From Joostella atrarenae (GTDB lineage: Bacteria; Bacteroidota; Bacteroidia; Flavobacteriales; Flavobacteriaceae), in NCBI RefSeq assembly GCF_021764745.1, contig NZ_JAETXX010000009.1, positions 1-64,000 of the forward strand: 64,000 nt of DNA, in the 5' to 3' direction. The position numbers and the translations under genes are program-made. The notes under the pieces are model-generated. The model did not search any database. It saw only the letters and a list, made by a program, of their open reading frames with translations, and was not told the origin of the DNA. Positions 1-64,000 of the stretch are shown in pieces. Position 1 is the stretch's first letter. Every line of letters begins with the position of its first letter.

Positions 1-17
1 AAAGAAAATGTCAGAAA

Positions 18-233
18 TTAACTTCTTCCTTTTAGGCGTTTTTCTATTTTCTGCTTTTTAAGCGTGAGTCTTTTCATGAGGTCCATCAATTCTTCATCCT
101 TGGTCTCTTTATAGACTTCATTTATCCTTAAAATCAAATCTTTAGCTTTCCTAGAGGCTTCTACTCTATCGCTAGTTGACATATTAGCCATCTTTTCATT
201 CTCAAAAGACTCTGCTTCCTTTATTAAATCCAT
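18..233 (-). CDS. Small hypothetical helical protein (71 aa)
   Basis: The protein is short, highly charged (rich in Lys and Glu) and predicted by eye to be almost entirely helical, with no signal peptide or membrane segment. It lies downstream of nrdA on the same strand, about 130 bp from its stop, so it could be read through from the nrd operon or have its own promoter. I recognise no family. The ATG start is the only reasonable one. Composition looks like real coding sequence, but a short gene with no known domain deserves caution. Confidence 0.55.
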   Translation of the reverse strand: MDLIKEAESFENEKMANMSTSDRVEASRKAKDLILRINEVYKETKDEELMDLMKRLTLKKQKIEKRLKGRS

Positions 234-363
234 ACTAATTATCCTTTCCCTTTATACTTACTTATATTCCGAATACAGTGTTTATAATTCGTTAAACCCT
301 TCAGGTTTCCTATTTTAAATAAACGAATTTAACTCCTAAGAAAAAAATCAGTAGCAATAAATA

Positions 364-2154
364 CTACGCTTCACAACTGGTACATTCTTTTCGCTGCTTG
401 AATTTTTGAGCTGCATTCATACTATGCTGGTAGTATAAAGATTTTAATCCAAGTTTCCATGCAGTTATATGAATATTATTAATTTCTTTTACAGGCATTT
501 CTGGGTGTATAATAATATTTAATGACTGCCCCTGATCGATAAATGGTTGTCTTGCTGCTGCTTGGTATATAATATCCATCTGATCAATTTCAGAATAGGT
601 CTTAAAAACCGACTTTTCATGATCTGTTAAAAAATCTAAATGCTGAACAGAACCGTCCATATCTCTTATACTTCTCCAAGTTTCCAGTGTATTTTGTCCC
701 TTTTCTTCCAGCAACTCCTCTAGATATGGATTCTTTATAGTAGTCTTTATCTTGGCAATATCTTTCACATAAATATTAGACCAAATTGGCTCAATCCCCT
801 GTGATACTTGTCCTAAAATAAATGCTGATGAAGTGGTTGGTGCTATAGCATTTAATGTAGCGTTTCTTCTACCATACCCTTTTAATACTTTAGGTTCTCC
901 AAATAGTTTAGCTAATTCTGCTGAAGCTTTATAAGATCTATCTTGTATTGTTTGAAAAATCTCGTGATTTAGATTGAAAGCATCTTGACTTTCAAAAGAT
1001 AATCTCTTAGACTGTAATAATGAATGCCATCCCAAAACTCCTAATCCTAAAGCACGATTTTCTTTTGCAAAATTATAAGCACGCTCCATAAATAAGAAAG
1101 TCTGACGGTCATCTCTATTTTCTGAATCTCGATATGTTTCTAATTTTTCTAAAAACTCCGTTATCACCGCATCAAGAAAATATATCATCGTTTCTACTGC
1201 ATCAGTATCTTTCCATTTGTCATAATGCAAAACATTTAAACTTGAAAGTACACATACAAAAGACCAATCTTCATTAGAAGGCAGCATGATTTCAGTACAT
1301 AAATTACTTGCTAGAATACGATGCGATTTATCTTTATAAACATCTACACTCCCATCGTTAGCATTGTCTGTAAAGAACACATATGGATACCCCATTTCCC
1401 CACGACTCTGAAGAACTTTTGCCCAAATAGTTCTTTTATCTACATCGCCTTCTATCATTTCTTCCATCCATTTACTCGTAACAGTAACCCCGTGTGTTAA
1501 CTGCTGAATAGGATTTCCTTCAGAACCAATTTCCAAAAACTCTTTTATATCTGGGTGCTCTACAGGTAAATAAGGAGAGAACCTACCACGACGTACAGAA
1601 CCCTGACTAACCACATCGACCATGGATTCGAATAATTGCATTATATGCACAGCTCCAGATGCTTCACCGTTATTCTTAACAGTAGCACCTCTATGACGAA
1701 GGTTCCCAAAATACCCCGAGGTACCACCCCCTAGTTTGGACATCATTCCAACCTCTGATTGTGTATATAAAATGTTCCCCATATCATCATCCAAATGAGA
1801 TCCGAAGCAACTAATTGGCAATCCACGTTCTTTTCCAAAGTTTGACCATACTGGAGACGCCAAAGAAAAGAAACCTTGAGACATATACTTGTAAAACTTA
1901 TCGCTATAACCAGGAATTTCTAAAATAGCTTCTGCTCTATCCGCAATTTCACGGATACGCCCCTTTGGAGTAACATCTTTAGTAAGATATCCAGATGCTA
2001 AGAACTGCTGACTGTATTCATTTAACCATTGGAAATCATCAACTTCTTTTCCAGCTGCATTAGCTTCAAGAAATTGTTTACGAGCATTTATTAATTGTTG
2101 CGTATTGGTATCTTTTTGCTGTACCTCTTGTTCTTTTAATTCTCTATTTTCCAT
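364..2154 (-). CDS. nrdA: Ribonucleoside-diphosphate reductase, alpha (catalytic) subunit
   Basis: Class I ribonucleotide reductase large subunit, which reduces ribonucleotides to deoxyribonucleotides in the cytosol. Visible catalytic features: the redox Cys in SCFGS (about C116) paired with C301 in the VCVLSS segment; the thiyl-radical loop NLCTE (N284, C286, E288); the radical-transfer Tyr pair in SLYYQHS (Y574, Y575); and the C-terminal shuttle ECTSC (C591, C594). At 596 residues it is much shorter than E. coli NrdA (about 760) because it lacks the N-terminal ATP-cone; in this operon the cone sits on NrdB instead. It follows nrdB by 3 bp on the same strand, so the two are surely co-transcribed. 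Family assignment is firm. Confidence 0.97.
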   Translation of the reverse strand: MENRELKEQEVQQKDTNTQQLINARKQFLEANAAGKEVDDFQWLNEYSQQFLASGYLTKDVTPKGRIREIADRAEAILEIPGYSDKFYKYMSQGFFSLASPVWSNFGKERGLPISCFGSHLDDDMGNILYTQSEVGMMSKLGGGTSGYFGNLRHRGATVKNNGEASGAVHIMQLFESMVDVVSQGSVRRGRFSPYLPVEHPDIKEFLEIGSEGNPIQQLTHGVTVTSKWMEEMIEGDVDKRTIWAKVLQSRGEMGYPYVFFTDNANDGSVDVYKDKSHRILASNLCTEIMLPSNEDWSFVCVLSSLNVLHYDKWKDTDAVETMIYFLDAVITEFLEKLETYRDSENRDDRQTFLFMERAYNFAKENRALGLGVLGWHSLLQSKRLSFESQDAFNLNHEIFQTIQDRSYKASAELAKLFGEPKVLKGYGRRNATLNAIAPTTSSAFILGQVSQGIEPIWSNIYVKDIAKIKTTIKNPYLEELLEEKGQNTLETWRSIRDMDGSVQHLDFLTDHEKSVFKTYSEIDQMDIIYQAAARQPFIDQGQSLNIIIHPEMPVKEINNIHITAWKLGLKSLYYQHSMNAAQKFKQRKECTSCEA

Positions 2155-2157
2155 GGT

Positions 2158-3432
2158 TTAAAATAAGTCGTCACTGGTTATACTTTGTGTTCTTTTACTA
2201 TAATTGATAGAGCGCTTAACGAAGAAATCTCCATGCTTTGTGCCTATAATTTCATCATCAAACCATTCGGTTTCATTTAATAAAGCCTCATCAATCTCAA
2301 ATATTTTTTTAATCCCTATACTTTCTAGCGATTTATTAAATCGGTTTTTTATAAATTCATTTACAACTGCCTTCGGTAAAAAGTCTAATTCTCCATCTTC
2401 AAAAATCCAATCTACCACTTGCTTTTCTGCTTCGTATGCCTCTTCACATAATTGCTGAATCATTAAATCATGATCTTCATCAAACCAAGAAGGACGCTCT
2501 TCTTTAATGATATTTATAAGCTCAACTCCGAAATCTCCATGTATTTGTTCCTCTTTTGAAGTTGCTTCTACAACATTAGAAATCCCTTTTAATTTATTTT
2601 GGTGCTTATTAAAAGCCATTATGATCAAAAACTGAGAAAATAAGGATACATGTTCTATAAACAACGAGAACAATAATATCGATTCTGTATACTCTTTTTC
2701 ATGTTCACTTTTTGAATTTTTAAGAGCCGTTTCAAGGTAATTTACACGTCTCATAATAGCAGGCTTCTTTTTAAGTTCTTCGAACTCTTTATTTAGCCCC
2801 AATATTTCTAGCAAATGTGAATATGCATCGTGGTGTCTTACCTCACTTTCTGCAAAAGTTGCACCTACAGACCCTATTTCTGGCTTAGGAAGCTTCATAT
2901 ATATATCTCCCCAAAATGTTTTAACAGCCACTTCAATTTGAGAAATTGCTAACATGGTATTCTTTACCGCATTCTTCTCAACATCACTCAGATTGAATTT
3001 AAAGTCCTGTATATCGCTCGTAAAATTAAACTCTGTATGGATCCAATAAGAATGACGAATTGCAGGTACATATTCGTATAATTCTGGATATTCATAAGGT
3101 TTAAGATTAAGACGCTTTTCAAAAATATTTTTCTTTCTACTTTGCGCCTGTTTATTTCTATAAAGAATATATGCTTTCGCTACATCGTAAAATCCACCAT
3201 CCATCAATCTTTCTTCAACAACATCCTGTACCTCTTCTACCGTAGGAATGTAATCAATATGTTGTTCTTTACGCTTTAGTAATGCATCGTAAACGCTATT
3301 AGCTATATTTTGCGCATCATGAGTCTCCCCATGATTTACAGCGTTCATAGCTTTTAATATTGCGCTACTTATCTTACTGAGTTCAAAGGGCTTCTGTATG
3401 GAATTTCTTTTAGTTAAATGAGTTATGGCCAT
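2158..3432 (-). CDS. nrdB: Ribonucleotide reductase beta subunit with N-terminal ATP-cone
   Basis: Radical-generating subunit of class I ribonucleotide reductase. Residues 1-100 form an ATP-cone (LTKRNSIQKPFELSKI near the start, then a segment ending AKAYILYRN around 85-92), a domain normally found at the N-terminus of NrdA. Residues 110-400 are the ferritin-like dimetal core: E197 and H200 in EVRHHDAY are metal ligands, and Y204 sits where the radical tyrosine of E. coli NrdB is found. A second Glu/His ligand set is in the KEEQIHGD segment. The ATP-cone on NrdB is known from Leeuwenhoekiella blandensis, where dATP turns the enzyme off by making beta tetramers and the cofactor is dimanganese; that this protein behaves the same way is inference. 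Confidence 0.96.
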   Translation of the reverse strand: MAITHLTKRNSIQKPFELSKISSAILKAMNAVNHGETHDAQNIANSVYDALLKRKEQHIDYIPTVEEVQDVVEERLMDGGFYDVAKAYILYRNKQAQSRKKNIFEKRLNLKPYEYPELYEYVPAIRHSYWIHTEFNFTSDIQDFKFNLSDVEKNAVKNTMLAISQIEVAVKTFWGDIYMKLPKPEIGSVGATFAESEVRHHDAYSHLLEILGLNKEFEELKKKPAIMRRVNYLETALKNSKSEHEKEYTESILLFSLFIEHVSLFSQFLIIMAFNKHQNKLKGISNVVEATSKEEQIHGDFGVELINIIKEERPSWFDEDHDLMIQQLCEEAYEAEKQVVDWIFEDGELDFLPKAVVNEFIKNRFNKSLESIGIKKIFEIDEALLNETEWFDDEIIGTKHGDFFVKRSINYSKRTQSITSDDLF

Positions 3433-3704
3433 GAAAAAAATGTAATAAATTAATTAGAACAGTTCTAAATAAATAGAGAATATAAATTTCCGAAATAATT
3501 TAAAACTATATCCTCTATCACGGTTTTTGTTCTTAACATCTTATCAACATTTCAAGTTACTTGAAGTGAAAAATGAATATGAAATCTAGCATTTATCACA
3601 TAGAATCGTCCTTTAGAGACATCAACTTATAAAGTAAGGATAAGATGAATTTATTTAGTTGTATTATAGCTCGGCACGCCATCTTTATATCTTGATATTA
3701 GAAC
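3433..3704. other. Intergenic region upstream of nrdB
   Basis: No gene is evident in these roughly 270 bp. Besides the 7-1-7 palindrome near 3460, it holds a perfect 6-3-6 inverted repeat TTCAAGTTACTTGAA at 3551-3565, directly after TTATCAACA (3541-3549), which is one base off a DnaA box. No hairpin-plus-T-run terminator is seen within it; the terminator belongs to the adjacent repeat. The region probably holds only the nrd promoter and its control sites. Confidence 0.5.
3454..3468. promoter_or_regulatory. Perfect 7-1-7 palindrome upstream of nrdB
   Basis: TTAGAACAGTTCTAA is a perfect inverted repeat with 7-bp arms around one central base, 22-36 bp before the nrdB start codon. A TAnnTTTG-like box (TAGTTTTA on the minus strand) lies further upstream, so the palindrome would fall in the early leader, a plausible repressor position. 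The 7-1-7 layout is typical of Fur-family (Fur/PerR/Mur) operators, but no regulator gene is nearby, so identity is open. Confidence 0.45.
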
Positions 3705-3808
3705 ACAAAAAAAGTGCTCAATTTCTTGAGCACTTTTGTAAGAATTAAGATTTATTTCAATCTATCCTTTACATATTCAATTTCTGTTTTATTATGTGGA
3801 AGTGGATT
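3705..3808 (-). repeat. Direct repeat copy 1: duplicated thioesterase 3' end plus terminator
   Basis: These ~104 bp match 4611-4713. The part next to the lipoprotein gene (about 45 bp, from ATCCTTTACATATTC to GTGGATT on the plus strand) is identical to the last codons of the thioesterase gene and would encode its tail NPLPHNKTEIEYVKDRLK. The distal part carries a rho-independent terminator (stem AGTGCTCAA 3713-3721, loop, TTGAGCACT 3726-3734) and differs from copy 2 at about six bases and one indel. The repeat starts immediately next to the lipoprotein stop codon. It is a non-functional gene tail but a working-looking terminator. Confidence 0.9.
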
Positions 3809-4489
3809 CTATTTAATTGTAACTTCAACTGATTTAGCTCTATAATTTCCATAAAACACTCCTCCAGCAGAAGTAGATTCCATTTCTCTTAAAACATCTT
3901 TCCTCTCTATATATAATCTTCCTGGTTGAGGATCTATTTCTCCCAATATCGTTGGATTTAATACTACCGTTTCAGCATTCTCATCTGCCTCAATAAACAC
4001 TTTGGATTGCCCTAAATTATTTGGAACAACAGTTACAACTACTGAAGAATCATTACTCCCTACAGGACTTCCTCCCCAATTAATATCATAGGATTTGCTT
4101 CTATCAATAGTCATTGGAACACTTTCAGTAAAAGATATTGGATTAATAGTAAAACTGTTACTAAAAGTATTTCCTTCTAAATCTTTATAAGTAAAGCTTC
4201 CAGAGTCAACTAGTCCAGACATTTCTAATTCGTAGTTCCCTAATAAACTATTAAAAGGAATTTTTGTATTGTTAAAGGTAATAGATGCTCCTTCTGAAAG
4301 TTGAAGCCTTGTTCCTTCGCCATTACCAAAAGTGAATAAAGCTTTCGCTATTGTTTTATCTTCATCTTGGATGTATAAAATTTCGTAACTGGTATAAATT
4401 CTGTCCTGAGTTACATCTTCCGAATTTTCTGTCTCACAACTAGAGAAAAGCGACATTAATAATGTACAAATAATAAATAATTTTTTCAT
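3809..4489 (-). CDS. Hypothetical outer-surface or periplasmic lipoprotein
   Basis: The 226-residue product starts with a classic lipoprotein signal (MKKLFIICTLLMSLFSSC, with the lipobox Cys at residue 18) and is followed by a region rich in Ser, Thr and predicted beta strands, without recognisable catalytic motifs. It may be an Ig-like or beta-sandwich surface protein; I cannot name a family. The gene has its own upstream gap of ~120 bp after the thioesterase terminator. It is bracketed by two direct copies of the thioesterase 3' end (3705-3808 and 4611-4713), which suggests it arrived as an insertion. Confidence 0.8.
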   Translation of the reverse strand: MKKLFIICTLLMSLFSSCETENSEDVTQDRIYTSYEILYIQDEDKTIAKALFTFGNGEGTRLQLSEGASITFNNTKIPFNSLLGNYELEMSGLVDSGSFTYKDLEGNTFSNSFTINPISFTESVPMTIDRSKSYDINWGGSPVGSNDSSVVVTVVPNNLGQSKVFIEADENAETVVLNPTILGEIDPQPGRLYIERKDVLREMESTSAGGVFYGNYRAKSVEVTIK

Positions 4490-4610
4490 GGTTAAATTCG
4501 ATTTTAGGGTTTTATATTATTTTTTATCAGCTACAAATTTAATATTAAAATGAAAAATCTTCATCACTTTTAATTGCTAAAATCAATAAGAACAAATTAT
4601 TCAATGCAAA

Positions 4611-4713
4611 ACAAAAAAGCGCTCAATTTCTTGAGGGCTTTTGTAAGAATTTAGGTTTATTTCAACCTATCCTTTACATATTCAATTTCTGTTTTATTAT
4701 GTGGAAGTGGATT
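4611..4713 (-). repeat. Direct repeat copy 2: native thioesterase 3' end and terminator
   Basis: This is the in-place copy of the repeat at 3705-3808. It spans the last 18 sense codons and stop of the thioesterase gene and the downstream hairpin (stem AGCGCTCAA from 4618, loop TTTC, TTGAGGGCT to 4639, one G-G mismatch) with a run of T on the minus strand. The coding part is identical between copies; the terminator part has diverged, which suggests the duplication is not brand new or that the donor was a slightly different strain. Confidence 0.9.
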
Positions 4714-5043
4714 ACCATCTTTATCTAGATTCACCATTATAATTTTATCGATCGTAATAATAGTTTGCCTTGTCATTTTATTACGAACCTCACAACTTAA
4801 TGTTAAGGATGTTTTACCAAACTTGATAACTTCTATTCCTATTTCTATAATATCTCCTTTTTTTGCTGAAGAGATAAAATTTATTTCGGACATGTATTTA
4901 GTTACAACAAAATTATTTTCTAGCTGAATAATACTGTATAAAGCTGCTTCTTCATCTATCCATGCTAATAATTTTCCTCCAAAAAGAGTTTCGTTCGCAT
5001 TTAAATCTTCGGGTTTTACCCATTTTCTTGTATGAAATCTCAT
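4657..5043 (-). CDS. Acyl-CoA thioesterase, hotdog fold
   Basis: Single hotdog-domain thioesterase (128 residues) of the YciA/BACH type, which hydrolyses acyl-CoA to free acid and CoA in the cytosol. Visible family features: N17 followed by LFGG and the LLAWIDEEAA helix with catalytic-type D30, then the long central beta strands ending in the TIITIDKIIMVNLD segment. Length is normal for one domain. It is on the same strand as dps (gap about 23 bp), so the two may be co-transcribed. Its 3' end and terminator are duplicated downstream of the next gene. The exact acyl chain preference cannot be read from sequence. Confidence 0.9.
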   Translation of the reverse strand: MRFHTRKWVKPEDLNANETLFGGKLLAWIDEEAALYSIIQLENNFVVTKYMSEINFISSAKKGDIIEIGIEVIKFGKTSLTLSCEVRNKMTRQTIITIDKIIMVNLDKDGNPLPHNKTEIEYVKDRLK

Positions 5044-5066
5044 GTTTTAAAAAATTACATTCTTTT

Positions 5067-5549
5067 TTATTTTGAAACTACTGCAGAAAACATCCAAACT
5101 AATTTTTCTTGTTCAGTAATGTAATCACTCATTAAAGATACGGTTCCCTCATCATTTATTTCTGATGCTACTCCTAAAATTTCACGTTCGATGATAAGTA
5201 ATTGTCTTAATCCGTTTAAAACTGTGTTTAAAGCTTCTCCACTATCAAAAACATTTTCTGCTTCTTCAATTTTAGAAATCTTAGTGTAGGCCTTATAAGA
5301 ATGTAAAGGCGTTACCCCTAACGTTAAGATACGCTCTGCTATTTCATCAATATTCTCTAGAGAACTGTTATATAATTCTTCAAACTTTTCATGCAATACA
5401 AAAAAATCTTTCCCTTTAATATTCCAATGCAAGCCTCTTACATTCATATAAAATATTTGATAATTCGCTAAAAGCTCATTTAACTTTTCTGCTGTATTTT
5501 CAGAACCCTCTTGGGTTAATCCTATTTTATTTAACTCTTGTAAATTCAT
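5067..5549 (-). CDS. dps: Dps family DNA-protection / ferritin-like protein
   Basis: Forms a 12-subunit shell that oxidises and stores iron using peroxide and can protect DNA in starvation or oxidative stress. The ferroxidase residues line up exactly with the family pattern: H41 (in LHWNIKG), H53, D68 and E72, with spacings 12, 15 and 4 as in Listeria Dps. The 160-residue length is typical. There is no long Lys-rich tail, so DNA binding is less certain than ferroxidase activity. It is upstream of the thioesterase on the same strand; no clear PerR-type operator was recognised in the 220 bp before it. Confidence 0.95.
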   Translation of the reverse strand: MNLQELNKIGLTQEGSENTAEKLNELLANYQIFYMNVRGLHWNIKGKDFFVLHEKFEELYNSSLENIDEIAERILTLGVTPLHSYKAYTKISKIEEAENVFDSGEALNTVLNGLRQLLIIEREILGVASEINDEGTVSLMSDYITEQEKLVWMFSAVVSK

Positions 5550-5773
5550 CTTTAATTATCTTTATTTTTTCTAGGTGCAAGATACTTATAGCCATAGTCA
5601 TAATTAAATACTATCGACATCTAAAAACTATATAACGATAACCTATAACTATGCGCTGTATAAATGATGATTAAAGTTCTAGAAGTCTTTGAAATAGATA
5701 CAAAACCAGTAAAGCTAATTGACAAAATATTTAAGAGATAAATTAAATTACGTTTGATCATAAAATAAAAAAA

Positions 5774-5792
5774 CCTGAAGATATACTTCAGG
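5774..5792 (-). terminator. Rho-independent terminator of the 5803-6198 gene
   Basis: Perfect 7-bp stem CCTGAAG / CTTCAGG around ATATA, followed on the minus strand by a run of T. It begins ten bases after the stop codon of the upstream minus-strand gene. Confidence 0.85.
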
Positions 5793-5802
5793 CTTTCTAG
5801 CA

Positions 5803-6198
5803 TTATAAGTTATTTTCAATAAACTCTTTCAAAGCAATATCTGGATAATAGCCAGAATGGTGTCCTCCCCAACATGCAGTTAAAGTAAAGGTACCATCTT
5901 CAATTTTTAAAGACTTATTAGCTTCTGCATCTTCATTTGGAATACAATTAACTTCAATAGTGTTTATACTTTCTTGGATTGACTCTTTTCCTAGATCGTC
6001 CTCACATACATTTTTTATAGCATCTGTTAAACGCTGTAAACAAACACTTGGCACGAATTTAATATACTCCAATTCAAAAGTATCCCAATTAATTTTAATT
6101 GGTAATTCCTTTCCTACTGTAGTATTAATTTCATTTTGGTAGTCGCTTAAATATTGCTCTTCTACCATTCTTATCGCTTTCTTTTCTTGTAATCCCAT
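5803..6198 (-). CDS. Hypothetical protein, 131 aa, edge of the 6-25 kb locus
   Basis: Soluble acidic protein with no signal peptide. It opens MGLQEKKAIR and ends in a Gly/His/Tyr-rich motif CWGGHHSGYYPD. I recall hypothetical proteins opening MGLQEK in other bacteria with a similar domain plan, but cannot name a family. It is transcribed away from 6339, and the operator-like palindrome at 6289-6304 lies between the two, 91-106 bp upstream of this start. A -7-like box TATTTTAG (minus strand, 6262-6255) is 26 bp from that palindrome, not 22 as elsewhere, so control by the same factor is possible but weaker. Confidence 0.7.
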   Translation of the reverse strand: MGLQEKKAIRMVEEQYLSDYQNEINTTVGKELPIKINWDTFELEYIKFVPSVCLQRLTDAIKNVCEDDLGKESIQESINTIEVNCIPNEDAEANKSLKIEDGTFTLTACWGGHHSGYYPDIALKEFIENNL

Positions 6199-6288
6199 AA
6201 TATTATGTGTTTTTAGTTTTATAATCTCTTTACAAAACTACTATACCGTGCTTCCTAAAATAAGACCTGATTTGGGTAAAAAAAACAC

Positions 6289-6334
6289 TCACTGAATTCC
6301 GTGATATAAAAAAAGAAACACGAATGTAATTTAG
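6289..6334 (+). promoter_or_regulatory. Operator A and promoter for 6339
   Basis: TCACTGAATTCCGTGA (6289-6304) is a near-perfect palindrome matching the 16-bp motif found at four other sites. Exactly 22 bp later comes TAATTTAG (6327-6334), one base off TAnnTTTG. Because the start codon is at 6339, transcription would begin at about the A of ATG, predicting a leaderless message. Confidence 0.7.
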
Positions 6335-6338
6335 TGAT

Positions 6339-7346
6339 ATGGAAATAGGACTTAAACAAATCACGATTGGAATCGGAATTTTTATATTAATTGGAGGTAT
6401 TGTTATAAACGTTGCGAAGTCAAAATTTATGGTATCTAAGAAGGTAGCCGCTAAGAATCTGCATTCCTTTCTAGAAAGAAACTATAACAATAAGTTAGAT
6501 TACAGTGATTTAGATCGTTTTTTTAATTCGGGGAATATGAACCCCAATTGTTTTATTGCTCGAGTTTTTGAAAAAGAGAATCCGAAAGTAGAACTCATAA
6601 TTACTTTTGATGCCAAAAAAATTAATGATCTGAAAGATATCCCTTCCGATTCACCTGGTGGGTTGTCTTTTAATGAGCGGTATTTAGAAAGAGTTCTAGC
6701 CGTGAGAAAGCAAAATGAGATTTCAGAATTAATGGAACCTCTTGGGGTAACTTTAGAATGGGGTTACAATGAAATTATTTTCTCATTTAAAAAAGAATAT
6801 ACAGAGGCTGAAATTCTAGATAAAGAAGAGTATTTTTTAACCCTTTTCAATAAAGAGAAGTCAGAAATTCTAGGGTATTATCATGAGATCCCGTTGCTAT
6901 TAAATATTCCTCCAAATACTAATATTTCTCTTGAACATAATTTAGAACAAGTAGACTCAATTTGGGAATTAAAAAACTACCGGTTGCATAAAAAAGGGGA
7001 AGCTTTTAATGACATAAAAGAGACTGTTGATACTGAAATAAATAAGTACTTAAAAAAATCACATCCTAAACAAAAAACTTATGATTATTATGATAGTTAC
7101 ATTAATCCAAACAATTTTAACAATGTACTTTGGATAACTGCTACAGAAACGATAAAAACCAAAAAAGAAATAGAAGAACGAGAAAAGGGTGTTTGGGTTT
7201 CTCCTATTACAGGCTATATTAAGGTGTACTATAACAACGAAACAAAAGAAGTTCATTCTATTGACTTCGTTCCTATTTCTACCCATTTATCAATGGATGA
7301 AATGATAGCAAAAGAGGAAGAAGCATTTTTATCTACAAAGTGGTAA
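6339..7346 (+). CDS. Membrane-anchored hypothetical protein
   Basis: 335 residues with one N-terminal membrane segment (ITIGIGIFILIGGIVINVA, about residues 8-26) and a long soluble remainder without recognised motifs. The positive residues after the segment (KSKFMVSKK) favour the bulk of the protein being cytoplasmic. It is the first plus-strand gene of the locus and has its own copy of the shared operator at the fixed 22-bp spacing from a -7 box, so it belongs to the same regulon as the VWA, SUKH and DUF4132 genes. It ends about 130 bp before the next gene. Function unknown. Confidence 0.75.
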   Translation: MEIGLKQITIGIGIFILIGGIVINVAKSKFMVSKKVAAKNLHSFLERNYNNKLDYSDLDRFFNSGNMNPNCFIARVFEKENPKVELIITFDAKKINDLKDIPSDSPGGLSFNERYLERVLAVRKQNEISELMEPLGVTLEWGYNEIIFSFKKEYTEAEILDKEEYFLTLFNKEKSEILGYYHEIPLLLNIPPNTNISLEHNLEQVDSIWELKNYRLHKKGEAFNDIKETVDTEINKYLKKSHPKQKTYDYYDSYINPNNFNNVLWITATETIKTKKEIEEREKGVWVSPITGYIKVYYNNETKEVHSIDFVPISTHLSMDEMIAKEEEAFLSTKW

Positions 7347-7411
7347 TCACTCTTAATTGTTAATAGAGTACTTCAGAAATAAACGCTTAAACGTAAAGTT
7401 AATTAAAAGTA

Positions 7412-7457
7412 TCCCTGTATTCAGTGATAAAAACCTCTTTTTCACCCTCTACTTTTG
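7412..7457 (+). promoter_or_regulatory. Operator B and promoter of the 7475-9821 operon
   Basis: TCCCTGTATTCAGTGA (7412-7427) matches the shared 16-bp motif; after 22 bp comes TACTTTTG (7450-7457), a perfect flavobacterial TAnnTTTG -7 box, 17 bp before the ATG at 7475. The motif centre would be near -43, a classic activator position, and no TTG -33 element is evident. Confidence 0.8.
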
Positions 7458-7474
7458 TATAAACAATCTTAGTT

Positions 7475-7825
7475 ATGGAAGACAATAAATTAAATGGAGC
7501 ATTTTTAGATTCGTTAAAACGCAATAATGAAAAGATTAGAGACGATCGTGCAAGAGCCATTGTTGAAGATGCACAATTGCTTTATAAGCGGGAGGCTGAA
7601 GATTTAAGCTTATTACTAAAACGCTTAAAAAGAGAACAGGAAAACATGCTCGATATGAGTCCTACAGACGCTAATAGCCTTGTGTTGGCAACAGATTTCG
7701 ATGCAAAAAACTATGTCTCTAAAGATTTAGAAATGACAGTTAAGATTAGAAATTTAGAAATTAAACTAGAACTCGCTATTAAAAGGTATACATATCTATT
7801 TGGCGAAAAATTAAATATCATATAA
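7475..7825 (+). CDS. Hypothetical coiled-coil protein, first gene of VWA operon
   Basis: 116-residue soluble protein, mostly helical, with heptad-like charged stretches (LSLLLKRLKREQENM around residues 43-57) suggesting a coiled coil. No family recognised. It is one base upstream of the VWA gene (stop at 7825, next ATG at 7827) and is directly downstream of operator B, so it is co-expressed with the VWA and PurA-like proteins and may be a partner or scaffold for one of them. Confidence 0.75.
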   Translation: MEDNKLNGAFLDSLKRNNEKIRDDRARAIVEDAQLLYKREAEDLSLLLKRLKREQENMLDMSPTDANSLVLATDFDAKNYVSKDLEMTVKIRNLEIKLELAIKRYTYLFGEKLNII

Positions 7826-7826
7826 A

Positions 7827-8687
7827 ATGGGAGGAGGAAAATTTAGCTATGAAGCCTATACGCGCTTAAGGTTCTCAAAAGGTTATAATAACAAATCTAG
7901 AGAGCAAATATTTACTTCTCGAGAAATTGATCCAGAGATGAACCCCAGTAATGTAATTGCTAGAGAATCTAGAGATTCGGAGGAGCATCCAGAGTCATTA
8001 TCTATAATTGTAGCGCTTGATGTTACAGGAAGTATGGGGTTTGTACCCGAAGTTATAGTGAAGGAAACTTTGCCAGATCTAATAAGTTCTCTAATGGAAG
8101 CTGGAATTGAACACCCGCAAGTTCTATTTATGGGGATTGGAGATTTTGTTTATGATAATGCTCCTTTACAAGTTGGTCAATTTGAATCTTCGGCAGAGTT
8201 ATTAGATCGTTGGCTTACAAAGGTATATTTAGAAAGTGGCGGCGGTGGAAATAACCAAGAAGGTTATAATTTGGCTCATTTATTTGCTGCAAGACATACC
8301 AATATCGATTGTTGGGAAAAGAGAAAACAAAAGGGCTTCTTATTCACTATTGGAGACGAACCTGTTTTTGATAAAATCCCTGCTGAAGTAATCAAAAAAT
8401 ATACTTCTGAAGAAGAAGCTAAAACTATTAGTACAAAAGCTATTATTGAAGAAGCTCAAGAGAAATATAACGTGTTTCATTTACATTTAGAGCATTCAGA
8501 ATATTCTAAACATTCGCTACGAAAAGGAAACTGGAAAGAACTCTTAGGAGAACATTTTATTGAAATACCGGACTATATGAAGGTTGCCAAACGTATTGCC
8601 GAAATTGTAATACAACACCATAAACCAGCTTCTGGAAGTCAAACAAATAATACGCTAGGTAATCCAGAAATTGAAAATATGCTTTAA
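7827..8687 (+). CDS. VWA-domain protein
   Basis: 286 residues with a von Willebrand factor A fold. The metal-ion-dependent adhesion site is visible as DVTGSMG (D65, T67, S69), a DxTxS form of the usual DxSxS, followed by the expected FMGIGDFVYD strand and a Gly-rich GGGGNNQEG loop. There is no signal peptide or membrane segment, so it acts in the cytosol, like the VWA partners of MoxR-type AAA ATPases. No AAA ATPase occurs in this window. It is joined without a gap to the next gene (stop 8687, ATG 8688), implying translational coupling with the PurA-like enzyme. Confidence 0.9.
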   Translation: MGGGKFSYEAYTRLRFSKGYNNKSREQIFTSREIDPEMNPSNVIARESRDSEEHPESLSIIVALDVTGSMGFVPEVIVKETLPDLISSLMEAGIEHPQVLFMGIGDFVYDNAPLQVGQFESSAELLDRWLTKVYLESGGGGNNQEGYNLAHLFAARHTNIDCWEKRKQKGFLFTIGDEPVFDKIPAEVIKKYTSEEEAKTISTKAIIEEAQEKYNVFHLHLEHSEYSKHSLRKGNWKELLGEHFIEIPDYMKVAKRIAEIVIQHHKPASGSQTNNTLGNPEIENML

Positions 8688-9821
8688 ATGGCAAAATGTA
8701 GTATAGTTATAGATTTAGGGTTTGGTGATGCTGGAAAAGGTTTAACAACAAGTTTTTTGGCATCCCATAAACCTAAAGAAACGTTGGTAATACGATTTTC
8801 TGGAGGCCATCAGATTGGGCATACAGTAAAAAACGAGGAGCTTTCTCATACCTTTAGTAATTTCGGTTCTGGGACTTTACAAGGTATTCCAACCTATTAT
8901 TCTGAGCACACTACCCTATTTCCTCCTGCAATTTTAGAAGAAGGAAATTACTTAAATAAATACCAACCAAAACTTTATTTTAATCCGCTCGCAATGGTAA
9001 CCACCATTTATGATATAGCATACAATCGTGCTATTGAGAAGCAACAACGTCATGGTTCTTGTGGGTTAGGTTTTGGAACTACCATTGCTCGAAATAAGGA
9101 AGATGTCTATTTCTATGCTAACGATTTGCAATTTGCCTCTATCATAAAGCAACGTCTAAATAGTATTAGAGTTTACTATACAAAATTGATTCTTAATCAA
9201 CCTAAAAGTGTCCAAGATTACTTTGAAAAGGAATTAAAAAACTATGACGAGGCTTATTATATAGAAACGTGTTTGGCTATTCAAAAGTTTTATAGATTAG
9301 AAGGTTTGTCCACATTAGCTTCTTCTTATAGTGATTTTATTTTTGAAGGCAGCCAAGGAATATTGCTGGATACACAACATGGTTTCTATCCGCATACTAC
9401 GTGGAGTAATACGACTTCTAAAAATGCCATTCAGCTTATTAAAAAGCACTTGGGAAATCATGTAGAAATTGCGATCTATTATGTTACTCGTTGTTATCAA
9501 ACTCGACATGGAAATGGCCCAATGGCAAACACCGAATCGGTTACCCTAGAGAATAATGAACATGAAACTAATGTTACAAATGAATTTCAGGGTGAATTCC
9601 GAGTAAAAGCATTGGATAGTGAGTTATTAAATTATGCTCTTAGCTGTGATGCAATTTATCATGAGGAACTTAAAACAACTAAAAATCTAATCATTACATG
9701 TTTAGATCAACTCTCTGAATTTTCATCTTCTGATCTGCTACAAAAAATCAAAACTAACTTCAATACTGTATATGGTAGTTATAGCCCTATGTCACAATTT
9801 ATCAAGAAAATATCGGAGTGA
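8688..9821 (+). CDS. Divergent adenylosuccinate-synthetase-like enzyme (PurA superfamily)
   Basis: 377 residues, shorter than housekeeping PurA (about 420-430). The N-terminal nucleotide loop GFGDAGKG keeps the catalytic Asp (D14) and Lys (K17); GGHQIGHT (39-46) keeps the catalytic His where PurA has GGHNAGHT; FEGSQGILLD, SNTTS and RHGNGPMANTE also follow PurA. In contrast, the aspartate-binding TTTGR loop is shortened to FQGEFR, and the base-specifying TKLD is TCLD. So the fold and chemistry at the first half look intact while the co-substrates may differ. It sits in the VWA operon, far from purine genes. I infer a specialised activity, not general purine synthesis. Confidence 0.8.
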   Translation: MAKCSIVIDLGFGDAGKGLTTSFLASHKPKETLVIRFSGGHQIGHTVKNEELSHTFSNFGSGTLQGIPTYYSEHTTLFPPAILEEGNYLNKYQPKLYFNPLAMVTTIYDIAYNRAIEKQQRHGSCGLGFGTTIARNKEDVYFYANDLQFASIIKQRLNSIRVYYTKLILNQPKSVQDYFEKELKNYDEAYYIETCLAIQKFYRLEGLSTLASSYSDFIFEGSQGILLDTQHGFYPHTTWSNTTSKNAIQLIKKHLGNHVEIAIYYVTRCYQTRHGNGPMANTESVTLENNEHETNVTNEFQGEFRVKALDSELLNYALSCDAIYHEELKTTKNLIITCLDQLSEFSSSDLLQKIKTNFNTVYGSYSPMSQFIKKISE

Positions 9822-9878
9822 TTTCAGTCATAATATCACAATCAATCTAATGGTAAACGCCTTTAGGAGTATTCAAAA

Positions 9879-9924
9879 TAATTAGTTTCAGTGATGAGAA
9901 TTTAAATGTTCAAAGGTAATTTAA
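9879..9924 (+). promoter_or_regulatory. Operator C and promoter of the 9946-16527 operon
   Basis: TAATTAGTTTCAGTGA (9879-9894) matches the shared motif at 13 of 16 positions, the right half being perfect. After 22 bp comes TAATTTAA (9917-9924), a weak -7 box. This is the weakest box of the five sites but keeps the exact spacing. Confidence 0.6.
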
Positions 9925-9945
9925 CCCTATCATAGAGTTAAGAAA

Positions 9946-11031
9946 ATGAGTAATAATATACTATATTCAGAAGATTTTAAAGCTTTGAAATGGGATGATT
10001 TCAATTTCAATAAAATTCAAATAAATACCTTTCCAGTTCTTGAAAATCCAGATCATCATAAAAACTGTTTTATATTTAGAGATGTTCTTATTAAATCCAT
10101 TGAAAGAGTTACCAATAAAAAAGTATTTAAACTCTTATTTATTACACCCGATTATAAGTCTATTACCAAATTCTACGGGATTTCCTATTCAGAGGAAAAA
10201 ATAGTTTTCACATTTGAGATTGAAAATACCTCCCCATTTAAAGAATGGTTTTTGGCTATAAATAATAAAAAAGAAAAGGCTACTTCAACCATTTATGAGT
10301 TTAGTCATATTAGTTTTATTTCTCAGCCAGAGTCAAATTTTAAAGACATTCATATTTATAATGATACAGGTGCTTTTATCGAAAAGTTTATTCCTTATAG
10401 ATTTATTGCTGAAGAATTAGCCAAAGAAAAAGCAGATTACCTAGTGCCTTTTATTCAGCTAAATGTAGAAGAAGATTTTGATATAATTAAAAAAGAATTT
10501 GAAAATTTATTAGCATCCAAAAATCTTAAAGTCCACCCTCCCATTACAAATGACAAGATATATCTAGAATTTGAGAGAGAAGCAGGTTATGCGTTCCCTA
10601 AACTTTTAAAAGATTTTTTTAAACTCCATAATGGAGTTGAAGGTTTTTATTTTTTGAATGCACAGCAAGTCCTAGAAATATGGAAAGAATGGAATATCGA
10701 ATTCGAAGATTGGCGATTAAAAGAACTGCTAATTCCTGCACCAAATAAAAATAAAATAACAACAAAGATACCCTTTGAAGGACCACACCATGTTTCGTAT
10801 TTAAATTTATCTTTTACGGAAGAGAATGACGGAAAAAAACTCCCAATGTTTATGACACCTTATTGGATTCCATTTTTAAAATTAGAAGATGGAAATTATG
10901 CAGCGATAGACTTTGCCCCAAATATATTAGGGAAAGCAGGACAAGTAATCTGCTTTAGCAAGCAAAAGTTAACCGTACAACAAAAAGCGGACTCCCTGAG
11001 TGCCTTTCTAAAAAACCTTATAGATAAATGA
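9946..11031 (+). CDS. SUKH (SMI1/KNR4) domain protein
   Basis: 361 residues. The C-terminal half (about 175-355) is a SUKH domain: the LEFEREAGYAFPKLLKDFF opening helix, the LHNGVEGFYF segment, and the late signature PYWIPFLKLEDGNYAAIDFA followed by GQVICF. The N-terminal half (1-170) is a separate beta-rich domain I do not recognise. SUKH proteins are often immunity proteins of contact-dependent toxins, but here there is no toxin, and the gene leads an operon of large uncharacterised proteins under operator C. A role as a binding adaptor is therefore also possible. Cytosolic; no signal peptide. Confidence 0.8.
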   Translation: MSNNILYSEDFKALKWDDFNFNKIQINTFPVLENPDHHKNCFIFRDVLIKSIERVTNKKVFKLLFITPDYKSITKFYGISYSEEKIVFTFEIENTSPFKEWFLAINNKKEKATSTIYEFSHISFISQPESNFKDIHIYNDTGAFIEKFIPYRFIAEELAKEKADYLVPFIQLNVEEDFDIIKKEFENLLASKNLKVHPPITNDKIYLEFEREAGYAFPKLLKDFFKLHNGVEGFYFLNAQQVLEIWKEWNIEFEDWRLKELLIPAPNKNKITTKIPFEGPHHVSYLNLSFTEENDGKKLPMFMTPYWIPFLKLEDGNYAAIDFAPNILGKAGQVICFSKQKLTVQQKADSLSAFLKNLIDK

Positions 11032-11131
11032 GGTTGAATAATCTAACAACTAAATACCAAATGTTAAACTTCATTCTTCAATAACGAAGAAGTTCAATCT
11101 ATTAAAAAATAATTTGACTAAGTACCGATAT

Positions 11132-13615
11132 ATGTTTTCAATTTTTAAAAATAAAGTAATTCCAAAATTAAATATCACGCTTTTAGAACCTTCTGAAGGA
11201 AAAGCATTACTAGATATTTTAGGACTAATGGATTGCGAAAAGAGCATTCTTTATAAGAATCTAGAAAATAGTATTACCAATAAAAATTGCAATTCTATTT
11301 TTTCTGAATCACTTGCAAAACAAATTTACTATCATCCAGAGATTTATGCGAATGAGAAAGAAGGTTTAGAGTTTATTGCTTCGTGGCTACCGCTATTAGA
11401 GAATGGTTTTTATCCAGATAAAAAGAGTAGTTATAAATTGACTGATTTCCTCTATTTCAGTCTTAGCTTTTTACAATCGGAAGACATTTCAGAAAATCTA
11501 AGAGATCAAATTTTTACTGTCATCAAAAAGCTAGTACATAGCGAATCTGAAGCCTCACTCCCAATTACTCGTTTTCTGATACATCGCGCATTCGATATTA
11601 GAGATTATTTGAGTTCAGATTTTATCATTCAGCAGTGTTTAAAACACACAATTTTAAATGAAACTTATGCTGTAGTTAACTCCTCTAAAGAAGCCACAAA
11701 ACATTCCTTTAAGATTAATAATGACTTTATTAAGCATTTTTTTAATGATGATTGGCATGAATTTATTACAGCTTTACACCAAATATTACCTGTAGGAAAA
11801 ACATATCTTTTAGGTGCTTATAACTTAATCCAACCATGGCTTTCGGAAAATTTAGCTACTTTTTATAATGATAATTTAGAATATGCTTTCGCAGCGCACA
11901 AAGCCCTTCAAGAACGCTTAGTTTTTGTAGAAGAAGAAAGTATCGATTTACTAAATATAAAAACTGCAAATGGTATTTATCCATTAATCACTTCTTTAGG
12001 ACTTAAAGAGTGGAATGCTGGAGATGTTTTACTTTTTAATAACCGAAATAAAGATATTCCGACCATACAATTAGAAAAGTGCTATCTAAAATTTTTAGAT
12101 TGGTTAAATGCAGATGGCGGGAGTAATTTTTTCACGGAAGCTTTCCAGGATAATGGTAAACATATTTTAGAAGACATTAATACTTCTATAATCCCAATTG
12201 ATTTCTTACCATTTTGGTTCGAGAAATGTAATCAAAAATCAGGGAACCCAGAACAAGTTAAACTTTACAACACTATATTTTCAGGATATTTAAAAGGTTT
12301 TCAAACTGGAAGTTTACCTATAGTTTTTCATGAAGGAAAAGAATTCCAAGTTACGGGAGTGTTTATAATTAGAGACTTATTTAAAATTAATAGCTCCTTA
12401 AAAAACTGGCTTGATCATTTTAAAGAGTTTGGCATTAACGATCCATTGAACCAATTCTTAGTGCTTTCGTTTTATGACGCACGCGCTTCACTACTCGAAC
12501 TTTTTGATCAAGAGGATCAAGAAACTCTGTATAAATATTTAATAGAAATGGCTTATACAGCTAGAAATACTTCAGAAGATATTAAAGTAAATAGCCTTAC
12601 TCTAATTGTAGAGACACTAGCGGGATTGTGTGAGCAAACAGAGAAGTTTAATATTGTTAATGAAGTTTGGGCTTTAAAAAATATTGATAGTTGTATTTCT
12701 ACCGCTTGTAATGAATTTGCAAGAACCCATTATATCAACGAAAACCGTCCTCTTTCTCTAAACCATATTGAGAGTTGGTATAATTTTTTAAGCGATTATT
12801 ATTACAGCGCCCGCAGAGAAGCAGTATGGGTTTCAGCTGTTTTAAAAACGCAAGGTACACGTACAGCCAATCATTTTAATGCTATTGAAGACGATATATC
12901 TTTCTTTTTAAATAAAACATTTAATCGCCTACTCGTTTTGCATCAAAAGAGTACAATTAAAGGGGAACACATAAAAGCACTAGCGACAGTTGGTACAGAA
13001 ATTGAAAAATATCTTAAAGATTTACTTCAACAGTTAAACAAAGAAAAGCTCGCTAAACCTATTGTACAGTCTCTTTATGAATATAATAATGCATCTGAAG
13101 TAAACTTTTCTAATAACAAACAACTACAAGCTATTGTAAATGAATTTTATGATTATCATTTTCAGCAGGAAATAGAAAAAGAAACAATTGTAGTTGAGGA
13201 GAAAAAGGAAAAATTAGAAACTGATATATCTAGTTTCGAGATAAATCAAAAATACATTGAAATGCTCTTAAATAATCTTGAAAATTATAAGCAAACTAAT
13301 GATTATGAGATTGAACTCCTTACTGCTTTTAACGAAAATACATCGCAATTAAAAATTTGGTTTGAAGAACACCCAGCTATAGAAATGCAACTTAACCAAG
13401 CGCTTTATATGACATTATTAGATGCAGATTTAGCTCCAGGGACAACGCTTGAAACATATGGAAACCTCTGTAGAAATCTATTTGTTTCAGTAGCAAAGAA
13501 CACTAAAATGGCAAGTTCTTATGAGTTGGGCTTAAAGGCTATGGCAAACTCGGGAGCCTACTCAAAGGAGTTAACAACAGCTTTATTAGAAGTAGTTAAC
13601 GATTTAAACACATAA
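11132..13615 (+). CDS. Large helical protein of unknown function
   Basis: 827 residues from the ATG at 11132; an in-frame TTG at 11114 would add six residues but the ATG is preferred. The protein is alpha-helical throughout, acidic, without signal peptide, membrane segments or catalytic motifs that I recognise, and has a Lys/Glu-rich linker near residues 680-700 (EIEKETIVVEEKKEKLE). It may be a helical-repeat scaffold. It is the second gene after operator C and is followed after three bases by the DUF1266-like gene, so it is part of that operon. Function unknown. Confidence 0.8.
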   Translation: MFSIFKNKVIPKLNITLLEPSEGKALLDILGLMDCEKSILYKNLENSITNKNCNSIFSESLAKQIYYHPEIYANEKEGLEFIASWLPLLENGFYPDKKSSYKLTDFLYFSLSFLQSEDISENLRDQIFTVIKKLVHSESEASLPITRFLIHRAFDIRDYLSSDFIIQQCLKHTILNETYAVVNSSKEATKHSFKINNDFIKHFFNDDWHEFITALHQILPVGKTYLLGAYNLIQPWLSENLATFYNDNLEYAFAAHKALQERLVFVEEESIDLLNIKTANGIYPLITSLGLKEWNAGDVLLFNNRNKDIPTIQLEKCYLKFLDWLNADGGSNFFTEAFQDNGKHILEDINTSIIPIDFLPFWFEKCNQKSGNPEQVKLYNTIFSGYLKGFQTGSLPIVFHEGKEFQVTGVFIIRDLFKINSSLKNWLDHFKEFGINDPLNQFLVLSFYDARASLLELFDQEDQETLYKYLIEMAYTARNTSEDIKVNSLTLIVETLAGLCEQTEKFNIVNEVWALKNIDSCISTACNEFARTHYINENRPLSLNHIESWYNFLSDYYYSARREAVWVSAVLKTQGTRTANHFNAIEDDISFFLNKTFNRLLVLHQKSTIKGEHIKALATVGTEIEKYLKDLLQQLNKEKLAKPIVQSLYEYNNASEVNFSNNKQLQAIVNEFYDYHFQQEIEKETIVVEEKKEKLETDISSFEINQKYIEMLLNNLENYKQTNDYEIELLTAFNENTSQLKIWFEEHPAIEMQLNQALYMTLLDADLAPGTTLETYGNLCRNLFVSVAKNTKMASSYELGLKAMANSGAYSKELTTALLEVVNDLNT

Positions 13616-13618
13616 ATA

Positions 13619-14278
13619 ATGACGCAAGATATTACACCGACAATACAAGATCAATTAAACCTATCTGCTTTGATTTTAAGAAACAATCATAAAAATGCAG
13701 AATTAACAAGTTGGTCTGGTTTTAATTTAGAAGATGAGATTCATGTAAAGCATGCAAAAAGATTATTAAAGCTTTACGGGATTAAATCTGGCTTACATCT
13801 TCGTAACAGTTTACAACGCTATGAAAATGGCAGCATGGTCTCTAATAGTTTTGAAAAATTAGCAGCAAAATTTAGAAGTTTAACAACGCAAGATTTTGAA
13901 GCCGAATATAATAAATTGGAGAATCCAAGTACTAAAAATATCTATAAACGGGCGTGGAAATACCGCTTTAGCTTGCAAAAAGAGAAACTCATTGGTTACG
14001 AACTTGCTTACTATATTTTCTTAATGCGTTTGGGTATTGTCTTAGATTTTATAACTCTTGATGAAGTTATATTAAGATTAGAGGATGTAAATACCCGCAT
14101 AAAGTCTACTTTTTCTAGCTGGGGAGAATTTCACCAGAATGTATGTATTGGTGATGAGTTTGTTTCAGGAGCTAAAGAACAAGATAATAGTAGATTTCCT
14201 GGAATAGAGACGCTTTGGGAACACTACCAACGGTTATACATACAAAATGGAGAATGGTTTAAAGAATGGAAATTATGA
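13619..14278 (+). CDS. DUF1266-like protein
   Basis: 219 residues. The C-terminal half carries the pattern I associate with DUF1266: a helix with YELAYYIFLMRLGIVLDFIT, then a second helix ending in FSSWGEFHQNVCIGDEF and a final ETLWEHYQRLY segment. DUF1266 proteins are uncharacterised and occur near polymorphic-toxin and VWA-type loci. The stop overlaps the next start in an ATGA arrangement (14275-14278), implying translational coupling to the TPR protein. Family call is from memory and moderate. Confidence 0.65.
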   Translation: MTQDITPTIQDQLNLSALILRNNHKNAELTSWSGFNLEDEIHVKHAKRLLKLYGIKSGLHLRNSLQRYENGSMVSNSFEKLAAKFRSLTTQDFEAEYNKLENPSTKNIYKRAWKYRFSLQKEKLIGYELAYYIFLMRLGIVLDFITLDEVILRLEDVNTRIKSTFSSWGEFHQNVCIGDEFVSGAKEQDNSRFPGIETLWEHYQRLYIQNGEWFKEWKL

Positions 14279-16527
14279 GTTTATCAAGAGAAGAAGTAAT
14301 TAAGCATATCGAAAGAGCAGAAATGCTTTATAATAAAAAGTATTATTCTAATTTAGAATCGCACTTACTGGCTATTCAAGAAAACTATAGTGCCTTAGGA
14401 AATGATTCCCTTGAATGGAATGCACGTTATATTAGAATTTTCACACGCTATTTAGGGGTTTTTAAAGATGTTAATGTAGGTTTAATGCAAACATATTTAG
14501 AAGCACTAGAAAATATTAAACAAGTTCAAGCCTCTGATTATGAGTTTATTTGTAGCTATTATAAGAAATGTTCGCAAGAGGTATATGAAAAAGCGTTAAT
14601 AGCGTATCCATACAACGACACATTACACATTCATTACGCGTTAAAGCTGCAAGTAGAAAAGCGTTATACAGAAGCTATTGAAGTGCTAAAATATGTGCTT
14701 GAATGTTACCCCGCAACTACAGAAGCTCGAATTTTACTATGGGAAATTGAAACGTCCTTGCTAGAAGAATTGTGTAACTCCCCTGAAGAAGCGGACTGTT
14801 ATAAATTGTTGGATTTGGCATCGTCTACTCACAATCTCAAAGTTTTAAAAGGTCTTCAAATTGATAATCGCTTGGATGCAATAAATAAAAGCCTAACCTA
14901 TATACAAGTCGCTTTATGGGAAAATCGACCTGTAGAGGTTGTGGAACAATGGAATAGCGAATGGAAGAATTTAGAACTAACGGATAGAATACGTTACCTA
15001 TTCGCAGATTATGCTAAGTCGTATATGAAATATGATTTGGTTATTCAAGTTTTAAAAGCTCCAAAGAGTCCAAATTTTCCTGATGAAAATTATATAGATT
15101 TTTCTGACTACAGAAATTATATGAATGCTCTTGTTTCCTCTGAATGGCAATTAGCTCAACATCATTATGTGCTATTAGGAAATGCTGCATATCACTATAC
15201 AAAAAATAATAAAGATCTACGCTTCTGTGTTGAACATGGCTTAGCTATAAATCCTAAAAACCCATTGTTGTTGGTACTAAAAGCAGAGTTTTTCTATTCT
15301 GAACTAGATTATAATGAAACTGCAGCTGCTTACCATGAAGCCTATAGAAATGGACTTTCGATAAAGGAATATTTATTTTACCTACTAGAAGTAAACAATA
15401 GAACCCAAAGTTGGCAGACAATAATAGATATTGTTGAGCAATTTCATCTAAAAAATCTACCAACACTAAAAACACTATTCTTTAAAGCGCGTGCTTTAGT
15501 GATGTTAGAAGATTTTGATAAGGCTCACGAGGTTATAAATGAAGCCTTAGAAGGTTTTCCTTTACCACCACATTCATACGCTCCTTGGTTGTTTAATTTA
15601 CGAATGATTATCCATAAAAAGAATCATAATTACAAGGCCTTTTTAAAAGATATGCAGGAAGAGGTAAATTATTACAACATTGGAGACAGTGAATATTGTA
15701 GTACTATAAACATGTGTGTAGAAACAATCTTCGAAATGGGAGACTATGAAGAATGCTATAAATTTGCTATCTATAACTATGAACAAGAACAGCTTTCTCC
15801 AGAATTATATCCTATATTCCATTGGTTATGTTATTATGACTTTTTAATTGAAAAGCCAGAAGGTTTAGCTGATCTTACTGAGGAAGATTTAATTTTAAAT
15901 CCAGAGACATTTTCAGATTATAGAAACAACGGATTAATCTATTGGGTTTTAGAAAACCATCAGGCAGCAGCAGAAGCATTAGAACTTGCTGCCACAAAAG
16001 CTACAAACAAAGCTTACTATTTAAAATTAGCTTTTACTTGTGCTAACGAAGGCTTTCTGAAACAAAAAAGTATTGCTATTTGCGAAACTATTAAAGTAGA
16101 AACTCCAGCAGCAAGAGAATGGAAAACAGATTATTATTATGCTGGTTTATTAGTTGAAAAAGAACGATATAAAGAAGGACTCGAAGCCTATTTAAACCTA
16201 ATTTTAAATTATCCAGATCGCTCATTCTATGATTGCCCTAAAGATGATACCAATTTCTTTGGTAATGCTATAAAGACCTGTGCTAAAAAATTAGAAGATG
16301 TAAACCAATTTACAAAGTACAACGCAATGTTTTTGAGCAAAGACAATCCCTCGGAAAAGGCATTAAAAGAACATCAAGAAATAGCTAGAACAGCTGGTAA
16401 AGACGACTTGTTTTTAAGACATAATTTACTAGAAGGAATAACTAGATTGGATATAGCATTGAGTGACGAAGAGCAAAAAGAATTAAAGCAACTGAAATCT
16501 ATAATAAGAGAAACCTATTTTGCCTAA
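14275..16527 (+). CDS. Tetratricopeptide-repeat protein
   Basis: 750 residues from the ATG at 14275, which overlaps the previous stop as ATGA; an ATG at 14266 is also in frame but overlaps more. Repeated helix pairs with the TPR spacing are visible, for example around residues 120-160 (YPYNDTLHIHYALKLQ then RYTEAIEVLKYVLECYP) and 285-350. It has no signal peptide and is probably a cytosolic scaffold for protein partners, fitting a multi-component locus. It is the last gene of the plus-strand operon and ends just before a strong bidirectional terminator. Confidence 0.8.
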   Translation: MSLSREEVIKHIERAEMLYNKKYYSNLESHLLAIQENYSALGNDSLEWNARYIRIFTRYLGVFKDVNVGLMQTYLEALENIKQVQASDYEFICSYYKKCSQEVYEKALIAYPYNDTLHIHYALKLQVEKRYTEAIEVLKYVLECYPATTEARILLWEIETSLLEELCNSPEEADCYKLLDLASSTHNLKVLKGLQIDNRLDAINKSLTYIQVALWENRPVEVVEQWNSEWKNLELTDRIRYLFADYAKSYMKYDLVIQVLKAPKSPNFPDENYIDFSDYRNYMNALVSSEWQLAQHHYVLLGNAAYHYTKNNKDLRFCVEHGLAINPKNPLLLVLKAEFFYSELDYNETAAAYHEAYRNGLSIKEYLFYLLEVNNRTQSWQTIIDIVEQFHLKNLPTLKTLFFKARALVMLEDFDKAHEVINEALEGFPLPPHSYAPWLFNLRMIIHKKNHNYKAFLKDMQEEVNYYNIGDSEYCSTINMCVETIFEMGDYEECYKFAIYNYEQEQLSPELYPIFHWLCYYDFLIEKPEGLADLTEEDLILNPETFSDYRNNGLIYWVLENHQAAAEALELAATKATNKAYYLKLAFTCANEGFLKQKSIAICETIKVETPAAREWKTDYYYAGLLVEKERYKEGLEAYLNLILNYPDRSFYDCPKDDTNFFGNAIKTCAKKLEDVNQFTKYNAMFLSKDNPSEKALKEHQEIARTAGKDDLFLRHNLLEGITRLDIALSDEEQKELKQLKSIIRETYFA

Positions 16528-16560
16528 GTAGCTATTAATAGCTTAAAAATAAATTAAAAA

Positions 16561-16590
16561 ACTTCTTTATGTTAAGTGTCATAAAGAAGT
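16561..16590. terminator. Bidirectional terminator between the convergent halves of the locus
   Basis: Perfect 10-bp stem ACTTCTTTAT / ATAAAGAAGT around GTTAAGTGTC, with A-runs before and T-runs after, so it works on both strands. It separates the TPR gene from the minus-strand gene ending at 16618. Confidence 0.9.
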
Positions 16591-16617
16591 TTTTTTTTAG
16601 CTTTAAATATTCTTAAA

Positions 16618-17019
16618 TCAGCTCATTTTTAAATTGTTAAGAAATACATCCTGCAAAACAGCCGTAAAGTAAGCATCATGCGCATAGGTGTTATTTTCAA
16701 TGAAAGACTGGCTAAAATTACTTACTGAAGAACTTCCAAACGTAAGAGTAAGCTCTGGAGTATCATTATTTTTAAAAAATAATTTAATAGAACCAGACCA
16801 ATCCCCTGGCTGATTTGAGATCCATTTTAAGAAAAGTTCTGTTATAGTAGCATTTATAGATCCCGATATGTAAACCTCTATTTGCCTATCAGAACTATCA
16901 CTTGAACTATATCCTGATGAAAAATTATAATCAAATTGACTTAGCTCAAATTTTTGGTTTGTATTCTTATCTTCATTTAAAACAAATTCTATTCGGTCTA
17001 TTACATTGTTTTGTTGCAT
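16618..17019 (-). CDS. Small beta-rich protein, possibly Hcp-like
   Basis: 133 residues, acidic and Ser/Asn-rich, with alternating strands and no signal peptide. The order of elements (an FDYNFSSGYSS strand, an IEVYISGSI strand, a helix with LFLKWIS, then IKLFFKNND, LTLTFGSSS and FSQSFIENN) is reminiscent of the Bacteroidota type VI tube protein Hcp/TssD, but no other type VI component is in the window and I could not confirm it. It is the last gene after operator D and ends at the shared terminator. Treat as unknown with a structural hint. Confidence 0.6.
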   Translation of the reverse strand: MQQNNVIDRIEFVLNEDKNTNQKFELSQFDYNFSSGYSSSDSSDRQIEVYISGSINATITELFLKWISNQPGDWSGSIKLFFKNNDTPELTLTFGSSSVSNFSQSFIENNTYAHDAYFTAVLQDVFLNNLKMS

Positions 17020-17034
17020 AATAATGGGTTTAAA

Positions 17035-17724
17035 TTATAAGGTTTTTTCTATTTCAGTTTGTAATTGGGTTACTGTTAAAGCGCTTTTTAGTCCTTTTGA
17101 AACATCTATAACTACAGAAAGTACATCGTCTTTTAAAGTATATTCATTTGTATTCTCTAGACTAAAATTAATTACTGATGCCACTTCTCTAAAAGCTTCT
17201 TTAGCCAATTTATCTTCAGCTATTTTAGAGAGTGTTTCTTTTAAAAGTAACAATACTTTTGAAGCATAAAATTTATCTAAATCTTCAGGCGTTTCTTCGT
17301 ATTTATAAACAATAGAAATTTCTTTATCAAATGTTTTATTAAGATCTAATTCCAACTCTTTAATCTCTTTTTTTAACTGAAGAAGTGTCGGTATGTCACT
17401 AGTATCTGGAGTGAATGGAATTTTCCCATCAGATAGTAAATGGATGTATTTATTGAATTTCACTAGAGAAATCGAAGAAATAGCATGAGACTGCACATAT
17501 TGCAATTCTGGATTATTATCATACCAATTTCCAAGAAGTATTATATTTTTACTAGTATCATAATTTATAAAGTAACCAGATACATTCCCCGCAGTCGTGC
17601 TTATTATAACTTTGGGCATATTAGGCTTCTCTTTAGTTCGCTCTTGGTCTGCAATCTCTTGAAGTATTTTTATAACCTGACTAATCTCTAAAACAGGTAA
17701 CTGCAACATTGTATTAAAATCCAT
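17035..17724 (-). CDS. Protein with Hfq/Sm-like motif and C-terminal helical region
   Basis: 229 residues. Residues 38-90 read like an Sm fold: a strand KVIIST, A45-G46, then G50YFINYD56 and IILL, and a later QSHAISSISL (79-87). Compare Hfq, where G-Q-I-E-S-F-D, a V-I-L-L strand and YKHAIS occupy the same order. The loop before G50 is one residue shorter than in Hfq. The rest (about 110-229) is helical and unknown. Hfq binds RNA; whether this protein does is untested. It is the first gene after operator D, 15 bp upstream of the Hcp-like gene. The motif call is by eye. Confidence 0.65.
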   Translation of the reverse strand: MDFNTMLQLPVLEISQVIKILQEIADQERTKEKPNMPKVIISTTAGNVSGYFINYDTSKNIILLGNWYDNNPELQYVQSHAISSISLVKFNKYIHLLSDGKIPFTPDTSDIPTLLQLKKEIKELELDLNKTFDKEISIVYKYEETPEDLDKFYASKVLLLLKETLSKIAEDKLAKEAFREVASVINFSLENTNEYTLKDDVLSVVIDVSKGLKSALTVTQLQTEIEKTL

Positions 17725-17743
17725 AATTATATTTTTTATATAA

Positions 17744-17789
17744 CAAATATGGATTACTAAGAAAGAATTTTAGTAACTGTTTTCAGTGA
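17744..17789 (-). promoter_or_regulatory. Operator D and promoter of the 17724-16618 operon
   Basis: TAACTGTTTTCAGTGA (17774-17789, read on plus) is the best form of the motif. Reading the minus strand, 22 bp later comes CATATTTG (17751-17744), one base off TAnnTTTG, and the ATG follows 19 bp later at 17724. Confidence 0.75.
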
Positions 17790-17847
17790 TATTTTAGAAT
17801 AAGGAATAAGATATATGTACGTAGATTTTCATAGGTTTTCGTAACAT

Positions 17848-18177
17848 TTAATATTCATCCAACTGTAACTCCTTTAGTTGAATATTACTATTTTCATTTA
17901 TAAATTGAAATGTTCCTTTACCAGTTACTTGCTGTGAAAAAATAACAACATCCTCTCCGTGAGAAACACCAAAATCTAAGTCGAAGGAAAGCGTTGCGCT
18001 ATTAAAAGTGAAGGTTTTATCAGTTAAGTTTACAGCTACATTTATTGGGTTTAATGCTATGTCATACATATTTGGAGCATAATTTCCTAAATCCATATCA
18101 ACTAATAATTTAGACCACGAAGCATGGTTTTCTACTATGCTTTCTACTAGCTTATCTTGTATGCTTTTTATTGTCAT
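17848..18177 (-). CDS. Hypothetical small beta-rich protein
   Basis: 109 residues, soluble, without signal peptide. After a helix of about 30 residues it is predicted by eye to be all strands, with alternating hydrophobic residues (FTFNSATLSFDLDF and a GKGTFQF strand). No family recognised. It follows the 18204-18617 gene by 27 bp on the same strand, so it is likely in the same transcript as the DUF4132 gene. It resembles the 133-residue protein at 16618 in composition and strand pattern, so the two could be distant relatives or tube-like paralogues, which is speculation. Confidence 0.65.
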   Translation of the reverse strand: MTIKSIQDKLVESIVENHASWSKLLVDMDLGNYAPNMYDIALNPINVAVNLTDKTFTFNSATLSFDLDFGVSHGEDVVIFSQQVTGKGTFQFINENSNIQLKELQLDEY

Positions 18178-18203
18178 CTTCTGATAATTTTTAAAGTATT
18201 ATT

Positions 18204-18617
18204 TTACCAATACGTACCTACTAAAAATGTCATTCTTATAAATGCAATCACACTTTTTGAAGTTAATTCTAAAGGCTCTTTTAATTCAGTTACTTCATTA
18301 TCATCTACAAATACAACAAAAAGCCCATCTTTAAAAGCTAACAATACATTGTCTATAGCTTGTTGCAAGTTAGCTTGATCTGTATTTGATATATCGCCAA
18401 AATCCACTTTCCCACTTTGCGCTTGTTCTTGAATTTCTGATGGACTCAAAAAGCCAACTACATTAACTTCTAATCGTTTTTTATTAAACGCATCAACTTG
18501 GTTTTTCACACAAGAGATTAATAGTTCTTCTAAATTATTGGGTGTTTTAGAAAGTGTAATTGGGACTTGTTTGATCTTTTTTTTGCCTAGTTTTTTTAGC
18601 TGAAGTGTTAATTCCAT
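18204..18617 (-). CDS. Small conserved-looking partner of the DUF4132 protein
   Basis: 137 residues with a basic N-terminal strand region (LTLQLKKLGKKKIKQVPITL) and a C-terminal pair of strands around FVVFVDDNEV and SVIAFIRMTFLVGTYW. No catalytic motif, no signal peptide. I recall similar short proteins next to large DUF4132/DUF5724 proteins in other bacteria, which would make it a core partner, but this is memory and not a search. It is 102 bp downstream of the DUF4132 stop on the same strand. Function unknown. Confidence 0.7.
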   Translation of the reverse strand: MELTLQLKKLGKKKIKQVPITLSKTPNNLEELLISCVKNQVDAFNKKRLEVNVVGFLSPSEIQEQAQSGKVDFGDISNTDQANLQQAIDNVLLAFKDGLFVVFVDDNEVTELKEPLELTSKSVIAFIRMTFLVGTYW

Positions 18618-18718
18618 TTTTTATAGTTTTTTGCGTAAAAGCTGTCGTGAGAAAGTATAAAATTTTGCCACAAAAGCATACCCCACCGAAGTGGGGAAAC
18701 ACTCTTATAATTATATGA

Positions 18719-21700
18719 TTAACTATTTATTTGTGCCAAAATAGTTGGATCTTGTATTTTATTATCTTCGGACAGTAATTTCATTTTAGATATGATCTCA
18801 GCAGATTTCGGATCATCGTCTACAAATGGTAAAAACATACGTCCTCGATGCTGACTATGAACAGGGATAATAGATAAAGATAGACCGTGTTTACTAACTT
18901 GTCCGCTTCCCAAATGGATGCTATATTCGCCAAGTTTCCCTTTTATAAAAATGTGTCGCTCTTTAACAGTTACATTTTTAAGCTTGAATAATCTTGCTGA
19001 CTCTTCTGCTAGAACCGCACGCATCTGCATCGTACTATGACTCGCCTCAGGATCTACACCACCAACGTGAGCAACACTTACCACAAGATCTATATCTCGC
19101 ATAATCTCACTAAATACCACGGAAGGAATTTCCGAAAGCGGGATAATTTGATAATCATCTATAGAATGAAAACAGATGTCTTCGAGTGTTGGAGCTTCTA
19201 TATCTGAAGGAGAGTACCAATCAGCCATTGCATACATAGTGGCGATAAAACCTCGCTTATGAAATACCTTCTGCAATCCATCTTCCATACTCACCGTCCA
19301 ACCGCGACCCCTTAAAAGCGCCACCGTTTTTTTAGGTTGAATTTGGTGACCTTGATAGCGTTCCGACCTATTACTATTTTCGCGCTCATCATCTGTAATT
19401 ATATATAATTCTCTAAATACCTGTTTAAAGGGCTGTACAATACGCTCAGCAAAAAGGTACTTTTGATATACATCCCACTCCACTGCTTTGTATAAATGAG
19501 AAGCATGCATAATTTGCAATGTATCATTCTCTTCTAATAGATGTGTTTTCCCAGTAACAGCTACTAAACTTCCGTCTTTATAAAATCCTGAAAATTCTTT
19601 TTCTGGGGCGAATAAAACCAACTTACTAAGCATCTTTTTTACGATAGGATGCTGCATCATATTATGAATCTCAAGAGCGGTAAATTTGTCTTCGTTTACC
19701 ATTGCATTCTCAAGAGATAAACGCGTTCTACTGTATTGTCGAGAAAGATAGTTTTTGCTCTCTTTTAACGCTAAAACTTGTTTATCTTTTCTATATTTTG
19801 CTGGAATTGACTTAAGAGATTTACCAGCTTTATTTACCTTAATTACAGTTTTGCCAAGGTCATTAATTGCTAATTCTATTTCTGTTTCATCAATAGTAAT
19901 GACTGCATTTTTCATGATATCTTGGGTGGCTTTGGTTTCCATAGCCCAATTAAAGCGCACCCGATCTTGGTAACCTGCATTTCTGGATAAATTATCTAAA
20001 GCAATTTCTACTGCTGCAAGTTCACTTTCTTGACGTTGAGCACCAAACTGTTTACTTTCTCTCAAAAACTCTTGTAAAAGGTTGTATCGTTTAAGTAAAT
20101 CTTTTTCTGGAACAGTTTTACTGAGTGGAATTAAACCTAAAGCACGAACATAATCTTTATCGCGTTTGTCTTTAATCTTCTTTAGCGTTTCAGTAATTTT
20201 TACCTCGCCTAGCATTACGCTAGAATAAAGTTTTACTTGTCTATGCCCATTTCCATCTGTAATATATTTGGCAGCATCATGAAGTATTTTCCAGTTCGCT
20301 TTACCTAAACTAGTGTATACTTTATTAAACCAATCTATATCTATTGCACCTAGGGCAAAATCAGATTTTGGGATATTAGAGTATCTTGAAATAATGGTTT
20401 CCTTTTCACTATTCATATAATCTGAAGCGTGTGCTTGAAACCACCATACGGCATTTTCTAATTTTTCTAATCCTAAATATTCTCCTACTATACCTGCCCA
20501 TTGTGTGGCGTAGCAAGCAAGTTCTATTAAACGTTTTTTTGGTAGATTAGCTTCATCTGCTAATGTGGCAAAATCTAAATAACTTTCAGCATCACTAAAG
20601 GTGCTCTTTTTAAGCATAGCACTAAACTTAGACTTTTTACTGTCTCCATAGTAACTATAACCACGCTCAAAATTTTCTTTTCCTAAACGCTCTAAAATTC
20701 TAAAAACATATGCTACACCTTCTACCTTGTTAATAGCATTAATATACTCCGAGGCTGGAGTTGCCAAATCTCCTCGCTCTAATTCTGTATCTAATAAATT
20801 AGCTTTTAAACTTGCAAATACTTGCTTAGGGACACTTCCTCTTTCTATCCTTTTATAATTCATCCTATAATTGAAGCCGCCATCAATGATTGTCATTAAT
20901 TCATTAGAATATAATGCCTGTAACAATAGATCGTCTTCGTTAATTAAACCTTGTTTATAGAGTTTTAAAGTGACAAAAAGGTTTGGAAGTATAAGTTTGT
21001 TAGATCTATTTTTCTCGTTGGTAATAATTTTTACATCTGAAATACTATCAGGGTAACCAACATATTGTGCCATTAAATACACATATATTCCCCAATACCT
21101 TTCGAGCTGTTCGTGAGAAAGTAACTCTAAATCTGGCTCATTTATATATCCTGAATACGAAACTATTACAGTTGACCAATACTTGACTTCAGTATAATAG
21201 CTCCCATTAGATTCGAACTTATATAGCTTATATTTTTCAGGAAAATTAGCAACCATATCTTCAAACATATCTAATTTAAAGGATACAATTGTTTTTCTGT
21301 CTACATAAACATCAAATAAACGATTTAAAATAGTGAGGTATAATCTAGACTTCGAAGAATACTTATCCTTGTCATCAAGATTTAACGCTTCTAAACCAGG
21401 AATATATTGTTTTATAAAAGGCTCTAAATCTTTATAAAATCCATAAGGAGCATCTTTACTGTTGATGTAATTTATAGCAGCATATAATTCAAAATCATTT
21501 AATTTACTCTCCTCATACCATGAGATCCATAAATTTGCTAAAGGAATATTGTTCAGATATTCTAAGGCTGTTGCATCACGATCTAAGTCTTTTATATCAC
21601 GAATTCCTTTTTCTAAATATATCGTTTGTATTTCCCCTTGATATCCCGCTACCTGATATTCGAAGTTTCTATTTTCATGAACGATATCAATTAATCTATT

Positions 21701-23716
21701 AACGGTGGTAACTATTTTTTTTACGTCAATAAAGTCTTTAAAAATAAAACTTGAAGATTGCGATGTAGAAATTCCCAATTTATCAAGAAAACTATTCTTC
21801 CGTTCAAAACGAGATTGTGGATGGTATAGCGGACTTAAATTATCATAATCTACTGCTCCAAAACCATTACTAAAGTTATATTCTTCGGTATTATTAGAAA
21901 GTTTATCTAAATATACTTGCTCATTTTTAGTGATTTTAGGTCGTTTTCTATAAATATCTACTTGTTGCTCAATAAAATCTGGTTGTCTATTATTATCGTG
22001 TAAAAGGGTTAATATTTCTAACCCTGCTAAACGTTGCTCTACACTTTTTGAGGTCACCAAGTTTGTAGTACTTCCCTTTAAACGATCTACCGGTAATTCT
22101 ATTAATAATTGAATCAATGAGGTGCGTAAACCCTTGTTCTTACGTCTTAATAAATCTTCGGCGATATGTAAATCTTCATCATAAAGATGCATTTTACTAA
22201 ACAAGTTAAGTCCAGTAGTCATTAGCAGTTCATTCCTATTGTAAATTGCCTTTCTTGCTAATGTTCTCTTCCATGAATTTTGATCGAAATTTAAACGTTC
22301 CTTTTTTGCTGACTTTTGATTGTAATTATAAAATGAATAACTATAATGTTTAGGAAAAACTTTACGGATATAACTTTCTCTAAATTCTGTTGGCAGCTCT
22401 TCTAAATCATCAGCCATAGATTCTAGCTGCTGCTCTGTAGCTCCATTAATAAGAAACTGATAAAAATAATATGGACTAGGAGTAAAACTCCACCAAGAGA
22501 ATATTTTAGTTTCGAACTTTTTCCCGCTTTCTGAAACGTTTTTAGCTACGGTTAATAATCGTTCAAAAGTATCATTCTCTAAAGTAGTTGGAGGTAAATT
22601 TACAAGCATCCAGTGATCTAAAGCTGGATCTTTCCCCAATTCATTCACAAAATAATTTACCAAAGAATCGTTTGTGCGTTCTGTTGTACTCATAAAGTAC
22701 AAAGCAAGAATCTTTTTGTCTCTACTCTCAGAATTATAAACAATCTCTAATGCTTGTTCATTGGCACGATCTACATCCAATATTCCTATTGACCATAAAC
22801 CAACAAAAATTTCTAAATTATCTTTACTTTTTAATAAAAGACCTACGTCTTTTATATTTAAAATATGAGATTCAGCGAGTTCTAAAATACGATTTATTGA
22901 TGCTTTTTTTGGAGTTTCCCAATGCAAGCCAAACCACATAGAAACAGCTCTAATCACACTACTAAAACGTGTAAGGTCATTTTTTAAAACAACACCAATC
23001 ATGTACTTAAGCGCACTAAGACCTGTTTCGTCTAAGGTTTCTAAAATTGTTTGCCTTAATCCTTCCTGACGTTGCGCTGCTAGTAATAAATTAGCGACCA
23101 ACTCCCAATGTTTTTCTTCTTCTGAAAGTAATAACGCATGAATAATATCCTTGCTTACTCCTCCTATTTCATCTTCCCCTTGAAGAATATCATTCAATAA
23201 CTCATCAAATAAACCTCCTGAATTATGAAGAACAGCAGCAAAAAAATAGCTATTACTTTGAGGAAAGTAAGTGCTGTATTGAAAATGTTCCTGCAATGAA
23301 AGTCCTCCAAATCCTAAACGACTATTTTTTAAAAATCTAATAAAATAGTTTATTTTATTTACTAAAACCTCTTTTGTAGGTTTTGATCTAAACGCTTTTC
23401 TATCATACCCCTTTTGGTAAGGTAACGTATTGATAAAATCCCACATCGAAGCTAGGTAAGGCGCTTGTATTACACCATATAACTGAATCCCCAATCTCAT
23501 GCCTTCTTCGGTTGCCCAAGGATTTACAGTTAGGTAATCGTCAAATTCTTCTATAAAATCCTTTACATAATACCTTGAATCCTCATCTTTTTCAATACAC
23601 CCTAAAATTTTACCTAGAATATTATAAGGTCTTGAAAACCGACCGAATTCAAATCTATCAACATCAGGTTTTTGATGTTTTCTTACGTATTTATTAGCTT
23701 CTTCTTCTGGAATCAT
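18719..23716 (-). CDS. Giant DUF4132-domain protein (MolR/YehI-like)
   Basis: 1665 residues, no signal peptide or membrane segment, so cytosolic. Most of the length is helical and repeat-like (about 1-1350). The C-terminal part carries the recognisable DUF4132 block from about 1370 (MMQHPIVKKMLSKLVLFAPE, then the VALLRGRGWTVSMEDGLQK stretch) followed by a second conserved block with RDIDLVVSVAHVGGVDPEAS. In E. coli, DUF4132 is in YehI and MolR, near a MoxR-type ATPase and a VWA protein; here the VWA gene is about 10 kb away in the same regulon. The biochemical role of the family is unknown. It follows the DUF6892-like gene by about 75 bp and is probably driven by operator E. Confidence 0.85.
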   Translation of the reverse strand: MIPEEEANKYVRKHQKPDVDRFEFGRFSRPYNILGKILGCIEKDEDSRYYVKDFIEEFDDYLTVNPWATEEGMRLGIQLYGVIQAPYLASMWDFINTLPYQKGYDRKAFRSKPTKEVLVNKINYFIRFLKNSRLGFGGLSLQEHFQYSTYFPQSNSYFFAAVLHNSGGLFDELLNDILQGEDEIGGVSKDIIHALLLSEEEKHWELVANLLLAAQRQEGLRQTILETLDETGLSALKYMIGVVLKNDLTRFSSVIRAVSMWFGLHWETPKKASINRILELAESHILNIKDVGLLLKSKDNLEIFVGLWSIGILDVDRANEQALEIVYNSESRDKKILALYFMSTTERTNDSLVNYFVNELGKDPALDHWMLVNLPPTTLENDTFERLLTVAKNVSESGKKFETKIFSWWSFTPSPYYFYQFLINGATEQQLESMADDLEELPTEFRESYIRKVFPKHYSYSFYNYNQKSAKKERLNFDQNSWKRTLARKAIYNRNELLMTTGLNLFSKMHLYDEDLHIAEDLLRRKNKGLRTSLIQLLIELPVDRLKGSTTNLVTSKSVEQRLAGLEILTLLHDNNRQPDFIEQQVDIYRKRPKITKNEQVYLDKLSNNTEEYNFSNGFGAVDYDNLSPLYHPQSRFERKNSFLDKLGISTSQSSSFIFKDFIDVKKIVTTVNRLIDIVHENRNFEYQVAGYQGEIQTIYLEKGIRDIKDLDRDATALEYLNNIPLANLWISWYEESKLNDFELYAAINYINSKDAPYGFYKDLEPFIKQYIPGLEALNLDDKDKYSSKSRLYLTILNRLFDVYVDRKTIVSFKLDMFEDMVANFPEKYKLYKFESNGSYYTEVKYWSTVIVSYSGYINEPDLELLSHEQLERYWGIYVYLMAQYVGYPDSISDVKIITNEKNRSNKLILPNLFVTLKLYKQGLINEDDLLLQALYSNELMTIIDGGFNYRMNYKRIERGSVPKQVFASLKANLLDTELERGDLATPASEYINAINKVEGVAYVFRILERLGKENFERGYSYYGDSKKSKFSAMLKKSTFSDAESYLDFATLADEANLPKKRLIELACYATQWAGIVGEYLGLEKLENAVWWFQAHASDYMNSEKETIISRYSNIPKSDFALGAIDIDWFNKVYTSLGKANWKILHDAAKYITDGNGHRQVKLYSSVMLGEVKITETLKKIKDKRDKDYVRALGLIPLSKTVPEKDLLKRYNLLQEFLRESKQFGAQRQESELAAVEIALDNLSRNAGYQDRVRFNWAMETKATQDIMKNAVITIDETEIELAINDLGKTVIKVNKAGKSLKSIPAKYRKDKQVLALKESKNYLSRQYSRTRLSLENAMVNEDKFTALEIHNMMQHPIVKKMLSKLVLFAPEKEFSGFYKDGSLVAVTGKTHLLEENDTLQIMHASHLYKAVEWDVYQKYLFAERIVQPFKQVFRELYIITDDERENSNRSERYQGHQIQPKKTVALLRGRGWTVSMEDGLQKVFHKRGFIATMYAMADWYSPSDIEAPTLEDICFHSIDDYQIIPLSEIPSVVFSEIMRDIDLVVSVAHVGGVDPEASHSTMQMRAVLAEESARLFKLKNVTVKERHIFIKGKLGEYSIHLGSGQVSKHGLSLSIIPVHSQHRGRMFLPFVDDDPKSAEIISKMKLLSEDNKIQDPTILAQINS

Positions 23717-23789
23717 AATTTTTGTTCCTTTTAATATATTGTAACTGCTCTTTGTTTATTATTTCAATAGAGATAACTCTAAAACTTAT

Positions 23790-24692
23790 TTATAACCATT
23801 CAGTATCAATTCCCATTTCTATAAACTCATCGTAAATAGCATCTTTTGCATAACATAATGTTGCCTTTTTAAGATTGGGGAAATGCACCATATCATCACT
23901 ACTTATAATATCCCATTCATCTTCCCACCCGCCAGAAAAACGAATCAAATTTATATAAATATCATTTCCTCCATCCTGATAGATTTCTGTAACCTCCGAA
24001 GCAAACCGTTTTGGAATTTGCAAGTCTTTAAAATATTGGGTAACCTCAGCAATTTGGTCGTACCCCTCCTCTTCAATATCTATTTCTCTGTGAGGATACC
24101 ATTTTACAAATTCATACAAATCAAATTTCGGTTGTAACAATCCTTTTTCATACATCAGTACTTGAATAATCGCTACTTTAAATCCAAAATCAACAAAAGG
24201 AATAATCTCTTCATTTAATTCTTTAATAGTGTATAAATCTTTAGGAATTCCATCACTCCGATTGTAAGGCTTATATTCACTAATTTCTATAGCATCAATA
24301 GCGTTTTCCCCCACATAAAACCAAGCACTAATATTATTTAATACCAAAGCACCACTATCATCACCTTCAAATAGTTTTACATGCTCTTCCTTATAAGTTT
24401 CATAGTAATTGGTAATTTCCCTATTGTTGAAGTAAAATATGCCTGTAAATGTTTCTTTAGGACTAAATTTAAAGGTTTCTGAAGTTAATTCTATTGCTAT
24501 AGACTCCACCAATTCTCCATTCTTAGAATGTGCTATCACCCCCAATTCGTCCCACGTAAAAATTGTATTATACTTTGCTTTATGCCTAATACAAGTGCTC
24601 TTTAAAATGTCTTTCAATTGATTTATTCCAATAGGAAACTCTACGGAAACCGAATTAATTTGAAAATCATTTGAAGTTAGCTGTAATACCAT
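23790..24692 (-). CDS. DUF6892-like protein
   Basis: 300 residues from the ATG at 24692; a TTG three codons earlier (24701) is also in frame but less likely. The second half follows a pattern I associate with DUF6892: a helix with FKVAIIQVLMYEKGLL, then FDLYEFVKWY, IDIEEEGYDQIAEV, YFKDLQIP, and YQDGGNDIYINLI, ending PNLKKATLCY. The first half is a beta-rich domain with a GIFYFNNRE strand. No enzyme motif is seen. It is the first gene after operator E and precedes the DUF4132 gene, so the pair is probably co-expressed. Function unknown. Confidence 0.7.
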   Translation of the reverse strand: MVLQLTSNDFQINSVSVEFPIGINQLKDILKSTCIRHKAKYNTIFTWDELGVIAHSKNGELVESIAIELTSETFKFSPKETFTGIFYFNNREITNYYETYKEEHVKLFEGDDSGALVLNNISAWFYVGENAIDAIEISEYKPYNRSDGIPKDLYTIKELNEEIIPFVDFGFKVAIIQVLMYEKGLLQPKFDLYEFVKWYPHREIDIEEEGYDQIAEVTQYFKDLQIPKRFASEVTEIYQDGGNDIYINLIRFSGGWEDEWDIISSDDMVHFPNLKKATLCYAKDAIYDEFIEMGIDTEWL

Positions 24693-24852
24693 TTTTAGCA
24701 ATATTTTAATTTTTAATTATAAAGACTCCCGTGTCTTATAGCAATTAGCATAGGTTTCAAAATTAACTTCACCATAATTTTATCTTGAAAAATAAGATTA
24801 TATTCTATATCCAAATATAAGTGATCTTCATTTTATATGCCAAGCACGATTA

Positions 24853-24898
24853 CAAAGATGGATACTTATGTTTAAAATTTACTAACTGTTTTCAGTGA
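24853..24898 (-). promoter_or_regulatory. Operator E and promoter of the 24692-17848 unit
   Basis: TAACTGTTTTCAGTGA (24883-24898, plus reading) is identical to operator D. On the minus strand CATCTTTG (24860-24853) starts exactly 22 bp later. The start codon is 160 bp downstream of the box, so this message would have an unusually long leader of roughly 150 bases. The leader holds no gene I can support. Confidence 0.75.
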
Positions 24899-24966
24899 TA
24901 TTATAATTCCATAAACCCAAATGTTGAAAATCATAAATCGAAGAAGAGTTCATAGCAAATAAAAAA

Positions 24967-25012
24967 TCGGATTACTTCAATAGCTTTTAAATAACTAGTA
25001 GAAGAAATCCGA
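24967..25012 (-). terminator. Terminator of the two-component operon
   Basis: Long inverted repeat: TCGGATTACTTC (24967-24978) and GAAGAAATCCGA (25001-25012), 12-bp arms with one mismatch and a 22-base loop, followed on the minus strand by a T-run. It isolates the response-regulator gene from operator E. Confidence 0.8.
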
Positions 25013-25045
25013 CTCCCGAAAAATACTTTCTTTTATTTTAACTTA

Positions 25046-25684
25046 CTATGTATCGAATAATCCGCTTTCAATTCCATATTTCACAGCTCCTGTAGTAGTT
25101 TTAGAACCTGTTTTTAGTAATATATTCTTACGGTGTGTTTCCACAGTATTTACAGATATAAAAAGCTTTTCGGAAATCTCTTTAGAAGTAAGCTCTTGAG
25201 ATAGTAATTCCAACACTTCTTTTTCTCTTTTAGAAAGCTCTATATCTTTATACTTTTTTCTTTCAAATACACTTTCCATATATTTTTGCTTAATACTTTC
25301 TGAAAAATATTGTTGCCCATCAATTACAGTTTTCACTGCTTTCTGAAGTTCCTCTTTACTAGTAAATTTAGGTACAAATCCATCCGCCTTTTTCTGAATA
25401 ATTTTATAAATTGTACGATGATTATCTAACATACTTAAGATTATCACTTTTGGAGGATTGCTCTTTTTCTTCAGTTCCGTTAACAGTTCCAATCCATCCA
25501 TTTTCGGCATATTTATATCACTAATTACTATATCTATGGTAAACTGATCTAAAAGACGTAATACTTGTTTTCCTTCAGTAGCAATATGGATTTCGTTTAC
25601 TCCTTCTATTTCAGCTAAAATGGTATTTAGACCTTCTAAAAACATTAAATGGTCGTCGGCTATTATTAGGTTTATCTGTTTCAT
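25046..25684 (-). CDS. NarL/LuxR-family response regulator
   Basis: 212 residues from the ATG at 25684; the upstream in-frame TTG is not preferred. Residues 1-120 are a receiver domain with acidic pocket D10-D11 and the phosphorylated D56 in VISDINMPKMDG. The C-terminus (about 145-212) is a LuxR-type helix-turn-helix with LSKREKEVLELLSQELTSKE and ISVNTVETHRKNILLKTG. It lies 11 bp after the histidine kinase gene, so the two form a pair. Such regulators bind as dimers to inverted repeats, and the nearest uncharacterised operator (site E) is about 150-190 bp beyond its stop; control of the 6-25 kb locus is inferred from position. Confidence 0.95.
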   Translation of the reverse strand: MKQINLIIADDHLMFLEGLNTILAEIEGVNEIHIATEGKQVLRLLDQFTIDIVISDINMPKMDGLELLTELKKKSNPPKVIILSMLDNHRTIYKIIQKKADGFVPKFTSKEELQKAVKTVIDGQQYFSESIKQKYMESVFERKKYKDIELSKREKEVLELLSQELTSKEISEKLFISVNTVETHRKNILLKTGSKTTTGAVKYGIESGLFDT

Positions 25685-25695
25685 TATCAATATTA

Positions 25696-27663
25696 TTAAA
25701 AAGGAAAATTAATAGTTATAGAAGTACCGTGTTGAGGAGAGCTATCTATACTAATATCTCCATCTCTCTTTTGTACACGCTCCTTGATATTTCGGAGTCC
25801 TATACCTTGTTTATTGTTTGTCTTAAATCCTGAACCATTATCACTCACTACCAAATTTAAATACGCATCGTGCTTTGTTAATTGTACTTCTACATCTGTA
25901 GCATTGGCATGCTTTAGAATATTATTAACCAACTCCTGAATAATGCGATATGTATCTGCTAATAAAGAATCTGATAGGTCGTCTATTTCTTCTTCTGGAT
26001 ATAAAAAGGTTGTAATAGAAAGTGAGCTATTGCTTTTAATTTGCGTTAAGGTTTCTTTTAAAAAACTACTAAATCCAATTTTAGAAAACGGTAAAGGATG
26101 TAATTGGTGCGAAAGTGAACGGATATCTTTACATGAATTCCCTATAGCCTCTAATAAACGTTTAGCTTTAGGTTCCGATTTATGGTCTTCCAAATAATGT
26201 TCAAAACCAATTTTAATACTTGCTAAATCACTCCCAATTCCATCATGAATTTCTCTTGCTAAACGCGATCTTTCCTCTTGCTGTCCTTCTTGATATTTTT
26301 CAATTACAGAAAGCTTATGATCTTTAACCAATTCTGTAATCTCTTTCTTGGCATTTTCTTCTTTTTGATATGTTAACTGTTGCTGAACCTTCATCCTTTT
26401 TAAATAAGAATAACGCAGTAGAATTAATACCCCAATTAATAGTATACATCCAATAATAAAAATATTACGCACCATACGTTGCTTATCTAAATCTAAAGCT
26501 GTTTTTTCTAAACTCAATGCTGTTTTCTCTAGCTCTGTTTCATTAAGTTTTTTCTCTTTCTCTAATAACTTAATTCGAGTTTCTTTTAATTCCGTTTCAT
26601 AACGCTCTTGGAGGTTCGCAACATATTTTTCTTTATCAACAGAATTAATGTCATCAGAAACAATTATCCCTTTTTTGTAATAAAATAATGCTTGCCTGTA
26701 ATTACCAACATCACTATATAAGTCAGAAAGATTTTTGTAGAATTGAGAATTATAAGAAGCCAGAGATTTATCTTTTCCTATTTTTAAAGACCTCTCAAAA
26801 TAGGATATAGCTTCTTTGGTATTTCCTAATTTACTATGACACAATCCTAAATCATTTAAAACAATGGCTTTATCCGATATAAAATTTAATTCTTCTAATA
26901 AATCTAATGTTTCATTAAGTTTAGGAATAGCCTCCGCATATTTTTCTTGCTCCACCAATAATTGAGCAACATTTATCTTAACATAAGCAATTGCGGCCTT
27001 ATTCCCTTCTTTTTCTCTATAATCTAAAACGGTTTTATAGTGTTTCAACGCTTCATCGTAGCGTTCTTGCTCCTTTAAAATATTAGCATAATTAAAAAGT
27101 GTAACTAATACTCCATCATCATCTCCTAATTCTCTGTATAGGTTTGCAGCTCTATCCAAATTATTAGCTGCTTTAGTGTAGTCTTTTTGTAGGATGTATA
27201 GCGTTGCTATATTTTGATAAGCATTGGCTTGTTGCTGTTTATCATTCGTTTTTTCAGCATAATCTAAACATAGTAAAAAGTTATCCATTGCTTCAGGATA
27301 CCGCCCTAAATTCTTATACCCCAATCCTAAAATATTATAACATGCAGCTAAGCCATTAATCATATTCTTAGCTTTTAACAATGCAATAGCCTTTGGCGCC
27401 TCTGTTACTACTTGTTTATAATTACCAGTAATATTACCGAGATTTGATAAAGAATAATAAGCTTGAGCCTGTTTTATAGAATCCTTTGACTTAATACTTA
27501 AAGCTAGCCACTCGTGCACAGCTTTTTCAGCTTTTATGGGAGTGGTATTTAACTCTGACCTATAAACAGAAATAAGAGAATCGATTGAACTATTTTCTTG
27601 AGCTACGCTATATTTAATACATAGCAAGCAATAGGTGGCTAAAAGTAGGTGTTTTATACGCAT
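25696..27663 (-). CDS. TPR-containing sensor histidine kinase (NarX/DesK type)
   Basis: 655 residues. A signal peptide (about 1-21, ending at SVAQE) is followed by periplasmic tetratricopeptide repeats (about 40-340), a coiled coil, one membrane segment (IFIIGCILLIGVLILLRYSY, around 400), and a cytosolic kinase core. The phosphorylated His is in the HisKA_3 motif LAREIHDGIGSDLASIK; the ATPase part has the ELVNNILKHANA N-box and DNGSGF and GIGLRNI G-boxes. This architecture is common in Bacteroidota. Its partner is the adjacent NarL-type regulator. The signal sensed by the periplasmic TPR region is unknown; peptide or protein binding is plausible. Confidence 0.93.
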   Translation of the reverse strand: MRIKHLLLATYCLLCIKYSVAQENSSIDSLISVYRSELNTTPIKAEKAVHEWLALSIKSKDSIKQAQAYYSLSNLGNITGNYKQVVTEAPKAIALLKAKNMINGLAACYNILGLGYKNLGRYPEAMDNFLLCLDYAEKTNDKQQQANAYQNIATLYILQKDYTKAANNLDRAANLYRELGDDDGVLVTLFNYANILKEQERYDEALKHYKTVLDYREKEGNKAAIAYVKINVAQLLVEQEKYAEAIPKLNETLDLLEELNFISDKAIVLNDLGLCHSKLGNTKEAISYFERSLKIGKDKSLASYNSQFYKNLSDLYSDVGNYRQALFYYKKGIIVSDDINSVDKEKYVANLQERYETELKETRIKLLEKEKKLNETELEKTALSLEKTALDLDKQRMVRNIFIIGCILLIGVLILLRYSYLKRMKVQQQLTYQKEENAKKEITELVKDHKLSVIEKYQEGQQEERSRLAREIHDGIGSDLASIKIGFEHYLEDHKSEPKAKRLLEAIGNSCKDIRSLSHQLHPLPFSKIGFSSFLKETLTQIKSNSSLSITTFLYPEEEIDDLSDSLLADTYRIIQELVNNILKHANATDVEVQLTKHDAYLNLVVSDNGSGFKTNNKQGIGLRNIKERVQKRDGDISIDSSPQHGTSITINFPF

Positions 27664-27713
27664 ATTCTATACAAAAATAGCGCTTTTCCATGTCTTGTAT
27701 GACATAGTATTTA

Positions 27714-28868
27714 TTAATTTCTCTGATTCCAAGCAGAACCAAAAACAATATAGTAACCAAAATCATTATTAGACCAAGCAACATCAAGTCCCATTCGTAT
27801 TTTAAATTTCCTAGCTATTAGATATCGTATCCCTGTACCATAACTATAAATAAGGGAAGCATCTTTAAAATTTGTATTCTCTTCTATAGCTTTTGCCAAT
27901 CCTCCAAACGCAACTCCACTCCATCTTTTTGTAAAATCATAACGCTGTTCACTTTCAAATACAAAAGTATTTTCTCCTTGATATCTAGCCATAGGCACAC
28001 CCCGTAATTGCACTCCTGGTTTGGCGTAGAAAGGAGAGTCACCAAATTGCATATCTGCATGAACTCTAAAACCACTAATCCATCTACTAGTTACAGAAAT
28101 ATATTTTAGGGCTATAATTTCTAAATTCTGAAAATTATAATCACTCCCAGTCCATGTTCCATTTAAATGAAAATTTGTATTCATATAAAACCCTCTGTCT
28201 GGGGTAAAAACATTATCACGGTGATCATACTCAACAATTACACCTGGACTACTTATGATGCTTGAAAAATCTTTATCTTTAACAAAGGAAGGAAGTTTAT
28301 CAAATTCAAAAGTGGGATCTATATTATTTTTCACAAATAGATATTCAAACCCGACATAAAAATTAGAATGTTTTACTTGTTTTAAAATAGAGCCCCCAAA
28401 TGCATATGAGCTAAAATTAAAACCAAACTTCTTTTCTCCAACGATAGGAAGCGTTCTATAAAAATCTAGATTAACAGAACCATAACCTAATGCTGCTGTG
28501 TATTTAAACTTGTATTTAGGTACATATCCCATACGAAAACCACCTACAAGAAAAGAATTATTAGCCGTGTAAGCAGCTAATAAAGTAGTTACATTTGGAG
28601 GTGTATACCGATCTTTCTCTGGATGCTTATTTGGTTTTATAAAAACAGGTGTTATTGCGGCTCCAATTCCCCCTAAAGCAGGTTCTGTTATCGGTTGAAT
28701 TAAAGGAATAAAACCTGATGGATTTGATAAGAAATCGCTGAAGTCGACTTTATTATCTAGCGAATCTCGAAAAACTCGCTTTTTCTGCTTGTCTTGAGAA
28801 TAACTAGAGAGCACTGCTATCTGAAAAATACAAAGTAAACATGCTCGTATATAACCCTTTATGCACAA
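27714..28868 (-). CDS. Outer-membrane beta-barrel protein, BamA/TamA-like surface antigen
   Basis: 384 residues with a signal peptide ending near YSQDK, then strands typical of the Omp85 barrel: PGVIVEYDHRDNVFTPDRGF, followed later by the VQLRGVPMARY segment (in the place of the usual VRGY motif) and a barrel ending in FGSAWNQRN. No POTRA domains are present, so it is the barrel-only type often labelled surface antigen. The start is TTG at 28868; no ATG is in frame nearby and a stop precedes it. It is 51 bp upstream of the kinase gene on the same strand and may be co-transcribed with the two-component genes. Confidence 0.8.
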   Translation of the reverse strand: MCIKGYIRACLLCIFQIAVLSSYSQDKQKKRVFRDSLDNKVDFSDFLSNPSGFIPLIQPITEPALGGIGAAITPVFIKPNKHPEKDRYTPPNVTTLLAAYTANNSFLVGGFRMGYVPKYKFKYTAALGYGSVNLDFYRTLPIVGEKKFGFNFSSYAFGGSILKQVKHSNFYVGFEYLFVKNNIDPTFEFDKLPSFVKDKDFSSIISSPGVIVEYDHRDNVFTPDRGFYMNTNFHLNGTWTGSDYNFQNLEIIALKYISVTSRWISGFRVHADMQFGDSPFYAKPGVQLRGVPMARYQGENTFVFESEQRYDFTKRWSGVAFGGLAKAIEENTNFKDASLIYSYGTGIRYLIARKFKIRMGLDVAWSNNDFGYYIVFGSAWNQRN

Positions 28869-29084
28869 AGCTTTTTTATTTATGAAAATAATACTTTTTT
28901 TAATATTAAGACGAAAAATAGTCTATAAAAGATAATCTGAATTATTGATATTCTTATCATTATGTGTATCAAGGCTGCAAGCTTTATTAGATGAAAGAAC
29001 ACTGCTTTTTAGATAAAACAAGGTAAATTTCTCTTGAATGTTTTTATATTAGGGGTAAAATTTACTTTTAACCAGCCACCACAA
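28869..29084. other. Divergent intergenic region
   Basis: This gap separates the minus-strand barrel gene from the plus-strand oxidoreductase. It should hold both promoters. I see no clear hairpin or shared operator. Confidence 0.4.
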
Positions 29085-30398
29085 ATGAAAAAAACTAATT
29101 ACACTACTAACAGGAAAACCACAAAAGACTCAAGAAGGGATTTTATAAAAAAGAGTGCACTTACATTAGGTGCTTTTACTATTATCCCAAGACACGTAAT
29201 GGGTAATGGCTTTCTTGCTCCAAGTGATAAAATTAACTTAGGAATAATTGGACTTGGAAAACAAGGGAATATTTTAGCTAATAAATTTATTCACAATACA
29301 GACACACAAATAGTTGCTGGTAGCGATGTTTGGAATGGAAAAAGAAATTCCTTTCAGCAAAACATACAGCAATTATATGCCGAAAAAAGAAATATTGCCA
29401 GCTATAATGGCGTAAAAACATATCTTGATTATCAAGAGTTATTGGAAAGAAATGATATTGACGGAATCATTGTTGCAACTCCAGACCATTGGCATAAAAT
29501 CCAAGCTGTAGACGCTATGAATTCAGGAAAAGATGTGTATTGTGAAAAACCGCTAACCAATACTATTCATGATGGAATTGAAATGGTTAAAACAGCAAAT
29601 AAAAATAATACTGTCTTCCAAACAGGAAGCATGCAACGTTCTTGGGATATCTTTAAAAAGGCTAAAGAGATTGTCGATTCTGGGAAACTAGGAACAATTA
29701 AAAAAATATTAGTTGATGTTGGAGACCCTGCTATAAGTTACAACCTACCTGCAGAACCACTTCCAAGTGGCGTTGACTGGAATAAATGGTGTGGCCCTGC
29801 TCCATTACTTGACTACAACAGTAAAATTGCACCAGAGATTGTAAGCTCTTATCCAGACTGGCGAGATTATACAGAAACTGGTGGCGGACTTCTATCCGAT
29901 TGGGGAGCTCATATGTTCGATATTGCACAATGGTGCTTAAATATGGATAATTCAGGTCCAGTAAAATATATTCCGCCAACAGACCCAACAGCTCTAAGGG
30001 GATTAAAAATGTATTATGATAATGGAATAGAAATGGTTCATGAAGACTTTGGAAGAGGTCGAGCTGTTAGATTTATTGGATCAGAAGGAAGTATGGATGT
30101 TAGTAGAAGCTTTATAAATACAAATCCAACTACCATATTGTTCCCAACTCCTGTTGAAGATCCTAGCGGTTTATTCAAAAATCAAGGTAATCATTATCTA
30201 GATTGGATTTCTTGTATGAAAACTAGAGAGAAAACTATTTGTCCAATTGAAGTTGGTCATCGTACCGCTACAGTCTGTAACGCTGCTAATATTGCTTACG
30301 ATTTAGGAAGAACGCTACATTGGGATCCTAAAAAAGAACGTTTTAAAAATGATTCTGAAGCTAATAAAATGACTAAAAGAAAAGATCGCAGATATTAG
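29085..30398 (+). CDS. Gfo/Idh/MocA-family oxidoreductase with Tat signal
   Basis: 437 residues from the ATG at 29085; an in-frame TTG at 29034 would add 17 residues that look like untranslated sequence. A twin-arginine signal (SRRDFIKKSALTLGAFTI) directs folded export to the periplasm. Then comes a Rossmann NAD(P) domain with INLGIIGLGKQG and the family signature EKPLTNTIHDG, with DHWHKIQA before it. These enzymes oxidise or otherwise act on sugars and sugar derivatives with a bound NAD. The gene is convergent with a Tat-exported sugar-isomerase-like gene, so both probably serve periplasmic carbohydrate breakdown. Substrate not predictable. Confidence 0.92.
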   Translation: MKKTNYTTNRKTTKDSRRDFIKKSALTLGAFTIIPRHVMGNGFLAPSDKINLGIIGLGKQGNILANKFIHNTDTQIVAGSDVWNGKRNSFQQNIQQLYAEKRNIASYNGVKTYLDYQELLERNDIDGIIVATPDHWHKIQAVDAMNSGKDVYCEKPLTNTIHDGIEMVKTANKNNTVFQTGSMQRSWDIFKKAKEIVDSGKLGTIKKILVDVGDPAISYNLPAEPLPSGVDWNKWCGPAPLLDYNSKIAPEIVSSYPDWRDYTETGGGLLSDWGAHMFDIAQWCLNMDNSGPVKYIPPTDPTALRGLKMYYDNGIEMVHEDFGRGRAVRFIGSEGSMDVSRSFINTNPTTILFPTPVEDPSGLFKNQGNHYLDWISCMKTREKTICPIEVGHRTATVCNAANIAYDLGRTLHWDPKKERFKNDSEANKMTKRKDRRY

Positions 30399-30426
30399 AC
30401 CATTTTAGTTAACAGCTATATCTAAA

Positions 30427-30458
30427 AATATAAACCCCATTAAAATGGGGTTTATATT
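30427..30458. terminator. Bidirectional terminator
   Basis: Perfect 14-bp stem AATATAAACCCCAT / ATGGGGTTTATATT around TAAA, between the convergent oxidoreductase and isomerase-like genes. Confidence 0.9.
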
Positions 30459-30486
30459 TATTATAAAACGAAATAAGTTTTAAAGT

Positions 30487-31359
30487 CTACACGTCAAGAG
30501 ATTTCATGTACTTAGCATCATATTTTAAACTCTCTAATGAAGAATTTGGATATTCTTCTTGCTCCACAATAAAGTACTTAATATTGCTTTTTAATGCAGC
30601 AGTAAGCGTTTTCTCAATATCAACATTTCCTTTTCCTAAATCATTTTGATGGGGTTTACCATTTACTATTTTATAATCCTTTATATGACAAAGCTCGTAG
30701 CGATCTCCATACTTTTCAAGATGATCTATAGTATTCACACCAGCAACATCTATCCAACATAAATCAAGCTCAAACATCACATTAGTGGGATCTGTATTTT
30801 CTAATAAATAATCTTGAGGTAGTTTACCTTCCAAAGGTTTAAAAGTATAATCATGATTATGATATCCAAATTTTAATCCTGATTTATTCACCTCTTCCCC
30901 TACTTTATTTAACTGATCTGCTATTTTTTTCCAGTCGTCCCAACTTTCTTGTGCTCCGATATACGGAGATAAAATATATTTTAATCCAGCATCTGCAGCC
31001 ATATCAATATTCTTCTTCAGCTCATCAGGATTTTTAACAGCACCCATATAATCAAAATGTGTACTCACCATATCTACACCTATATCACCTAAAAATGTTT
31101 TCATCTCTTTTGGAGACAATCCCCATAAAAAACCTTCAGAACCACTATAACTTTCAAATTGCTTATAGCCCATATTAGCCAGTTTAGTCATTACACCTCG
31201 AGGATCTTTTGGTAATACATCTCTAACGCTATAAAGCTGAACTCCAAAAGGATCTATAGTCTTACTGCTTAAAACGTTAGCCATTAAATTAGTTTGACTT
31301 AGTGTATAAACTCCTGCAGTAACTAAACCAGTTTGTCTAATAAATTTTCTTCTATTCAT
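30487..31359 (-). CDS. Sugar phosphate isomerase/epimerase-like TIM-barrel protein with Tat signal
   Basis: 290 residues: twin-arginine signal (NRRKFIRQTGLVTAGVYTL), then a xylose-isomerase-like TIM barrel. Metal-ligand type residues are visible in GYHNHDYTF, in MFELDLCWIDVAG, in CHIKDYKI and at the late Glu of YFIVEQEEYP. Members isomerise, epimerise or dehydrate sugars; many in Bacteroidota accompany Gfo/Idh oxidoreductases, as here. The export signal points to a periplasmic role in carbohydrate processing. Substrate unknown. Confidence 0.9.
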   Translation of the reverse strand: MNRRKFIRQTGLVTAGVYTLSQTNLMANVLSSKTIDPFGVQLYSVRDVLPKDPRGVMTKLANMGYKQFESYSGSEGFLWGLSPKEMKTFLGDIGVDMVSTHFDYMGAVKNPDELKKNIDMAADAGLKYILSPYIGAQESWDDWKKIADQLNKVGEEVNKSGLKFGYHNHDYTFKPLEGKLPQDYLLENTDPTNVMFELDLCWIDVAGVNTIDHLEKYGDRYELCHIKDYKIVNGKPHQNDLGKGNVDIEKTLTAALKSNIKYFIVEQEEYPNSSLESLKYDAKYMKSLDV

Positions 31360-31560
31360 AATTGAAATATTATTGGTAAGGTTATTAACTTAAAATTCAT
31401 CGTAAGATACTCAATCTTATAAAGTATTAAAAAAATCATGTATTTTATTTAACGAAATATAGTAGTTCTTTACTCAAAAAAAGCTCAAACTAAATGGGTT
31501 GCAATAAAATAAAATTTAAAAACATTAATTTTATAACCAATAAAAGCGAATGCACTTTTA

Positions 31561-32337
31561 ATGATAGCTATTGATAAAACCGACATCCCAAATACTCCAG
31601 GTGTTTACTTTTTTTATGATGAAAGAGATACTCTTATTTATATTGGAAAAAGTATTAATATTCGAAAAAGGATCCAACAGCATTTTTCTGGAAAGGATAG
31701 AAAATCAATTAAAATTCAGCTCTTCACAAAGAGAGTCTCTTTTGAAGTTATGGGTTCTGAACTCATTGCTTTACTCTATGAATCCGATCTTATAAAAAAA
31801 CATCAGCCCCTATACAACCGTTCACAACGGAGAACGATTTATCAATATGGTCTTTATTTAAGTGAAGATAAAAATGGCTATAAAACTTTACAAATAGATA
31901 AGATTAAACTTAAAAACGAAGAAATAACATCCTTTTCTACCCTAAAAGAGGCTAAAGATTATTTATTTCGGATTACAGAAAAATATAAACTTTGTCAGAA
32001 ATTAAACGGACTCTACAAAACTTCTTCTTACTGTTTTCAGTATCATATTAAAGAATGTAATGGAGCATGCATGGAAAGAGAATCCCCAAAGTACTATAAC
32101 CAACGTGTGGAAGAATTTTTAAATCGTACTAAACTAAAAAAATTCACAAAACTCTTTAATGTAGAAGGAAGAAACAAAAACGAAATAGGATTGGTTTACA
32201 TAGAAAATGGAATATACAAAGGCTTTGGATATTGCTCCTTAGATACTCCAAAAAAAGATTGGAAACATCATATTTCTCCACGCCAAGATAACAAAGATGT
32301 TAGGCGGATTTTAATGAGGTATGTAACTCAAATATGA
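31561..32337 (+). CDS. Stand-alone GIY-YIG nuclease related to UvrC/Cho
   Basis: 258 residues. The GIY-YIG domain occupies about 1-90: GVYFFYDERDTLIYIGKS, the catalytic-type Arg in NIRKRIQQHF, and the metal-binding Glu in GSELIALLYESDLI, ending QPLYN. A Cys-containing segment follows (YCFQYHIKECNGACMERES, near 158-176), as in UvrC and Cho. In many Bacteroidota this module is fused to a DnaQ-like exonuclease; here the exonuclease half is absent and there is no trace of it in the 200 bp upstream. It probably nicks damaged DNA in repair. It ends 18 bp before the convergent sulfatase gene. Confidence 0.85.
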   Translation: MIAIDKTDIPNTPGVYFFYDERDTLIYIGKSINIRKRIQQHFSGKDRKSIKIQLFTKRVSFEVMGSELIALLYESDLIKKHQPLYNRSQRRTIYQYGLYLSEDKNGYKTLQIDKIKLKNEEITSFSTLKEAKDYLFRITEKYKLCQKLNGLYKTSSYCFQYHIKECNGACMERESPKYYNQRVEEFLNRTKLKKFTKLFNVEGRNKNEIGLVYIENGIYKGFGYCSLDTPKKDWKHHISPRQDNKDVRRILMRYVTQI

Positions 32338-32354
32338 TCTGAGAAAAACTAATC

Positions 32355-33815
32355 TTATTGCTGATTCCAAAGTCTGTAAGGATCATTATATACTTGCATT
32401 TGTGCTAATAGTAATTCCTCCATTTCTTCTAATTTATCAGCATATTTTGGATCATTAGCTAAATTAGTTTCCATTTCCCCTGTTTTGCGGTGCTCTGCTA
32501 TATATTCATGTGGATTAGCTGCAAGATTAAATAACTGTGTCTCTCGAACTTCGCCATTCATTACATCGTATTTAATTAATTTCCAATCTCCAGATTTTAC
32601 TGTTCTCATTCCTGGTTTTGTTCCACCGGCATAGACTCCATACATAGTGTCTCTGATATTTTCCTGATTTCCTTTTAGTACTGGAACAAAGCTTTTGCCT
32701 TGAACGGTTTCAGGTATTTCAATAGCTGCTAATTCTAGAACTGTAGGTAAAACATCTAAAAGATAAATATTCCCGTTTCTAACCTTATTAACTTCTAATC
32801 CTGGTCCTTTTACAATAAATGGTACACGCCATGTATGTTCATATAAATTTTGCTTCCCAACTAAACCATGACGCCCAATTGAAATACCATGATCTGATGT
32901 ATATATAATATAGGTATTATCCAGCTCTCCTGTTTCTTCTAACTTTTTAAGTACTTTCCCTAATTGTATGTCTATATTTTCTGAACACGCGAATTCACGT
33001 CCGATTTCATTTCTAATCGTATTTTCATCTCTATTTTTCCAGACACCACTTACACGTTCTTCATCTCTTAATTTAGGATGTCCATGGAAAAAAGGATGCC
33101 CCTCCAAATAATTTTCTGGAAGTAAAGGTTGCTTATCATTTAAAGCTGGCAGGCTATTTTCATCTGTATGATTAACAGCACCGTACTTATCAAGTAATTC
33201 TGGAGTCCCATTTCTAGTATCGTGAGGATGAGAAAAACCTAAATAAATAAAAAAAGGATCCTCTTCTTTATTTTGCTCCCTAATACCTAAATAATCTAAA
33301 ACTTGTTTGGCATGCCACGCACTTCCAGTTTCTTCTGTTCCTCCCCGTTTTGTAGCATCTTTAACCACAGTAAATTGCCTATTTGCACCAGGATAAGAAT
33401 TACCTTCCTTACAAGTACGCATGGTCTTATATCCCGCTCTATTAAATATAGCTCCGATGGTTTCTTTATCTAAAGGATGTGGTTCTGTATCCTCCCTAGA
33501 AACAGCACTTGGAGGCAAATCCCATAATGTTCGGCCTGTCATAATCATATGCCTGGATGGAGTACATACAGCGCCCTTCATCGATCCCATATGCCTAGCA
33601 CTCTCAAAAACAACCCCTTCTGCTGCTAACTTAGCTATGTTAGGGGTTTCCAATAGGGAATTATGATTATATACACTCAAATCGAATGGCGATTGATCAT
33701 CTGCTAATACAAACAAGAAGTTAGGTCGCTTTGTTTGCTTAGCTTCCTTATCAATTTCCTTACAGCTTAAAGATAACAGTACACTTACTAAAAGTAATAT
33801 TCTAACAGTTTTCAT
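32355..33815 (-). CDS. Sulfatase, S1 family lipoprotein
   Basis: 486 residues from the ATG at 33815; the upstream TTG at 33848 is out of keeping with the signal sequence. MKTVRILLLVSVLLSLSC is a lipoprotein signal. The sulfatase signature CTPSR (in GAVCTPSRHMIMTGR) contains the Cys that a formylglycine-generating enzyme converts to the active residue; metal-binding Asp residues are in LFVLADDQSP and YTSDHGISIGRHG. It should release sulfate from a polysaccharide or other sulfate ester at the cell surface, fitting a marine polysaccharide-degrading organism. No maturation enzyme is in the window. Confidence 0.92.
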   Translation of the reverse strand: MKTVRILLLVSVLLSLSCKEIDKEAKQTKRPNFLFVLADDQSPFDLSVYNHNSLLETPNIAKLAAEGVVFESARHMGSMKGAVCTPSRHMIMTGRTLWDLPPSAVSREDTEPHPLDKETIGAIFNRAGYKTMRTCKEGNSYPGANRQFTVVKDATKRGGTEETGSAWHAKQVLDYLGIREQNKEEDPFFIYLGFSHPHDTRNGTPELLDKYGAVNHTDENSLPALNDKQPLLPENYLEGHPFFHGHPKLRDEERVSGVWKNRDENTIRNEIGREFACSENIDIQLGKVLKKLEETGELDNTYIIYTSDHGISIGRHGLVGKQNLYEHTWRVPFIVKGPGLEVNKVRNGNIYLLDVLPTVLELAAIEIPETVQGKSFVPVLKGNQENIRDTMYGVYAGGTKPGMRTVKSGDWKLIKYDVMNGEVRETQLFNLAANPHEYIAEHRKTGEMETNLANDPKYADKLEEMEELLLAQMQVYNDPYRLWNQQ

Positions 33816-33929
33816 TAAAATTTTGCTATTTACATATAAATATTTCAAATTTAATGTAAATTTTCTACACTATAACTATTCAGAATAAATTAGAGAAGAT
33901 TATAATTATTAGTAATGAAGTAATAAAAA

Positions 33930-35135
33930 CTAATCTATTTGCCTCCCTACTAACGGCATTTTAAAAGTAAAAGTGGTCTTATCATCATTAGATTTTACAC
34001 TTACTTCACCATTGTGTGCTTTAGAAATCTCAGAAACGATATAAAGTCCTAAACCTAGTCCTGTTTCATTCTTAGGATTCTGTTCCTTATAGTAAGGTTT
34101 AAAAAGATTGTTTATTTTCAGATTAGATATTTTTTCGCCTCCGTTACTTACAGCTATTTCAAAGTTTCTATCCACAATCCCTACCGAAACATTAATTGGC
34201 TCTTCTCTACATCCGTGTTTTAATGCGTTTCCTAAAAGATTGGATAATAATTGAGCTAATCTATGTGGGTCGCACAACACACTTTCATCTAGTTTGAAGC
34301 TACTTATTATTTCCCTAGAAGGATCTAATCCCCTAGCCTCAGCAATTACTTGCTTTAATTCAGTTGTCAATTTTTTACGATTGCGATCAAGCTTTAATTT
34401 AATACCGTCACCTAAATGACCTTTAGCAAAATCTAATAAATTAGTTATCAGCTCTTGCATTCTATAAGAAGATGCTTTTATTATTTCTACTTGTCTTAAT
34501 ATCGGTTTTGGAAGATCTTGCTTTAAAATAATATCTGCAGATAATCTGGTTGTACCTACCGGATTTCTTAAATCGTGACCTAAAACAGCTATAAAAGTTT
34601 CTCTGAGCTCTGCTATTTTTTGTTCCTCTCTAAGCGCAAGCTTAACAGACCTAAGCTCATCTGCCATCTCTAAATGCAAAGAAAGTAAATCAGCATACAT
34701 CTTAAACATTTCTAAAACCTCAGGACTCTTTAGCTTTGTAGGTTTAGCATCTAAAGCTAATAATGTACCAAAAAAGTCTTTATTCTTACGATAAATAGGA
34801 ACTGCTATGTAACTTTTATATCCATAAAGTGATGGACTTGGGTGTGAAGAATAATATAAATCTTCATTAGCATCTTCTATTATTACTTTTTCACCATGCT
34901 CTCTTATTTCATTACAAATCGTGTTGTTCAATTCTAATTGATCGCCAGATTTTAACTTGAAATTTATTTTGTCTATCGAACTACAAGCAACCCAATTCTT
35001 ATCTGTAACTCTAGAAATTGCAGCAAATCCCATTCCTGTAGTCTTACAGATAACATTTAGAATAGAAGGAACAATTTTTATTTCCTGAATGGAATCCACA
35101 TCCATTTGGATATCAATATCTAATTCTTGATACAT
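33930..35135 (-). CDS. Cytosolic GAF-domain histidine kinase
   Basis: 401 residues with no membrane segment: a GAF sensor domain (about 15-165), then a HisKA dimerisation helix with the phosphorylated His in VLGHDLRNPVG, then the ATPase domain with LLGNALKHG, and GLGLGLYIVSEIS. No receiver gene is adjacent, so it is an orphan kinase. GAF-only kinases of this kind respond to small molecules or redox state in the cytosol. A long gap with a pseudogene follows upstream. Confidence 0.9.
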   Translation of the reverse strand: MYQELDIDIQMDVDSIQEIKIVPSILNVICKTTGMGFAAISRVTDKNWVACSSIDKINFKLKSGDQLELNNTICNEIREHGEKVIIEDANEDLYYSSHPSPSLYGYKSYIAVPIYRKNKDFFGTLLALDAKPTKLKSPEVLEMFKMYADLLSLHLEMADELRSVKLALREEQKIAELRETFIAVLGHDLRNPVGTTRLSADIILKQDLPKPILRQVEIIKASSYRMQELITNLLDFAKGHLGDGIKLKLDRNRKKLTTELKQVIAEARGLDPSREIISSFKLDESVLCDPHRLAQLLSNLLGNALKHGCREEPINVSVGIVDRNFEIAVSNGGEKISNLKINNLFKPYYKEQNPKNETGLGLGLYIVSEISKAHNGEVSVKSNDDKTTFTFKMPLVGRQID

Positions 35136-35292
35136 ATATTCTTTTGATGGTTAGTTTAGTGCTTAATAGGTCAAGCAAGCTAAAATAGTATTTAAATTTG
35201 ATATACTTAATATGGTTTTATAATAGATTTTAAAAAACTATTAATCAATACGTATCAACTATTTAAATCAATTCCCAAAAGAGCTTAAACTC

Positions 35293-35538
35293 CTACTTAC
35301 AGCAAAAAGCATCCATTATCTCCATGACTAACATTCCTTCATCAACAGAACACGGATTTTTATGGCCATTTAAAAAATAGTTTACCGTCTTGGAAATCAT
35401 CGGTTGCTGTATATGTGTCGGATTCTTATACGTAAATTTCTCATGTTTTCCATTATTCAACTCTAAACGGACAACTTCACCATAAAATGAAAATGAAATA
35501 GTTCCTTCCTCTCCATAAATATTACCAATACTTCTGTT
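35293..35538 (-). pseudogene. 3' remnant of a Gfo/Idh/MocA oxidoreductase gene
   Basis: The minus strand reads about 81 codons, ending at a TAG at 35293, that look like the end of a Gfo/Idh enzyme: NRSIGNIYGEEGTISF, then IQQPMISKTVNYFLNGHKNP and CSVDEGMLVMEIMDAF. Just upstream in the same frame is a stop codon (35539-35541) and another further on, and no Rossmann domain is present, so it is a decayed fragment. The region 35136-35292 shows nothing else. Confidence 0.75.
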
Positions 35539-35647
35539 CTATTCGAGATAAAAGCGTTCTATGTGTTTTTTATACTCGGATGTAACATCATGGATCGATA
35601 TGCAATTTATATAAGCATACATCTAGATTCTAATTTTGCCTTTTATA

Positions 35648-36535
35648 CTATATGATTATGGTAAGAGAATTTTGTAATAATTTTATAGAAACACTAGACT
35701 CTAACAAAGGCTTATACTCACCATCAATTTGAGAATCAAAAAAATTTCCTTTTACACTTATTAAATCTAATTTTTTAGTTTGGTAATGCATTACATCCTT
35801 TAAATATATATGCTTTTTAAAAAGCATTAAAACTCCAAACAATAACAACTTAACTTTATGCATTTTAGGGACTATTAGCACATCTAACAAACCATCTTGT
35901 AAACATGCTTTTGGTGTTAAACTAAAGTTGTAACCTAACTCATTAGAATTCGATATAAATATAAGAAGTGGTTCTTTATAGTACTTAATATCGTCAATAA
36001 TAACCTCCATAGAAGCTTCATTGTTATTATTACATTTTATAAATGTTCTGAAGCATGCCTTTAAATAACTCTTTAGATTACGTTTTTTAGATTCCTCGTA
36101 ACTCCTAACTACTTTAGCATCAAATCCAAAACCAGTATTGCTAAAAAAGTACATTCCATTACAACATCCAACATCTATCTTTGTTGTTATTTGGTTTTTG
36201 ATCACAGTCAAGGCTTTTTCAATATCTCGAGGGATTTTTATATTTGAAGCCAATCCATTCCCTGATCCTATTGGAATGATTCCTAGGATGACATCTGTAT
36301 TTACCAAGATAGAAGCTACCTCATTAACAGTTCCATCTCCACCACACGCAACAATAATTGTTGCTCTCTCTTCTACAGATGCCTTAGTCAGTTCTATTGC
36401 TTCTTTCTTAAAGCTTGTATATTTAATCTTTATGTCATACATATCCATAGGGAAATAAGCTCTTAAAAGATTCTCGCTAATACAATTATTTCCTTTACCA
36501 GCAATCGGGTTTATTATAAAGTGAATACTTTTCAT
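35648..36535 (-). CDS. Diacylglycerol kinase / lipid kinase family (YegS-like)
   Basis: 295 residues, soluble or membrane-peripheral. The nucleotide-binding motif GGDGTVNEV and the GSGNGLA loop are plain, as is the INPIAGKG opening. These kinases phosphorylate diacylglycerol, sphingoid bases or other lipids. It overlaps the LTA-synthase-like gene by four bases (ATGA), and LTA-type transferases release diacylglycerol, so recycling that lipid is a sensible joint role. Both genes are on the minus strand in one operon. Confidence 0.9.
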   Translation of the reverse strand: MKSIHFIINPIAGKGNNCISENLLRAYFPMDMYDIKIKYTSFKKEAIELTKASVEERATIIVACGGDGTVNEVASILVNTDVILGIIPIGSGNGLASNIKIPRDIEKALTVIKNQITTKIDVGCCNGMYFFSNTGFGFDAKVVRSYEESKKRNLKSYLKACFRTFIKCNNNNEASMEVIIDDIKYYKEPLLIFISNSNELGYNFSLTPKACLQDGLLDVLIVPKMHKVKLLLFGVLMLFKKHIYLKDVMHYQTKKLDLISVKGNFFDSQIDGEYKPLLESSVSIKLLQNSLTIII

Positions 36536-38514
36536 TCCGCCAAACTTTTTAAAGTTAGCTTCCCGCTAATATATAATTCGTCTGCCGTTTGGTAATAGGA
36601 AATTGTTTTATCTAAAAAAGAATTTGACAGTTTTTGCTTTGAAAGTTCATTGGTATTATTATCCCATTTATAGAAGTTAGCTGTCTTTTGATCTCCAAGT
36701 ATCATTACATCATCTCCATTTAAAAGTCCTAGCTTTCTATAGTTACCTATAAATGCTCTTCCGTCTTCTAAAGAATCTTTAATTATATCTTTACCAAAAA
36801 AATTCGAAGTATACTCCCAATCTAGATATCCGAATAGAGTTGGAAAAAGATCGATTTGGGAACATAACCTTGATATTTCTTGTGGTTTTATATTCGGAAG
36901 ATTGTATATCATTGCTGGTATATGATAATTATTTATATCCAACTCCCATCTGCCTGCACTACTCGCGCAATGATCACTCATAATAACAAATACTGTATTT
37001 TTAAACCAAGGTTTTGATTGTGCCTTTTTTATGAATTCTCCGATAGCATAATCAGTATATTTTACAGCACCGCTTCTACTACTTCCAGAAGGAATATCAA
37101 TTCGCCCGTCTGGATACGAATATGGTTTATGATTAGAAGTGGTCATTATAAAATCAAAGAAAGGCTCCCTTTTTTCATAGTATTGATCTGCAACTTTCAA
37201 TACTTTATTATAAATATCTTCATCGCAAACTCCCCAAGCATTTTCAAAAGTTACTTCATCATCCTCAATATTTGTTCTTGTAGTTTTTATATCATCTCCA
37301 ATAAGAAATCCACGTCCTCTATCCACTATATTAAATCCATTTCCACTAAAAAAAGTGTTCATATTATCAAAATAACCATCGCCCCCATAAAAAAAGTTAC
37401 GTTGATATCCCTTTTCTTTAAATACTTCACCAATTGTAAACATCCCAGTATTGTTCTCTCTTTTCACGATACTTCTACCAGGTGTTGGCGGTATTGATAG
37501 GGTAATAGCTTCCATTCCTCTTACCGTTCTAGTCCCTGTAGCATATAAATTAGAAAATAAGATGCTCTTTTTAGAAAGCGCATCTAAATTGGGCGTAATA
37601 GGTTCTTCATGTCCAAAAATCCCTAAGTATTTAGCACTTAAGCTTTCTATACAAATAAAAATCACGTTCGGTTTTAATATTTTTTCGATTGTATCGTTAA
37701 CTTCAATAGTTCTATAAAGAGGATTCTTTTGTTTATTTATTACTTTTCCTGACCTAGCATATTCTTCCGTAATAAGACCATATGTTTGTTCTTGAGATAA
37801 GGTTTTATAGAATTCTGTAAACGATAATTCATTATTTCTAAAAGCAGCAAAAAAAGAATAGATTCCAGATTTTGAAAGCTCGTTATTATAGCGATTAACT
37901 GACCAATTCGCGTCTTCATTAGAGATGAAAATTGTAAAAAACAAAGCAATTACTACCCATGGAATTGCGATCAGTAATTTATTTTTCAGAAGAATTTCAG
38001 AAGAAAACACATCGTTAAAGACTCCTAACTTATGAACTAAATAAAGAGTTGCTACAACTAATAATAACATCGCAGTTATTAATAATGGCAACGGATAGGA
38101 TTCATTGATATTTTGTACCACCTCATAAGTGTATATAAGGTAGTCTACCGCAATAAAGTTAAATCTTCTATGGAACTCATCCCAAAAGGTGAATTCAGCA
38201 AAAAAAGAAAAATATAAAGTTAATATGCCAATCGAAAAGCCCACGTAGGTAGCTATACGATCAAGAAGGCTTCCTATCCAATTATTTGGGATTATAAGTA
38301 AGTATAACGAATATGGAATTACAAAAAATGAAATCGTTCCGATATCAAAGAAAAGTCCATTAACAAATACTTTTAAGAGGTCTAAAAGACTTTTATCTGT
38401 TTCTGAAAAATTCCAAATGAGAAAACTTGCTCTCACCAAGAATGAGAGAATTAAAAATATTAACACGAAAGTTTTTAATAACTGAAAGCGTTTGGGGAAA
38501 ATTTTATACTTCAT
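36532..38514 (-). CDS. LTA-synthase/MdoB-like phosphoglycerol transferase family protein
   Basis: 660 residues: about five N-terminal membrane segments (for example LLKTFVLIFLILSFLVRASF and a segment near 165-215), then a periplasmic sulfatase-fold domain. The metal-site start IFICIESLSAKYLGIFGHEE and the nucleophile region ATGTRTVRGMEA (conserved Thr) mark the alkaline-phosphatase/LtaS fold, with SDHCASSAG later. It would move a phosphoglycerol-type group from lipid to a glycan or lipid head. Gram-negative Bacteroidota have such enzymes, but their acceptor is unknown. It is translationally coupled to the lipid kinase. Confidence 0.85.
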   Translation of the reverse strand: MKYKIFPKRFQLLKTFVLIFLILSFLVRASFLIWNFSETDKSLLDLLKVFVNGLFFDIGTISFFVIPYSLYLLIIPNNWIGSLLDRIATYVGFSIGILTLYFSFFAEFTFWDEFHRRFNFIAVDYLIYTYEVVQNINESYPLPLLITAMLLLVVATLYLVHKLGVFNDVFSSEILLKNKLLIAIPWVVIALFFTIFISNEDANWSVNRYNNELSKSGIYSFFAAFRNNELSFTEFYKTLSQEQTYGLITEEYARSGKVINKQKNPLYRTIEVNDTIEKILKPNVIFICIESLSAKYLGIFGHEEPITPNLDALSKKSILFSNLYATGTRTVRGMEAITLSIPPTPGRSIVKRENNTGMFTIGEVFKEKGYQRNFFYGGDGYFDNMNTFFSGNGFNIVDRGRGFLIGDDIKTTRTNIEDDEVTFENAWGVCDEDIYNKVLKVADQYYEKREPFFDFIMTTSNHKPYSYPDGRIDIPSGSSRSGAVKYTDYAIGEFIKKAQSKPWFKNTVFVIMSDHCASSAGRWELDINNYHIPAMIYNLPNIKPQEISRLCSQIDLFPTLFGYLDWEYTSNFFGKDIIKDSLEDGRAFIGNYRKLGLLNGDDVMILGDQKTANFYKWDNNTNELSKQKLSNSFLDKTISYYQTADELYISGKLTLKSLAE

Positions 38515-38716
38515 AATTTATTGTTTCTTCTAAATTTATGAGGTAAAAATATGTGCAGAATCTAAAGGAAATTTAAAGACGTATTTACTATCATAGCATT
38601 ACTAAAATGTAGAATCTTATTCTCAGAAAATAATATCGAGCTGAATATTGTTTAATGACAACGTAAAAAAGTATTTGCTATAAAAATTGAGAAGGAATAA
38701 TCTGTTATAAAGGAAA

Positions 38717-39973
38717 CTAATTGAAGAAATTAACAGAAAAAACATGTAATCCGCTTCTAAAATGGTAGCTAACTTTAAAATTGTATAGATCACATATTTT
38801 CTTAACGATAGCTAAACCTAAACCTGTAGATTTAATACTTTCATTTTCCCTATAAAAACGATTAAATATCTGATCCGCATTTAATATCGAATTTGTTCCT
38901 TGGTTGCTTATAAATAAACTATTAGATTTAGTTTCTATAATAATTTCTCCAACACCCGAATTGTGTTTTATTGCATTAGATATTAAATTATTACATAAAA
39001 TTTGTGCTAAATATAAATCCATAGTGACTAATAATTCATCCTCCTTATTATACTGAATCACTTGGGGAGAAATCTCTTTGAAATTTTTCAAATTTTCATC
39101 TATCAGAAAAGGGATAGAAACCTCTGTAGCATTTAAAAACTGATTATTCTCAATCTTAGTTAATAATGTTAGTCCCCTATTCATTTGAGTAACTCTTTTT
39201 ATATCCCTCTGAATCGAGGTCAATTGAGCGTATTGTTCATCGCTTAATGGATCTCCATTTATTATATTATCAACTTTTACTTGCATAATTGATAATGGAG
39301 TCTGCAGTTCATGAGATACATCTTCGGTAAATTGCTTTAAATTGTTGTAATCGGCACGTACTTTACCCGTTAACTCTTCTATTTGATAGTTTAGTTCGCT
39401 AAACTCTTTTATGTCTGTCGATTCTAACATTATTACTTCTCTATTAGTAATAGAAAACTTTTTAATTTCTTGCAGTGTACTAAAAAATGGCTTCCATAGG
39501 TATGAATTTCCTACTCTATTGAAGTAGAAAAGTATAATAAAAACTAGTAAAATAATAACTATATAAGAAACGATGATAGCTATTAATATGCCTTCAGATT
39601 CTACCACTAAATCTCTGACAACTATCTTATAATTTATTCCTTTAATTTCTTTAAAGCTTGTGAGCTCCCTAAAAACCTCGTCTTCATTCTGAGATGGATC
39701 AAATATTAGTGTATCCTTAATCGTTTCTTTAGAAAGTATAGGCGTAGAGTTTACTTCAACTACTGGGGGTAAAGAAAACGGTGCAGCTCCTTGTGCTAAC
39801 AAATGTTCAATTCTGGCTGTAGTAGAATACAACTCCTCTTCAATTTCTTCCCGTAAGATACTACGAACATAAAAATAAAGCAAGACTGCACTAAGACTCA
39901 TCAGTACAATACTAGATATAATAAATATACGTGAAGTCTTTTGTATGAGTCCTATTTTATTTTCTTTACTCAT
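38717..39973 (-). CDS. Membrane sensor histidine kinase, probably CusS-like
   Basis: 418 residues: membrane segments at about 15-35 and 130-152 enclosing a ~95-residue periplasmic loop, then HAMP-like linker and kinase core. The phosphorylated His is in FTEDVSHELQTPLSIMQ, the N-box in CNNLISNAIKHNS, and a G-box in TGLGLAIVKKICD. It overlaps the OmpR-type regulator by four bases, so they are one operon. The pair faces away from the copper-efflux island starting 270 bp away, so it probably senses periplasmic copper or silver, an inference from position. Confidence 0.92.
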   Translation of the reverse strand: MSKENKIGLIQKTSRIFIISSIVLMSLSAVLLYFYVRSILREEIEEELYSTTARIEHLLAQGAAPFSLPPVVEVNSTPILSKETIKDTLIFDPSQNEDEVFRELTSFKEIKGINYKIVVRDLVVESEGILIAIIVSYIVIILLVFIILFYFNRVGNSYLWKPFFSTLQEIKKFSITNREVIMLESTDIKEFSELNYQIEELTGKVRADYNNLKQFTEDVSHELQTPLSIMQVKVDNIINGDPLSDEQYAQLTSIQRDIKRVTQMNRGLTLLTKIENNQFLNATEVSIPFLIDENLKNFKEISPQVIQYNKEDELLVTMDLYLAQILCNNLISNAIKHNSGVGEIIIETKSNSLFISNQGTNSILNADQIFNRFYRENESIKSTGLGLAIVKKICDLYNFKVSYHFRSGLHVFSVNFFN

Positions 39974-40647
39974 TCATCTATAAATTTATAACCACTTCCA
40001 TAGGCAGTTTTAATATATTTTGCTCCTTCTTGAGTAAGTTTCTTTCGTAAATTATTGACATGCACATAAATAAAATCAAAATTATCTATTAAATCGCTAT
40101 TATCCCCCCATAAATGCTCTGCAATAATTTCCTTAGACAAGACCTTATTTTTATTAATTATAAAAAATAATAATAAATCGTATTCCTTCTTCGTCAACAC
40201 AACCTCTTCTTTATCTACGGTGACTACATGGCTATCAGTATCTATTTTAATTTCATTAAACATAACAACATTGCCACCCCCAAACTTCTGCCGTCTTAAA
40301 ATTGCTTTTACACGAGAATTTAGTTCTGCTAAATGGAAGGGTTTTGTAAGATAATCATCCGCTCCAAGGTCTAAACCTTCTAGTTTGTCATCTAATGAAT
40401 TATTAGCTGAAATGATAATTACCGAAGTAATAACACCTTGTTTTTTCTTTAATTCCTTTAAAATATCAATTCCGCTCCCCGTTAATAAGTTAATATCGAG
40501 AATCACAATATCATATTCATATATAGCTATTTTATAAGAAGCTTCATTAAAATCCGAAGCAACTTCGCAAACATTACCTTCCTTTTCAAGATATGTGGCG
40601 ATAGATTGTTGTAAAGAAAACTCATCTTCTGCTACTAATATTTTCAT
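39970..40647 (-). CDS. OmpR-family response regulator, probably CusR-like
   Basis: 225 residues. Receiver domain with E7-D8, phosphorylated D51 in IVILDIN, and K in LTKPFH; then a winged-helix DNA-binding domain ending YIKTAYGSGYKFIDE. It is translationally coupled to the sensor kinase downstream. The gene starts about 270 bp from the divergent HYC_CC_PP gene; that gap likely holds promoters for both directions. Control of the copper island is inferred from this layout. Confidence 0.94.
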   Translation of the reverse strand: MKILVAEDEFSLQQSIATYLEKEGNVCEVASDFNEASYKIAIYEYDIVILDINLLTGSGIDILKELKKKQGVITSVIIISANNSLDDKLEGLDLGADDYLTKPFHLAELNSRVKAILRRQKFGGGNVVMFNEIKIDTDSHVVTVDKEEVVLTKKEYDLLLFFIINKNKVLSKEIIAEHLWGDNSDLIDNFDFIYVHVNNLRKKLTQEGAKYIKTAYGSGYKFIDE

Positions 40648-40905
40648 AATACTAAATTTAGCATTTCATTTAAAAAAAGACCTCTTATATAAATTTTATA
40701 TTTCACCCTATACTAATAATATAAATTTAACTATCATAAACAAAGAATCTTATATCACCCCAAATATATTCCTGAATTCTAAAGCTAATTTAAAGAATAC
40801 TATATTTTTAATATATATAACTTAATTATCCAACCTATAACTTAGAATCTAAACCCTCAATCCGTTAAAAATTATACAAATAAACTACATCAAAGTATTT
40901 TTTTA

Positions 40906-40913
40906 TACTTTTG
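40906..40913 (+). promoter_or_regulatory. -7 box TACTTTTG upstream of the copper island
   Basis: Perfect match to the flavobacterial TAnnTTTG element, only seven bases before the ATG at 40921, so the first transcript would have almost no leader. No clear TTG -33 element, which fits an activator-dependent promoter. Confidence 0.6.
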
Positions 40914-40920
40914 CAGTAAT

Positions 40921-41340
40921 ATGAAGAGTTTTTCACATAAAATATTAGCAATTTCCTTGGCGCTTTTAGTGTTTCTCACTACAACGTCATTCCAAATGGA
41001 TATGCATTATTGTGGAGATACTCTAGTAGATTTTTCTTTATTTCATGGTACTAGTTCATGTGGAATGGAAAAGAACCAACAATCGAAAACCGATTGTGAT
41101 ATTGAAATTTCTAAAAAATCTTGTTGTTCGGATCAACAAATAGTGAACAAAGGGCAAGATAATTTTAAAGCTTCCTTTGATAATCTAACTTTCGAGCAGC
41201 AGACTTTTATTGCTTCTTTTTTCTATTCTTACCTTAATTTATATAATAGTTTAGAAGAAAAAATTATTCCTTTTAAGGATTATACTCCTCCCCTTATTAT
41301 AAAGGATGTACAAAAACTACACGAAACATATTTAATCTGA
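40921..41340 (+). CDS. HYC_CC_PP family secreted protein
   Basis: 139 residues with a signal peptide (about 1-25), then HYC at 29-31, CC at 68-69 and PP near 122, the three motifs the family is named after. Cys and His distribution suggests metal binding in the periplasm. Family members sit next to copper-efflux genes in Bacteroidota, as here, 135 bp upstream of cusA. Function is unproven; copper binding or sensing is the natural guess. Confidence 0.85.
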   Translation: MKSFSHKILAISLALLVFLTTTSFQMDMHYCGDTLVDFSLFHGTSSCGMEKNQQSKTDCDIEISKKSCCSDQQIVNKGQDNFKASFDNLTFEQQTFIASFFYSYLNLYNSLEEKIIPFKDYTPPLIIKDVQKLHETYLI

Positions 41341-41475
41341 TTTTTTAAACAGTATCCCATAATTTATGGGGTGATTTTACCTTAATGGCTCTTATCATTA
41401 GGGAAACTATATTGTATCTGAATTTTTGACACTTCATAAATTCATTCTTTTATAACTGTTTAATTATCAACTTAT

Positions 41476-44400
41476 ATGCTAAATAAAAGCATTAAATTTC
41501 TTATAGAAAACAAACTAGTAGCCGTATTATTATTGGTTCTCTTTGTTGGTTGGGGGATTGTAAACGCCCCTTTTAACTGGAATACTGGTATCCTCCCTTC
41601 AGATCCTGTAGCTGTTGATGCTATTCCTGATATTGGTGAAAACCAACAGATTGTATTTACAAAATGGGAAGGACGGTCTCCTCAGGATATCGAGGATCAG
41701 ATAAGTTATCCGCTTACTTCTACTTTATTGGGTATTCCTGGTGTAAAAACAATAAGAAGCTCTTCCATGTTTGGGTTTTCTAGTATCTATATCATTTTTG
41801 ATGAAGATATAGAGTTCTATTGGAGTAGAAGTCGAATTCTCGAAAAACTAAATTCACTTCCTAGTGGATTACTTCCTACAGATGTAAATCCAACACTTGG
41901 CCCAGATGCTACAGGGTTAGGTCAAGTGTATTGGTATACTTTAGAGGGGCGAGATAAAGACGGTAACGTTACTGGAGGATGGGACTTACATGAATTAAGG
42001 AGTGTTCAAGATTATTTCGTTAAATATGCCCTTTCCTCTGCTAGTGGTGTTTCCGAAGTTGCTTCAATAGGCGGTTATGTACAAGAATATCAGATTGATG
42101 TAGATCCAGAATTAATGCGTCAATATAATGTTCAATTAAATGAAATTGTAAACGCTGTTAAGAATAGTAATAAAGACATAGGAGCGCAAACTTTAGAAAT
42201 TAATAAGGCGGAATATTTAGTACGCGGATTGGGATACGTGAAGTCGATTTCAGATATTGAAAATGCCGTTGTTACTTCTGAAGACTATGTATCTATAAAA
42301 ATTAAAGACATTGCTAAGGTAAATTTAGGTCCTGCTCCTCGTCGTGGGATTTTAGATAAAGAGGGTGCAGAAGTTGTTGGCGGTGTTGTGGTAGCAAGAC
42401 ATGGTGCCAATCCTATGGAGGTAATCAATAATGTAAAAGATAAATTACAAGAAATTAAGGCTGGCTTACCTTCTAAAACGCTGCAAGATGGGCGTACTTC
42501 GCAACTTACGGTTGTTCCTTTTTATGATCGATCTGAACTTATTCAAGAAACATTAGGAACTCTCAATGAAGCGCTCACTTTAGAAATATTAATTACCATT
42601 TTAGTAATTCTAGTGATGGTTTTTAATTTACGTGCTTCCATACTTATTTCTGGATTACTCCCTGTTGCAGTACTAATGGTTTTTATTTCCATGAAACTTT
42701 TTAATGTAGATGCCAATATTGTGGCACTTTCTGGAATTGCCATTGCTATCGGTACTATGGTAGATGTTGGAGTGATTCTCGCTGAAAATATGATTCGTCA
42801 TTTTGAGGAAGATAAACTGTGCTTTGATGATAATGGAAGGAGATATACAACTAACGAAGTGGTTTACAATGCAACTTCAGAAGTATCTGGAGCCATCTTA
42901 ACTGCAGTACTAACTACCATTATCAGTTTTATTCCTGTTTTTACAATGATTGGTGCAGAAGGAAAACTGTTTCGTCCCCTTGCGTTCACCAAAACAATGG
43001 CGTTAACAGCATCATTAGTAATTGCATTGTTTCTAATTCCTCCCTTTGCAGCCTTTTTATTTAAGAAAAGAGAAGTGAGGAAATTTACAAGATATGTAAT
43101 CGGGAGTATCTTAATTCTTTTAGGACTTACCGCTATTTTCTACGGATATTGGCTAGGACTTATATTAATAGCCTTTGCAGGGATCGACATATATTTTATA
43201 AAAAGCACTAAAAAAGAATATGATTTACAGTTCTTTAAATACAATTTAAAACTAAATCAGAATATTTTTAATATTATAATATCTGTTCTTGCTATTGTTT
43301 TTCTTCTTGCTGAATATTGGAGACCGCTAGGATTCGATAGAAGTATTGTTATGAATCTCATTTTTGTTTCTATAATATGCTTCGGACTTTTAGGTGTGTT
43401 CTCCATTTTTAGAAAGTACTACGTAAGCATTCTACAATGGGCGCTAAATAATAGAATCTTGTTTTTAATAGTTCCAACAACAGTATTGATTCTAGGAGCT
43501 ATTATCATGAGAAATACAGGAAAAGAGTTTATGCCAGCTCTTAATGAAGGTTCCTTTTTATTAATGCCAACCTCATTACCTCATGCTGGTATTGAGGAAA
43601 ATAAGCGCGTTTTACAGAATCTCGATATGGCGGTTGCTGGTATTCCTGAAGTAGAAACAGTGGTTGGTAAATCTGGTCGTACAGAATCTGCCCTCGACCC
43701 TGCTCCTCTTTCCATGTACGAAAACATGATTCAATATAAATCTGAATACATGCGCAATCAGGAAGGGGAACTTCAGCGCTATAAGGTGAATGAAGATGGG
43801 CTTTTTATATTGAAAAATGGGAAACTTGTTCTCAATCCAAATAATAAAGAAAATACTGAAACCACATATAAAGCTTCAGAAATTGAAAATCCTAAATATA
43901 TAGACAATACAGACCTTATTCCTGATGATAATGGCGAGTATTATAGAAATTGGAGACCTCATATCAATAATCCTGATGATATTTGGAACGAAATTATCAA
44001 AGTCACAAAAATCCCTGGGGTTACTTCCGCTCCAAAACTTCAGCCAATAGAAACCCGATTGGTAATGCTCCAAACTGGAATGCGTTCTCCAATGGGTATA
44101 AAAGTTAAAGGTCAAGATCTAAATGAAATCGAAGCTTTTGGAAAGAAACTAGAAACTATTATTAAGCAAGCTGAAGGAGTAAAAAAAGAAGCTGTTTTTG
44201 CTGATAGAATTGTTGGAAAACCCTATTTATTAATTGATATAGATAGAGCACGATTATCTCGATACGGAATTACCGTTGAAGATGTTCAGCAAGTATTGCA
44301 AGTTGCTGTTGGTGGAATGCCCTTAACACAAACCGTAGAAGGCCGAGAACGTTATGGCATCCGAGTAAGATATCCAAGAGAACTCCGCGGAAACGCTGAT

Positions 44401-45267
44401 GACATAAAGGATATCTATGTTCCTGTGGAAAAAGGGAGTCCAGTGCCGCTGGGAGAGCTCGTTAATATTAAATATGAGCAAGGGCCACAAGTAATTAAAA
44501 GTGAAGACACCTTTTTAATTGGTTATGTTCTGTTTGATAAAATAGATGGTTTTGCTGAAGTCAATGTCGTTGAGAATGCTCAAAAATTGATAACTAGTAA
44601 AATTGAAACTGGAGAACTTAGTGTTCCAAAAGGAATTACATATCAATTTACAGGAACTTATGAAAACCAAATACGAGCGGAAAAGACATTGTCTATTGTT
44701 GTTCCTTTAGCACTACTAATCATTTTTATGATTCTATACTTTCAGTTTAAATCTGTTTCCACATCACTTATGGTTTTTACGGGAATTGCTGTTGCATTTG
44801 CTGGAGGTTTTATTATGATTTGGCTCTATGGGCAAGATTGGTTCTTAAACTTTAGCTTTTTTGGAGAAAATCTACGGGACCTCTTCAATATGAAAACTAT
44901 AAATCTTAGTGTTGCCGTTTGGGTAGGTTTTATAGCGCTATTTGGAATTGCAACTGATGATGGCGTTGTAATGGCGACTTATTTAACACAAACATTTGAG
45001 CGTAAAAATCCTGTGGATAAAAAAGAAATCCGTTTGGCTGCATTGGAAGCTGCAAATAAGCGTATTCGCCCGTGTTTGATGACTACCGTTACCACAATAT
45101 TAGCGCTCTTACCAGTTTTAACTTCCACAGGAAAAGGAAGTGATATTATGATTCCAATGGCTATTCCAATATTTGGTGGAATGGTTATCGATGTTACCTC
45201 CTACTTTATAGTCCCTGTATTGTATAGCTGGAAAAAAGAGTTTCAATTAAAAAGACAAAACGCATGA
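41476..45267 (+). CDS. cusA: CusA/CzcA heavy-metal RND efflux transporter
   Basis: 1263 residues, the inner-membrane pump of a tripartite Cu(I)/Ag(I) efflux system. Visible: N-terminal membrane helix (KLVAVLLLVLFVGWGIV), the GTMVDVGVILAENM helix with the proton-relay Asp, and the late IALFGIATDDGVVMATYL and FGGMVIDVTSYFIVPVLYSW helices. It is about 200 residues longer than E. coli CusA; the excess includes a soluble insertion around 760-850 and an extra membrane region near 540-650. Its stop overlaps the TolC-like start by four bases (ATGA). Substrate call rests on the copper genes around it. Confidence 0.93.
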   Translation: MLNKSIKFLIENKLVAVLLLVLFVGWGIVNAPFNWNTGILPSDPVAVDAIPDIGENQQIVFTKWEGRSPQDIEDQISYPLTSTLLGIPGVKTIRSSSMFGFSSIYIIFDEDIEFYWSRSRILEKLNSLPSGLLPTDVNPTLGPDATGLGQVYWYTLEGRDKDGNVTGGWDLHELRSVQDYFVKYALSSASGVSEVASIGGYVQEYQIDVDPELMRQYNVQLNEIVNAVKNSNKDIGAQTLEINKAEYLVRGLGYVKSISDIENAVVTSEDYVSIKIKDIAKVNLGPAPRRGILDKEGAEVVGGVVVARHGANPMEVINNVKDKLQEIKAGLPSKTLQDGRTSQLTVVPFYDRSELIQETLGTLNEALTLEILITILVILVMVFNLRASILISGLLPVAVLMVFISMKLFNVDANIVALSGIAIAIGTMVDVGVILAENMIRHFEEDKLCFDDNGRRYTTNEVVYNATSEVSGAILTAVLTTIISFIPVFTMIGAEGKLFRPLAFTKTMALTASLVIALFLIPPFAAFLFKKREVRKFTRYVIGSILILLGLTAIFYGYWLGLILIAFAGIDIYFIKSTKKEYDLQFFKYNLKLNQNIFNIIISVLAIVFLLAEYWRPLGFDRSIVMNLIFVSIICFGLLGVFSIFRKYYVSILQWALNNRILFLIVPTTVLILGAIIMRNTGKEFMPALNEGSFLLMPTSLPHAGIEENKRVLQNLDMAVAGIPEVETVVGKSGRTESALDPAPLSMYENMIQYKSEYMRNQEGELQRYKVNEDGLFILKNGKLVLNPNNKENTETTYKASEIENPKYIDNTDLIPDDNGEYYRNWRPHINNPDDIWNEIIKVTKIPGVTSAPKLQPIETRLVMLQTGMRSPMGIKVKGQDLNEIEAFGKKLETIIKQAEGVKKEAVFADRIVGKPYLLIDIDRARLSRYGITVEDVQQVLQVAVGGMPLTQTVEGRERYGIRVRYPRELRGNADDIKDIYVPVEKGSPVPLGELVNIKYEQGPQVIKSEDTFLIGYVLFDKIDGFAEVNVVENAQKLITSKIETGELSVPKGITYQFTGTYENQIRAEKTLSIVVPLALLIIFMILYFQFKSVSTSLMVFTGIAVAFAGGFIMIWLYGQDWFLNFSFFGENLRDLFNMKTINLSVAVWVGFIALFGIATDDGVVMATYLTQTFERKNPVDKKEIRLAALEAANKRIRPCLMTTVTTILALLPVLTSTGKGSDIMIPMAIPIFGGMVIDVTSYFIVPVLYSWKKEFQLKRQNA

Positions 45268-46481
45268 GATATACATTCATAATAGGAGTCTCTTTGTTGA
45301 TTATAACCAAGGTCTCTGGGCAAGATTTAAACGCTTATATCGAAGAAGCAATCGATAATAATCCTGAGATACAGAGTTTTGATTTACGTTATCAGATTGC
45401 TGAAGAAAAAATAAATGAAGTAAATAATGTTCAAAATACAGAATTTAGTGCTGGTTATTTTGTTAGTGAACCAGAAACTAGAACTGGACCACAACGTGCA
45501 AAATTATCAGTAAAACAAATGCTTCCGTGGTTTGGAACCGTAGGTAAGAGAGAAGATTATGCTGCTACAATGGCAGATTCTGAATATGTAGAAATGGTTA
45601 TCGCAAAGCGAAAATTAGCTCTTTCTGTCTCTAATTTATATTATACATTATATGGAATTAGAGCTAAACAAAATGTTTTAGATGATAATTATAATTTACT
45701 AAAAACCTACGAACAGCTGGCTTTAACTGCTACGGAAGTAGGAAAAGCAAGTGCCGTAGATGTTTTACGACTACAGATAAGACAAAATGAAGTTCAACAA
45801 GAGAAAGAAGTGCTTATGCAAAAATCTAAGGGAATTCAAGCTGCTTTAAATAACTTGCTGAATAGAAACTATGATGAAGAAATCCTTGCTGTTTCTGATT
45901 TAGAAATTCCTGATGAAGATCCCATTCTTGGCTATGATGCTCTTTCTTTAAATCCAGAATTACTAAAATACGATAAGCTTTATGAATCGGTTACGCAATC
46001 GGAGAAATTAAACCAAAAGGAAAGTGCTCCAAATATTGGTTTCGGACTCGATTATATTGCTGTTTCTGAGCGTACCGATGTAGATCTTTCTGATAACGGT
46101 AAAGATGTTGTTATGCCGATGGTTTCACTATCTATTCCTATTTTTAATAAAAAATATAAATCCATCAGTAAGCAAAACGAACTCCGTCAGCAGGAAATTA
46201 AATCTCAAAAGGATAGCAAGTTAAATGTATTACAGTCTACATTCTCTAAAGCTATATCGCAGAGAAATGAAGCTAGAATTAAATTCAATCTTCAGAAGAA
46301 AAATCTCAAACAAGCGAAATATGCGGAAGATATATTAATTAAAAATTATGAAAATGGTACGATCGATTTCAATGATGTTCTCGACATTCAAGAGTTACAA
46401 TTAAAATTCGGAATCAATCAGATTGAAGCGATTCAGGAATATTATACCCAGTCTGCGCTCATTAATTATTTAATAGACTAA
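45264..46481 (+). CDS. TolC-family outer-membrane efflux channel (CusC-like)
   Basis: 405 residues with a signal peptide (ending near VSGQD) and the paired long helices and short strands of TolC-type channels. It completes the CusCBA-type complex, linking the pump to the outside. Translation is coupled to cusA. The C-terminal repeat (from about 215) includes PMVSLSIPIFNKKYKS, the typical second-repeat strand. Metal specificity comes from the partners. Confidence 0.9.
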   Translation: MRYTFIIGVSLLIITKVSGQDLNAYIEEAIDNNPEIQSFDLRYQIAEEKINEVNNVQNTEFSAGYFVSEPETRTGPQRAKLSVKQMLPWFGTVGKREDYAATMADSEYVEMVIAKRKLALSVSNLYYTLYGIRAKQNVLDDNYNLLKTYEQLALTATEVGKASAVDVLRLQIRQNEVQQEKEVLMQKSKGIQAALNNLLNRNYDEEILAVSDLEIPDEDPILGYDALSLNPELLKYDKLYESVTQSEKLNQKESAPNIGFGLDYIAVSERTDVDLSDNGKDVVMPMVSLSIPIFNKKYKSISKQNELRQQEIKSQKDSKLNVLQSTFSKAISQRNEARIKFNLQKKNLKQAKYAEDILIKNYENGTIDFNDVLDIQELQLKFGINQIEAIQEYYTQSALINYLID

Positions 46482-46520
46482 AAAATAAATCACAAGAAAT
46501 AATCATAAATCAATAAAATC

Positions 46521-47024
46521 ATGACACATTTTAAAAAACAAATCGTAGTATTATTAGCATTAGGTGTTTTTACTATTTCCTGTAAAGAAGCAACCGATAA
46601 AAAGCGTGAAGATGCAGAAATAGCTTCCATTGCTTTTAAAAATGATATTGCTGATAAAGTATTTCAGCATTACAATCATATTAAAACTGCACTTACTAAA
46701 GGTGATGTTCAAGAGGCAAAAAGCGGAGGTAAAATGCTTTCGGAAACCATCAGCAATAACTATTTAGATATTTCTAATTTAAGTAAAGAAATTGCTACTA
46801 GTGAAAATATTGAAGCTCAACAAAAAGCCTTTTCTAAGCTTACAGCAGCAATACAACCATTTTTAGAGTCTAATATTTCAGAAGGAGAGATATACAAACA
46901 ATTCTGTCCGATGGCATTTAATAACGAAGGAGCATATTGGTTTTCAAAAGAAGAAAATATAGCAAATCCATATTTTGAAGGAAAAATGCTAACATGTGGT
47001 TCAGTAAAAGAAGTAATTAAATAA
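46521..47024 (+). CDS. DUF3347 lipoprotein
   Basis: 167 residues. MTHFKKQIVVLLALGVFTISC is a lipoprotein signal; the rest is a helical DUF3347 domain ending in FCPMAFNNEGAYWFS and MLTCGSVK. The FCPM and late Cys positions are shared with the C-terminus of the CusB protein at 50359, so this domain exists here both free and fused. The conserved Cys and Met residues suggest Cu(I) binding in the periplasm. It is in the copper operon, 40 bp after the channel gene. Confidence 0.88.
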   Translation: MTHFKKQIVVLLALGVFTISCKEATDKKREDAEIASIAFKNDIADKVFQHYNHIKTALTKGDVQEAKSGGKMLSETISNNYLDISNLSKEIATSENIEAQQKAFSKLTAAIQPFLESNISEGEIYKQFCPMAFNNEGAYWFSKEENIANPYFEGKMLTCGSVKEVIK

Positions 47025-47137
47025 ATCTAAATACCATCATTAATAACATTTAACAGGATAAAAAGAGTAACTAATACAAATAGTTTTCTCTTTTTATCTT
47101 GAAATTAATAGCTATTTAAAAAGTAAATCTGAATAAT

Positions 47138-47704
47138 ATGGAGGTTACCTTACACATAGAAAACATGGTTTGCAATCGGTGTATCAAGGTCTTAAAACAA
47201 GAATTTGAGCAACACCAACTTGCACTTAAAAACATTGAGTTAGGTAAAATAACTTTAGATATTAATGAAGATACTGATTTAGAAAAAGCTAAAGATATTG
47301 TCGATAGAAATGGTTTTTCGATAATAAATACTCAGAAGCAAAAAATTATTGAGAATGTAAAAATTTCGCTTATTAAGTTATTGGAAAATCTTCCTTTAAA
47401 ATTAGATAAAAAACTCTCTGCTTATTTAGAAGAATCTATAAATATAGAATACTCAAAAATCAGCAAAACATTCTCTACCGTTGAAACAATAACCATAGAA
47501 AAGTATTTTATACGACTTAAAATAGAGAAAGCTAAAGAACTCATACAGAGCGACAAATACAACTTTACTGAAATAAGTCAGTTATTAGATTATAACAACA
47601 TAAATCATTTTAGCAGGCAGTTTAAAAATGAAACTGGAATGAGTCTAACCGATTATAAAAAAGATCAAAGAAATACAAGAAAGTCACTAGACCAAATTAT
47701 ATAA
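47138..47704 (+). CDS. HMA-like domain fused to AraC-type HTH, copper regulator
   Basis: 188 residues. The N-terminus (1-65) is a ferredoxin-like metal-binding domain with MVCNRC (C12, C15), as in copper chaperones; the C-terminus (about 115-180) is an AraC-type helix-turn-helix pair, with YNFTEISQLLDYNNINHFSRQF and the final MSLTDYKKD. The fusion suggests a direct cytosolic metal sensor that controls the island, alongside the two-component system. It is placed between DUF3347 and copA. Confidence 0.88.
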   Translation: MEVTLHIENMVCNRCIKVLKQEFEQHQLALKNIELGKITLDINEDTDLEKAKDIVDRNGFSIINTQKQKIIENVKISLIKLLENLPLKLDKKLSAYLEESINIEYSKISKTFSTVETITIEKYFIRLKIEKAKELIQSDKYNFTEISQLLDYNNINHFSRQFKNETGMSLTDYKKDQRNTRKSLDQII

Positions 47705-47789
47705 CTAATAACCATAATTATGACACTGTAAAGGACTTATATATTATAATTTTATAGTACTTAATAATTTACAATAAAGGCATCATAAA

Positions 47790-50309
47790 ATGAAGCATAT
47801 ATATCACATAAATGGAATGAGTTGCAATGGCTGTCGTGGTCACGTGGAAAAAACCCTAAATCAAATTGAAGGGGTTACCAATGCTTCCGTAGATTTAGAA
47901 AAAGCGGAAGCAACCATTGAAATGGAAAACCATATTCCTCTTGAGGCGTTACAAGCTGCCATGAAAAAGGACGGTGGTTCATACAGTATTCATAATCTTG
48001 AAGATAAATCGGAAGTTACAGCCACTGCTAAGAAAAATAAAGCCGCTAAAAAGTCAAAAACTGGTAATGAAACAGGAACATATTATTGTCCCATGCATTG
48101 TGAGGGTGATAAAACTTACGATAAACCTGGTGATTGTCCTGTTTGTGGGATGGATTTGGTGGCAGAACAAAGTCTTACAACTTCTAATTCGGAGCAATGG
48201 ACATGCCCTATGCATCCTGAGGTTATAGAAGATGAGCCAGGGGATTGTCCTATTTGTGGAATGGATTTAGTCCCTATGCAACCTGAGATTTCTTCAGAAG
48301 AAAAGACTTATAAGAAATTACTCAAAAAATTCTGGATTGCACTCGCATTTACAGTACCGATCTTTCTGATTGCTATGAGTGAAATGATTCCAAACAATCC
48401 ATTATATAAAATAATGGATCAAAAGTGGTGGAACTGGGTACAATTTGCTCTTTCTATTCCTGTAGTATTCTATGCCACTTGGATGTTTTTTCAACGTGCA
48501 TATAAATCGATCATAACTTGGAATTTAAACATGTTCACTCTTATTGGAATTGGGGCAAGTGTAGCGTGGTTATTTAGCTTCTTCGGAATGCTATTTCCAG
48601 ATTTCTTTCCTGCACAATTTAAAACAGATTCTGGAGCTGTACATGTCTATTTTGAAGCTGCTACGGTTATACTAACCTTAGTATTAATGGGGCAAGTATT
48701 AGAGGCAAGAGCACATAACAAAACAAATAGCGCTGTAAAAGAATTATTAAAATTAGCTCCTAATAAAGCAATCCGTGTTATTGATGGAAATGAAGAAGAA
48801 GTTGCTATCGATAAAATTAAAAAGGGAGATATTTTACGAGTTAAACCAGGAGATAAGATTCCAGTTGATGGTGTAATAACAGAAGGAAATTCTACGGTTG
48901 ATGAATCTATGATTTCTGGAGAGCCTATTCCTGTTAATAAAGAAGTAGAAGATAAAGTGAGTAGCGGTACTATTAATGGAAATCAATCTTTCTTAATGAA
49001 AGCAGAAAAAGTAGGAAGCGATACCCTCCTATCTCAGATAATCCATATGGTAAATGATGCTAGTCGCAGTAGAGCTCCTATCCAAAAGTTAGCAGATACT
49101 ATTTCTAGATATTTTGTTCCCGTAGTAGTTCTTATCTCCATTATAACTTTTATTGTTTGGGCAATTTGGGGGCCAGACCCAGCCTATGTTTATGCGCTAG
49201 TAAACTCCATTGCTGTATTGATTATTGCGTGTCCGTGTGCGCTAGGCCTTGCCACTCCAATGTCGGTTATGGTTGGTGTTGGTAAAGGAGCTCAAAACGG
49301 TGTTCTTATTAAGAATGCAGAGGCATTAGAACAGATGAATAAAGTAAATGTTCTGATCGTTGATAAAACGGGGACTATTACAGAAGGGAAGCCTACAGTT
49401 GATAAAGTAGGAACTTTTGGTTCTAATTATGAAGAAGATGAAATACTACATTTCATTGCTTCTTTAAATAGTTCTAGTGAGCATCCGCTAGCAGAAGCTA
49501 CTGTGAAATTTGCCAAAGAGCAACATGTAAAAATTTCAAAAACAGACAAATTTAATGCGGTTACAGGAAAAGGTGTAGAAGGAATTGTTGATGGAAAGAA
49601 AATTGCCCTTGGAAATGCTAAAATGATGGCATATGCAAATGCTGATTTATCGTCAGAAATAAAAGAGGAAGCACGTTCATATCAGCAAAAAGGAAAAACA
49701 GTTTCCTACCTCGCTATTGATGGAAATATAGAAGGTTATGTTGTAATTGGTGATAAAATCAAGAAAACGAGTGCAAAAGCTATTAAAAATCTTCAGGGAA
49801 AAGGAATTTCTGTGATTATGCTTACTGGAGATAATCAAGATACAGCAAAAGCAGTTGCAGAAGAACTTAACTTAACGGACTTTAAAGCTGGAATGCTCCC
49901 AGAAAACAAATTAGAAGAAGTTAAGAAGTTACAAGACGAAGGAAATATAGTAGCCATGGCCGGTGATGGAATTAATGATGCCCCAGCATTAGCAAAAAGT
50001 GACGTTGGAATTGCAATGGGAACAGGAACAGATGTAGCTATTGAAAGTGCGATGATTACTTTAGTTAAAGGCGATTTACATGGAATTGTAAAAGCAAGAA
50101 ACCTTAGTGATGCTGTTATGAAAAACATCAAACAAAATCTATTTTTTGCTTTGATATACAACACATTAGGAATACCAATTGCCGCAGGTGTGTTATTTCC
50201 TTTCTTCGGAATATTACTCTCACCGATGATTGCAGCATTGGCTATGAGTTTTAGCTCAGTTTCTGTAATTGCAAATGCTTTAAGATTGAAGAATGCTTCT
50301 ATTGATTAA
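47790..50309 (+). CDS. copA: Copper-translocating P1B-type ATPase
   Basis: 839 residues; exports Cu(I)/Ag(I) from cytosol using ATP. N-terminal HMA domain with MSCNGC (C12, C15); then two heavy-metal-binding domains with CPMHCEGD and CPMHPEVIEDEPGDCPICGM; eight-membrane-helix core with the CPC transport motif in IACPCALGLATP; phosphorylated Asp in DKTGT; SGEP in the actuator; SSEHPLAEA and the MAGDGINDAPAL hinge. Length and order are normal for Bacteroidota CopA. Sits between the HMA-AraC regulator and cusB. Confidence 0.96.
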   Translation: MKHIYHINGMSCNGCRGHVEKTLNQIEGVTNASVDLEKAEATIEMENHIPLEALQAAMKKDGGSYSIHNLEDKSEVTATAKKNKAAKKSKTGNETGTYYCPMHCEGDKTYDKPGDCPVCGMDLVAEQSLTTSNSEQWTCPMHPEVIEDEPGDCPICGMDLVPMQPEISSEEKTYKKLLKKFWIALAFTVPIFLIAMSEMIPNNPLYKIMDQKWWNWVQFALSIPVVFYATWMFFQRAYKSIITWNLNMFTLIGIGASVAWLFSFFGMLFPDFFPAQFKTDSGAVHVYFEAATVILTLVLMGQVLEARAHNKTNSAVKELLKLAPNKAIRVIDGNEEEVAIDKIKKGDILRVKPGDKIPVDGVITEGNSTVDESMISGEPIPVNKEVEDKVSSGTINGNQSFLMKAEKVGSDTLLSQIIHMVNDASRSRAPIQKLADTISRYFVPVVVLISIITFIVWAIWGPDPAYVYALVNSIAVLIIACPCALGLATPMSVMVGVGKGAQNGVLIKNAEALEQMNKVNVLIVDKTGTITEGKPTVDKVGTFGSNYEEDEILHFIASLNSSSEHPLAEATVKFAKEQHVKISKTDKFNAVTGKGVEGIVDGKKIALGNAKMMAYANADLSSEIKEEARSYQQKGKTVSYLAIDGNIEGYVVIGDKIKKTSAKAIKNLQGKGISVIMLTGDNQDTAKAVAEELNLTDFKAGMLPENKLEEVKKLQDEGNIVAMAGDGINDAPALAKSDVGIAMGTGTDVAIESAMITLVKGDLHGIVKARNLSDAVMKNIKQNLFFALIYNTLGIPIAAGVLFPFFGILLSPMIAALAMSFSSVSVIANALRLKNASID

Positions 50310-50358
50310 TTATTAGTTTGAAATAAAACTTTGCCTATTCTGATTATAAAAAGGAATT

Positions 50359-52122
50359 ATGAAAAAAAATGTATTGTTTATTGGCCTTGCTGTCGCTATT
50401 GGCGTTTTATTGGGTTGGTTAATTTTTAGCAACCCAACCAAGGAAACCAATACTTCTGCACATGATCATGAAAATGAATCTGTAGAGCAGCTATGGACGT
50501 GTTCTATGCATCCGCAAATTATGCAGCATGAACCTGGCGATTGTCCTATTTGTGGAATGGATCTTATCCCTGCGGAATCTGGTGCAGATGGCCTTTCCCC
50601 CAATGAGATTTCTATGACTGAAAATGCAATGGCATTAGCAAACATTCAGACCAGCATCGTAGGAAGTAAACAGTCTGAAAATTCGGTTTTAAAACTGTCA
50701 GGAACAATTAAAGCTGATGAAGACAAAACCCATACGCAATCTGCTCATTTTAATGGTCGAATTGAAAAGTTATACGTAAAATCTCTTGGAGAAACAGTAA
50801 ATAAAGGCCAAGCTTTAGCTGTTGTTTATGCTCCTGAATTAGTTAGTGCTCAGCAAGAATTAATTACAGCATATAAAATCAAAGATGTGCAACCTGGGCT
50901 GTATAATGCCGTAAGAAATAAGTTGAAAAACTGGATGATCTCAGATAAATATATCGATGATATTATAAGCTCTGGAACTGCTAAAAGTAGATTTACATTA
51001 CATTCCCATGTTTCTGGAGTTGTTACCAGTTTAAATGTATCTGAAGGTGGACATATGATGGATGGAATGGCAATATTGCAAACTGCAAACCTCAATACTG
51101 TTTGGGGAGTTTTTGATGCTTATGAAAAGGATATTCAATCTCTTGAGAAAAATCAGAATATAATAATCACATCTAATGCATTTCCTGATAAAACTATCGA
51201 AGGAACAATTTCTTATATCGATCCTATTTTAGATAATGATACCCGTACTGTCGAAGTTCGTACCGTTATTAACAACAAAGACAACAAGTTAAAGCCAGGA
51301 ATGTTTATCGAAGCTTCGGTGAAAATAGATCCTAAACTATCTGAAAATTCAGAAATAAAAGTTCCTTCTTCTGCGGTTATGTGGACAGGGAAACGGTCTT
51401 TAGTATATGTAAAAACAAGTCCTGATAAACCCATTTTCGAAATGAGAGAAGTGTCCTTGGGAAAAAAATTCGGAACTGATTACGCTATAACAAGCGGTCT
51501 TAAAAATGGGGAAGAAATTGTTACCAATGGTACTTTCACTGTAGATGCTGCTGCACAATTGCAAGGCAAAAAGTCTATGATGAATAAAGAAGGTGGCAAA
51601 ACAACAACTGGTCATGAAGGTCACTTAGGAATAGAAACTGATAACAGTAAAACTAAAAACATAGAAACACCTTCATTTCAGAAGTTTCAAAATCAGCTTT
51701 TAATAGTTTTAAATTCTTATATAGTGTTAAAAGATGCTTTAGTAAATGATGACTACAATAATGCAAAAGATGCAGCAAATAGCATTGAAAATAACTTAAG
51801 TGAAATAGATTTAGATCTTTTAGAAAATAAAGATGCTCGAAATACATGGACACCTATCCAAAAAGAGCTGCAATCTTCAGTAAAAGCTATTGCTAATGCT
51901 TCAGAAATCAAAGAGCAAAGAAAGTATTTTAAAGATCTCTCTGATGATATGATTAAAAGTTTAACGCTCTATGGAGTTCATAAAAAAGCCTATACTCAAT
52001 TCTGTCCAATGGTAGATAATAATAACGGCGCTTCTTGGCTTAGTTTCAATCAAGAAATAAGCAATCCCTACTATGGAAAAGAAATGTCCAACTGCGGCGA
52101 AGTTATCCAAACATTTGAATAA
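50359..52122 (+). CDS. cusB: CusB-type efflux adaptor fused to HMBD and DUF3347
   Basis: 587 residues. N-terminal membrane anchor (VLFIGLAVAIGVLLGWLIF); a heavy-metal-binding domain (WTCSMHPQIMQHEPGD, about 46-72); the membrane-fusion hairpin, lipoyl and barrel domains (about 100-400); and a C-terminal DUF3347 domain (from about 435) ending in QFCPMVDNNNGASWLS and MSNCGE. It bridges the CusA pump and the TolC-like channel and may hand over metal. The adaptor is last in the island, separated from cusA by copA. Confidence 0.92.
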   Translation: MKKNVLFIGLAVAIGVLLGWLIFSNPTKETNTSAHDHENESVEQLWTCSMHPQIMQHEPGDCPICGMDLIPAESGADGLSPNEISMTENAMALANIQTSIVGSKQSENSVLKLSGTIKADEDKTHTQSAHFNGRIEKLYVKSLGETVNKGQALAVVYAPELVSAQQELITAYKIKDVQPGLYNAVRNKLKNWMISDKYIDDIISSGTAKSRFTLHSHVSGVVTSLNVSEGGHMMDGMAILQTANLNTVWGVFDAYEKDIQSLEKNQNIIITSNAFPDKTIEGTISYIDPILDNDTRTVEVRTVINNKDNKLKPGMFIEASVKIDPKLSENSEIKVPSSAVMWTGKRSLVYVKTSPDKPIFEMREVSLGKKFGTDYAITSGLKNGEEIVTNGTFTVDAAAQLQGKKSMMNKEGGKTTTGHEGHLGIETDNSKTKNIETPSFQKFQNQLLIVLNSYIVLKDALVNDDYNNAKDAANSIENNLSEIDLDLLENKDARNTWTPIQKELQSSVKAIANASEIKEQRKYFKDLSDDMIKSLTLYGVHKKAYTQFCPMVDNNNGASWLSFNQEISNPYYGKEMSNCGEVIQTFE

Positions 52123-52140
52123 TACATTATATTTCCACAA

Positions 52141-52179
52141 ACAAAGGCTCAAAAAAATAAGTGTTTTTTGAGCCTTTGT
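52141..52179. terminator. Terminator after the copper island
   Basis: Very strong hairpin: ACAAAGGCTCAAAAAA, a short loop, TTTTTTGAGCCTTTGT, working on both strands. It closes the transcript that starts near 40.9 kb. Confidence 0.9.
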
Positions 52180-52410
52180 TTTAATTAAAAACGACTACAA
52201 CATAGTTTCTTTCTTCCGTAATTTAATTTTATACACCTGATTTTTCTTAAAATTGAGTCCAAACTATATTTAGAAAATAGTCGAAAATAAACGTAAGGTA
52301 TCGGTATGTAAACCGACTAATATTGTATGTAATAATCATTTATAAAACAACTTCTTATAAGTGATTTCTATATCGGGAATTTCCCCGAAAACAATTAATA
52401 TTTTAATAAA
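52180..52410. other. Intergenic region before the DUF3179 gene
   Basis: About 230 bp without a gene; expected to carry the DUF3179 promoter. No operator or hairpin recognised. Confidence 0.4.
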
Positions 52411-53844
52411 ATGAGTCCATTCAATTTAATCATTGGCCTTTTCGTTATGCTTATGATTTGTTCTGATTATACAAGTGAAATTTCAGAAATGCCATTACAA
52501 CATACGGAAAAAGTCAAGCAAAACAAGGAAGGTAAAATTATGAACATCACACAGAATACTATGATGAATCACTTTTTGAATTTGGTGATTTCCAAAGATA
52601 AAAAGGTATTAGAAAATGCAATTACTGCCATTGATGAAAACTGGCAAGAAGGATATGAAATCATGCTTATCGAGTCTATCTACTTCTCAAGAAATTCTGA
52701 CCTTATATTAAAGTTAATAAGCTTGCTAGAAGAAAAGACAGATCAAAAATTTGGTTACGATTTCGATAAGTGGTTCCATTGGCTTTGGAATAAAGATGCT
52801 AATTATCAAGATGAATATTTCGAATACAAAGCAAAAGTACATTCGCTAATAGATCTAAAATTTAGAGGCTATTTTGAAGATAGAGCTTCAGAAAGTATAA
52901 TCCGATTGGATGAGGTACGTTGGGGAGGTGTAAAACAAGATGGTATTCCTCCACTACGCCAACCAAAAATGATTACTAAAAATGACGCTAACTATTTAAA
53001 TGATAGTGATATTGTATTCGGAATTGAGGTAAATGGAGATGCTCGTGCCTACCCAAAACGAATCTTAGCATGGCACGAAATGTTTGTAGATAATGTAGGT
53101 GGTATTGATGTTGCTGGAGTCTACTGTACTCTCTGCGGAACTGTTATTTTATACGAAACAGAAGTAAATGGCGTAAATCATGAAATTGGAACAAGCGGCT
53201 TTCTATATCGATCTAACAAACTAATGTACGATAAAGCAACCCAATCTTTATGGAGTACCTTAGAAGGAGAACCCGTAATTGGCCCATTGGTTGGTAAAGG
53301 CATTAAATTACCCTATAGAAGTGTTGTTACAACCACATGGGGTGAATGGAAAAAGCGACATCCAGCTACGCAAGTTCTATCATTAGATACAGGGTTTGAA
53401 AGAGATTATGGAGAAGGAAAAGCATATAATGATTATTTCTCTACTGATAAATTAATGTTTACCGTTCCTAATGAAGATACTAGTGAACTTAAAAATAAAG
53501 ACGAGATTTTATCTATTAGACATGCTAGTTTCCCAAAAGAAAACATAGCCATTTCTAGCAAGTTCTTAAAGAAAAACAGCATTTATGAAACTAGCATCGG
53601 GAATATTAAATTAGTAGTGCTAACAGACAAATCTGGAGCACATCGTGTATACCAAACAAATGGTTTAAAGCTGGTAAACTTCCAGGATGAAATGAGTGTA
53701 ATTGATGTTACAGGGAAAATTTGGAATATTACTGAAAATAAATTAATTGCTGAAGATGGTAGCATTTTAACACGTTTTGCTACACATAATGCTTTTTGGT
53801 TTGGATACAAAGCTGCTTTTCCAAACGTGAAATTAATTAAATAA
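52411..53844 (+). CDS. DUF3179 domain protein
   Basis: 477 residues. A short hydrophobic N-terminus (NLIIGLFVMLMIC) looks like a lipoprotein signal with Cys at about residue 22. The DUF3179 domain (about 185-470) shows GIPPLRQPKM, RAYPKRILAWHEM, VDVAGVYCTLCG-type Cys pair (CTLC), LYDKATQSLWST-like segment and FERDYGEG. An alternative start at the internal Met of MNITQNTM (about 45) is possible. Function of the family is not known. Its position after the copper island may be chance, since a strong terminator intervenes. Confidence 0.85.
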   Translation: MSPFNLIIGLFVMLMICSDYTSEISEMPLQHTEKVKQNKEGKIMNITQNTMMNHFLNLVISKDKKVLENAITAIDENWQEGYEIMLIESIYFSRNSDLILKLISLLEEKTDQKFGYDFDKWFHWLWNKDANYQDEYFEYKAKVHSLIDLKFRGYFEDRASESIIRLDEVRWGGVKQDGIPPLRQPKMITKNDANYLNDSDIVFGIEVNGDARAYPKRILAWHEMFVDNVGGIDVAGVYCTLCGTVILYETEVNGVNHEIGTSGFLYRSNKLMYDKATQSLWSTLEGEPVIGPLVGKGIKLPYRSVVTTTWGEWKKRHPATQVLSLDTGFERDYGEGKAYNDYFSTDKLMFTVPNEDTSELKNKDEILSIRHASFPKENIAISSKFLKKNSIYETSIGNIKLVVLTDKSGAHRVYQTNGLKLVNFQDEMSVIDVTGKIWNITENKLIAEDGSILTRFATHNAFWFGYKAAFPNVKLIK

Positions 53845-53875
53845 GTCAACAGGTAATAGTAGATAATACTATGTA

Positions 53876-53910
53876 AAAGCCCTTTAAAGCTACATGCCTT
53901 AAAGGGCTTT
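53876..53910. terminator. Terminator after the DUF3179 gene
   Basis: Perfect 12-bp stem AAAGCCCTTTAA / TTAAAGGGCTTT around an 11-base loop, then a T-run. Confidence 0.88.
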
Positions 53911-53961
53911 CTTTTTGTATTAATTTTCAAATTGTATCTTGCTTACTAATTAAATTTAAGG

Positions 53962-54510
53962 ATGAAAACAACATTAGTATACCTTTGCATTATGATGTCA
54001 CTATTTGGAAAAGCTCAAGAGCCTGTAACACCTACAGAATCGATTTACGATATTTCGATTAACAGTATTGATGGCAACAAAATTGATCTAGGTGTTTATA
54101 AAGGAAAGAAAATACTATTTGTTAATGTAGCATCAGAATGTGGCTTTACTGGTCAGTACAAAGGGCTAGAAGAATTATATGAAACCTATGAAGACAACCT
54201 AATGATTATAGGAATTCCTTGTAACCAATTTGGTGGTCAAGAGCCTGGTAATGCTGAAGAAATCCAAAGCTTTTGTCAAAAAAACTATGGCGTACAATTT
54301 CTAATTACTGAGAAAGTGGATGTAAAAGGTAGTAATCAACATCCACTTTATAGATGGCTTACAGAAAAATCTGTAAATGGATTGAAAAATTCTTCTGTAA
54401 AATGGAATTTCCAAAAATACCTTGTTGATGAACAAGGACGATTAATAGATTACTATATGTCGACTACCAAACCGTTAAGTACTAAAATCACTAAAAACTT
54501 AACGCTCTAG
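53962..54510 (+). CDS. Thioredoxin-type glutathione peroxidase, exported
   Basis: 182 residues with a short signal peptide (MKTTLVYLCIMMSLFGKAQE). Peroxidatic Cys C60 in NVASECGFT, the conserved Gln in GGQEPG, and the Trp-Asn in VKWNFQKYL give the catalytic set; C105 in QSFCQKNYG matches the resolving Cys of thioredoxin-dependent members such as yeast Gpx3. So it likely reduces lipid or hydrogen peroxides in the periplasm with a thioredoxin-like donor. Its last 12 bases overlap the 3' end of the convergent radical SAM gene. Confidence 0.94.
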   Translation: MKTTLVYLCIMMSLFGKAQEPVTPTESIYDISINSIDGNKIDLGVYKGKKILFVNVASECGFTGQYKGLEELYETYEDNLMIIGIPCNQFGGQEPGNAEEIQSFCQKNYGVQFLITEKVDVKGSNQHPLYRWLTEKSVNGLKNSSVKWNFQKYLVDEQGRLIDYYMSTTKPLSTKITKNLTL

Positions 54511-55455
54511 AGTAACGTCACTTTCTATTACACCATTTTTATCAAAAATTTCATCTTTATGGCATTTCATAAAATGATCACAGTATAAACAGATGTTTTT
54601 GAGTTCTTGGTTTTTGGCCTCGGCTTCCGATTTAGAAACTCCCAATTCGATTCCCATTTCCAAAGGTTCTCCTGCATTTAAAGCTTTAAAAACTGCATTA
54701 TTAGAAGCCCTTTTAAGAACCTCAGATACTTTTTCTTTGCGGGCATCTCCCATTGGAAAATGAGTTCCTGGGCAACATGGATTTATTCTCCAGAGTTGAA
54801 TACTTATCTCTTGAGGAATATCATCATATCCACCTAGAAAATTTCGTGCACCAGAAAGTATAGAACAGAAGTTATGATTGGGATCTTTAAGGTAAATATC
54901 ATTTTTCATGGCCTTTCCTCTAGCCCAATTTCCTCCTAGCCACATATCTTCACTAGCGCCCCAATATCCCCAACTCAATGGATTTTCGGTTAAATAGTGA
55001 CCTCCTTCTATTAAAGGGTCTTTTTCTGTTCCAATAACTCCATGTCTTTCAAAAATGTCTGAAAGCTCCATCAAACGACTTCCAGCCTTTTTATGATATC
55101 TATCAATACTTGCAATATCAAAGCGTTTTACTCCCTTTTTTATAAGTGTAGCTAACTTTTCATCCGTCATTAAATCTCCATTGGTCTGCAACATTATCTG
55201 AGTCTCTTCCCCATATTTTAAAGCAAGTTTATCAAGTACTGCATACAACAATTTAATATCAGCCATAGGCTCTCCCCCACTTAAAATCAGTCGATCTATT
55301 TTGGCAGGCATATTATCGATTATCTTCATGCAATCTTCCTCACTAATTCTGCTTCCAAAAGGGCTAGAATCATTATAGCAATGATCACAATCGTCGTTAC
55401 ATAGTTGAGTAAACACCCAATAAACAGATTGCATATGATTAAAATCTTGTAACAT
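54499..55455 (-). CDS. Radical SAM protein with C-terminal cysteine cluster
   Basis: 318 residues. The 4Fe-4S cluster motif is CNDDCDHC (C19, C23, C26), followed by LILSGGEPMAD, the SAM-binding segment. The C-terminal part has further Cys residues (NPCCPGTH and NICLYCDHFMKCHKD), suggesting a SPASM-like auxiliary cluster. Such enzymes modify peptides or small metabolites. It lies 90 bp downstream of the ATPase gene of a YnjBCD-like importer, on the same strand; no precursor peptide gene is visible. The substrate is unknown. Confidence 0.85.
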   Translation of the reverse strand: MLQDFNHMQSVYWVFTQLCNDDCDHCYNDSSPFGSRISEEDCMKIIDNMPAKIDRLILSGGEPMADIKLLYAVLDKLALKYGEETQIMLQTNGDLMTDEKLATLIKKGVKRFDIASIDRYHKKAGSRLMELSDIFERHGVIGTEKDPLIEGGHYLTENPLSWGYWGASEDMWLGGNWARGKAMKNDIYLKDPNHNFCSILSGARNFLGGYDDIPQEISIQLWRINPCCPGTHFPMGDARKEKVSEVLKRASNNAVFKALNAGEPLEMGIELGVSKSEAEAKNQELKNICLYCDHFMKCHKDEIFDKNGVIESDVTLER

Positions 55456-55545
55456 ATAATAGTTTATTTTATACTAAATTGACCTCATTAGGTACAACTT
55501 TAGCTTCTTTAAATTATAATTTTCAGCGAAACAATCAGATAATAA

Positions 55546-56271
55546 TTAATTAAATTGTTTCCAAAAGTCAACTTCTTTTTTTACTCCAGAATCATCATCA
55601 TTATAAAAATCTTCTTTCGTTGCATATTGTTTTAATTTACCTTTCTTAATTCTCGCTATTTCATCGCCCATTACAATAGCCTCTTTGAGATCATGCGTTA
55701 CAAATAAAGCAGAAACATTCATTTTTTTTGCTAATGATTTGAAAAGCACTTGCATTTTACTTCTAGTAACTCCATCTAAAGCTCCAAAAGGCTCATCTAA
55801 CAATAATAGCTGTGGCTCTATTACCATTGCCCTACCAAAAGAGATCCGTTGTTTTTGACCACCAGATAATTCTGTACTCATCTTTTTGGCGTGTGCTTTC
55901 ATTTCAAGTTTATCAAGCATGTCCCAAACTTTCTCTTCGATAATAGCTTTATCAATATTTCTTAAACGCAACCCAAAAGCTATATTTTCAAATACATTTA
56001 AATGCGGAAATAAAAGCGCATCTTGATATAGGTAAACAATATTTCTATCTTGAACTTTTGTATCGCTAATATCTTCGTCGTTAAGAATAATAATTCCTTT
56101 ATCTTTTTTTTCAAGACCAGCAATTATTTTTAATAAAGTTGTTTTTCCACCTCCAGAATACCCCAATAAACTAAGGACTTCTCCTTTATTCAAATTTAGG
56201 TTTACATCTTTCAGAATCGATTCATTCTTAAAAGATTTATTAAGATTTTCAACTTTTAAAATACTATTCAT
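55546..56271 (-). CDS. ABC transporter ATP-binding subunit (YnjD-like)
   Basis: 241 residues. Walker A GYSGGGKTT (37-45), signature LSGGQKQRISFGRAM, Walker B QLLLLDEPFGALDG and the H-loop VTHD are all present. It energises import through the two permeases just upstream, with which it overlaps by four bases. The closest type is the iron/thiamine/polyamine group of importers. Confidence 0.93.
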   Translation of the reverse strand: MNSILKVENLNKSFKNESILKDVNLNLNKGEVLSLLGYSGGGKTTLLKIIAGLEKKDKGIIILNDEDISDTKVQDRNIVYLYQDALLFPHLNVFENIAFGLRLRNIDKAIIEEKVWDMLDKLEMKAHAKKMSTELSGGQKQRISFGRAMVIEPQLLLLDEPFGALDGVTRSKMQVLFKSLAKKMNVSALFVTHDLKEAIVMGDEIARIKKGKLKQYATKEDFYNDDDSGVKKEVDFWKQFN

Positions 56272-57044
56272 TCTACTGCGGATTCAGAAAACATTAAAAG
56301 CTTCTTATTTATATAAATAAGAAACATAGGAGGTAAAACTAGTAAACAACACGCTACTGATGCATAAAACAAATTAGCTTCATTTATATAGGTAAATACC
56401 TGTACTGTTAAGGTTTTTATTTTTCCTGTGCCTATTAAATTCGTTAGCCCATATTCAAACCAAGAGATTAAAAAGACTTGAAAAAAACATAATAGAATAG
56501 CGCTTTTTGATAGCGGAAAAAGGACTCTCTTAAATGTCTTAAAATTACTTCCTCCTAAAGTTTTACTTAACTCTTCTAAATGTTTTAAATTAGGATTCCA
56601 AAAATTACTATATATAATAACTCCAAAAGGAAAAGCTATTAAAAACTGCGCTATTATTACTCCTAGTAACGTGCCTGTTAATTCTGTGATTACAAAATAA
56701 TATTGAAAAATAACAGCCATTATAACAGGAGAGAGTAAATATGGAATATAAGCTAGCAGCAAGAAAACATTTTTGTACTTACTATTACAGATATATTTTG
56801 ATACTATAAAAGCAATAATAGTAACCATAATTGCTACAGAAAGTGAAATTGCTAACGAAGTAAAAAATGTTATAAATAATTCTGCATCTGTTTGTAGCAA
56901 TGACTCCCAGTTAGTTGTTGTAATCTCTTCTGGAAAAATACTAGGATACTGCCACTTTCTTCCGAAGGATAATATTAATAAAAACACAAGCGGAAAGCCT
57001 ATAGATATAAAGAATATGTATTGAAGCACCCTTTTAAACATCAC
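56268..57044 (-). CDS. ABC transporter permease (second YnjC-like half)
   Basis: 258 residues with six hydrophobic segments, and a permease-type EAA loop (HLEELSKTLGGSNFKTFKRV) for contact with the ATPase. E. coli YnjC is a single ~510-residue fused permease; here the two halves are separate genes that overlap by 11 bp (57034-57044). It belongs to the same operon as the substrate-binding protein. Confidence 0.88.
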   Translation of the reverse strand: MMFKRVLQYIFFISIGFPLVFLLILSFGRKWQYPSIFPEEITTTNWESLLQTDAELFITFFTSLAISLSVAIMVTIIAFIVSKYICNSKYKNVFLLLAYIPYLLSPVIMAVIFQYYFVITELTGTLLGVIIAQFLIAFPFGVIIYSNFWNPNLKHLEELSKTLGGSNFKTFKRVLFPLSKSAILLCFFQVFLISWFEYGLTNLIGTGKIKTLTVQVFTYINEANLFYASVACCLLVLPPMFLIYINKKLLMFSESAVE

Positions 57045-57900
57045 TTTTTTGAGTTTTAAAAAGGGTTATATTCTTTAGATAAATAAAAACTAATGCAACT
57101 GTGATTATAAGTACATATAAAACGCTCATTGCATAACCTGTTGGAATATCATAAAGATTAAATCGTTGTATTTTTTGGAGAATAGCCACAGAAATCATTT
57201 GTGGGTCTTGGCGTCCCAGAAGCAAGGGCACTTCATAGCTTCCCATTACAAAAATGATAAATAAATATATGGTGCCTGAAGCTTTTTTTAATAAAATCGG
57301 CAGGGTAACCTTTAGAAAGGTCTGTTGTTTTGAAGCTCCAAAACTCTTAGACAATGTAATAAAAGAACGCAAATTCTCCGTTTGGTATAAATTAGAAAAT
57401 AGAATGATAAAAAAAGGTGTTATTAGCAATACTGAAGTAAAGATAATTCCTATTCCATAACCATCATTTATCCACTCTGGAAATGAGTTTAAACTGTCTA
57501 TAAAGTCAAAATTAAAGGCAACTCTAGATAAGAACCCTGAACGAGATAAAAGTTGAAAACTAAAAAAAGCCATCACTGTAGCTGGAAAACATAGCGGAAG
57601 ATAAATAGCATAAGATAGGAAACCCTTTTGTAAGCTCTTTCTCCAACTTATAGCAATGGTAAGTGCTAATATTATTGCAATCGTAACACTCGTTAAGGCT
57701 ATATAAATGCTAAAAAGTAAAGACTTCCAAAATGGCTCTGTGGTAAAAATTGTTCTCCAAACTTCCGTAGAAAAACCATCATTTAAAATTCCTATAAGTC
57801 CTAAACTATAAAATATAGCATATAGCAAGCCTGAAAATACGGGCAGTAAAACAATACCTAAAAAAAATAGTTTGCTTATATGATTACTGGTTATCTTCAA
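57034..57900 (-). CDS. ABC transporter permease (first YnjC-like half)
   Basis: 288 residues, six membrane segments, with the EAA-type loop FITLSKSFGASKQQTFLKV. Start is TTG at 57900; no Met lies near and the preceding gene stops five bases earlier, so the TTG seems real. Works with the following permease as a heterodimer. Confidence 0.86.
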   Translation of the reverse strand: MKITSNHISKLFFLGIVLLPVFSGLLYAIFYSLGLIGILNDGFSTEVWRTIFTTEPFWKSLLFSIYIALTSVTIAIILALTIAISWRKSLQKGFLSYAIYLPLCFPATVMAFFSFQLLSRSGFLSRVAFNFDFIDSLNSFPEWINDGYGIGIIFTSVLLITPFFIILFSNLYQTENLRSFITLSKSFGASKQQTFLKVTLPILLKKASGTIYLFIIFVMGSYEVPLLLGRQDPQMISVAILQKIQRFNLYDIPTGYAMSVLYVLIITVALVFIYLKNITLFKTQKSDV

Positions 57901-57904
57901 TAAA

Positions 57905-59116
57905 TTACTTATTAATTATTTCTTTTCTAAAATCCTCTGCCAATCTAATCATATATTCGGGAGCAAGTTCCATATTCGCTCGATTTTGAATTTCACTTCT
58001 ATCTGGAGCATGTTCTCTAGATGGAATATTCATAAATTTCTGTTTACTATCTTTCGGCAGCTTTTCTAAATCTAAAACAGTGCCATCTCCCCATACTGAA
58101 GGCTTCATTTTCTCTAACTGAGCCTCAGGAGAGCTTAAAAAATTTGCTGCTACTAATGCTGCTGCTTTATTTCCTGATAATTTTGGGATCCCCAGATAAT
58201 GTGAATTTTGAATAGTCCCAAATGCAGGAACATAAGCTCTTGTTGTTTCAGGAAACAGTCCTTCCATTGTCTTACTATCTACCTCAGCATCATTATTACT
58301 CATTGTAAAAAGTAACTCTCCATTGGCAAAAAGTTGATGCATTTGTGCCACTCCCTCAGGAAAAACTTCTCCTTTACGCCATAAATAAGGCTTTAATTCA
58401 TTTATATAACTCCAAAGTTGAGAACTATATTTTTTATACTTAACTTCATTAAATGCTCCAGATAAAGATTCGTCTCCACCAGCAATATCAATCAATAAAG
58501 ATTTTAAAAAAGTAAGTCCTGTAAAATGGTTATCGAAAGTGAAAGTCCCTGGGTGTTCTTTTACAAAATTAAGTAAAGATGCTCGTGTCATCGGAGGATT
58601 CTCAACCTTAGCACTGTCATAAATCAATGTCATTTGTACATTTCCCCAAGGAAGTTCGAATCCTTCTATTGGTTGCTGAAAATCCATTCCTATAAAAGGA
58701 TTTTCAAAATCTATATATTCAGCATTTGGAATTTTAGTAGTCCACGGTCCATATAAAGCTTTTATTTCTCGCAATTGAAAAAAGGTCTCTCCATTGATCC
58801 AAACTAAATCTACATCACTCCTATTCTTCGATGCTTGAATTTCTGTCATTAATAGCTGAACAATTTTTGCTCCTTGCCCGCTTACAATTTCAAAATCGAT
58901 GTTATACTTTTCCTTTAAATTAGGCGCAACATAAGATTTCATATACCTATTTATCTTAGTATCGCCATTCCACATCATCATAGTAAGAGTAGTTCCATTC
59001 GCTTTGCTTAAAACTTCTTCCCAGGATGCATTAGTTATATCTTCTTCTGCCTCTTTCTTTGTTGTATTACAGGAAAGGAAACAAAAAAGTAATGTTATAT
59101 ATATTATATTTTTCAT
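57905..59116 (-). CDS. ABC transporter substrate-binding lipoprotein (YnjB-like)
   Basis: 403 residues with a lipoprotein signal (KNIIYITLLFCFLSC, Cys16). The body follows the YnjB pattern: LTMMMWNGDTKINRYM at the start, ELPWGNVQMTLIYDS in the first third, GTFTFDNHFTGLTFLK, and NSHYLGIPKLSGNKAAALV, with VWGDGTVLDLEKLP later. YnjB belongs to the broader iron(III)/thiamine/polyamine binding group, but its ligand is not known. The gene heads the ABC operon, 44 bp after the TonB-dependent receptor gene, so one substrate may cross both membranes. Confidence 0.88.
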   Translation of the reverse strand: MKNIIYITLLFCFLSCNTTKKEAEEDITNASWEEVLSKANGTTLTMMMWNGDTKINRYMKSYVAPNLKEKYNIDFEIVSGQGAKIVQLLMTEIQASKNRSDVDLVWINGETFFQLREIKALYGPWTTKIPNAEYIDFENPFIGMDFQQPIEGFELPWGNVQMTLIYDSAKVENPPMTRASLLNFVKEHPGTFTFDNHFTGLTFLKSLLIDIAGGDESLSGAFNEVKYKKYSSQLWSYINELKPYLWRKGEVFPEGVAQMHQLFANGELLFTMSNNDAEVDSKTMEGLFPETTRAYVPAFGTIQNSHYLGIPKLSGNKAAALVAANFLSSPEAQLEKMKPSVWGDGTVLDLEKLPKDSKQKFMNIPSREHAPDRSEIQNRANMELAPEYMIRLAEDFRKEIINK

Positions 59117-59159
59117 TGTCTATACTATTTATAGCTACTTAAGTGGTTACCCCCATTAA

Positions 59160-62150
59160 TCAAAACAAATATCGTACTCCAAACTGGAACTGTCTAGGAG
59201 GCCCTGCATTTTTTTGCACAAATCTCCTTGAAGAAGCTGGCCCTACTTGAATCTGATTACTTTGTGTTGCATTATTACTATATCCGCTTAAGTTTTCCAC
59301 ATTAAAAACATTAAAAACATCTGCTCTTAATTCCAATTTATTACTTCCTAATTTAAATTGATGTTGCAATCCTAGATCGAAATTAAAAGACCAAGGCAAT
59401 CTATCATCATTTCGAGCTTCCCCCGGTGAACGGTCGCTATTACCAACATAAGAATCACCAAAAGCAGAACCATCACCATTTAAATCTGTAGTCCCATAAA
59501 TTAAAGCATCTGGAATTCTGTTTATTGGTTGTCCGCTTTGTAACAATGAAGCCAATGTAATTGTACTTCCTTTAAATGGATAGAAATTAAAAATTCCGTT
59601 GATATTATGACGTCTATCATTAATGGAAGGCCCCCATTCCGCTCCATAATTATTTGCATCTTGTGGACGGAAATTAATATCCTCAGTATTATTTTCTAGA
59701 GAAGATAGAGTGTAGTTAATACGGTAAGAATAATTATCTTCTCCTCTTACCTTTTGAAGGTTTAAACTCATCGCATAATAACGAGATTTCCCTTTGCTTT
59801 CTGTCATTACTACATTTCTTGCAACACCACTAACAGATTGTCCATTAATAATCCCTTCCCCATCAATAATTGGTACTGGTCTTGTAGCATCTGCCTCTGC
59901 AGGGGTTCTAACATCTTCTACTGTAAAATTTTCGTCTATTGGAAACTCTTCAGCAGCATTTAAATTTTTAATTCTGAATAGATCTACTCCTCGATTATGG
60001 AACAAATCAACAAAAAACAACTTATCATCGGCTACTTGTAATTGATATCCTAAAGAAATCTGGTGTGAATATGGGTTATCATATCCGTTAGGGTTTAAGA
60101 TCCTACGCTCATTAGAAAACGCAGTTTCACGCTGCCCTTCCAGTTCTGAAGCTGGTGGTCCTTGCAAATAATCTACACCTGTAATATTAGCACTTAAATT
60201 TCCATCATATGTAACGGCATTAATATCTGTATCTGCTGGAAGAATCCCTTGATCTATAAAAGCTTGTATTTGCTGTTTATAAGCATCAGAAGTAGTGTTC
60301 TGTTGAAGCGCATCACTATAAATTGCATAATTTATCTTATCATAGGCAATAGCATATCCTCCACGGATGATACTATTTGATGTTAATTCATAATTAAAAT
60401 TAAAACGAGGAGCTAGATTGTTATAATCCCCTTTATTACCACCCCCTTTAGAAAGGTTATCATAGTCGTAACGCAGTCCAAAAGTAAAGTTCAATTTTTC
60501 TGAAACCGACCATAAGTCTTCCATATAAAAACTTGTGATATTCTGAGTTTCTCCGAAAGAATTAGGGCGTAATTCAACACTGTAATTAACGACCTCAACA
60601 TCATTCGGGATATCATTTATATCAAGACTTCCTCCAACTCCACTCGCTGCAAGATTATTAATTTGACTTTGGGTTAAATCTACCACGTAATTCCCAACAG
60701 GGTTTCCGCCACCAAACAATTTATGATCGCCACTAATAAAATTAACTCCAGCTTTTATGGTATGGTTGTCTATATAGTATTTAAACTTCTGTTGAAACTG
60801 AAATGTGTTCTCAATCTCATTAAACGTACCTCCTGGATTCCCTATAATACCAATAGTTTCATCGGAAGGATTTCTCAAAGTTACTTGTGATTGGTTTGGG
60901 TTTTTAGCATCCGAATAATCCCATCTAAAACGACTATATTGAAAATTGGTTTCTGCACTAATTCCTCCAAATTTATAGGCGTTCTTAAGTGCCAAATTCA
61001 AGCTGTTTCTTACCTGTTTGAATCCCGCTGACGGAAAAGTAACTCCTCCTTCTAATCCACCTCCTTGACTTTCTATGCCAACAACTCCTACATTCGCACG
61101 AAGAGAACTTCTAAAATTGCGACTCCATAATTGATCTAGTTTTACAGAGAAATAATCGAAGTTATTATTACCTCGAATAGTTTCATTTACTCCAAGATCA
61201 TCTACATTTAATAAATTGTCTTTTATATCTGTGGTATGTTCAAAATTAAAATAATAGAACGTTTTGTCTTTTACAATAGCCCCACCTATTCCAACTCCCG
61301 TTTGATAACGAGCAAAACCATTTTTCACTTGATTCCCAGAAAGGTCTCTTTGCGCATATGGACTTTCACCATCAATAACAGGCCCTGGACGGGTTACAAA
61401 AAAAACTTCCCCTGCTAAATCATTGCTTCCAGATTTAGTAGTAATATCTATAACTCCATTTCCAGTAAGACCATATTCCGCAGAATAATTACTTGTAAAA
61501 ACAGAAACATCTTTTACGAAACCCGCGGGAATATTAAAACGTTGACCTCCTAGAAAGCGCTCATTATTATCCATCCCATCTATAGTGTAAGAAGTAAATA
61601 AGGGATTTGCCCCATTAATACTAACATTAGGAGCTTCAGGATAGAAACCAGTTGCTTGTGTTACATTTGGTAATCGATATAAAACTCTAGTAATATCTCG
61701 CCCTTCGACAGGAATTTCTGTAATTTCTTCTGCTTTTAACTCAAAAGAAACTTCTGCATCTCTACGGTTAATTTTTGCAGACGTACTATTATAAAGCACT
61801 ACCTCATCTAACTGCTGCTCATTTGCTATACTTGTATCTAACGGCAACAATAAATTTGCATTCTGGTTGGACCTAATATCTATATTATCTATGCTTGCAC
61901 CTGCATAATCTCCATTCCCTGTAAAGTATACCTGATAATCGTTAAGCGATGGAATTCCTCTGAAAACTACTTTTCCTTGTGTGTTGCTTAGATCTTTTAA
62001 TGTGATTCCTTGACTTTGATTACTTAAAACTACTTCTACCCCAGAAACTGGAATGTTACTTTGAATATCTATCACAGAGACTGTGATGTCTTGTTGAGAA
62101 AATGCTGATATAGTTATAAATAGCATTCCCCAGAACAATAAATTTTTCAT
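59160..62150 (-). CDS. TonB-dependent receptor with carboxypeptidase-like N-terminal domain (Oar-like)
   Basis: 996 residues: signal peptide (MKNLLFWGMLFITISAFS), a carboxypeptidase-regulatory-like beta domain (about 20-110), a plug domain (about 135-240, with VEGRDITRVLYRLPNV and NNPLFTSYTIDGMDN-like segments), and a long barrel ending in the aromatic GVRYLF. It moves a large or scarce ligand through the outer membrane with TonB energy. It is just upstream of the YnjBCD-like ABC genes on the same strand, so I infer a shared substrate. No TonB box was clearly identified. Confidence 0.92.
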   Translation of the reverse strand: MKNLLFWGMLFITISAFSQQDITVSVIDIQSNIPVSGVEVVLSNQSQGITLKDLSNTQGKVVFRGIPSLNDYQVYFTGNGDYAGASIDNIDIRSNQNANLLLPLDTSIANEQQLDEVVLYNSTSAKINRRDAEVSFELKAEEITEIPVEGRDITRVLYRLPNVTQATGFYPEAPNVSINGANPLFTSYTIDGMDNNERFLGGQRFNIPAGFVKDVSVFTSNYSAEYGLTGNGVIDITTKSGSNDLAGEVFFVTRPGPVIDGESPYAQRDLSGNQVKNGFARYQTGVGIGGAIVKDKTFYYFNFEHTTDIKDNLLNVDDLGVNETIRGNNNFDYFSVKLDQLWSRNFRSSLRANVGVVGIESQGGGLEGGVTFPSAGFKQVRNSLNLALKNAYKFGGISAETNFQYSRFRWDYSDAKNPNQSQVTLRNPSDETIGIIGNPGGTFNEIENTFQFQQKFKYYIDNHTIKAGVNFISGDHKLFGGGNPVGNYVVDLTQSQINNLAASGVGGSLDINDIPNDVEVVNYSVELRPNSFGETQNITSFYMEDLWSVSEKLNFTFGLRYDYDNLSKGGGNKGDYNNLAPRFNFNYELTSNSIIRGGYAIAYDKINYAIYSDALQQNTTSDAYKQQIQAFIDQGILPADTDINAVTYDGNLSANITGVDYLQGPPASELEGQRETAFSNERRILNPNGYDNPYSHQISLGYQLQVADDKLFFVDLFHNRGVDLFRIKNLNAAEEFPIDENFTVEDVRTPAEADATRPVPIIDGEGIINGQSVSGVARNVVMTESKGKSRYYAMSLNLQKVRGEDNYSYRINYTLSSLENNTEDINFRPQDANNYGAEWGPSINDRRHNINGIFNFYPFKGSTITLASLLQSGQPINRIPDALIYGTTDLNGDGSAFGDSYVGNSDRSPGEARNDDRLPWSFNFDLGLQHQFKLGSNKLELRADVFNVFNVENLSGYSNNATQSNQIQVGPASSRRFVQKNAGPPRQFQFGVRYLF

Positions 62151-62209
62151 ATAAAATTTAAGTTGTTGGCTATAATATTTCTTAAGATTGATTTCTACTA
62201 TGATTTTTA

Positions 62210-62231
62210 AATCACTAATTATAAAGTGATT
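62210..62231. promoter_or_regulatory. 22-bp inverted repeat upstream of the TonB-dependent receptor
   Basis: AATCACT (62210-62216) and AGTGATT (62225-62231) are perfect inverted arms around eight A/T bases, 60-81 bp before the receptor start and just past the stop of the DUF2064 gene. It could be an operator or a weak terminator; the T-run is poor, favouring an operator. Confidence 0.45.
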
Positions 62232-62255
62232 AAATCATAATAATATATGTAAGTA

Positions 62256-62933
62256 TTATGCCAACAAAGGAGATCCCTTATTAAAGTAGCGTTGTGATTT
62301 TCTGTTCTCGAAAAACTGAAGGGATTGATAAAAAACGATGGTGCTCTCTGAAAGAATAGCGAGAATAATAAGATGTAAAACTCTAGAAATTTTACGATGA
62401 AAACTGTGGATTCTCTTTATATCTAATTCCTTATCAATATCAATAAGAGTTTCTAGTTTAAATATACTCTCTTTGGATTTTTTTATAAGTGTTTCTACTT
62501 CTTTTAAAACCTTATTAGAGTTCCATGATATATTTAAAAACTCTTTTTTATTGAAAAGTTCCTTCTGAATTCCCATAAGGTAAAATCCACCGTCCGAAGA
62601 AGGACCTAAAACAGTTTCTCCTCTCTCTAACCTTTTTGCTGTAGCTAGAAGATGCTTCGTTTTTAACTGAGGGGAATCATTCCCAATAGTTATTACATTC
62701 TTATAATCATTATTAAAAACTGTTTGGATTGCATTTGTAAAGCGCTCTCCAAAAGAATTACCTACTTGTTCTTTATCAGTAATTAAAAAATAGGGAATGT
62801 TAGAGTTCTTAACTATTTTAAGAACATATTTATTGAGCTCGTTGAATAAAATTTCACTTTTACGTATCGACTTATTGGCTTTTTCAGCACTTCCAGAATT
62901 AGCAAAAATTAATATCGCAGTATCTTTGAACAT
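62256..62933 (-). CDS. DUF2064 (TIGR04282-like) glycosyltransferase-fold protein
   Basis: 225 residues. GT-A-like nucleotide-sugar fold of the DUF2064 type: ILIFANSG at the start, GERFTNA, ITIGNDSPQL (the metal-binding-like site), and LGPSSDGGFYLMG. Then a short C-terminal hydrophobic stretch (LHLIILAILSESTIVFYQ). Members are often in clusters with radical SAM or metal-handling genes, for example arsenosugar-type loci. It is upstream of the TonB receptor gene on the same strand. Donor and acceptor unknown. Confidence 0.82.
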   Translation of the reverse strand: MFKDTAILIFANSGSAEKANKSIRKSEILFNELNKYVLKIVKNSNIPYFLITDKEQVGNSFGERFTNAIQTVFNNDYKNVITIGNDSPQLKTKHLLATAKRLERGETVLGPSSDGGFYLMGIQKELFNKKEFLNISWNSNKVLKEVETLIKKSKESIFKLETLIDIDKELDIKRIHSFHRKISRVLHLIILAILSESTIVFYQSLQFFENRKSQRYFNKGSPLLA

Positions 62934-63051
62934 TCGCTCGTAAAATGAATTTTTCTTGTAGTCTCAAAAATATCAAATTCATTACAGAGTTGTTAACTTT
63001 TTTGGGAAATAAAAAAGTTCTATATAATAATATCCTACTATGAATTGATTC

Positions 63052-63693
63052 TTAAAGCCTTATATGATGAGCGAGATGTAAATACATATTTTGAAAGTTT
63101 CCTAAATCTATCAAACCATGTATTTCTTCATGCTCTTCTACTGTATTATTTTTTAGTAGCATTACTGGGCCGTCATTTAAAGTATTTTGCAAATCAGCAA
63201 AAGAAATATTTTTAGCTTGAATTTTATAAGTAGGTTTAGAATTACAAGTATTTGGCACTATAAGAATAGGAAGCTTATTAATGTTTTTAATAATCGTTTT
63301 AGTATTTCGACCTAAAATTTTATTCTTTTTATTTGAATCCCCTTTAGCTGCAATTAAAATTTCATCTATATCTAATTGAGAAATTAGCTTTTGAGTTGCA
63401 TTTAATAAGCTTCCTGATTTAGCTATCATAAAATACTCATGCGCTGCATCAGTATCAAAGAAAGCTAGCTTATTGAGTAATTGCTCTAACTTTTCGTTAG
63501 AATTATTTGCTGATGAATTATGGAATGCTTCATAAGGATCTAAATAGTTTAAAGAATCAAGACCATGCTTTTCTTCTGAAAAAGAGTTTAAAATATAAAA
63601 TTTACATGGGATATTCTCATATAACGATATGGTATATTTTAAAGCGTTCCATGCATTTTCGGAAAAATCAGTTAAAAATAAAATATTTTTCAT
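63052..63693 (-). CDS. Universal stress protein (UspA-like), short form
   Basis: 213 residues. One Usp domain (1-150) with ILFLTDFSENAWNALKYTIS and the late nucleotide-binding segment GRNTKTIIKNINKLPILIVPN (here the GxNT form). The second half, normally another Usp domain of about 130 residues in Bacteroidota, is only about 60 residues long and without the signature. Either a shortened variant or a truncated gene. The AUG start is plain. Confidence 0.82.
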   Translation of the reverse strand: MKNILFLTDFSENAWNALKYTISLYENIPCKFYILNSFSEEKHGLDSLNYLDPYEAFHNSSANNSNEKLEQLLNKLAFFDTDAAHEYFMIAKSGSLLNATQKLISQLDIDEILIAAKGDSNKKNKILGRNTKTIIKNINKLPILIVPNTCNSKPTYKIQAKNISFADLQNTLNDGPVMLLKNNTVEEHEEIHGLIDLGNFQNMYLHLAHHIRL

Positions 63694-63754
63694 CGTTATA
63701 TATTTTAGGTTTGTTTTAAATCACTTATAAGCTCTTTACATTATTATCAATTTA

Positions 63755-64000
63755 TTACAGTCGTGTATAGATCAACATTTTTGAATAGAAAGTAAGCTTA
63801 AACGTCTTTACACGCTCTATAAAATCGAGATATACCTTTCTACATTTCTCATGATTCCCCAGATAAAATGTGTCACAATCTACCGTATCACACTCTATAC
63901 TCATCCCTAAACTTACATCATATCGATACAAATCTTTAAGTACAATTGCGTTACTCCTTCTTAACTCCTTTAAAGCATTACTTATGTTTATATCTTTAAT
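63755..64000 (-). CDS. Partial gene running off the window edge
   Basis: An open frame of 81 codons ends at a TAA (63755-63757) and continues beyond the window. The visible tail has an LRRSNAIVLKDLYRYDVSLG stretch and an acidic ECDTVDCDTFYLG part, then FIERVKTFKLTFYS. It could be the end of a winged-helix/BTAD-type regulator, but the match is only by general pattern. Treat the function as unknown. Confidence 0.55.
   Translation of the reverse strand: MKDINISNALKELRRSNAIVLKDLYRYDVSLGMSIECDTVDCDTFYLGNHEKCRKVYLDFIERVKTFKLTFYSKMLIYTRL

Follow-up and report, generated by a model that had tools for sequence, protein, structure and literature searches.

A palindromic motif at a fixed distance from the promoter box marks a putative local regulon around a DUF4132 gene cluster in Joostella atrarenae

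Gene content of the locus

The DNA analyzed here, called the window, is a stretch of 64,000 nucleotides at the start of contig NZ_JAETXX010000009.1 of Joostella atrarenae (Flavobacteriaceae; assembly GCF_021764745.1). About 14 of its genes, as judged from strand and spacing, appear to form five units (A to E), and a two-component gene pair lies beside them (Table 1). The B unit encodes a trio of proteins. No Pfam model matched VWA286, and the VWA call was made by eye. The PurA-like 377 protein (8688-9821) passed PF00709 at 1.5e-34 and, with 93.3 bits against an equivalog cut-off of 402, fell short of a true PurA (adenylosuccinate synthetase). The same trio is present in loci labelled Gammaproteobacteria, Hahella and Spirochaetes, where the motif described below is absent, and by label the relatives of the VWA protein extend to the Chloroflexota.

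The Hcp133 model is an Hcp-like barrel (pLDDT 83.6), and its best PDB match is F. johnsoniae Hcp1 (E 5.6e-5, TM 0.62-0.67). The D229 model (17035-17724) has an N-terminal Sm/Hfq-like barrel with Hfq as the best PDB match (E 4.6e-3), none being at or below 0.001. Pfam detected no type VI secretion sheath, baseplate or ClpV among the 14 cluster genes; a TssD match over the cut-off was found elsewhere (G000, C56:204038). A defense system was also considered, and PADLOC on 10 of the 14 cluster proteins returned a single match (VWA286, E 0.008), so none is claimed. A strong bidirectional terminator-like hairpin (16556-16595) separates the convergent C and D units. The membership of p137 and p109 in the E unit is uncertain because another terminator-like hairpin lies at 18681-18696. 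DUF1963 and DUF2262 proteins are present in a relative (G014). Together with the SMI1/SUKH protein here, they suggest that the cluster may serve conflict or envelope biology.

Table 1. Sites, transcription units and candidate regulator genes in the window
Feature	Coordinates	Strand	Remarks
Site A	6289..6334	+	Motif 6289-6304, box TAATTTAG 6327-6334; 5' of A335; matrix score 33.0
A335	6339..7346	+	Protein without Pfam or NCBIfam match
Site B	7412..7457	+	Motif 7412-7427, box TACTTTTG 7450-7457; 5' of B116-VWA-PurA-like genes; matrix score 37.7
B unit	7475..9821	+	B116, VWA286, PurA-like 377; putative operon, from spacing
Site C	9879..9924	+	Motif 9879-9894, box TAATTTAA 9917-9924; 5' of SMI1-p833-DUF1266-TPR753 genes; matrix score 20.0
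C unit	9946..16527	+	SMI1/KNR4 361, p833, DUF1266 219, TPR753; putative operon
D unit	16618..17724	-	D229, Hcp-like 133 (Hcp133; TssD E 5e-4, under cut-off)
Site D	17744..17789	-	Motif 17774-17789, box CATATTTG 17744-17751; 5' of D229-Hcp133; matrix score 33.2
E unit	17848..24701	-	DUF6892/DUF7738 303, DUF5724/DUF4132/DUF7737 1665, p137, p109 (Pfam)
Site E	24853..24898	-	Motif 24883-24898, box CATCTTTG 24853-24860; 5' of DUF6892-DUF4132; matrix score 36.0
Terminator-like hairpin and T run	24955..25050	-	Separates RR214 from site E; RNA fold -19.5 kcal/mol, z -2.38
RR214	25046..25690	-	NarL/FixJ-type response regulator, candidate binder; Response_reg 6.1e-26, GerE 4.2e-15 (Pfam)
HK655	25696..27663	-	TPR-domain sensor histidine kinase, presumed RR214 partner; TPR, HisKA_3, HATPase_c

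Five sites with one promoter layout

A first-pass annotation of the window had reported five 16-bp near-palindromes, each followed at 22 bp by a -7-like box. The window letters bear this out: all five 16-mers lie at their claimed positions, D and E are identical (in promoter orientation TCACTGAAAACAGTTA), and each motif is followed, at a distance of exactly 22 bp, by an 8-bp box, on the plus strand for A-C and on the minus strand for D-E. The palindromic form also stands, but the proposed consensus, TAACTGTTTTCAGTGA, had to be replaced by TCACKGnnnnCMGTGA. Site A has four mismatches to the earlier form and is therefore absent from the genome list at up to three mismatches. Two heptamers separated by 2 bp (7-2-7) can be made out in the corrected motif, an inverted repeat of 16 bp. 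Site C is the weakest of the five by matrix score and is accepted because it is conserved 5' of the orthologous gene, SMI361. Between site E and the ATG at 24692 there are 160 nt, as against mostly 12-15 nt between site and start for DUF6892 genes elsewhere; site E and the DUF6892 sites of relatives may thus not be the same by descent. In the stretch 6327-6339, a transcript starting 5 nt past the site A box would begin at the A335 ATG, and would be leaderless unless the start codon is misplaced.

The sigma-A box of F. psychrophilum, TAnnTTTG, is located at -12 to -5 (PMC9723704). With the box placed there, the motif covers -50 to -35 and is centered at -42.5, in agreement with the class II activator position that had been proposed from a center near -43 for site B. 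A conserved TTTG between motif and box, as a -33 element would provide, was absent over 100 relative sites. The sites thus fit the class II sigma-A promoter layout of Flavobacteriia, with a putative operator near -42 beside TAnnTTTG.

The fixed spacing had been called hard to get by chance, and the counts agree. In the window, motif plus 22 bp plus box matched 5 times at up to three mismatches, where 0.13 matches are expected; the five are A, B, D, E and D read as its palindromic reverse, with C missing, and none of 100 shuffles reached 5. When at most two mismatches were allowed, the 3.99-Mb genome yielded the four sites A, B, D and E and nothing outside the locus; at up to three, there were 7 matches against 2 with a reversed control. 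A matrix trained on relatives alone ranked A-E as the best five sites in 84 kb, with scores of 37.7-20.0 and a next score of 8.9; its maximum over 20 simulated sequences was 11.0.

Conservation of sites and spacing in relatives

The 1665-aa DUF4132 protein is present in 21 of 299 sampled family genomes, the window's own counted. DUF4132 stretches from 13 of the 20 other genomes and 50 VWA-protein loci gave a comparison set of 63 loci, window excluded. Five relatives retain most of the locus; among their 17 motif sites (at most one mismatch), 12 have the box exactly at 22 bp, and no other distance between 5 and 49 has more than 4 boxes. Conservation upstream of orthologues was strong. Over the 63 loci, 101 sites occur at spacing 22 (one of them in L104, which is the same genome as G257) versus between 1 and 9 at every other spacing in the range 12-34. 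The exact threshold matters for some loci. With at most two mismatches and a box score of at least 5, four loci (L103, L118, L121 and L126) yielded zero sites though HK and RR are present, and their sites were recovered at three mismatches or by matrix.

The sites stand 5' of operon-start genes and not of internal ones. A spacing-22 site is found upstream of 23/27 SMI361 orthologues, 17/32 B116 orthologues (with equally loose scoring, 6/32 fit spacing 23), 15/25 DUF6892 orthologues, all six D229 orthologues and 4/7 A335 relatives. No such site was seen upstream of VWA (0/49) or PurA (0/50) relatives, of p833, DUF1266 or TPR753 (0/25 for each), or directly upstream of HK (0/27) or RR (0/17). 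None of nine DUF4132 orthologues has a site inside 250 bp upstream; G119, G033 and G176 have one site each near the DUF4132 or p137 gene. The DUF4132 gene of G176 (C9:178058-178492) was matched in fragments only, with a motif site upstream.

In the upstream alignments of SMI361 and B116, the motif, A-rich bases and box are in register, and for orthologues with a called site the box ends 15-33 nt 5' of the start codon. The arms TCACTG/CAGTGA are strongly conserved over 100 relative sites, and the innermost heptamer bases are A in 52% and T in 59% only.

A candidate regulator pair beside the cluster

The first-pass annotation named no regulator. The HK655-RR214 pair at 25046-27663, just upstream of site E, is the likely candidate. 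Both Pfam models of RR214 are over their cut-offs, giving it the receiver plus GerE helix-turn-helix of the NarL/FixJ type, and the nearest solved sequence is NarL (1a04, E 1.4e-24). The phosphorylatable Asp is present at the D58 column in all 29 rows listed of the 45 aligned. A signal peptide and a membrane segment of HK655 were read by eye from its translation.

RR214 orthologues in four relatives (G236, G014, G100 and G257) are 77-80% identical and lie near the same cluster genes. There the pair directly follows TPR753 and hence is downstream in the C unit, as it is in many named loci among those listed. It follows SMI361 in L100 and L121, and it is apart from the cluster in L105 (Fulvivirga). 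The matrix scan found no site 5' of HK655-RR214 in the window. In some sister operons, a site stands directly before the kinase. Where the genes are downstream in the C unit, the circuit would therefore feed itself.

Co-occurrence of sites and pair

With a matrix from whose training the scanned locus was left out, all 28 stretches that hold the pair have at least one site (136 sites). Among the 35 without the pair, 6 have one (16 sites); these six are all DUF4132 stretches, of which there are 9, and none of the 26 VWA loci has a site. On simulated sequence, the same matrix gave 0 matches in 1,561 kb. Winogradskyella and two Maribacter were grouped in this test; G014/L115 and L118/L126, which are closely related and so not independent, were treated as separate. 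By label, the Bacteroidota account for only about 9 of the 26 VWA loci without pair and motif, so the contrast is partly phylogenetic. In one VWA locus (L107), the contig ends 3.3 kb past the VWA gene, and a motif-like stretch lies 5' of B116.

The rule that an RR214 orthologue is required is not exact, since it is broken by six stretches. This bears on the first alternative, in which an unlinked factor common in the family binds the sites and the kinase-regulator pair is a mere passenger of the cluster. The sites persist in G294, G220, G119, G259, G033 and G176 without an RR214 orthologue in the fetched stretch, and no GerE-type helix-turn-helix was found within the fetched stretch of G294, G220, G119, G033 or G176. 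Against it, the motif geometry is NarL-like, every pair-holding stretch has sites, and a sister kinase-regulator operon bears a site in G294 and G220, likewise in G250. The best RR homologue of G294 and G220 (42%) is elsewhere in the genome, and the motif lies 5' of the adjoining kinase gene; both kinases match HK655, and the box of G220 fits 4/6 only. Counting against RR214-type regulators as the binders, the one RR-homologue operon examined in each of G119, G033 and G259 showed no site, and that of G176 only a weak one. On balance, we regard the unlinked factor as unlikely.

Sister operons were surveyed in 40 RR-homologue neighborhoods, picked from a ranked homologue list for a matrix scan. 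Eight had a sense-strand score of at least 13 and one an antisense score at that level. For G220, G164, G294 and G238, half of these eight, the motif starts 49-96 bp 5' of the kinase reading frame. An HK655-like kinase is present in 38 of the 40 neighborhoods, so the kinase alone is no predictor of the motif.

A scan of the 299 family genomes at no more than one mismatch gave 17 sites in 12 genomes, versus 5 for a reversed control. Nine of the 17 fall in the cluster (G000, G014, G236, G257 and G294). Of those outside it, the G250 site is directly 5' of a kinase gene matching HK655, with an RR 2 kb further on. A near-perfect site in G100 (L158, C1:1496480-1496525) is 5' of an Hcp133-like gene whose product has an apparent signal peptide and is 31% identical to Hcp133. 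A G279 site inside a coding frame is probably chance, and the remaining five of the eight out-of-cluster sites are near genes without a match to the cluster.

In the RR tree (45 rows), the seven in-locus regulators group with support 100/100, and all six sister regulators labelled site-bearing fall in one 25-row clade (100/98). Their distribution within that clade is scattered, with 3 changes, a value as low being reached in 16 of 500 shuffles. Near other RR homologues, a variant TACCTG/ACCCTG..CAGGGA occurs with a -7-like box (L184 596, L189 928 and L199 1422), a hint that an operator code may be shared across the family. A distant RR (L211 in G131, 3867-3930) has three near-adjacent perfect palindromes TCACGG....CCGTGA upstream of it, with no box at 22 bp.

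Proposed mechanism

The reading we favor is that of a local regulon comprising about 14 genes under class II-type activation. Most probably, the five sites are the operator through which RR214/HK655 switches the cluster on by class II activation; the sites themselves, their fixed spacing, conservation and operon-start placement, and their co-occurrence with the pair point to this. HK655 would sense a signal outside the cell or at the membrane and phosphorylate RR214. Two RR214 molecules would then bind the 7-2-7 repeat centered at -42.5, beside a -7 box lacking a -33 element, and the bound regulator would recruit sigma-A RNA polymerase in the class II manner. In this way, five promoters may turn on the genes of one system together.

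Binding of RR214 or its relatives could also repress, for example by blocking polymerase, which we consider quite improbable. Repression tolerates variable positions, whereas activation requires a fixed distance from the box; the strictly fixed distance and the lack of a -33 element are the needs of activation. Repression is compatible with what is seen, namely position and geometry, and NarL does repress frdA from a 7-2-7 site, but that site is near the start, at -4/+6 (PMC4549865). A chance pattern or dispersed mobile repeat is practically excluded: the motif without its box is unspecific (74 whole-genome matches at up to three mismatches versus 51 for the control), but the genome scan, the orthologous positions kept across genera, the relatives-derived matrix that picks out exactly A-E and the left-out-locus test rule out both, and the conserved part is limited to the motif, A-rich flanking bases and box.

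Relation to known systems and significance

Activation through RR214 would have a close parallel in E. coli NarL, which is likewise a receiver plus GerE domain protein. The NarL operators of napF and yeaR are 16-bp inverted repeats of heptamers 2 bp apart in a similar upstream position (-40 to -49 and -38 to -47), as given in PMC4549865. The half-site differs, being TCMCTGA-like here and TACCCCT for NarL. Unlike the E. coli system, the one proposed here would combine a TPR sensor kinase, a sigma-A -7 box without a -33 element and, in Bacteroidota, a local regulon spanning the cluster. PorXY-SigP of type IX secretion is also a two-component control of a multi-gene machine in Bacteroidota (PMC4800418), but it acts via an ECF sigma factor; the system here would use a regulator of the NarL type with the housekeeping -7 box.

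The regulon had been called undescribed. A literature search by title and start of abstract, a scope that leaves subscription journals mostly uncovered, found no paper on the motif or cluster. The E. coli genes molR/yehI are DUF4132 genes with a VWA gene nearby; neither a motif of this kind nor a kinase-regulator pair is known to us from that region, and the same goes for a PurA-like or an Hcp-like gene. To our knowledge, apart from those of sugar-use loci, few response-regulator operators have been described in Bacteroidota. The arrangement here would be an operator of the NarL type in a class II location, controlling an uncharacterized cluster and with a candidate regulator.

A broader possibility, which we put forward tentatively, is that RR214 and its sisters form an undescribed Bacteroidota regulator lineage with one operator code, switching a whole unknown machine as a unit triggered by an envelope signal. 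That machine would comprise an Hcp-like tube protein, the giant DUF4132 protein, VWA, a PurA-like enzyme and SUKH/DUF1963-type proteins, and the unlinked, apparently secreted Hcp-like gene of G100 would be switched as part of the same unit.

The exact promoter grammar, a 7-2-7 repeat set 22 bp before a -7 box, is kept across genera and in one Fulvivirga locus (L105). A specific kinase-regulator pair would thereby be tied to genes without an assigned function, and the inducing signal would offer a handle on the role of the DUF4132 cluster.
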